A program made the translations under genes and the position numbers. A model generated the notes under the pieces. It worked only from the letters and a program-made list of their open reading frames with translations, made no database searches and had not been told where the DNA came from. DNA of 64,000 nt from Siderastrea radians (taxonomy: Eukaryota > Cnidaria > Anthozoa > Scleractinia > Rhizangiidae), in contig OZ024888.1 in assembly GCA_964017195.1 (NCBI GenBank), forward strand, positions 15,677,701 to 15,741,700. Direction: 5' to 3'. Shown here in pieces: positions 1-64,000 of this stretch. Positions within the stretch are counted from its first letter, which is position 1; every line of letters starts with the position of its first letter.

Positions 1-72
1 TAAGAAATTTGACTAAGTTGCGAGTGGATGCCTTGAACATGCAATGTTAATGAGATTTAATATGGATACTAG

Positions 73-3000
73 GTATCTGCCCTAGGCTTGGACCCATCAG
101 GATCACGGCTTGTAACAGGAGGTTATGATTATGAGGTATACTTGGAGTACCTGTACATAGAGCAGTTTTTAAAGGAGTCTCGTAAAACCTAAATCAAAGT
201 AATTATTGACTAACCAATCACAACAGGAACAAAACACAAAATAAACTAATCAGTAATGGAAGCAAATACAAGTAATTAGTGTTCAGCATGGGAAAATGCA
301 TGCAGGCAAGTCACAGTCAGTTTTGGTTTTATTTTTGATTGGTTGAGAAAGTGGCGTGAGCTTTTTAAACCAATCAGAGAACATTACTACTATTACTTTT
401 GAGACTGATTTGAAAACTGCTCTATTAATAAATTGCTAACTAAACTGTTGACTAATTCTACTCAAACTATCAACAAGTTACAGTCAAATCGGATGTTCTT
501 TTGCCCGCAACTTTGCAAAATTCCACTACAACATTGATGTTTTGTTTGACAGTTTGCTTGGAGCAATTTGCAACTGTCATGAACAACTTGCTTCAGTTGC
601 AATTTTTTATTCTGTCGGTTAAATTGACTCGCTTGTTTCCGCAGCAAAATCCTTTTCAAATTGAATTCCATTCCATGTTCCATGAACCTGTATCTCATTA
701 CGAAATCTTCATAGCATTTCATTAAGTAAAGAAGTTTTTTCAGTAGTCAGGTTTTATGTCATTAAAAATTGTGCTTGTGATATTCTGAGCAAAATTTCTA
801 ATTCTACAAACAGTAAAATAAGACAAGAGAGGAATCTTTACAAACAAACTTGCTACCGGAATAAACAACTTGCAGTTCACAACATCTCTGTTATATCCAC
901 TTTATCACAACAGCCAGCATTGCTAATAACGGCAGAGCAGCTATTGTCCTTTTTTATTCTGAAATATCCTTCAGTGGTAGTCCAAGCCAAATTTTCAATT
1001 TCAAGAGCAATCTGTAGAGGAATCAACAGAATGAAATTTGCGATCCGATGTGAGATAAGATAGATAAGATACATTATTTTGTAAGATAGCTTAAGATAAC
1101 TTTATTGTATCACATCAAGGATATCTCTAATAAAAATCTAGTAACAAAATTATTACAAGTAAAATGCAAACAACTTGGGTATGACATCGGCAAATTGCTT
1201 CAAGCAAACTGTCAATCAAATTACCAATGTTGCCGCAGAAGTTTGCAAAGGCAGTGTTGGAAATAAGCACTCACCCACTCGCCTATGCGAGTATCAGAGG
1301 CGCTGGGCGAGTGCAAATCAGCGATCACTCACCCGTTTGGCGAGTACGAGTTTCAGTTCCATGTAATTATTTATAGTACACTGTTTTTCTACAGTCCATT
1401 TTGGCAAGGAAACAAACTTACCAGTTCTAGTTTAAATATTCTTATCATAGGAGGTGTCCTACAAATTTGGCGCTGAAACACAAGTTCGTTCTTCCTAACT
1501 TCCTTCCAGTAATAATTTACATAATGTGTACAGTTGTACAAAGTGATACTGCTGGTCACTAGCTGAGCTGGTGGTGAGTAATATGTATAGTAAGGGATCT
1601 CACGAAGATTCATCAATATTGAAAACTGTTTAGAAATTGAAAGTGTCTTCATTGTTTTTGTCAATTGGTTTATTAAAAAGGTCTTTTAGTAGAATTTTTC
1701 ATTGAAGCAATAACCGTCAGTGTAACACTTGTCACAGTGTTGTTCGTGAGTGCTGTTGTCTTGAGGTTTTTTTTTTTCCAAAATGAGGAAATATCTCCCC
1801 GGAGTTTTAAGCAGTAAAAATCTAAAGGGTGTAAAAAAAGGTTGGAGAGATGAAGGGTATCTTTTGGGCGAGTGAAGTCTAATCCGGGCGAGTGCATTCT
1901 GAGAGTCACTCACACGAATGGCGAGTGCTCTTAAAATTAAGTTTCCAACACTGAAAGGTGCCCACAAAAGAACATCTTGTTTTGACTGTAAGGTTAAAAA
2001 GAAGAGTTGTACTTGGGCTTCAAGTGTCCTGCATGACAAGCAAAGAAGGAAACGTTGGTACAGAAATGCTGTTTCCCATTTCCTGTTTGTGTACTCTTTC
2101 TGAAGGCAAATTTTGTTTCCACAGTGTTGCAAGGATTCATTTAGAGAAACCTTGAAACAAAATGCTTCAATCTGTGATTGTGTTTCTTTGCTTATGGGGG
2201 CCTGAAGGAAACAATATTCATGAGAGCAAAAACCCAAGCTTGATCTGTCAACCCTCCTGAAGGGAAAAGTCTGATCTGCTAATCACTACACACTTATTCC
2301 TCCACTGCACTAATGCCTTTTATTTTTGCATGGCTTTTACTTTTGTAATGAAACAGGTCAGAGATAATTGCCAACAGTAACAGTGAGCCTTCAGGCTTAC
2401 AAATTTACAACCTATAAAAATCTTCCATGGAATATATCTGGGTGGTTTTCTTTTACATGTTAGGTGAAATTTTGGGATTTCAATGCAATGGATGCATCTC
2501 GTCGGGCCTTTAGGACTCTGCAGCCATTTGAGTGTCACCAGATCAAGTCGATAGATTACAGCATTACTGGAGATGTTGTTCTTATTGCTGCTGGCAATTC
2601 ACAGGTACAGTCAAGCTTTCAAGATCACTCAAGTCTAAAAGACGAAAAAATGCGATATTTTGATCATCTATCGTTTGAAAAATTTAAAATTGACAAACAA
2701 GTAGTATCACATGAAATTACTACTCAACAGCTTTTGTTTGATTGTTGACACTCTTGATTTCATCCACAGACTTAAAAGTTAGAACCACCCTGTACAGTGT
2801 AATAGAGAGCACCACAGGAAAGTATTGCTTAGTAGGTTTTATTTGAATGACCACAATCTATGACTTCATCCACAGACTCAAAAGTTAAAACTACAGTGTA
2901 CCATGTACAATGTAACAAACAGCACCACAGGAAAGTATCACTCAACAGCTTTCATTTGTATGATCATAGAGTCAAAAGTTTGAACCACCTCACCTAACAT

Positions 3001-4986
3001 TGTAAATTACATGGTCATCACAGGAAAATAATGCTCAGTGGCTTTCATCTGAGTTGTCAACCTTTAGATTTTCCACCCATAAAGTTGGAACCAGCTTGCT
3101 AGTACAAGATAATAAACAGTACCATAGGAAAGTACTGCTCAGTAGCTTTCATTACAGGTTTATGAGTACCATCGGCTTTCTTGTCTTGTCCTGTTGAATG
3201 TGCATGTTCAATTTGAGGAGATGACTCCAGCTGCAGCTTTTGAAGGAACATTTCTTTCACCTTAGCTTCTGTGTTTTCCCAGGTTTCTCCTGTCTTAGAT
3301 GTTAGTTATTGTCTTTATTCCTTATTCATATTGTATTATAAATTGTCTATGTTTATTCTAATCTGTATCCTCTGTAAAGCTGAGCTGAGTTAAATAAATT
3401 ATCTTGTCTTGTCTTACATGAGTGATCACACTCTGGGGTTTGGGCCCTGGCTTCAAAAGTCAGAACTGACACTGTGCATTGTTGTAAACAGTACCACAGG
3501 AAGATACAGCTCAACAGCTTTCATTTGAATGGTTATTATTATTTTTTTTTACTCTCAGGCAAAGGTGATTGACAGAGATGGGTTTGAGGTTCTTGAATGT
3601 GTAAAAGGTGACCAGTATATTGTCGACATGACGAACACTAAGGTATGTGATAGCTACTGTGATACATTAGGTTATCTGTCAATTCCAATGTTAATGGAAC
3701 CAAGATCAACACTTACCTAACCTTGGGTTCATAGTCAACCAAGATTCCTGTTTGTCTTGTTTAAAAGTATTTTCACTGCTACTGTAACTTTCAGTTAATA
3801 GTTAGTTTGCAGAGCAACAACCTCCTTTATCAAAATAGCCTTAAAAATAAATTCAAGATCCACACTACATGTACATTGTAATCCTTGGTTAGCTTTGATT
3901 TCAACAACTAGGCCCAGGAAAATATGTGGTAATTTGTTCATCTCAAAGAATTGACTAAAAGTGGCTTCATGTTCCTAGCAGAACATGTGCTTCTTTCAGT
4001 AAAAGTTTTGTCATTTAAATTTGGGAGCCACAATGCATGCATGGTCCTAGCCGAGGGGGGGTACTCCGAGTTTCAAGTGACGGGGATGATCGAATGGGGG
4101 CAAAAATCAATACCCAAAAAAATCCCTAGGGCTTCCAACAAAACCCAAAAAAATCCCTGGACCAAAAATTTACCCCAAAAAGATCCCATGCAGAAATTCC
4201 GAGCCTTGATTTCCAGAAAGGATTAAATGATCTAACACGAAAAAAAACCCACTAGAAATTGAATGTTTGTATTTGGTTATAATTCATCGTACCAGATGAT
4301 TTTATCCTTTCCTTATCTGGTAGTCATTCTAACAACACTTAAGGGACACCCAAGAACATCTTCTGTATCAACAACAACATTATGAATGACAACTCTAAAC
4401 AAAACAAGACCACCTGGGCAAGAACAAGTTTGGTTGTACTTTATTTGCGGAACTACGCGGCCGGGATACATGGGCACTACCATGAATCTTCAGATCATTT
4501 TGAATACCCAAAAAAATCCATACTTAAATCAAGCCACCCAAAAAAATACCTGCCAAATCTTCATACCCAAAAAAATCCCGGAATCGAAAATTTCAAACCC
4601 AAAAAATCCTTCGATCATCCCCGTCACTTGAAGTCCGGAGTACCCCCCCCTGGGGGTCCTAGCAACTGCTCCCAGAGTGTGAAATTCCCCATACTGTGGT
4701 AACTGAAAAATCCTGATAATGACTGCAACAGATTTTGTTTTCAAATTTTATTCTTTGTTTCTTGGAAAAATCGCCAGAAACTACCCTAATAAGGTTGTTC
4801 TTCCTTTGAGAAAATCACTTGATTTCTTTCTCTTAATCTGCTATCTTCGTGTACAAGGAAAGGTATTTAAATTGAATTTCAGCACATTTTTCACCATGTG
4901 AAAATCCTTGTGACAGAACCCCTTTAAGACTTAAAAAAAATGTTAAGTGTTCTTTCATTTATTTATATTGATCTACCTTTTTCATT

Positions 4987-5028
<42 letters not shown>

Positions 5029-8000
5029 TAATAATAATAATAATAATTATAATAATTTATGAATTTGTCTAGCTCATTGTCCCTGACGAAATGATCAAAA
5101 TATTAATGTGCTTTACAATTTATTTGTGAATGCCCAAGCAATCAAAATGTACTGATGGAGGGTTTGCATTTGATCCTTCCAGTGTATATCTGTTATAATA
5201 TTTAAGGACGTTCGCGCCAATTGTTTCTGCGCATCCTTACTGCGCAGGCAATTCACTTCGTGATGTCATGCCACGTCATGTATTGAGCGTGCGTGCTGTT
5301 GAAGAAATGTGGAGATAATTATGTTGCGCTAGTGGGGACTTTAATATCTATGCATGGGTTTAACTCTCTTAAATGTTCAGTGACCCCATATCTTCTTTTG
5401 ATAGATCACTTTCTTTATCGATTATCTACGTTTTGTGAAAAATTAAAGAAAATCTGTATTGTATAAGTTTGATTTTTTTCAACTTTTCTGCCCTCGCATC
5501 ATCGAATTCTACTATTATTGAAGCTGCACGGTGTTCGTTAAAGTCCATCTTAGAGGTTGAGTTTAACCAAAAGGATGACACCGGTTTAAATTATTTACTT
5601 AACAGACCCACTTAAGTAAAATTTGACTAAGAAAGTGGGTCTACAGCGAATCATTTTAAATATTTGTCAACTAACAAGCACTGAGGCCAGGTCGAGTTAC
5701 GAGGGCCGATTTGTCAAAATTGGGGTAGTTTTTGACGCGCTTTATTTCGAAAACGAAGTCGGTGACCCCCCAATTTTTTTCCATTTCTGACATAGGTAAC
5801 TCATTATATGACTGTAGCTAAAGTATGAAAAAAATCTGTATTGTAGAAGTTTTTCGTGCGAGCGTCCTTAATTCTGCGGTACACTGTAGATAGTAAGGGA
5901 TGTCACTTAAGTACAAAATATAAGCAGTGCTGCTTTGTATTTTTCCCAGGGCCATGTTGCCATGCTACACAATGCTTGCTGGAATCCAAAGGTTAAAGAT
6001 GAGTTCATATCTTGCAGTGATGATGGGTATGTTTTGCTCAGGAGTTTTGTACCCTTAAAATCTTGAAAACACATTGTGGTACTCAAATGTTTGATCCAGA
6101 CCTTGGTCATCCAGAACTTTAAGTTCTTCAGGTTTTTCTCGGTGGTCCCATTGGTAAAATTCCTCCAAACCTGTACTTGTCATTTTGATTTTTAAATTGT
6201 CAGATCCATTCAAACTGAAAAGAATAAAAAGAAACAAAACAGGCTAGACCAGTAGACCAACTAAAACAGGAAATCTTTTCAATTGTTGGAAAATTGCTAA
6301 AGCTGATCTACCAGTCTTTGACCTTTGAAGTATCAAGTACAAGGTGCCATTTGGACCCATCTTACTCAAATTTTGAGGATCTGCCCCAAGGAATCTCAGG
6401 CATGCAGGCTACGCATGAAATCCAGTCTCATTTAAACTAGAATTAAATGAAATAAATAGTTATAGTGTTAAGGTTTCGTTTACCATCCTTTTAGTGAGCA
6501 ATTAAATAAGTTGTTGTTTTACTGTTGTTCTTTGTCTACAGGACAGTTAGAATATGGAACACCGAAAATCCCAAGAAAAATAAAACTGTTATTAAAACAA
6601 AAAGCAAACAAGGTATGAGCCACTAAGTTTTAAGAAGAAAGGAGGGCTCGGAATTCCATTCTTACTGGCCATTCTTACTGGTAACCAGGGGATTTTCTCA
6701 TAAACAGAGGCCAAGTTAGGCAAAACAAAAATGGGTTGTGGCTGATTTCAAGGCTTTATGCTCTCCCCTGGCAAAAAGAGAAAAGTAAGTTGAACTGGCC
6801 ATGCCCCCAGCCTTTCAATTGCAGCAGTGGAGCTACAGTACTTAAGGTACAGGTAAGGTTGCACACAAACCAAGAAGGCCCACGTGGCCAGAGCTTATCC
6901 CGGTTTCTGTAGCATGAAGCAACTGAGAGTTTTGCTACTTCTTCCCCCCCCCCCCTCCCGAATTACTTTGTTTACTTTACGTCAGTCTGCACGAGCATTT
7001 ATTCATCTTTGAAGGTTGAATTGCATTGAAATTGTGTATCGTGATTCACATAGGGAAGAAGACGATTCCCACACGATGTTGTTTTTGCAGAGATGGGCGA
7101 ATTATAGCTGCGGGATGCCAAGTAAGCATGCATTTATTTAATAATATGAATACATCATCAATGTAGGTGAGAAAAAATGTAAAAAGACAGTCATCAACAA
7201 GAGGTGATTTTCCTGATGTATCACCATACTTTAGGGACTGACATGAAAATAAAATATGTTAATCTGTAAGGAGAATTAATGTTTTGAGCTTGAGGCGTAA
7301 AGAAATATAAAATGCTTGTTATAAGCTTTGTATCATTCTATGCCATTCGCCTTGAGAGTAGCACGCAAGGTGTTGTGTGACTTTGAAAGCCAAATGCAAG
7401 GATCCAAGTGAACAGTTTCAAGTACTCCTGGCTATTTTCTGTTTCTTTTATAATGGAAAGCCCGCAAAATGTTCTGTAATATTCACACCTGCGTTTAACC
7501 CTTTAAGCCTGAACAGTGATGAAAGTAAAATTTCTCTTTACATCATCACTACTTGTTCAAACATTCAAGTGACGAGAATAAAGAAAGTGATCACCAAGGA
7601 TGAGATGCCTCAATATTTAGTCAAATTCTCCTTCCTGGTTCCATGAGAAATGTGCGGAGATCGAGTAAGGAGAATATGCATTTTTATATCAGGACCTAAA
7701 GGGTTAAAAAAAGATATTCACCAAAACCACTGGCAATAATTCCTTATGATCGGAATAGTAGAAGTAATAATGACAGTGGCTTGGAGTGACTAGAGTACCT
7801 GACGTGCATCCCAGTGTATTTGAACTTAGCAAGATCTTCTACAGTGTATCCATCCGATATTCAACTTCATCTGAGAGATAAGCAATAAAATTGCATAAAC
7901 ATTAGAACAAAGCTTAAACTATGTACAAGACAGTAGTTAAAAATAATATCCATCAATTTTATTGAGCTTTGCTTTGTGAGATTATAATGTTTGATCTTAA

Positions 8001-11000
8001 TTTTAATCTTCACACTGATGATCTCAGTCCTGACATGGGCAATTGATAAAATTGATAATCGATAACATTCTATAACAATCGATAAAATTAGTTGATTGTA
8101 TCGGAAAACGATAAAAATCTATAAACGGATTTGTTGTTTCAATCAGTTTTATCAATTTTATCGAAAATTATCGATTTTATCGGTAACATTTTGTGTCGAA
8201 ATGTGAGCTTTAATAATAACGGCAACCTCTATAACCAGCTCCTATGTCGGGTTAAACAAAAGATTGCCGTTGCTTCCACTCAAAACGTTTTTCTTGGCAG
8301 TTGCTTAGATAGGTAAATAGCCGAGATGTCACTTTCGCAGATGCTTGGGTCGATACAGCACAGTTATCCTGCCAGCTTAATAACCACATTTACTGAAACA
8401 CAAAATACAGTTTTATTCGTGAACAAAGCCACCGCAATCATTTTACCGCGATTAAATGTGTTTTAAATACACAGTCAATGTCAGAAATTAAAGACATGTA
8501 CAATCGACATCCATCGATAAAATCGATAAAATTGATAACAGTAATTTCCAGAAGAGTTGTGAGTATCGATTTATATCGAATGATCGATACAATCGATAAC
8601 GTTCACGTGATTGATATCGATAGTTATCGATTTATCGAACAGTTTTCCGATATCGATGTTTATCGATTGCCCACGTCGGGTCTCAGTGGACAGACTCCTG
8701 TAAACACCCTAGCTATTTGTATCGTGTTCTTTCACAGGATGGTTCCATTCAAGCATGGGATACCAGGAAGCCATTTGTAAGTAAATAAAAGTCTCACTTA
8801 GAAGTTAATTAAGCAATCAATAGTGATTTTGTTTTCAGTCTGTTATTGTTGCCCTTCAAGTGGTTTGAATGATTCACTCAAACTCCTCTCTTGTCTCTGG
8901 TGTTACAAATGGTGATGCATAACCAGTCTACCTCACTGCTTGGTGAAGACTACCAGAAAGCAGTCAAAATGCCGCAATTTATATTTAAAGGGGCTACGTC
9001 ACGTCACGTCACGTCACGTCACAAAGTGTTCCTGTAAAACCATGAGAAAGATATCAAATGAATTTTATCAGGGAGAGCTAACCATAATAATTTTTTTGGT
9101 GATTTTTGAGAACATAGCATCAAAACTTGAAAAAATTGGCCCAATTTTTTCAAGTTGTAATCCATTTCCATCCTTGCCATCGGTAGCAACAGACGACAGG
9201 AAACAGTTTCAGTGCTTTAGAATAGTCTTTATTAACAAAGCTAGACCCGTATTTGTGGAAATCAATTGATGCAAAGACACTTTTTAGCTTTTTAAAAAGA
9301 TACTAAAATAGCGTGACATAGTCCCTTAAAAGTGACCACATCATGAGGCAAACGATAATAGTCTTTAGACATTTGCCATATCCAGTTGCAGATACTTAAC
9401 AGTTACAATGTATTATCAAGGCCGAGGTTTGTGTACCGAGGTCTTGATAATTCTCGTTAACATGTGGAAACCGAATCCAATAACTGTTTTATTATGGACC
9501 TTTTTGAGCATTTGTAAAGACAGTAGTGCGCACAAGAAACTAAACACTCAACAACACATCAACTTGTAAACAACTTTATTTTTAAGCTCACAACCTTTTT
9601 GCTCACCCTAAGAATCTCTAAGGACAGTTTAAAAACCCAGCCTAAAACATAAGTTTTTAAAACTTGAAATTAAACTTGCCATTCTGTTTTGACCACCTGC
9701 TGTGAAAAAGTTCTTTGAATAGCTAACGTAAAAGGGGGTTGCAAAGTTTTTTGCCTGTATAAAGATGCCACTTCTAAATGTATAAAACCTGTTGTCTGTA
9801 AGAATGTCATAATGAAAATAGTGTCTTTAATTTGGCCAATCAAGACTTAGTGACAGCAGTGTATAATAAGTGTATAATAACTATCGTTACTTTCGGAGAG
9901 TCACTGCTTTTGGAACTTGACGGTGTTTTTTCATTTTGCTTTGTTATAGATCCACCCTACATATATTCAGCGCACTGCTCACACATTTGGAAGCGACACC
10001 TCATGTTTGACTTTTTCACACGAGGGAAGCCTACTTGCATCCAGAGGAGGTTAGAACTAATTGCCTGTTACCTGACAATATTGAAATCCATCATCTCTTG
10101 TACATTTTGTCCTACTGTTCATAAGTTATGCATGGGGATTTCTCTCCATTGTTTGAAGAGCTTTGTCCACATGGATTATGTTGTTTTTGGCCATAACTGT
10201 CCTAAAATTGTAAATCAGGGATGACATGACATTCACACAGAAATTTTAGGGCCATTTTAGATGGTACAACTGTTGCTTGTGACTGTCATTATGCAACATT
10301 TGTGGGGGGGGGGATAGGGGGTTTAAACCTTCCGCTTCCCGTACCCCTTAATCCAGGTTCCCACCATGCATTTGTTGGCTCACGCCTCTTTGCATTTTTT
10401 CGATTGTGCAATATTGTACAATGTTGCATAATTTTTCCCTTTTTCTCCCGCTTCCTGCCACCTTGGGAATCCCGCTTCCCACCCCCTCTTCTCCCGCCTC
10501 CCGTACACCTCCCGCCCCCTTTTCTCCCAGTCTTCCGCCCCCCTCTCCCTCTCCACATTTGTGTCATGTACAAATTAAAACAACCCTCATCATTTAACAT
10601 TGCTGTGGCAACAACTGTTGTAGGGTTTTAAAACATGTTTCAAAATCCTCACCTTTTTCTTGTCACGCACGATAATTCCAACCAAGTTTCATTTTTGATT
10701 TATTTGAAACAGTTTGTGTTGTAGGCTTTTCATAAGCATGAAACCTGTGATAAAGTTGTTCCTTTAATTGTACCTCAGCCCTTAGACATATTAATGGCTC
10801 ACATCTTATTGTCACTCTCACTCTCAAGTACAAACGTTTATGACAAAGGATGAGATCATTGTAGTGCCTCATTAGCTAATTTTTACTCCTCCTGTTCTTG
10901 TTTTTAGTTTCTCTTTTGCGTTCTAAGACTTGAAGATGCTGTCAGATTGATCCATAAAAAGAGCTGAACCTTTGTGTTTATCTTGCATCGTCTTAACTTT

Positions 11001-14000
11001 GGCATCACCAAATATATGATGGGCTTGCCAAATGATGTTTTATTCCTATATATTGCTTAAAGCTATTTCCATACAAATCCTCATAATATTTCAAAGATTC
11101 AAATCCCCATTAAATCTTCATGTTTATTATCTTTTCAGTACAGTCAGTAGAGCTTGATGTTCTGGCTGTGGAGCTTTGTTGCAATAAATTTGTAAAATAT
11201 CTTGTTTTTACCAGCTTGCTTGATTTCTTACCGTAGATGCTTCTGTGTTACAGGCGATGATACTCTGAAGATCTGGGATATACGGAATTTCAAGAGATTC
11301 CTCAACATTGCCATGAATTTACCAAACTACTACGCACAGTAAGCCCTGATGTGTATGTCTAAGCCTGGTTGATATTACGCCAGTTAATACGAAATGGAGA
11401 CTAAGTTTTAACCAAGGCTTCTCTTTCTCTTTTTTAAAGCTGTTTCCACTGCTTATTACAAGACATATTTCAAATGCGAATCAAGATAAAATGATGGGCA
11501 AACAGAATTTTTGCTCGGCTGTAACACTGACTTAGTCAATAACTCTAACCCTGAGTTAGCTTAGCCCTGCTTCGCTTCCCGAGCCGGCTCGAAGGGCCAA
11601 CTAAGTGAGCCTGCCCACAGTCGAGAGGTGTTTAGCGTGTATTCTCTCCTAACAGACACCTCAGATTCTTTGTAAAGGCAATCTTGTCTGGCTCTAGGGA
11701 GGTCAGAATTCATGTAAAACTCTATAAGTGAGCCCTCACATCTGGACGTTATTCAAATATGGCAGGCATAGGGATGATGCTGAGACAGTTATTAGAAAAT
11801 AAACGTAAAGAACCAGTGTTTATTTCTTTGTTTTCTTAGGACTTCTTGTTTGTTCAGTCCTGATGATAAAATGGTTGTAACAGGAACATCAGTGAAGAAG
11901 GGACAGGTAACTTTCCACAGCAATGTTGACCAGCTCCCTCTAACAACCACTTGCATATTCTCCTCACTGTTCTCCACATATTTCTTATGTTACTAGTTGG
12001 GGGAATTTCATTAAACATCAACACATTTCATGTCTGGTGATCAATTCCTTTATTCTCATGACCCGTATATATGATCAACTAGTGATATTGTAAGGAGAAA
12101 TTAGATGCTTGTCACTATTGGGGCTTAAAGGGTTAAAATCCAGCTTCTCCACCCCTAAGCAATTGTAAATTGTCCCGTTTTTATATGACATCCAAACTTT
12201 ATGTACTCCTATGGTGAAGAAATGTGAGCTGTCTAGCAGGTACAGGGGACATCCGAGGAAGATCAACTGTCTCAAGAATCATTTTGACCTCGTTGCAATC
12301 CTGTTTAATCTACTTTACAGGTGTCCAGGGATTTTATTTTAGTTCGAGTTGAGTTAGAGTTTGCTTGAACTGGGGTTTAAATTACGAAAAATCAACTACT
12401 GAATGTGTTTTTTCAGTAGTTTAGGATTTAGGATGAGGCACAATTTAAATGGTTAGCTTTCAGATAGGGTATGCGTTACTGCTTTACATCATTCTGGAAG
12501 TTTACGCAAACTACTAATACCGTCTGTTTCCTTTTTGCAAGCGTCAGGCCTGTGTCATCCCGGTTTTCGCTCAGCTAAGACAGTATTATTCTTCGCCGGT
12601 CATTCAGTTTTAGAACTCGCCCGAAACTTCTGTCTTCCCCATGCACTCAATGTCAGGCCGTATTTATATCTCTTAGAAGACATGTTACTATACTTTGTGG
12701 GATTTTTTTTGTGTGTGTGTAGTCTAAATTCAGTACAGTGGTGGGTTGTAATGCCCTTTAGGCTTTCTTGTTCAAATACATTAGTAATACTCTGAAAGAT
12801 CACTTTGACTCAACCCTTAAAGCCCTGACATGAGAATGCATAATTATTCTCTTTACTCCTGACATGAGAATGCATAATTATTCTCTTTACTCCTGACATG
12901 AGAATGCATAATTATTCTCTTTACTCCTGACATGAGAATGCATAATTATTCTCTTTACTCCTGACACGAGAATGCATAATTATTCTCTTTACTCCTGACA
13001 TGAGAATGCATAATTATTCTCTTTACTCCTGACATGAGAATGCATAATTATTCTCTTTACTCCTGACATGAGAATGCATAATTATTCTCTTTACTCCTGA
13101 CATGAGAATGCATAATTATTCTCTTTACTGTTCTCAATACATTTCTTATTGAACTAGCAAGGAGAATCTGTCTAAATACCAAGACATTTTATCCTCTGTG
13201 ATCACTTCCTGAATATTCTCACCACTTGAATACTTGAATGTTTGAACAATTAGCAATGATGTAAAGAGAAATGTCATTTTCGTCATAGCTTAAAGGGTCA
13301 ATTCTCCTATCTTGCACATGCAGGGGTCTGGAAGCCTGGTGTTTATGGACAGAGACTCCTTACGGAAGTTGTATGAGTTTGATGTCATAGAATCAGTAAG
13401 TTCCAGGGTTGTGTCCCACTGTTTTATCAGTTTCAGTGTTCTAGCAATTTAGGGTGACCCCATCGAAGTGGAAGGAATATTTAAAATTTTCTTAATTACC
13501 AATTGGTAATTATGTTTTGAAAATTTATAAAATACAATAAAAATTAGGAGTCACCGTACTCATTTATGCGCAACGTAGATTTTCCTGAGAAACCCTTGCA
13601 ATCCGAAACTGAGAACTATGATTTCATTAAACCGTCATTCTTGCCTTGAAACACTGGAGCAGTTCAACAAAATACACATTTATCTTGCATTGCATACTAT
13701 TTTAGTTTAATCTGAGGAATTAAATGAAACAAATTAAATAAAACAAATTAAAGAAACAAGTTATGAAACAAATTAAAGAATTTGCTGCGTGCACACATTT
13801 TCTGCCGTACCTAAAGACGTGTTCTTTTTGGCATTCAAATAAAAATATCTCAAAGCAGAATTTTTAACTTTTGTTAAAATCGCGAAATATGGTACTCAAA
13901 TTGAAGGTCACCGTTCTCGTTTAGGAGAAAACGACCATTTATTTCTCTAAACAGCTCAGTTTCAAAGAAACCCTACCAAGTTTTTAACGTGCGCGCGTTC

Positions 14001-17000
14001 TTGCACGAGCTAATGACGCAAAAAATTATGCGCAGAAAGGTTGCGCAGTGCAATTGAATGGCATCACCTTAACCTTAAGGACGTTCGCGCTAATTGTTTC
14101 TGCGCACTCTTACTGCGGATTTAACTCTCTTAAATTTTCGGTGACCCCATATTTTCTTTTGATAGATCACTTTCCTTGTCGATTATCTACGTTTTGTGAA
14201 AAATTAAAGAAAATCTGTGTTGTGGAAGTTTGATTTTTTTCAACTTTTCTGGCTTCGCATCATCGAATTCTGCTACTACTGTAGCTGCAAGGTGTTCGCA
14301 TAAGTCCATCTTAGAGGGTGAGTTTAACTCAAAGGATGACACCCGTTCAAATTATTCACTTGACAGACCCACTTTAATAAAATTTGACTAAGAAAAAGGG
14401 TCTACAGCGAATCATTTTTAATATTTTCCAACTAACAAGCACTGAGGCCATGTCGAGTTACGAGGACCGATGTGTCAAAATTGGGGTAGTTTTCCACGCG
14501 CTTTATTTCGAAAACGAAGTCGGTAACCCCCAATTTTTTTGCATTTCTGACATAGGTAACTCATTATCTGACTGTAGTCAAAGTATGAAAAACAATCTGT
14601 GTTGTAGAAGTTTTTCGCACGAACGTCCTTAAGGGTGCACTGCCCTGTTAATCTATGCAAAATATATGCAAATGTACGAGAAAGTCATTTGCATAAATTT
14701 GTTAAACATTAACACATTTATGCAGAGCCATGCAGATTTATAAACCAGTTTGTAAATGTGGTAAAGGTATCTTAATTTATGCTAGTGCATGAAAACTTTT
14801 GCCTTGTAAAATTCTACCGTCCAATTTGCTGATGAATTTTTGCTGCCTACCTAGATCTTGTGGTCTTAGTGCCATTTACATGCGTGCGAATTCGTCCCAG
14901 CTAGATCTTCTTATAGCATGCGTAGCAGGCCCTTGAGTCTTACGGGGCGTGCGGTGTTGGGGAACGCGCGATCCTCGCGCCTCCGATTACGCGTTCCCCA
15001 ACACGGCACCGGGCGCCCCATAATACTCAAGCACCTGCTATGCAGAGCAGGGTAATCTTACTGTTTCGGTATTTCAGTTACGCAGAACTAACCGTTATCA
15101 GGGGCTACACAAGCAGAAGCGATAACAATGTAAACATTGTTAGTGCAAAGTGGTGGTAACTTGCACAGCAAACGATTTCAACTTGTCACGCAACGATGTT
15201 GCGCAACTGTTGCCCATATTACACGGCCAATAGCCTTTTGTGGCCCCTAATTACGGTTAGTTCTGGCTAACTGAAATATTGGGCAAAATTAGGAGAGACA
15301 CTTTCTGTAGCTGTTTGATCAGCCTTGCATTTGGTTTGGAAATTTGGTTTATTAAGTTCATTGCTTAACCTGATTTATTTAACAGATAGATTCTATTTGG
15401 CCGTACATGTGTACTCTGGTAACGCACAGGTGACGTCAAAACGTGGTAAGAACATCTGTCACGCTACTCATCTGCGGCTTGTAGTGTATTTCTTTGTTCT
15501 TACCACGTCTAGGCGTCCTCTGTGCGTTGTCAGAGTATACACACACCGCCAAATAGCATCTATTTGTTTATACATTGTCTTAATATCGGTTATTCCGCAC
15601 AAAATTAGACATGTTTTTAAAACTCTTCGTAGTGATGATTTGCGCGCGCAGTACTTTAATCACAAACTCTACTAGCCCAATCAAATCGTGCATTTTATTC
15701 CGTCTAAACACCCGGGCCACATTGGTGGAAGGCGAGTGCTCTCACCACTGCGCCATCCCTGCTCCCCTAGAGAACAGGTAAAGATAGAGCGCTTTTCAAA
15801 TGAGTGTCGTAAAACCAAAACCAAAGTAATTACCCCAGCCAATCACAACAAACACAAATTACCCAATGAACCAATCAGAACTCGAAGCAAGTACATGTAA
15901 CCGGCGTCGAGCGCGGGAAAACGCGTGCGAGCGCGAGCAAGTCGCGACTGATTGGATTGGTTTGAGTTTTACTCCTGATTGGTCGAGAAAGTGGCGCGAA
16001 AGGTTTTAACCAATCACAGAGCGAAGTAAAGCAAAACCAAAGCAAAACACGAATTACTTTCGACACTCAATTGAAAACCCCTCTAAGTCACTGGAATTGT
16101 TAATCCATGCTATTTGCTTGTCTGTGCAGAGTGTTGTAAGCTGCTTGTGGCACCCAAAACTTAACCAGATTGTGGTTGGATGTGGAAATGGAACAACCAA
16201 AGTTTATTTCGACCCTGAAAAAAGCAACAAGTGAGTCTCCTGTCTCCGTAACTGGTAACAGTTGTACCACTTTTGCAAAACATCTATGGGTTGTTTGACG
16301 TTTTGTTTTCTTTTAACAAAGGGGAGCTAAACTTTGCGTGGGAAAAGTGAAGAGGAAAGCCGTATCTAAAGAGATGCCATTGAAAGACCAAATTATTACG
16401 CGTAAGTGTGTATTTTTCTTGTAGCGTGTGCGATTCCTTTTAGTGAGGTACTTATTGTATTAGCTTTCTGTTGGTGTCACGGTGACTTAACTTTCAATAT
16501 AAATAAGTAAATACTAACGGGATTTTGATAGGCAACTCCACTCATTGAGGAGGTTTTCATACCCTGGTCCCAGAGGTTTTACTTTCTTTTTCTTAAACGA
16601 GCTCGAGCCGCGAAGCAGCTAGTACCCTACGCAGCCGTTCTTAGGGTCGTCACGCAACACGCCTCCCCACAATTGCGTGACTACCCTAACAAAGGCTGCG
16701 TGGGAGACTACGAAGCAGCCCGTCGTCGCCGTTTTGAGGAAAAAAAACAAAAACTTCTGGGATCAGGGTTTGGTTTTCAGAGAGGTCCCGTGAAAGAATC
16801 TTAAAACGCTGCAAGTATAATAACACGATATAGGACTAAAAATAGACTGTGATCAGGCTCCTTAGATGGGGATAGAGCGCAAGACAATCGCTGAGAGGGG
16901 GAAGTAGTGCCAGGCTTAGAGCGACGGACTCCGCACTCGCCTCGCTCTGCTCGGTGATTTTGTTGTGCTCTGTGTTCGTGACCAAGGTGCTTGTTCACAG

Positions 17001-18308
17001 GCTACCTACTAAGGAGCCTTTTCACAGGTAGCCCACTAAGGAAACTGTTCACAGGTTGCCCACTTAGGAGCCTGTTCACAGACTACGGGCAATAAATTGT
17101 TAAAAGCTAGAGGACATCTTAGCTACGTACGTAAAGTGCGTTAGAGACATTCTATTGATTGAAAAAGATATTAAAAGCAATCAAAGTAGTTGTCGATATC
17201 TTTCTTCTCAGAGGTACACATTTCAGCCAACTTCTGCCAGTATTTCTGCTTATGTTCAAAGCAAGTACTCAGAGACCACAAAGAGACCATGTGGTGCGCA
17301 ACAAACCACTTTGGTGAGAATAATATCAGTCAGTCACCTTGCCGGCTCAGAAAAATGATGTACATTTCTTTAAGGCAGAAAAAAGGATTATTACTGTGTT
17401 AATAGGCAGTTTAAGCTTGGTGAACCACTCGTAGCTTCAAGATAATACTTTTCCTTTTTTTTTTTAAATAAAACAAAAAAAATTACATCTATTTTAATTT
17501 TGTTTTACAGCTCATTCACTGCCAATGTTCCGGGAGAAGCGCTATAAAAGTAAAAAGAAGGTGAAGGAAGCAGACCGAAAAGATCCCGTTAAATCTCACA
17601 GACCTGAATTGCCGGTCACTGGACCAGGTATGTGTATATAAACAGGAATTTATCATCTGTACTGGATTAAAGCTCGATCCCCAATTTCAGATTTTAACTC
17701 ATCAAACACGAGAGAACGTGTTTCGTTAGGTTTTTCAACACCGAGAAGAGAGTTGAAAAAACGACGGACAAAGGGGTTTTTTGTGGAGATAATTATATCA
17801 AACACTCTCTCCGAGTGTTTGACACCTGAACTTCTCCAACAAGGCAGTAAATAACTGAGAATCGAAGGAACAAAATTCAGCAAATAACTGGGAAATGAAG
17901 GAACAAAATTCTTAAAATCTGTGCTAATTAAATCAGTGCTAATTAAAAGTCTGTGCTAATTAGAGGTTGGTTTCAACCTCTCACGCTTATGATTTTCTTT
18001 GTTTAAACTTGGCGAATTATTAGCGATTTTAAGAAAATCATATCCTATATCAATAGGCCTTTTATTGTTTATTGTTCATTCTTTGTGTGTTATTTACTTA
18101 TTTATTTATTCTTCAATGTCATTTCGAATTTATTGTCTTTATTAGGTAGTTAGTTTACAGAGCTCCATTTAAACCAGCCCATGCTGAACTGGGCATCTCT
18201 GTCTAAATATTGTCAATAAATAAATATAAAAACGTTCGCTAACTCAGTTGTTTCCTTGCTCATATAGTGGATAGGCTATTTCGTCCTTTCATCTATCGCT
18301 CCAGAGGC

Positions 18309-18345
<37 letters not shown>

Positions 18346-18474
18346 GGCTATCTGTCTTTGTCTGTCTGTCCGTCTGACTATCTGTCTTTGTCTGTCTGTC
18401 TGTGTGTCTGTCTGTCTGTCTGGATATCTGTCTGTCTGTCTGTCCTTGTCTTTTTGGCTATTTATCTTTGTCCT

Positions 18475-18517
<43 letters not shown>

Positions 18518-19209
18518 GAATTCGCGGTTTATTCTGTAATCACTGAGCTATAGGGAGGCGTTCAATGCAGATGTAAACGTAAGACATCACTGTTTAATAA
18601 ACTTGTTAATTTACCAAGATCAAATCTGGCCTCCTTTAGACCAATACTTCCCAATATATTTTTACTACACTTTCTTTCTTGTGGGCGATGTGTTAACAGA
18701 ATCGAGAAACTAATTTACCAGTGTGTTTGTTGCAGGTCACGGTGGACGGATCACATCTGGCATGTCTCTGTCAGCTTATGTGGTCAAAAACCTAGCGCTA
18801 GAAATGAAAGATGATTCTCACCCGAGGGAGGCCATCCTCAAGCACGCTAAGGTACAGCCAATGTTTCTTGTCTGTTTTTGAGGTGTTTAAACATCCTCGG
18901 GGTTTTGTTGCAGCGTAGCCTACGAATCTGCGAGTGTTTGTCAACCATTTTCAACCTGCGTAAAAGAAACAATTTTTTTAGAAATGGTTCGAAAATTCCT
19001 CTGGAGATGTTTCGTATTTCCATTAATGGCCTGGAACTAGTAAAAAGAAGTAAACGGCACTCACATTGTCCATTGTGATGTTTAGTCTACTCAAATAATT
19101 CTACTTATATTCCTGAAATTTTGCGTTTGACAAAGCCAAATTATTTTCATTTACATTTCTATCGAAATTTACGGAATTTTTAGGTAAGTGGTAAGCAAAA
19201 TCTGTCTAT

Positions 19210-19241
<32 letters not shown>

Positions 19242-19258
19242 GTGTCTGTGTGTCTGTG

Positions 19259-19289
<31 letters not shown>

Positions 19290-20914
19290 GTCTGTCTGTT
19301 GGTTTGTCTGTCTTCAGATTGATGTCAGTTGAGTTGATATATGGTAAACTAGCCTTTCGAGCGTTAGCTCTTCGCTTTAGCTGGCGCTCAAAACGTCGGA
19401 TAATAATGTCTGGTTTTTGTTGTCTGTCTGTCTGTCTGTCCCTCTGTCCGTCTGTCTGTCTTACTTGATTTTATGTCTTTTCCAGGCTGCTGCGGAAGAT
19501 CCTTACTGGGTGTCTCCTGCATATGCGCAGTAAGTTTGGTTTCAAATCACTTGATTTTTACACACTTATTGACTGAGTGGGAGGGCCAGACGGGAAAATA
19601 TTTAGCTCGAGGTTATGGCGTACTGAACGAGCGCAGCGAGGTCCGTACGCCATGACCTCGAGCCAAATATTTTTTTCCGGCCTGGCTTGCGTCAACCCGT
19701 CCGACCCTACACATGTGAACTTGCCAATACATTTTTTTTTATAGAATTGCGTAAGCGGGGCCGTACGGTGGTATAATAAAATTGCTTATCATGTATACCC
19801 CCCTCCGCCTCCCCTGCGTGCTTCTCTTACGAACCTGCTTATAAAATTCGCCGACACGAGCTGCAAGCATTAAATGCTACCAGGCCTGAATAAACCGCAC
19901 TGTCCTGCCAGAAACACGTACTATTCCGCGCGATGTGATTTGGGAGAATTCTTCTCCGCGAGCATTGGATATTTTCTGCTCGTAAATTGGCGTATTCTGC
20001 TTGATGACGTTGCTCGCAAAAATCACATATTCTACTCAAAATTCTGCTCGGGCAACGAAATTCTGCTCGGTACAATGCTATTTTGATATACTACTCAATT
20101 ATTCATGATTGTGAGCTCTGCTGAGTTCGTCATGTTGGAATTATCATTTTGTACGAATACCGCTGGATTTAGTGTGACTATGGGTGCATTTTTTTGTAAT
20201 GCCGGTAAGCCTAGTTAATGCCATGTGCGATACGAAACACAGTGCCATGCCAATGCATGTTGGTACTTTGGATCTGTTCGGAATTATTATTTTGAAATTC
20301 CTCTTTCAGCTTTTATGTATAATTTTGTTTTACTGATTTCTCGTTTAATATTCTGTTCATATTCTGCTGGAAAATGCGGCTTTCTGCCGACATAACTTGC
20401 TCACTGTCTCAGGTAGCGAATAATGCTCGAAATTCTGCCGGCGTAAACCAAGCCTCCCGATTTTCAGTACATTTAATAGATCATAATTAAGATAAAACCC
20501 TATGGACTGTGCTCGGCCGTACGCCCGCACGTCTAGAGCCTTATTTCAGGCGAAAGCATGATTGTCATACTCTATTTGACTTAAATCCTAAATTTAATTC
20601 CCTTTTTTTCACACCAAAAAGGTAAAAATACCTACCTTTTTTCAGACGAAAATGTTCAAAAACTTTACCTTTTTTCAGGCTAAACTGGCCGAAAAATTCA
20701 GAACAGTTTTTTCTCCCCAGGATTGGGGAGGTGTGTTTACTCCCTAATCTCACGTGAACTGAGATTTAAAAGGTTTCCTATCTCAAATCTCTTACCTCTT
20801 TTAAATCGCTAATTTGTTTTTCACAGCACCCAGCCCAGAACTGTCTTTCAAGAAGAAGAGGATGACGAGGACGATGAAGAGGAAACTCAGAGAAAAAAGA
20901 TGAAAATTCTTTAG
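73..20914 (+). CDS. WDR70: WDR70, exons 8-24 (residues 183-652), WD40 propeller and C-terminus
   Basis: WDR70 is a nuclear WD40 protein; in yeast and human it is linked to CUL4-DDB1 ligase and H2B ubiquitination (family knowledge). Exons: 73-135, 2464-2604, 3559-3642, 5950-6026, 6542-6612, 7054-7121, 8738-8776, 9950-10049, 11254-11338, 11840-11906, 13324-13395, 16130-16230, 16322-16401, 17511-17627, 18736-18851, 19486-19529, 20827-20914. All join in phase with GT-AG introns and end at TAG 20912-20914. Seen: blade motifs VKFWDF (exon 9), VRIWN (exon 12), IQAWDTR (exon 14) and LKIWDIR (exon 16). The last two are WDxR boxes, the DDB1-binding signature, at about residues 357-360 and 404-407. The C-terminus has a lysine/arginine-rich stretch, the conserved PREAILKHAK and PYWVSPAY motifs, then an acidic run and a basic QRKKMKIL end. 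Exons 1-7 are not upstream in this window but at 54.7-60.0 kb. The joined protein is 652 aa, against about 654 in human. Confidence 0.95.
157..425. mobile_element. MITE with CCAAT-rich interior (family also at 15784)
   Basis: Left end ATAGAGCAGTTTTTAAA and right end TTTGAAAACTGCTCTAT are inverted copies. The interior has CCAATCACAA, TTGATTGGTTGAG and CCAATCAGAG. The same arrangement occurs at 15784-16085. Compared with that copy, many CG pairs here are TG or CA. It lies in WDR70 intron 8. Confidence 0.75.
504..1252. mobile_element. Long inverted-repeat element
   Basis: A left arm (about 504-606) and a right arm (about 1160-1252) are inverted, imperfect copies of each other. Both share GACAGTTTGCTT-G-AGCAATTTGC and CAACATTG. 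No coding region is visible inside. Near 1045-1100 is a GATAAGATA-type stretch that may be a separate retroelement tail. The ends are approximate. Confidence 0.6.
1252..1953. mobile_element. hAT-like non-autonomous element with GGCGAGTG subterminal repeats
   Basis: Ends are CAGTGTTGGAAA and TTTCCAACACTG, a hAT-style CAGTG terminus. AAAGG flanks both ends (1247-1251 and 1954-1958), a possible 5-bp target duplication. Just inside both ends GGCGAGTG or its complement recurs several times (1275-1350 and 1867-1929), as expected of transposase-binding subterminal repeats. No transposase is visible. Confidence 0.65.
2750..3165 (-). repeat. Degenerate ~106-bp satellite, about four units
   Basis: Successive units share TTCATCCACAGACTCAAAAG, then AACCACC, a GTAACAAACAG stretch, CACCACAGGAAAGTA, and TTTCATTTGAATG. 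Another unit lies at about 3435-3530. It is the inverted form of the array at 58530-59230. It lies in WDR70 intron 9. Confidence 0.75.
3230..3418 (+). repeat. Possible retroelement 3' tail
   Basis: The segment ends in TTAAATAAATTATC followed by short CTTGT repeats, like the microsatellite tails of non-LTR retrotransposons. No coding remnant is seen, so the call is tentative. Confidence 0.35.
4051..4654. mobile_element. 604-bp MITE with 8-bp target duplication
   Basis: GGTCCTAG stands on both sides (4043-4050 and 4655-4662). The ends carry GGGGGGTACTCC and its complement, and both share CAAGTGACGGGGATGATCGA in inverted orientation (arms of about 50 bp). Internally CCCAAAAAAATCC recurs near both arms. 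No coding content. The 8-bp duplication suggests a hAT-type transposase in trans. It lies in WDR70 intron 10. Confidence 0.85.
4987..5056. repeat. AAT microsatellite
   Basis: About 20 AAT units with a few interruptions, in WDR70 intron 10. Confidence 0.95.
5212..5871. mobile_element. TTAA-type MITE, family TTAAGGACG, copy 1
   Basis: It begins TTAAGGACGTTCGCGC and ends GCGAGCGTCCTTAA, inverted ends with the TTAA target built in, as for piggyBac-like elements. It aligns along most of its length with the copy at 14075-14632. The extra 100 or so bases lie near the left end (about 5245-5340). Inserted 78 bp before WDR70 exon 11. Confidence 0.82.
7495..7707. mobile_element. TTAACCCTTTAAG-family MITE
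   Basis: The 213-bp element starts TTAACCCTTTAAGCC and ends CCTAAAGGGTTAA. The interior has the family's CATCACTACTTGTTCAAACA and GACGAGAATAAAG. WDR70 intron 13. Confidence 0.85.
8029..8680. mobile_element. ATCGATA-rich TIR element with target duplication
   Basis: TCTCAGT flanks both sides (8022-8028 and 8681-8687). Ends are CCTGACATGGGCAAT and, inverted, CCCGACGTGGGCAAT. The subterminal arms (8037-8175 and 8505-8668) are packed with ATCGATAA and TATCGATA-like motifs. The right end stops 57 bases before WDR70 exon 14. Confidence 0.82.
8984..9329. mobile_element. TTAA-type MITE, family TTAAAGGGGCTACGTCACG
   Basis: The left end TTAAAGGGGCTACGTCACG is followed by four CGTCA repeats (to about 9021). 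The right end reads GCGTGACATAGTCCCTTAA. The interior is AT-rich with no coding sense. WDR70 intron 14. Confidence 0.75.
10296..10560. repeat. C-rich dispersed repeat (also at 46396-46600)
   Basis: A G run (10303-10312) leads into TTTAAACCTTCCGCTTCC, then AATATTGTACAATGTTGCATAA, then many CCCGCTTCC/CCCGCCTCC units to about 10550. The same order occurs at 46396-46600. The proline-rich ORFs on both strands follow from the composition. Confidence 0.6.
11940..12136. mobile_element. TTAACCCTTTAAG-family MITE, left end worn
   Basis: The right end GGGGCTTAAAGGGTTAA is clear. The interior is nearly the same as the copy at 36264-36475 (GTCTGGTGATCA-TTCCTTTATTCTCATGA). It starts about 35 bp after WDR70 exon 17. 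Confidence 0.82.
12810..13302. mobile_element. TTAACCCTTTAAG-family MITE carrying an internal minisatellite
   Basis: The left end TCAACCCTTAAAGCCC and right end GCTTAAAGGGTCAA belong to the family. Between them the normal interior (13135-13300) is preceded by about 300 bp of tandem repeats (12828-13128). Confidence 0.8.
12828..13128 (+). repeat. 34-bp minisatellite, about nine units
   Basis: Unit: TGACATGAGAATGCATAATT followed by ATTCTCTTTACTCC. About nine copies are almost identical; one has CACGAG for CATGAG near 12966. Each unit has a short palindrome, GAGAAT...ATTCTC. The low divergence implies recent expansion. The arms match the terminal sequence of the surrounding MITE. Confidence 0.95.
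14075..14632. mobile_element. TTAA-type MITE, family TTAAGGACG, copy 2
   Basis: It starts TTAAGGACGTTCGCGC and ends GCACGAACGTCCTTAA. It is homologous over almost its whole length to 5212-5871, lacking a piece near the left end. WDR70 intron 18. Confidence 0.85.
14916..15046. repeat. Foldback hairpin element
   Basis: Two arms of about 60 bp pair with each other: GGTGTTGGGGAACGCG (left) against CGCGTTCCCCAACAC (right), extending out through GGGGCG/CGCCCC and CTTGAGT/ACTCAAG to TAGCAGG/CCTGCTA. GC-rich and CpG-rich. No genes. Confidence 0.8.
15069..15280. mobile_element. Small TIR element
   Basis: GTATTTCAGTTACGCAGAAC then TAACCGTTATCAGGGGC at the left is matched inversely by GCCCCTAATTACGGTTAG then TTCTGGCTAACTGAAATA at the right. 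The interior contains AACGATGTTGCGCAACTG. Ends are accurate to a few bases. Confidence 0.75.
15384..15567. mobile_element. Foldback MITE (family also at 57169)
   Basis: The left arm (CTATTTGGCCGTACATGTGT, AACGCACAGG, ACGTGGTAAGAACA) is mirrored by the right arm (GTTCTTACCACGT, CTGTGCGTTGTCAGAGTATA, CCGCCAAATAG). A worn copy is at 57169-57341. Confidence 0.75.
15784..16085. mobile_element. CCAAT-rich MITE, second family member
   Basis: Same family as 157-425: ATAGAGCGCTTTTCAAA at the left, TTGAAAACCCCTCTA at the right, with CCAATCACAAC and TGATTGGTCGAGAAAGTGGC inside. It keeps a CpG-dense core (about 15903-15950) that is degraded in the other copy. It ends 44 bp before WDR70 exon 19. Confidence 0.78.
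16560..16771. mobile_element. 212-bp hAT-like MITE with perfect 8-bp target duplication
   Basis: GGTTTTCA flanks the element (16552-16559 and 16772-16779). Ends TACCCTGGTCCCAGAGG and CTTCTGGGATCAGGGTTT are inverted. The interior includes a GC-rich hairpin (GCAGCCGTTCTTAGGGTCGT / ACTACCCTAACAAAGGCTGC). WDR70 intron 20. Confidence 0.85.
16994..17090. repeat. 27-bp tandem repeat, about 3.5 units
   Basis: TTCACAGGCTACC-ACTAAGGAGCCT recurs with a 27-base period and moderate divergence, in WDR70 intron 20. Confidence 0.8.
18090..18230 (+). repeat. Non-LTR retrotransposon 3' end
   Basis: CAGAGCTCCATTTAAACCAG, then CATCTCTGTCTAAATATTG, ending in TCAATAAATAAATA. The minus-strand sequence at 47409-47520 aligns with it, so these are 3' ends of one LINE-like family. 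No coding part remains. Confidence 0.55.
18308..18518. repeat. CTGT microsatellite
   Basis: Long run of CTGT/CTGTCTGT with interruptions, WDR70 intron 21. Related runs occur at about 19205-19310 and 19420-19462 in intron 22. Confidence 0.97.
19205..19462. repeat. Two CTGT microsatellite runs
   Basis: CTGT/TGTG-rich runs at 19205-19310 and 19420-19462, the second ending about 24 bp before WDR70 exon 23. Variation in their length could bring the polypyrimidine tract closer to or farther from the acceptor. Confidence 0.95.
19583..19683. repeat. Foldback palindrome
   Basis: GCTCGAGGTTATGGCGTAC on the left pairs with GTACGCCATGACCTCGAGC on the right, extended by AAATATTT and GGCC, with a GAACGAGCGCAGCGAGGTC spacer. 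In WDR70 intron 23. Confidence 0.8.
19850..20460. repeat. ATTCTGCTCG-rich interspersed sequence
   Basis: ATTCTGCT(C/T)G or close variants recur (for example near 19975, 20000, 20040, 20060, 20345 and 20430). No clear terminal repeats or coding frame were found. It fills most of WDR70 intron 23. Confidence 0.35.
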
Positions 20915-20932
20915 TCCATTCCAGTGGAAACC

Positions 20933-21235
20933 AATAAAGAACAAGCAGAGGGACGCCAAACTAGGCGTGGGGCCTGGGACAAAGAGAAATGAAGAGTGAG
21001 ACTTGGAACAGACAACCAGAGAAGGAAGGGAACCCGGAAATAAAACGCGTTAAGAGTTGGGCCTGAGAAACAAGATAGGAGGACTGTTATTTTGCTTTTT
21101 TGTTTTTTGGAAAAACAACAGCAGGGCATTATTAGACATTTTAAAGTTGATAAGGAACTTAATCCGAACGAAAATTAACGCACAATTAAACAGGAGCTAC
21201 TAGCTGTTAACATTGGGCTCCTGCTGTTAAATAAA
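20933..21235 (+). terminator. WDR70 3' UTR with two AATAAA signals
   Basis: After the TAG at 20912 there are AATAAA hexamers at 20933-20938 and 21230-21235. The first is only 19 bp after the stop, so the second is the likelier main polyadenylation signal. Confidence 0.6.
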
Positions 21236-21239
21236 GTGT

Positions 21240-23545
21240 TAGCCATTTTCTTGACTTCTGTTTTTTATCGCTTTGATCTTGCCTAGTTCCTATCTTGAGG
21301 GCTTTTTCCAGGCCTTCACGGTGAAACCATTTCGGTGACATACGAAACGAACGGCCGGTGAAATCCTACACGTTTTCGCTCGGCCTCCGAGATCCTAAAC
21401 GGATCGACCACGCGGAATAAGAACGCCTTAAAAACTAGGCAAACTGTGAGCACATATTGTACGTTGGGGCTTTCTTGCTAGTTTGAACCGTTGAATTAGA
21501 ATAAAACGAAAGGAAATTGTGCCGTGGCTTATAAGCGTCATTTTTTGCTGGATTTTGTAATGGGTACTATGGTTACATTCCTCTCATAGTTAGACCGTCT
21601 CGTGTCCGTCTTTATTCTACACGAACTATTAGACGCATAACCCTAAATGTTTGCCCAAGTTCGTCCCACACGAATTGTGCATCCTTAGTAAAAAAAACGA
21701 CCAATTCTAATCACCAAAAGATACAACAACGTTGTTTTTCACATTTATCACCCAGCCTGGTCCCTTGACGTTTCTGTCTTGCTTAGCCTGGACTCTACTT
21801 TTGGCCTGGCGACGTCATCGAATAACTGTCCGTTCCAGGCTTCGCACGGAGAACGAGGCAAGGGTAAACCCTAGGTACTACGCTGACCACCCATTAGAAG
21901 CAATCCCACGGAAGTAACCATATTACCATGAGAGACTGCAAAAACGAAGTTTCGCCTGCGATCACAAACCTTGTCAATCCGCTGTCATCGTTCATCATAC
22001 GGCTTCCTTTTTGGCGTCATGTCGAGCGCAGACCGAAGACGCCAAAATAAGGGCTTTTCATTTTGTGACGTGAAGTGCGCCAAGCAGGGGAAATACTACT
22101 TAACTGATTCCGGCCGCGGTCCGTAACCCAAAAATTTCGGTGTCTTCTTTGATTCTAAACTCCACTGAATAATAGCCACTTTTGTTTCCCCCTAGTCTTT
22201 CAAGTAAGCCAATGCAGACTCGTGCCCAGTCGCTATTTATGAGTCTGGGGGAAAGGGAGAGAAGATTGGATTCTATTGAGGCGCGCACGGTGATGCGACA
22301 TGGGCTCGAGTCTGGAGCCCATGTAATACATTTAGCTGTGTCGATACTGTCCGTAGAAATGTATAAAATTCGACAAATGCCAAAATGTTCCCCCGCCAAA
22401 ATAGCGACCAGATTTTCCGCTAATCGGGTCGCTAATGTTCCCTATTGTTCTTTTTAGAAACAATTAACAAATCCCCTCGCACTCATTCACCGCCCCTAAT
22501 TTAATTTCCTTATCTTGTAAATGGCTTTTTTTTTACTAGGATTATCCTGTTTCTTTTGTCTTTTTTTTCTCTTAAATCTATAAAAAATATTTTCAACGTT
22601 TCGTCAAACAAATAAATATAGATTATTGAGTTTGTGTACCGAACTTAGAGGTGAGGAAATTGTGCCATTTTACTACGATGGACTTCATTATGTGCCTTCG
22701 CTGGGTTTAGTAATCTCAGTATTAAACAACTTTATTGTGCTTTTATTGAGTCTTTCCCAAGAAAAAATAAATCTAACCGACGAAAAGAGGTATTTTGAAA
22801 GCACTTCGGTACTTTTGCTGAGTCTATTATTCTCGTCCACCGCGATCGATCGTCAAAAGCAGACATACGAACTTACCACTGAGGAAGATATTTGTTTAAG
22901 TATTATTGAGCTTTATTTTACTTATCAGGTGCTTGATGCTACTTAGTAGACATAAAATTGACATTAAGTTTGGAACGAAATTGTCGCGTGGTTTTCTCCT
23001 ATTAATACTGAAACGGGAACAGATGCTAGACTACAGACAGTGCCAAGGTGACGACTTTGCAGGAAAAACATTTATTGTTGGGAAATTTACACGTCCTTGA
23101 GATTTACCACAGACGCCGGTTTCACTTCCTCCTACTTGTACTCGTAGGTGTAAAGGCCAGTTGTTTTGAGCTTAAAACAATCAACAAACAAAAAATCAAA
23201 GGTTCTACCTGTTTATCATGTAGTTCGCATTCTTTCTATAAGTGTAAATAAAAGGTGTGCTTTTCTTTCGTGCTGGGCTCGACATTCCCTAATTCCCATC
23301 CCTGCCCGCTTCCCGCCTTTGCCTCACCATTCTTCTCCTTCTCCGCTAGTTCCCACAATTCCGCATTGTAAATTCAAAAGATCTTTTTCAGTCCCAAAGT
23401 TCCAATTCAGCCCTGATGCCCCTATACTAGGGCTGGCTCGTCTCTCTATGGAGCTATTTACAGTCGTCTCTGCTAAATGAACTTCGCATATAAGTAGCTA
23501 AGCTGAGTGAGTAGAAAAGTTAAAAACTATTAATTAAAAACTATA

Positions 23546-23586
<41 letters not shown>

Positions 23587-24300
23587 TATTACTATTATAA
23601 CGTGAAGCAGTGTAAACAGTCCTAAAGGAAGTCTGAAATCCCTCCTCTGATTTAGATGGTAAACAGTTGTAATGCTGGCCTTCTTTTGCAATTGAGGGAT
23701 GGCAATGAAAGCACTATTATGTTGCACACATAATACGTATGGCAGTTTTTATACCATAAAGAGAGTGAGATCGGACATCACCAGTTTCCTCTTGACAGTT
23801 TAGTTATCCAGAGTCGATAAATGGTGTGAACGCTGTGCAGTTTACACTGGCCTACACAGTGGGAAGGCTGTGCGTGCTAGTTTGCAAAGCGCTACACAAC
23901 CGAGCGTCAGTAACCATCCCGACTTGTTACGTTCAACATACGAACTTGCCACCCTCCCCCCCCTGAAATTCATTCCTATTCAAAGATCATGCGACGAATA
24001 CAAATATAGTTTTTGGCCAAGGTCCATCAGCGATTAGAACATTTTTATTTTTATTTATTGACCATCTGAGAGATAACGTTAGAATCGACGGACCGCTTTA
24101 CATAAGCCTTGAATGCCTACTTACTTGAACTTTATTTTATCTTTTGTTACCTAGCACCGAACACACTCTTTCTTTTTTAAAAAAATGCGAACTGTCCTGT
24201 CAAGCAGTTTAATTTGTAAGTTTAACATGTAGACTGTAGAATGCAGTTTTGATCACTGCTAGTCAGTTTCAGTGTACCTTAAATCCCACATGTTCCTTTC
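21240..24300. other. Intergenic region between WDR70 and p110
   Basis: No convincing gene. It holds a TTA microsatellite (23547-23600) and modestly CpG-rich DNA at 21300-22450. Open frames of about 90-106 codons (22100-22460 on both strands, 22626-22946 from a TTG) have no recognised motif and no splice pattern. Confidence 0.6.
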
Positions 24301-24639
24301 CCGCCAATACTGTTCGTCCGTACAAAGTAAGCCAGACTTTTGTTTTGTTTTTTGTTTTTTGGTCACGGTAGTATTGTAACCTTTTGTGTGAGACATTTCA
24401 GTTACGGCAAACTGAAATACGTTACTCAAGAGTGACCGACGAAGGTTTTAAAATGGTAGTTTATTATAAAATTAGTCGCAACTTCACACAAGTCAAAAGA
24501 AATTCTGGTTAGCCAGAGACTTTTGGGTGGCCAAGATTAGAACTAAAGACGCGTTAAATTTTTCAATCCCGCAAAAGGTGTGATCAAAATTCTTGAACAT
24601 GTTGACTGACGTTGAAAGACTTTCTTTGGCAAAGGCTCA

Positions 24640-24814
24640 AGTTCATATCTGAAGCGGAAGTCACAAGCGAGAGCGATGAACAATGCTGCCAAGGCATTAT
24701 GGGATTACTATGCGGAAATATGGAGTCGGCTATGGGAGTTGTTAGCAGTTGTCGTCGTTAAAAAAGCTTTATTTCACAAACCTTCTTCAAGGTCATATCT
24801 ACCGAGGTTTAAAC
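24640..24814 (+). promoter_or_regulatory. p110 upstream region / 5' UTR
   Basis: It contains GCGGAAGT (about 24653), an ETS-type core, and GGCATTATGGGA (about 24693), whose complement TCCCATAATGCC resembles the ZNF143-type motif. An in-frame TAG at 24743-24745 excludes a longer protein. The transcription start itself cannot be seen. Confidence 0.35.
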
Positions 24815-51289
<26,475 letters not shown>

Positions 51290-51850
51290 AAATGAATGCA
51301 GCCACTTTGCTGCTTTCTTGTCATAATGACACGTCATGTACGCGCGTCCAGAGCCAGCGATTCTTTAGGTCAGCTTCGGTGGTCAATTCCCTGTGCTGAC
51401 CAGAGCGATCGTGTGCACCATGCTGATATAGAAGAATAACTTGTCGAAAAATACCAATAATCAATATCAGAACTTAAGTCCTGCAACCTTATCACGTAAC
51501 GTCTTTGATGTTTAGAACGTTAAGGTAATTTTCATTTTTTAATTTGCTTTTACGGCGTGACTAATTTCAAAGGATTAGTATTAGATCTAAAAGATATGTT
51601 AAAATTTAAGGCTTTAGTTGTGTGAGATATGTAAATATTTTACTAGTTGTAGGTAGTGTGTGAATTTTTCTACAAAATGAATTGCTTTTAGCTCAATTTT
51701 AGTGAAATTAAAAATTCGAATTGACTTGAAATTGTTCATTAGTGACCCACATTTATTAAAAGAAGTTACTTAGGCGACTGCGCGATTGATTGAATTGTAT
51801 AGCATTTTATTACATTTTTAATGTGACAGTTATTTGCTTTGAACAATAAA
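51290..51850 (+). terminator. p110 3' UTR and polyadenylation signal
   Basis: AT-rich sequence after the TAA at 51287; AATAAA at 51845-51850 in GAACAATAAAGCC is the best polyadenylation signal. Confidence 0.6.
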
Positions 51851-52757
51851 GCCTAACTCAGTAAGTGAATTTAATACTTTTTTCCCTCGACGTACTGTGG
51901 AAAAATTTTACTTGTCCACCACTCGTTTTGTGCAGCTGAGCTAGTGTGAACGAGACTTTAAATAATGCAACCAACGAAAATTACACCAGAACGTGTGCAG
52001 TTTCCCGGACCATGGTAAAAAAAGTACGTTGTATCAACCGTGAAACTTTCCTTTTACGAAAGCGATCATTCACATTCGACCAAATTCCCTAATGTACCTT
52101 GTTAAGAAAAAAACGTGACAAGGTCTGTTTTTTTTTTTTTAAAGAGATTTTTTATTTAAGAATGTTTATACAAAACAGATAGAAAAAAAACCGTTCAAGT
52201 AGTGTTAAGGGGCAAAGAAATAATCAAGGAAAATTTTGCTGTGCTGTTTTTAATCTTGAACAGTTACATTTTTAACCCTTCTTTTTCGACGCCATAAATA
52301 TCTTGTTCTATGGGATAAACTGGTCCTTCCTTATATATTTAGATTAGAGCTTCACGAAATGTATAGTTTAACTTTTTGTTTATTTTCCTTTCTGATACAC
52401 TACGCCTTTTAATTTCGAACAAAAAGTGGAATTAGTTGTGAAATACTGTAGGTGGGAAGTATGGCTAGCGGTAGCTTATCACAAAAAGCAATTTTTTTCC
52501 AAAGGTTTAAAATATTTTTAATATAACATCATGGATAACATGTCATGTCAAAATAAATGAAATGCAATAATGGAGCCACCATGTGTTATTTGGCGATTTC
52601 TTTTGTTGTTTTTGCGTTAGAGGGGGGACGTAATAAATCCTGATAAATTATCTGGCAGCTGTTAATAATTATCTTCAATCCTTATTGGTCGCGTGCGTCA
52701 AATTCCTGATAAACTATTGGTGGATTAAAATAATCCGTCATCAAATTTCAGTAGGGT

Positions 52758-52869
52758 ACCGCCATATTGGATGTTTATAAATGATATTGTCTTCAAAATG
52801 TTTACAGATTAACCATTTTTAAGCCTTTCTTCTGCGAATAAATTTGTTTTCAAGCGGGAAGAAGGGAAA
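52758..52869 (+). promoter_or_regulatory. Putative promoter of the orphan exon
   Basis: GCCATATTGG (52761-52770) is a YY1-type motif in reverse orientation, about 100 bp before ATG 52870. No TATA box. Confidence 0.3.
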
Positions 52870-53080
52870 ATGGAAGGCGAAGAAGCCCCTGTGCATTTTA
52901 ACTGCTTTGTACACTACCCAGGCTTTACCGAAGAAGGGATTGAAGTTCAAACGGTCGCACGGGGGGATGGCATTGAACTACATCCTGGCACACAACTTTC
53001 GAGTCTCGCAGCGAGTGTCCTGAGCGAAATGTTTCAAAAGCAAGAAATAGACGGGAAAGTAATTAAAAGTAAAAGTGAAA
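52870..53080 (+). CDS. Orphan first coding exon of an unrecognised gene
   Basis: ATG 52870 opens 70 codons plus one base (MEGEEAPVHFNCFVHYPGF at the start) and ends at a consensus GAAA|GTAAGT donor at 53081, in phase 1. About 100 bases upstream is a YY1-like GCCATATTGG motif (52761-52770), as also seen before WDR70. I do not recognise the protein. No continuing exon is visible between 53081 and the WDR70 start at 54709, where a decayed LINE fragment and a TAGG repeat lie instead. Either the gene continues beyond a rearrangement point, or this is a chance ORF. Confidence 0.42.
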
Positions 53081-53826
53081 GTAAGTAAACAATTTCGTAT
53101 GGGAACCCGTGAAATGAAATTTCAAATTTCATAGGAATTGTGCAAACACGGGTAAAATAGGTAAATTTTTATGCGTAAGATTTCATTTTGTGAAATTTGA
53201 AATTTATTTTCTCGGGCTTCCATAAGAAATTGTCTTTGGGGTTATTACAGATAACAAATTACATCCATAGCTCTCAAAAAATGTAAAAAAGAATGCGATA
53301 TGCTTTAAATTATTCTGGTACAAGATTTTTGTCCACTGAAAATTAAAATTACTCAATGTCCTAATGGATTCCGTCTTAATCCTTTTTTAACCCTGCGATT
53401 ATTTTCTACAATGCGCGCACTTTTTCGTCAGTGACAAAAAGGAAACAGCCAGTGATGGACACGGCTTAATCGTGGACTAACAAATGCAAGTGAATTAGCT
53501 TACTCGCTTTTTATTATTTTTATAACACCGTGATAAGGTGAGGATCTCTTTTCTTGGTTGAAATGTGACTTCCTTCGATAAAACTTTCGTCGATAAAATC
53601 GGGGGACGGATACACGGTACCACGTGATGTGTTTCGCCTGGTGAGAGCCGGATATGATTAATTGATGGATTATAACACACGTTACTTCGGTGTCTGGCTT
53701 AAATAACGTTTTATACTGCGAGCAGTCTCTTTCTTCTCCCTTTTCTTTCTTTCTTTCTTTTCTTGCGCGGATGGGTCGCGTGTAAATCGAAGCACGACGT
53801 GCGAGCGGCGAAGCCGCGAGTCACGC

Positions 53827-53901
53827 GTAGGTAGGTAGGTAGGTAGGTAGGTAGGTAGGTAGGTAGGTAGGTAGGTAGGTAGGTAGGTAGGTAGGTAGGT
53901 A
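53827..53901. repeat. TAGG tetranucleotide microsatellite
   Basis: About 19 almost perfect TAGG units next to the reverse-transcriptase fragment. On the minus strand it reads as PTYL repeats, which is an artefact. Confidence 0.97.
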
Positions 53902-53904
53902 GCT

Positions 53905-54335
53905 AACTGTGTTATCCCTGCTAACCTCTAGTTTTCCCCTGGGGTTTTCTCGTATCTTGGCCCAACGCCTCCTCAGACGCTTGACCGTAACCAACAAAGC
54001 TTTGGTTTTTTCATCGTATTTATATGCATTTTGTTTTCTCTGAGCCCATCTCTCTACCTCTCTCTGTTCCTGTGACAAAGTGTGATTTAGCGTTGGAATG
54101 ATCTTCCAGTTCGAGCTTGAAGACAAGGTGGTATCGTCTGCATAGATGTCCAAGGTTGACCTGCGAACGTGGAGAGGCATGTCGTTCACGAACAAAAGGA
54201 AAAAGCCACGGGTCCTAAGATTGTCCCTTAGGGCACACCTGTCTGAGGAAAATAGGAGGAAAGCTCGCAGTGTTTCTATGCGCCTCGCCTCCTCTCAGAT
54301 GAGAAGCCAACACCAAGGTTAAAGGTAAAGGGCAA
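53905..54335 (-). pseudogene. Decayed LINE reverse-transcriptase fragment
   Basis: The minus strand reads FVNDMPLHVRR and DIYADDTTLSSSSNW, the catalytic YADD box of non-LTR retrotransposon reverse transcriptases, with an open stretch from 54195 downward. Just upstream (54195-54240) the conserved GVPQGTILGP block can be read but has a stop in place of Gln and a frameshift before LFVND. The order of motifs fits a Jockey/CR1/L2-type element. The rest of the element is missing. It ends against the tetranucleotide repeat at 53827. Confidence 0.8.
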
Positions 54336-54599
54336 ATAATAGCTCTACAACCTCCCTGGTAGTACCGTTTACATCTCCCGCGTGCTGTGTAACTCGCTCA
54401 ACAATTTTTGATGGAAAAGAGGGACTGTTCGGTGACGTGAAGGCAAGCAGGCGAAGCTGTCAAAAAAAATTGACTTAAAAAAATCTGTCTCAGGGGTTTG
54501 AAATGATTGAAAGAAAAAAAAATCAAACAAACAAACAAGAAACAAGGAAACAAAGCAAAAGCCTCGCCAGCGAGCAGTGACATTCATGCATGTTCAGCG

Positions 54600-54708
54600 G
54601 ACCAACGCGTAGAGTATGCGTTAACGAATGTCCAATATGGCGGATTGAACGAAGACTTCACGTTTTCAAAAGTTTAACCTCTCTTGAACCCGCTTTTAAC
54701 TTAGCACG
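54600..54708 (+). promoter_or_regulatory. Putative WDR70 promoter / 5' UTR
   Basis: AATATGGCGG at 54634-54643 matches the YY1 motif and lies 66 bp before the WDR70 ATG, the usual place for YY1 in TATA-less housekeeping promoters. Confidence 0.4.
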
Positions 54709-57700
54709 ATGGACGAAGAGGATCTAGAAGAAATGAGAGCGCTTAGAGGTAAAAATTTTATTGATGTTTTGATGTATTTTTTTGCATTTGCGGTTCAAAA
54801 CAAGTGTTCAAGCGAGAAGTCAAAACGAGAAGTCAAGAGTTTCAATCTTATTTCAAGCTTCCTTTTTTAATTTATTTTTGTTTTATAGCGTCCTCAGGAT
54901 ACAGCCAGGCTCAATCGCAGGTTCACTCTTTCCGACCAGCTCGGAGTCGACAGAGTGAAACAATCACCCGTACTTCTGGGGAACCAACTAAAGATATGCC
55001 GACCGCTTTAAGTTCTTCAGCTCAAAACAGAGGTGAGCTTATGAACTGAACTGAACAACTTTATTGATGTGTATTGATGTGTATCAATTTGTTTATTAAT
55101 GCGTATTAATGTGTATGTGTATATACGTGCGGTACCCATGTTTTATAAACAGTAGAATGCGTATAAAATGTGAACGTGGCTAAACTACAGAGTCAAGGGC
55201 CACTTTTAGTAATTAAAATGGGATAGCAAACGACCAGGCTTGTTTGCTTGGTTGATAACAGACTGTCGTGAGAATTGACAAGATTTCAAACCCGGTTTGG
55301 TCTTAGAGTGGCTTGAGAGTGGCGTGTTCTCTCGGTGACTCTTGTGTACTCTGTACACTAAAAACACGACTCATTACATTTGGCAATGTACACTTTATTG
55401 AGATGTACTAACATAACTTGGATATATCACATTGTTAGCAAACTGACAGTCCACATTTGCAAACTGACATACAACACGTTAGGGAACTGATATTATTAAT
55501 GTTAGCAAATTGGACATTAGCGAAACACCTCATAGGCAAAACACCCGACTACCTTTACTCTTTTAAAGTTTGATTCTGCTCAAATCTTTATTAGAATAGA
55601 TGAATATTCAAACTCTTGCTCATATTGCACGATCTTATCTTGCCATAACACATTGAAAGCTTGGTAATAAAACTCAATTGTACTTATAGTTGTTCAATTA
55701 AGTTCGATTAAGTTCTGTCATCAAGTGAAGTCGAGCTCAGAAAAAAATTGTGAATCAAACAAAACTGAACATTTGAATACATTTGGTTGCAAAAGGAAGT
55801 TGAATGCACCAAATATATTGTGGATTGAAAAAAGTGGAATGTTCAGTTTTCCAACACTTTTTGATGAATGTGTTACAAGTGGGTGGGTGCTGCATTTATC
55901 TTTGGTTCGAAAGGTGTTGCTGCACACCTGAGCTTTAAATGGTGAAGGATAGAGAAATAACTCAGTGACAACTCAGTGTCTCATTAACAATAAAGTTAGG
56001 TTAAAATACACGCAAGTCAAGGCATGCCTCTCCTCTCTCATATGGGTGTGGGTGATAACAAGAAAAAAATAAACAGTAACTCAAACAAGCTCTTGGTTTC
56101 TTGTCAAAGTGGACTTTTCTTCAAAAGTGTCATTTGTCATATTTTACAAACAACGTAGTGTTAATTAGCATTTCGTATCTCTTGTAAATGGTTCTTGAAG
56201 CTGAAATTTACATAGTACCATAGAAGGTTTGATTTGCTGGCTTCATTCCATGACATACAGTACAGTACAAGTACATGTATATGTACGTGTACGTTGTCTC
56301 TCACCTGCGCTTTAATGGCATTGAACAGTTTCATCTGATCCTCTTGCTAAACAAATTGACAATCAATTAATCTCAGAGAGTCACCACTTGGCAAGTCAAC
56401 TTCTTTGTATAACCAGCCACAGCTTTAGATCCCATTTTTATTCCATTTACTATTATTAATGTGCTTGTGTCATTAGATGCAGGTGAAACCAGAACAGAAA
56501 ATGAGTCCATGGAGGTCATGATGGGTTTTTCAGGTTTTGGTAAGTGTGTAGTTCCCTCTTAAGTGACAACAAGACAAAGTTAGTTGTAAGCACCAACTCT
56601 GGGTTTCTGTTGAATTTTCAAGTTTTCTTGAAGAAATCGTGGAAAGTGCAGCCAAGAGGAGGTATTAAAGTTGTGCAAGTTTGATTGCACTGAATAGCTG
56701 CTAGGTTGTAATAGAAACATTGCATTTCTGGTAATAAGGTTATTAAAAGAGTCCAAATTTACCATCTTGAATGAGAATTCTTTATAAAGGCTAGAATAAG
56801 CAAGTGCCATACATGTGTATATTTACCAATGAAAAATAATATTGTGCAGTTGCAGGAAATATCCTTACCCACCCCAAGGCAGGTTATTGGAAGTTCCAAG
56901 GGGAGGAGGGTCCCAAAAGCCTAAATTTTTTAAAGAAAGTGTGAAGCTAAACTGGAATTTCCAGGGGGGTATGGGGGGGGGGAGTCAGGCTAAGTAAACT
57001 TCTGTGCAGGTATTGATATTTCGGGAACATCGTCATCTGTGGTGGAACCCTGGGTTATGACGAGCAGAAAATATTAACAACCTCGTCATGGTGACCACTT
57101 TTTCGTGGCTCAAATGAAAGCTTAGTCATTCTGTTGCTCGAAAGTGCTTGAAAACCTTGTTATGTACCAAATAGATCCCATTATCTGATAGTGCACACAT
57201 GAGATCAAAACATGGTAAGAACAAAGTAGTATGCTACAAGCTGCAGGGAAATAGTGCGAGTGATGCTCTTACCACTCTTTGACGTCCTCTGTATGTTATC
57301 AGAGGACATGTACACCCACATGGCCAAATGAAATCTAATTGTTTTATACAGACCTTGATCAAAACACATGTTTTACATTGTCCATTGTGTAAAGTTTAGT
57401 AGCTGCTAGGTTCTAATTAAATGATTTCCTCTAAACAGGACACGTTGTGTTTGTCCCTGACACTATTTTTCCCTTTACTAGTGCGTCATTTGGGACATAG
57501 TTAATAATTGTACTTTGCATGATTTCATGAACAGGAAAAAAGGCAGCCAAGCAGTTTAATGTTGAAGACATGTTTGAGAAAGCAAAACGAACAGCAATGG
57601 AGCTATCAAGTAGCAGAAACAAAGGTACTGAGTGGGCTGGAATCCAGAACAAATTTTTGTTTTATAAGTGACTGTGCTTACCTACAACTGTTTATCATTT

Positions 57701-60012
57701 ATTAAGGCACTTAATCTCTAAGGTTGCTAGTTAGCACATATTTAGTAGTTTTGCTATAAGATTTTAGGATAAATGGTTCAGTATTTTACATTCATTCAGA
57801 CCACGGTCCACCTACACTGTACAAATAATATTGACTCAGGAGAGATAAAAACCTACATCTATAGAGCTGACTTAACAAGCATCAGTCATTTGATCATAGC
57901 TTAGTTTTGTTGTTATCTTGTACCCAGCTATTTTGAACAATAGTTCATTTGGCATCTATTGGATTACTGTAAGAGCTGGCTTCATGTATAAACTGATAAC
58001 ATATAATTTTATATAGCCATCAACTGCCTGTCCTGAAACAAAAACCTGTCTTAATTTTTATAATGGTTACCACATGTTTGGAGTTTTTGTTTTGGTAATA
58101 GTTTCAATTCCTCAACAGGAAAGATTCACCTCATGTTGAAGTTGCTAAAATCTTTGCAAGAATGTTAAAACTTTCATTAATATTGATTTGTTTCTTATAG
58201 AATCTTCTGCGGATTATGATGACGATGAGTCTGCCCCATTTGTTATCATGCCTCCATCTTTTAGCGGCAATAAGGTAAACCTGTGCATTGGGATTCTAAC
58301 TTTTGAGTCTGTGGATGAAATCCTACAGTATGATCATTCAAGTAAATACTGTTTAGCAGTGCTTTTTTTGTTCTTTGTTATTTCTGTTATAGTTTCCACC
58401 TGCCTCAAATAGCCCAAGCTAATTTGTGGGTGGAACCACAAATTTGTATTGTAACCAGTTGTTGTTGTAATAAAATTGTTGTTCTTGTATAAAAATTGTT
58501 GTTGTTGCTTTCCTGTGGTGCTGTTCATTATGTCGCACAAAGTGGTCTCACTTTTTGAGTCTGTGGATCAAATCCCAATGAAAGTTGCTGAGCAGTACTT
58601 TCCTGTGGTGCTGTTTATTGTTCTGCACAAGGTGGTTCTAACTTTTGGGTCTGTGAATCCAATCCTGAAGTGTGACCATTCAAATCAAAGCTACTGAGCA
58701 GTACTTTCCTGTGGTGCTGTTTATTTTGTTGTACAAGGTGGTTCTAACTATAGAGGCTGTGGATCAAATCCTGAAGTGTGACCATTCAAATCAAAGCTAC
58801 TGAGCAGTACTTTCCTGTGGTGCTGTTTATTTTGTTGTACAAGGTGGTTCTAACTATAGAGTCTGTGGATCAAATCCTGAAGTGTGACCATTCAAATCAA
58901 AGCTACTGAGCAGTACTTTCCTGTGGTGCTGTTTATTTTGTTGTACAAGGTGGTTCTAACTATAGAGTCTGTGGATCACATCCTGAAGTGTGACCATTCA
59001 AATCAAAGCTGCTGAGCAGTACTTTTCTGTGCTGCTGTTTATTGTACTGCACATGGCAGTTCTAACTTTTGAGTCTGTGGATCAAATCCTGTTCAAAGTG
59101 TGACCATTCAAATGGAAGCTGTTGAGCAGTAATTTCCTATGTGTTCTGTTTATTTTGCTGTTAATGGAAGTTACATCTTTTGTGGTGTTTGGTGGTGGAA
59201 ACCTGAACTGTGACCATTCAAATGAATTCTGAGGAATAAGAGAATCATGAATAAGGGAACTTTGAATAACTAAAAACCTGTCATATTTTATTTTTTACTT
59301 GTGATGTTCAATTTTTAAGGCTTTTCAAAACAAATGGAATGCCTGGGTTTCTTTTGTTTACCTACTCCATGTATAACCATGTGGATTTTCCTTTTGAAGC
59401 CAGTTTTTACACAACTGTACTTGTTTTTCTACAGCGGGCATCCTTTACATTATTTCATGGGATAACAATCGTGCATTACTCCAGTTTTTCACTTTCAGCT
59501 GGGATAATTATGAGGAATTCATTTTCTTAGTTGAGTAACAGAGTTAAATTTATTTACAGACAACTGATAGCAACAAAAAGGAAAGGGATGATAGTAATGA
59601 TGATGACAACGTTGATGATGACGAAGACAAAGAGGTAAACAAAATAATATTCTAGTATAATTATTATAGATGTAATTTACCATGTGTCCATTTTGCTTTT
59701 CGTAACTGAAACATAATTACAGTAGTAAGACCAAGCTCCACTAATACATACATTAGTGGAGCTAATGTATACTATAATTTATTGGAACTTTGAATAATAT
59801 TGCTACATGACTGTACATGACTGTATGTTCAGAAAAGTGTAATGACTTTTTTCTTTTAGTTTTTGAAAATTTATGTGTGTACATGTACATGTATAGGGTA
59901 TATAATTATGCTATTGTTTGCATGATAATTTGCATCCTGTTTTGTTTGTTAGAGTATAGAGAGCCGGATTCCAGTGAGTCATGAAATCTCCTTAGACCAC
60001 GGCAACAAAACA
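54709..60012 (+). CDS. WDR70: WDR70, exons 1-7 (residues 1-182), N-terminal region
   Basis: Exons: 54709-54748, 54889-55032, 56477-56539, 57535-57624, 58201-58274, 59560-59634, 59953-60012. ATG 54709 opens MDEEDLEEMRALR. Residues 77-83 are MGFSGFG followed by KKAAKQFNVEDMFEKAKRTA, the family's conserved N-terminal block. Exons 5-6 encode an acidic, low-complexity linker (DYDDDES, DDDNVDDDEDKE), and exon 7 encodes RIPVSHEISLDHGNKT just before the propeller. Introns 1-4 are all phase 1; introns 5-7 are phase 0. Exon 7 must end at 60012 using a GTTGAG donor, because only then does exon 8 (GTA TCT GCC) restore KTVSALGLDPSG. The N-terminus before MGFSGFG is about 50 residues longer than human and serine-rich, so the first two exons are the least certain. 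This block runs into the second copy of exon 8 at 60630. Confidence 0.92.
55033..56476. other. WDR70 intron 2
   Basis: AT-rich intron. Just after the donor, GAACTGAACTGAACAACTTTATT (55045-55067) looks like a short minus-strand retroelement tail. Nothing else recognised. Confidence 0.45.
56846..57030. mobile_element. Worn TGTGCAGTTCC-end MITE
   Basis: Left end TGTGCAGTTGCAGGAAATAT; the right end GATATTTCGGGAAC is degraded. The interior AAGCTAAACTGGAATTTC is shared with 60343-60530. WDR70 intron 3. Confidence 0.65.
57169..57341. mobile_element. Foldback MITE, worn copy of 15384-15567
   Basis: GATCAAAACATGGTAAGAAC, TCTTACCACTCTTTGACGTC and ACATGGCCAAATGAAATCTA match the arms of the other copy. 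WDR70 intron 3. Confidence 0.65.
58286..59230 (+). repeat. 106-bp satellite array
   Basis: GGTTCTAACTATAGAGTCTG, TGGATCAAATCCTGAAGTGT, GACCATTCAAATCAAAGCTA and CTTTCCTGTGGTGCTGTTTA recur; GTTCTAAC begins at 58635, 58741, 58847 and 58953, exactly 106 apart. The central units are nearly identical, the outer ones diverged. It lies in WDR70 intron 5, in the opposite orientation to the units in intron 9. Confidence 0.95.
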
Positions 60013-60342
60013 GTTGAGTAACTTTCCTGATTACATGTAGAATTTATTATAAATTATGTTCTTATATTGCATTTTTTAAAATTTAAGAAGTATTTGAAAG
60101 GAAGTAACTGAAATAATTATGCCCAGCTGCTGAAAGTGGCAATTTCATAAATTTGTTTTGCTCATAGTGTATCATTTTCCAATTTTTTTAAATTCTTCAA
60201 TTGATAAGGATTTTCATTAATGAAAAAAGAAAAACAAAAGACAAACCAAACCAAATGGTGCAGCACTTCTCTGAAGGCAAAACAGTGGAGAAAGGGGGAG
60301 TTGTAGGTTGGTTGAGAAATAGTTCTCATCCATGAAATGGAA

Positions 60343-60530
60343 TATGTAGTTCCAGAAAAAATCCATACCCACTCCATGGAAGGTCAATGAAGATTCCTAG
60401 GGGGAGTGGGGTTTTAAAAGTCAAAATTTTAGAAGCAAAGTATAAAGCTAAACTGGAATTTCTTGTGGGGGAGAGGGGTGCAAAACAAAAACCTTCCAGG
60501 GGGGGTATGGATATTTTCTAGAACTGCACA
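60343..60530. mobile_element. TGTGCAGTTCC-end MITE
   Basis: Ends TATGTAGTTCCAGAAAAAAT and ATATTTTCTAGAACTGCACA are inverted; CCATACCC near the left mirrors GGGTATGG at the right. It sits 27 bp before the start of the repeated 3443-bp segment, in WDR70 intron 7. Confidence 0.78.
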
Positions 60531-60557
60531 ATATCCTAAAAAAGCAAAAAAAATTAT

Positions 60558-63500
60558 TAAGAAATTTGACTAAGTTGCGAGTGGATGCCTTGAACATGCA
60601 ATGTTAATGAGATTTAATATGGATACTAGGTATCTGCCCTAGGCTTGGACCCATCAGGATCACGGCTTGTAACAGGAGGTTATGATTATGAGGTATACTT
60701 GGAGTACCTGTACATAGAGCAGTTTTTAAAGGAGTCTCGTAAAACCTAAATCAAAGTAATTATTGACTAACCAATCACAACAGGAACAAAACACAAAATA
60801 AACTAATCAGTAATGGAAGCAAATACAAGTAATTAGTGTTCAGCATGGGAAAATGCATGCAGGCAAGTCACAGTCAGTTTTGGTTTTATTTTTGATTGGT
60901 TGAGAAAGTGGCGTGAGCTTTTTAAACCAATCAGAGAACATTACTACTATTACTTTTGAGACTGATTTGAAAACTGCTCTATTAATAAATTGCTAACTAA
61001 ACTGTTGACTAATTCTACTCAAACTATCAACAAGTTACAGTCAAATCGGATGTTCTTTTGCCCGCAACTTTGCAAAATTCCACTACAACATTGATGTTTT
61101 GTTTGACAGTTTGCTTGGAGCAATTTGCAACTGTCATGAACAACTTGCTTCAGTTGCAATTTTTTATTCTGTCGGTTAAATTGACTCGCTTGTTTCCGCA
61201 GCAAAATCCTTTTCAAATTGAATTCCATTCCATGTTCCATGAACCTGTATCTCATTACGAAATCTTCATAGCATTTCATTAAGTAAAGAAGTTTTTTCAG
61301 TAGTCAGGTTTTATGTCATTAAAAATTGTGCTTGTGATATTCTGAGCAAAATTTCTAATTCTACAAACAGTAAAATAAGACAAGAGAGGAATCTTTACAA
61401 ACAAACTTGCTACCGGAATAAACAACTTGCAGTTCACAACATCTCTGTTATATCCACTTTATCACAACAGCCAGCATTGCTAATAACGGCAGAGCAGCTA
61501 TTGTCCTTTTTTATTCTGAAATATCCTTCAGTGGTAGTCCAAGCCAAATTTTCAATTTCAAGAGCAATCTGTAGAGGAATCAACAGAATGAAATTTGCGA
61601 TCCGATGTGAGATAAGATAGATAAGATACATTATTTTGTAAGATAGCTTAAGATAACTTTATTGTATCACATCAAGGATATCTCTAATAAAAATCTAGTA
61701 ACAAAATTATTACAAGTAAAATGCAAACAACTTGGGTATGACATCGGCAAATTGCTTCAAGCAAACTGTCAATCAAATTACCAATGTTGCCGCAGAAGTT
61801 TGCAAAGGCAGTGTTGGAAATAAGCACTCACCCACTCGCCTATGCGAGTATCAGAGGCGCTGGGCGAGTGCAAATCAGCGATCACTCACCCGTTTGGCGA
61901 GTACGAGTTTCAGTTCCATGTAATTATTTATAGTACACTGTTTTTCTACAGTCCATTTTGGCAAGGAAACAAACTTACCAGTTCTAGTTTAAATATTCTT
62001 ATCATAGGAGGTGTCCTACAAATTTGGCGCTGAAACACAAGTTCGTTCTTCCTAACTTCCTTCCAGTAATAATTTACATAATGTGTACAGTTGTACAAAG
62101 TGATACTGCTGGTCACTAGCTGAGCTGGTGGTGAGTAATATGTATAGTAAGGGATCTCACGAAGATTCATCAATATTGAAAACTGTTTAGAAATTGAAAG
62201 TGTCTTCATTGTTTTTGTCAATTGGTTTATTAAAAAGGTCTTTTAGTAGAATTTTTCATTGAAGCAATAACCGTCAGTGTAACACTTGTCACAGTGTTGT
62301 TCGTGAGTGCTGTTGTCTTGAGGTTTTTTTTTTTCCAAAATGAGGAAATATCTCCCCGGAGTTTTAAGCAGTAAAAATCTAAAGGGTGTAAAAAAAGGTT
62401 GGAGAGATGAAGGGTATCTTTTGGGCGAGTGAAGTCTAATCCGGGCGAGTGCATTCTGAGAGTCACTCACACGAATGGCGAGTGCTCTTAAAATTAAGTT
62501 TCCAACACTGAAAGGTGCCCACAAAAGAACATCTTGTTTTGACTGTAAGGTTAAAAAGAAGAGTTGTACTTGGGCTTCAAGTGTCCTGCATGACAAGCAA
62601 AGAAGGAAACGTTGGTACAGAAATGCTGTTTCCCATTTCCTGTTTGTGTACTCTTTCTGAAGGCAAATTTTGTTTCCACAGTGTTGCAAGGATTCATTTA
62701 GAGAAACCTTGAAACAAAATGCTTCAATCTGTGATTGTGTTTCTTTGCTTATGGGGGCCTGAAGGAAACAATATTCATGAGAGCAAAAACCCAAGCTTGA
62801 TCTGTCAACCCTCCTGAAGGGAAAAGTCTGATCTGCTAATCACTACACACTTATTCCTCCACTGCACTAATGCCTTTTATTTTTGCATGGCTTTTACTTT
62901 TGTAATGAAACAGGTCAGAGATAATTGCCAACAGTAACAGTGAGCCTTCAGGCTTACAAATTTACAACCTATAAAAATCTTCCATGGAATATATCTGGGT
63001 GGTTTTCTTTTACATGTTAGGTGAAATTTTGGGATTTCAATGCAATGGATGCATCTCGTCGGGCCTTTAGGACTCTGCAGCCATTTGAGTGTCACCAGAT
63101 CAAGTCGATAGATTACAGCATTACTGGAGATGTTGTTCTTATTGCTGCTGGCAATTCACAGGTACAGTCAAGCTTTCAAGATCACTCAAGTCTAAAAGAC
63201 GAAAAAATGCGATATTTTGATCATCTATCGTTTGAAAAATTTAAAATTGACAAACAAGTAGTATCACATGAAATTACTACTCAACAGCTTTTGTTTGATT
63301 GTTGACACTCTTGATTTCATCCACAGACTTAAAAGTTAGAACCACCCTGTACAGTGTAATAGAGAGCACCACAGGAAAGTATTGCTTAGTAGGTTTTATT
63401 TGAATGACCACAATCTATGACTTCATCCACAGACTCAAAAGTTAAAACTACAGTGTACCATGTACAATGTAACAAACAGCACCACAGGAAAGTATCACTC

Positions 63501-64000
63501 AACAGCTTTCATTTGTATGATCATAGAGTCAAAAGTTTGAACCACCTCACCTAACATTGTAAATTACATGGTCATCACAGGAAAATAATGCTCAGTGGCT
63601 TTCATCTGAGTTGTCAACCTTTAGATTTTCCACCCATAAAGTTGGAACCAGCTTGCTAGTACAAGATAATAAACAGTACCATAGGAAAGTACTGCTCAGT
63701 AGCTTTCATTACAGGTTTATGAGTACCATCGGCTTTCTTGTCTTGTCCTGTTGAATGTGCATGTTCAATTTGAGGAGATGACTCCAGCTGCAGCTTTTGA
63801 AGGAACATTTCTTTCACCTTAGCTTCTGTGTTTTCCCAGGTTTCTCCTGTCTTAGATGTTAGTTATTGTCTTTATTCCTTATTCATATTGTATTATAAAT
63901 TGTCTATGTTTATTCTAATCTGTATCCTCTGTAAAGCTGAGCTGAGTTAAATAAATTATCTTGTCTTGTCTTACATGAGTGATCACACTCTGGGGTTTGG
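60558..64000 (+). repeat. Direct repeat, second copy (identical to 1-3443)
   Basis: Second occurrence of the first 3443 bases. It carries the same elements at shifted positions: MITE at 60714-60982, inverted-repeat element at about 61061-61809, hAT-like element at 61809-62510, and satellite units at about 63307-63722. Unlike the first copy, it is preceded by WDR70 exons 1-7. Confidence 0.97.
60630..63161 (+). CDS. WDR70: WDR70, exons 8-9, second copy
   Basis: Exon 8 is 60630-60692 and exon 9 is 63021-63161. They appear identical to 73-135 and 2464-2604, shifted by 60557 bases. In reading order they directly follow exon 7 (60012) in phase 0, so this copy, not the one at the window start, is physically joined to the N-terminal exons here. 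The gene runs off the window after exon 9; exon 10 would be expected at about 64116. Exon 9 encodes the VKFWDF blade motif and ends at AAGNSQ. Confidence 0.93.

What the first reader, a model, noticed from the sequence alone, without database searches (positions are those of the whole stretch)
1..64000. Window repeats with a 60,557-bp period: circular contig, extrachromosomal circle or fresh tandem duplication
Bases 60558-64000 match 1-3443 with no difference found, including MITEs and intronic DNA that would drift quickly. Old duplications or haplotype copies in outbred marine animals would be expected to differ. Zero difference points to one molecule read twice (a circular contig of 60,557 bp that was wrapped) or a very recent head-to-tail copy. 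A circular animal contig with a complete p110 gene would itself be notable, because kinase genes on extrachromosomal circles are known from tumours.
Basis: partly seen in the sequence, partly recalled or inferred. Interest (0 to 1): 0.85.

Follow-up and report, generated by a model that had tools for sequence, protein, structure and literature searches.

The report
Looped 60.6-kb coral chromosome piece
A 60.6-kilobase piece of a stony coral chromosome with two whole genes and the start of a third is read as a closed loop, most likely because it is repeated head to tail, though a free DNA circle or an assembly error cannot be ruled out.

Summary
The repeat is exact: 60,558-64,000 equals 1-3,443 at 3,443 of 3,443 bases. 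The DNA is from a stony coral. It holds a complete PI3K class IA catalytic gene (p110; 24,815-51,289) and a complete WDR70 gene that crosses the repeat seam inside intron 7. So the seam is an arbitrary cut, and blind end-joining of a linear contig is excluded. Because p110 lies both after and before WDR70, the assembled sequence is circular or head-to-tail. A third, dve-1-like homeobox gene starts at 52,870, but only its first exon is present; residues 71-293 of the Acropora protein are absent (0 of 223, against 119-223 in 27 control stretches). The derived joint is therefore most likely at about 53,080-54,625, joining dve intron 1 to DNA upstream of WDR70; inferred native order WDR70, p110, dve. 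I favour a recent head-to-tail duplication collapsed into one circular contig over an extrachromosomal circle or a false join. Reads, depth and contig records could not be seen, so the cause stays open, and tumour-like amplification could not be tested.

The parts
1..3443 (.). First reading of the exactly repeated stretch (period 60,557)
   Evidence: 3,443 of 3,443 bases identical to 60,558-64,000
60558..64000 (.). Second reading of the same stretch, cut by the window end
54709..60012 (+). WDR70 exons 1-7 (5' part of the gene): 54709-54748, 54889-55032, 56477-56539, 57535-57624, 58201-58274, 59560-59634, 59953-60012
   Evidence: tblastn with Porites evermanni P0028 and JGI P0026; spliced model
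60013..60557 (+). WDR70 intron 7, left part; continues at 1-72 across the seam (617 bp in all)
   Evidence: GT donor after 60012, AG acceptor before 60630 = 73
73..20914 (+). WDR70 exons 8-24 (3' part of the gene), stop codon at 20912-20914
   Evidence: intron 9 donor after 2604 read
24815..51289 (+). PI3K class IA catalytic subunit p110 (beta/delta-like), 19 exons, 1,039 aa, no stop inside
   Evidence: Pfam PI3K_p85B, PI3K_rbd, PI3K_C2; homologues; spliced model, 925 of 1,039 columns identical to Porites lobata P0001
52870..53079 (+). First coding exon of a dve-1/SATB-like CUTL-homeobox gene, followed by a GTAAGT donor; the rest of the gene was not found in the unit
   Evidence: P0146, 83% identity over 92% of the query part, E 3.5e-26; 76% over 72 residues by tblastn; residues 71-293 not found
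53080..54625 (.). Inferred interval of the derived joint (dve intron 1 joined to DNA upstream of WDR70); contains a (GTAG)19 run at 53827-53902 and a degenerate reverse-transcriptase fragment on the - strand at 53824-54294
   Evidence: inference from the cut dve gene; tandem repeat; RVT_1 E 0.018, below the curated cut-off

Best explanation
The window is one 60,557-bp circular contig (or the inside of a head-to-tail array) read 1.06 times. It is a cut-out of a stony coral chromosome that natively runs WDR70, p110, dve-like gene on one strand. One derived joint, inside dve intron 1, connects back to the DNA just upstream of WDR70. Most likely this is a recent head-to-tail duplication (fixed, polymorphic or a short array) whose near-identical units were collapsed by a long-read assembler into a self-looping, circular contig; each unit then carries complete WDR70 and p110 genes, so the effect would be an extra dose of both, with a dve promoter and first exon placed before WDR70. 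Shown: exact repeat, gene content, gene continuity over the seam, no trace of the rest of dve. Inferred: position of the joint, native order, long reads, duplication as the cause, dose effect.
For: Exact period. WDR70 exons 1-7 lie before the seam and exons 8-24 after it, in order, on one strand, with a GT-AG intron across the seam; the JGI protein P0026, from a 2,963-bp contig that leaves no room for these introns, has the same residues joined and is 592 of 598 residues identical. p110 intact with 17 GT-AG and 1 GC-AG introns. p110 follows WDR70 and also precedes it, which a linear unduplicated locus cannot do. dve exon 1 is present, residues 71-293 are not: 0 of 223 residues at E 1e-3, while 27 stretches of 223 residues of p110 and WDR70 from Acropora and Nematostella gave 119-223 each. 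Linkage elsewhere: p110 and WDR70 list the same longest-contig length in Nematostella (20,793,841) and in Oculina patagonica (38,537,115), and the dve cluster P0146 (41 member sequences) lists the same length (23,669,023) as Acropora palmata WDR70 P0034. Corals are rich in tandem gene copies, almost a third of predicted genes in two species (PMC10236652, abstract passage).
Against: No reads, depth, contig name or circular flag could be seen: the genome search did not complete (11 tries). The tandem genes of PMC10236652 are described as often poorly conserved and their amplified families as mostly immune-related, not fresh 60-kb blocks. The lone dve exon could be a relic, or WDR70 could be nested in a dve intron, which would move the joint to 20.9-24.8 kb. 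The dve test rests on one relative, P0146.
Confidence: 0.5

Rival explanations
1. A real extrachromosomal circle cut from the chromosome between dve intron 1 and the region upstream of WDR70, carrying complete p110 and WDR70.
For: The closed sequence has two whole genes and, by inference, one derived joint, as an excised circle would. Circles with whole genes exist in healthy human tissue, and more than 1,000 breakpoint pairs over 25 kb apart were reported there (PMC5852086, passages).
Against: In that study 99% of circles were under 25 kb, so 60 kb is large, and a circle would have to be abundant to be assembled (inference). No depth data. No report in cnidarians was found in the held library: eccDNA with cnidarian 0 papers; extrachromosomal circular DNA with coral 28 papers, of which 15 were listed and none is about corals by its title.
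Confidence: 0.18
2. A false join: chimeric or amplified reads, or a repeat in the 1.6-kb interval, made the assembler close a normal chromosomal segment into a ring.
For: The joint interval holds a reverse-transcriptase fragment and a (GTAG)19 run, the kind of DNA that draws false overlaps (general knowledge).
Against: From the end of dve exon 1 to the WDR70 start codon is only 1,629 bp, which one long read would span; the long microsatellites, such as the 250-bp CAGT array, suggest long reads (inference). Whether reads were amplified is unknown.
Confidence: 0.27
3. dve exon 1 is a native relic, or a first exon with WDR70 nested behind it, so that the derived joint lies instead between WDR70 and p110 (20,915-24,814). 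This changes the place of the joint, not the choice between duplication, circle and false join.
For: Gene order in other corals could not be read here.
Against: The exon is an open frame with a good donor and 76-83% identity to Acropora, unlike a decayed relic; same-strand nesting of a 27-kb gene would be unusual (general knowledge).
Confidence: 0.2

Closest known systems
Recent tandem (head-to-tail) segmental duplication or copy-number variant in corals
   Same: Head-to-tail reading of a unit with whole genes; tandem gene copies are very common in corals (PMC10236652, passages)
   Different: Unit of 60 kb with two conserved housekeeping-type genes and no divergence seen; whether it lies in a chromosome is not shown
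Extrachromosomal circular DNA (eccDNA/ecDNA)
   Same: Closed sequence of chromosomal origin with complete genes, one of them a PI3K catalytic subunit
   Different: No circularity assay, depth or junction reads; no tumour context; longer than 99% of circles in healthy human tissue (PMC5852086, passages)
Circular contigs from long-read assemblers
   Same: Length under the window size, sequence read over the seam, arbitrary cut inside an intron
   Different: Usually bacterial, organellar or viral (recalled); here nuclear animal DNA

Membership tests
Tandem duplication | Unit present at least twice, head to tail | tested here: inconclusive
   3,443 bases are seen twice in the window, but a wrapped circular contig gives the same
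Tandem duplication | Lies in a chromosome with unique flanks on both sides | not testable with these tools
   genome search did not complete (11 tries); the window shows no flank
Tandem duplication | One derived joint next to otherwise native gene order | tested here: inconclusive
   dve-like gene cut after exon 1; native order not read
Extrachromosomal circular DNA | Sequence closes on itself | tested here: met
   WDR70 continuous over the seam; also true of a tandem array
Extrachromosomal circular DNA | Resistant to exonuclease, or raised depth over flanks | not testable with these tools
   no reads held
PI3K class IA p110 | p85-binding, Ras-binding and C2 domains; kinase motifs DLRQD, GDRHSDN, HIDFGH | tested here: met
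   PI3K_p85B, PI3K_rbd, PI3K_C2 by Pfam; DLRQD and HIDFG found by pattern, GDRHSDN seen in the exon and in the model; full-length homologues carry PF00454 and PF00613
WDR70 | Full-length match to WDR70 orthologues | tested here: met
   592 of 598 to P0026 and 558 of 646 to Porites evermanni P0028; one exon matches PDB WDR70 at E 1.2e-16
dve-1/SATB-like homeobox gene | CUTL and homeodomain region | tested here: not met
   only the first exon is in the unit; the part of P0146 with CUTL and homeodomain was not found. The exon is the start of such a gene, not a whole one

The most novel reading that the evidence does not exclude
A genuine, abundant extrachromosomal circle in a stony coral carrying intact PI3K p110 and WDR70, with the promoter and first exon of a dve-like homeobox gene set in front of WDR70, possibly raising PI3K dose in some tissue or colony.
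Probability: 0.15. Interest if true: 0.75.

Novelty: new member of a known kind. Interest (0 to 1): 0.32.

Why it matters
If the loop is real DNA it raises the dose of a growth-signalling kinase and a second conserved gene as one block, and gives a single 1.6-kb interval that can be tested by PCR in coral colonies. If it is a circle it would be a gene-bearing animal circle outside vertebrate tumours. If it is an assembly error it warns that a circular contig from a coral sample need not be a plasmid or virus.

Tried and rejected
Allelic copies: rejected, 0 differences where 39-79 are expected. Linear contig wrapped blindly: rejected, both ends fall in one WDR70 intron in the right order. Phage, plasmid or viral origin: 23,001 of 64,000 bases (40,000-63,000) had no match in the phage and plasmid records, the seam 42-mer had none in IMG/VR, p110 (as Porites lobata P0001) none there or in the prokaryote genomes (31 stretches matched a pattern, none encoded a relative); these tools warn that records of the window's own genome may be left out. 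No tRNA and no Rfam match at the gathering score. Organelle origin: not tested; the genes are nuclear and intron-rich. Papers: coral, growth anomalies and PI3K together, 0; false circular contigs: 97 papers with at least 4 of 5 terms, 15 listed, 81 with 10 listed, 1; only listings and abstract starts seen, nothing on this point among them. Region 20.9-24.8 kb was read and its frames of 45 residues or more listed; no further gene was recognised by eye, but these frames were not searched.

Weak spots: the WDR70 model used a GC donor for intron 9 because the scan stopped short of the right one; the GT at 2605 was read, so the printed protein lacks five residues. The acidic stretch of WDR70 is shorter than in P0026. 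The RVT_1 match is below Pfam's cut-off. P0146 was the only hit among 61 candidates, and the dve exon had no Pfam or PDB match. The output was cut in the middle, so its lax-threshold list was seen in part; one search gave the count. The tree branch grouping the window with Porites and Acroporidae is not starred.

Full report
Bases 60,558-64,000 equal 1-3,443 at all 3,443 positions, and the offset 60,557 dominates the repeated 31-mers. The match reaches the window's last base, so its end is not seen. Two alleles of one coral would differ at about 39-79 of these positions at the heterozygosity given for two corals (PMC10236652, passages). Zero differences therefore mean either one sequence read twice or a very recent copy, and sequence alone cannot part these.

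The DNA is nuclear DNA of a stony coral. The best named relatives are Porites lobata for p110 (925 of 1,039 aligned columns identical) and Porites evermanni for WDR70 (558 of 646). A tree of 16 WDR70 rows pairs the window with the JGI protein P0026 (100/99) inside a group that also holds the Porites pair and the Montipora-Acropora trio (94/92, not starred), outside both of these. The species is not known.

The p110 gene is complete: 19 exons from 24,815 to 51,289, 18 introns of which 17 are modelled GT-AG and one GC-AG, no stop inside, 1,039 residues. It has the p85-binding, Ras-binding and C2 domains and the kinase motifs. Its first exon scores best against beta and then delta forms among solved structures.

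The key result is WDR70. Its 24 exons run 54,709-60,012 and then 73-20,914, all on the + strand and in order. The seam at 60,557/1 falls inside its intron 7, which has a GT donor after 60,012 and an AG acceptor before 73. The JGI protein P0026, from a contig of only 2,963 bp, has the same residues joined and is 592 of 598 residues identical. So the seam is an arbitrary cut through an intact gene. A linear contig wrapped by mistake would not give this. And because p110 then lies 3.9 kb after WDR70 and also 3.4 kb before it, the assembled sequence cannot be an ordinary single-copy locus.

Where, then, is the unnatural joint? Between p110 and WDR70 there is an open frame whose coding part, 52,870-53,079, is followed by a GTAAGT donor. 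Its only match among 61 candidates is a protein named homeobox protein dve-1 in Acropora cervicornis (P0146, 293 residues, 83% identity over 92% of the query part, E 3.5e-26). P0146 carries a CUTL domain just above Pfam's cut-off and a homeodomain match below it. Residues 71-293 of P0146 have no match in the unit at E 1e-3: 0 of 223. The same test on 27 stretches of 223 residues of p110 and WDR70 from Acropora and Nematostella recovered 119-223 residues each. At a lax threshold the best match of that part in the output shown was about 21 bits, against 112 for the exon. The dve-like gene is thus cut after its first exon, as far as one relative can show. WDR70's own upstream DNA seems to begin again by about 54,630: the Acropora palmata record P0034 translates a similar stretch (PIWRI) before its start (seen by eye). 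The joint most likely lies in the 1.5 kb between. That interval holds a (GTAG)19 run and a decayed reverse-transcriptase fragment.

Other species fit a native order of WDR70, p110, dve-like gene. Equal lengths are read here as the same contig; this suggests the chromosome, not the neighbourhood, and the order itself was not read anywhere.

Cause. A collapsed head-to-tail duplication, a free circle and a false join all give this sequence. I favour the duplication (0.5) because tandem copies are very common in corals (PMC10236652, abstract passage: almost a third of predicted genes in two species) and because a free circle would have to be abundant to be assembled; in healthy human tissue 99% of circles were under 25 kb, although more than 1,000 breakpoint pairs over 25 kb apart were also found (PMC5852086, passages). 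Against the duplication, the coral paper calls its tandem genes often poorly conserved and the amplified families mostly immune-related. A false join (0.27) is possible, but the interval is short enough for one long read. I could not see reads, depth, the contig name or any genome: the genome search failed 11 times. The tumour comparison in the finding has no support here beyond the presence of p110; searches for papers on PI3K in coral growth anomalies and on eccDNA in cnidarians gave none in the held library.

Verdict: a confirmed observation, a partly right interpretation, now with a precise anatomy and one testable joint interval. Interest is modest unless reads show a true circle.

Noticed in passing
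window 52759-52771 and 54631-54643: The 13-mer CCGCCATATTGGA stands upstream of dve exon 1 and, in reverse complement, upstream of WDR70 exon 1; the core ATGGCGG/CCGCCAT occurs 4 times in the unit. It resembles a YY1-type promoter element (recalled).
   Followed up: partly
window 53824-54294 (-): Decayed reverse-transcriptase fragment (FVND and YADD motifs by eye; RVT_1 E 0.018) beside a perfect (GTAG)19 run.
   Followed up: partly
window 58577-59161 and 2756-2966: A 106-bp unit repeated 5.5 times in a WDR70 intron, with related inverted copies at about 2,756-2,966 and 43,590-43,680 and a direct one at 31,374-31,452.
   Followed up: no
window 26375-26689 (+), 28280-28648 (-): Frames with the peptides VVPENIHTPP and VVPENIHTLP, perhaps a coral mobile element (recalled).
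   Followed up: no
window 5356-5887 and 14117-14648: About 530 bp repeated 8,760 bp apart inside WDR70 introns, pieces 80-94% identical.
   Followed up: no
P0026 (JGI, 2,963-bp contig): WDR70 protein 592 of 598 residues identical to the window's: a JGI data set seems to hold the same or a sister coral species.
   Followed up: partly
window 47110-48878: The one p110 intron modelled as GC-AG; a short unfound exon there is also possible.
   Followed up: no
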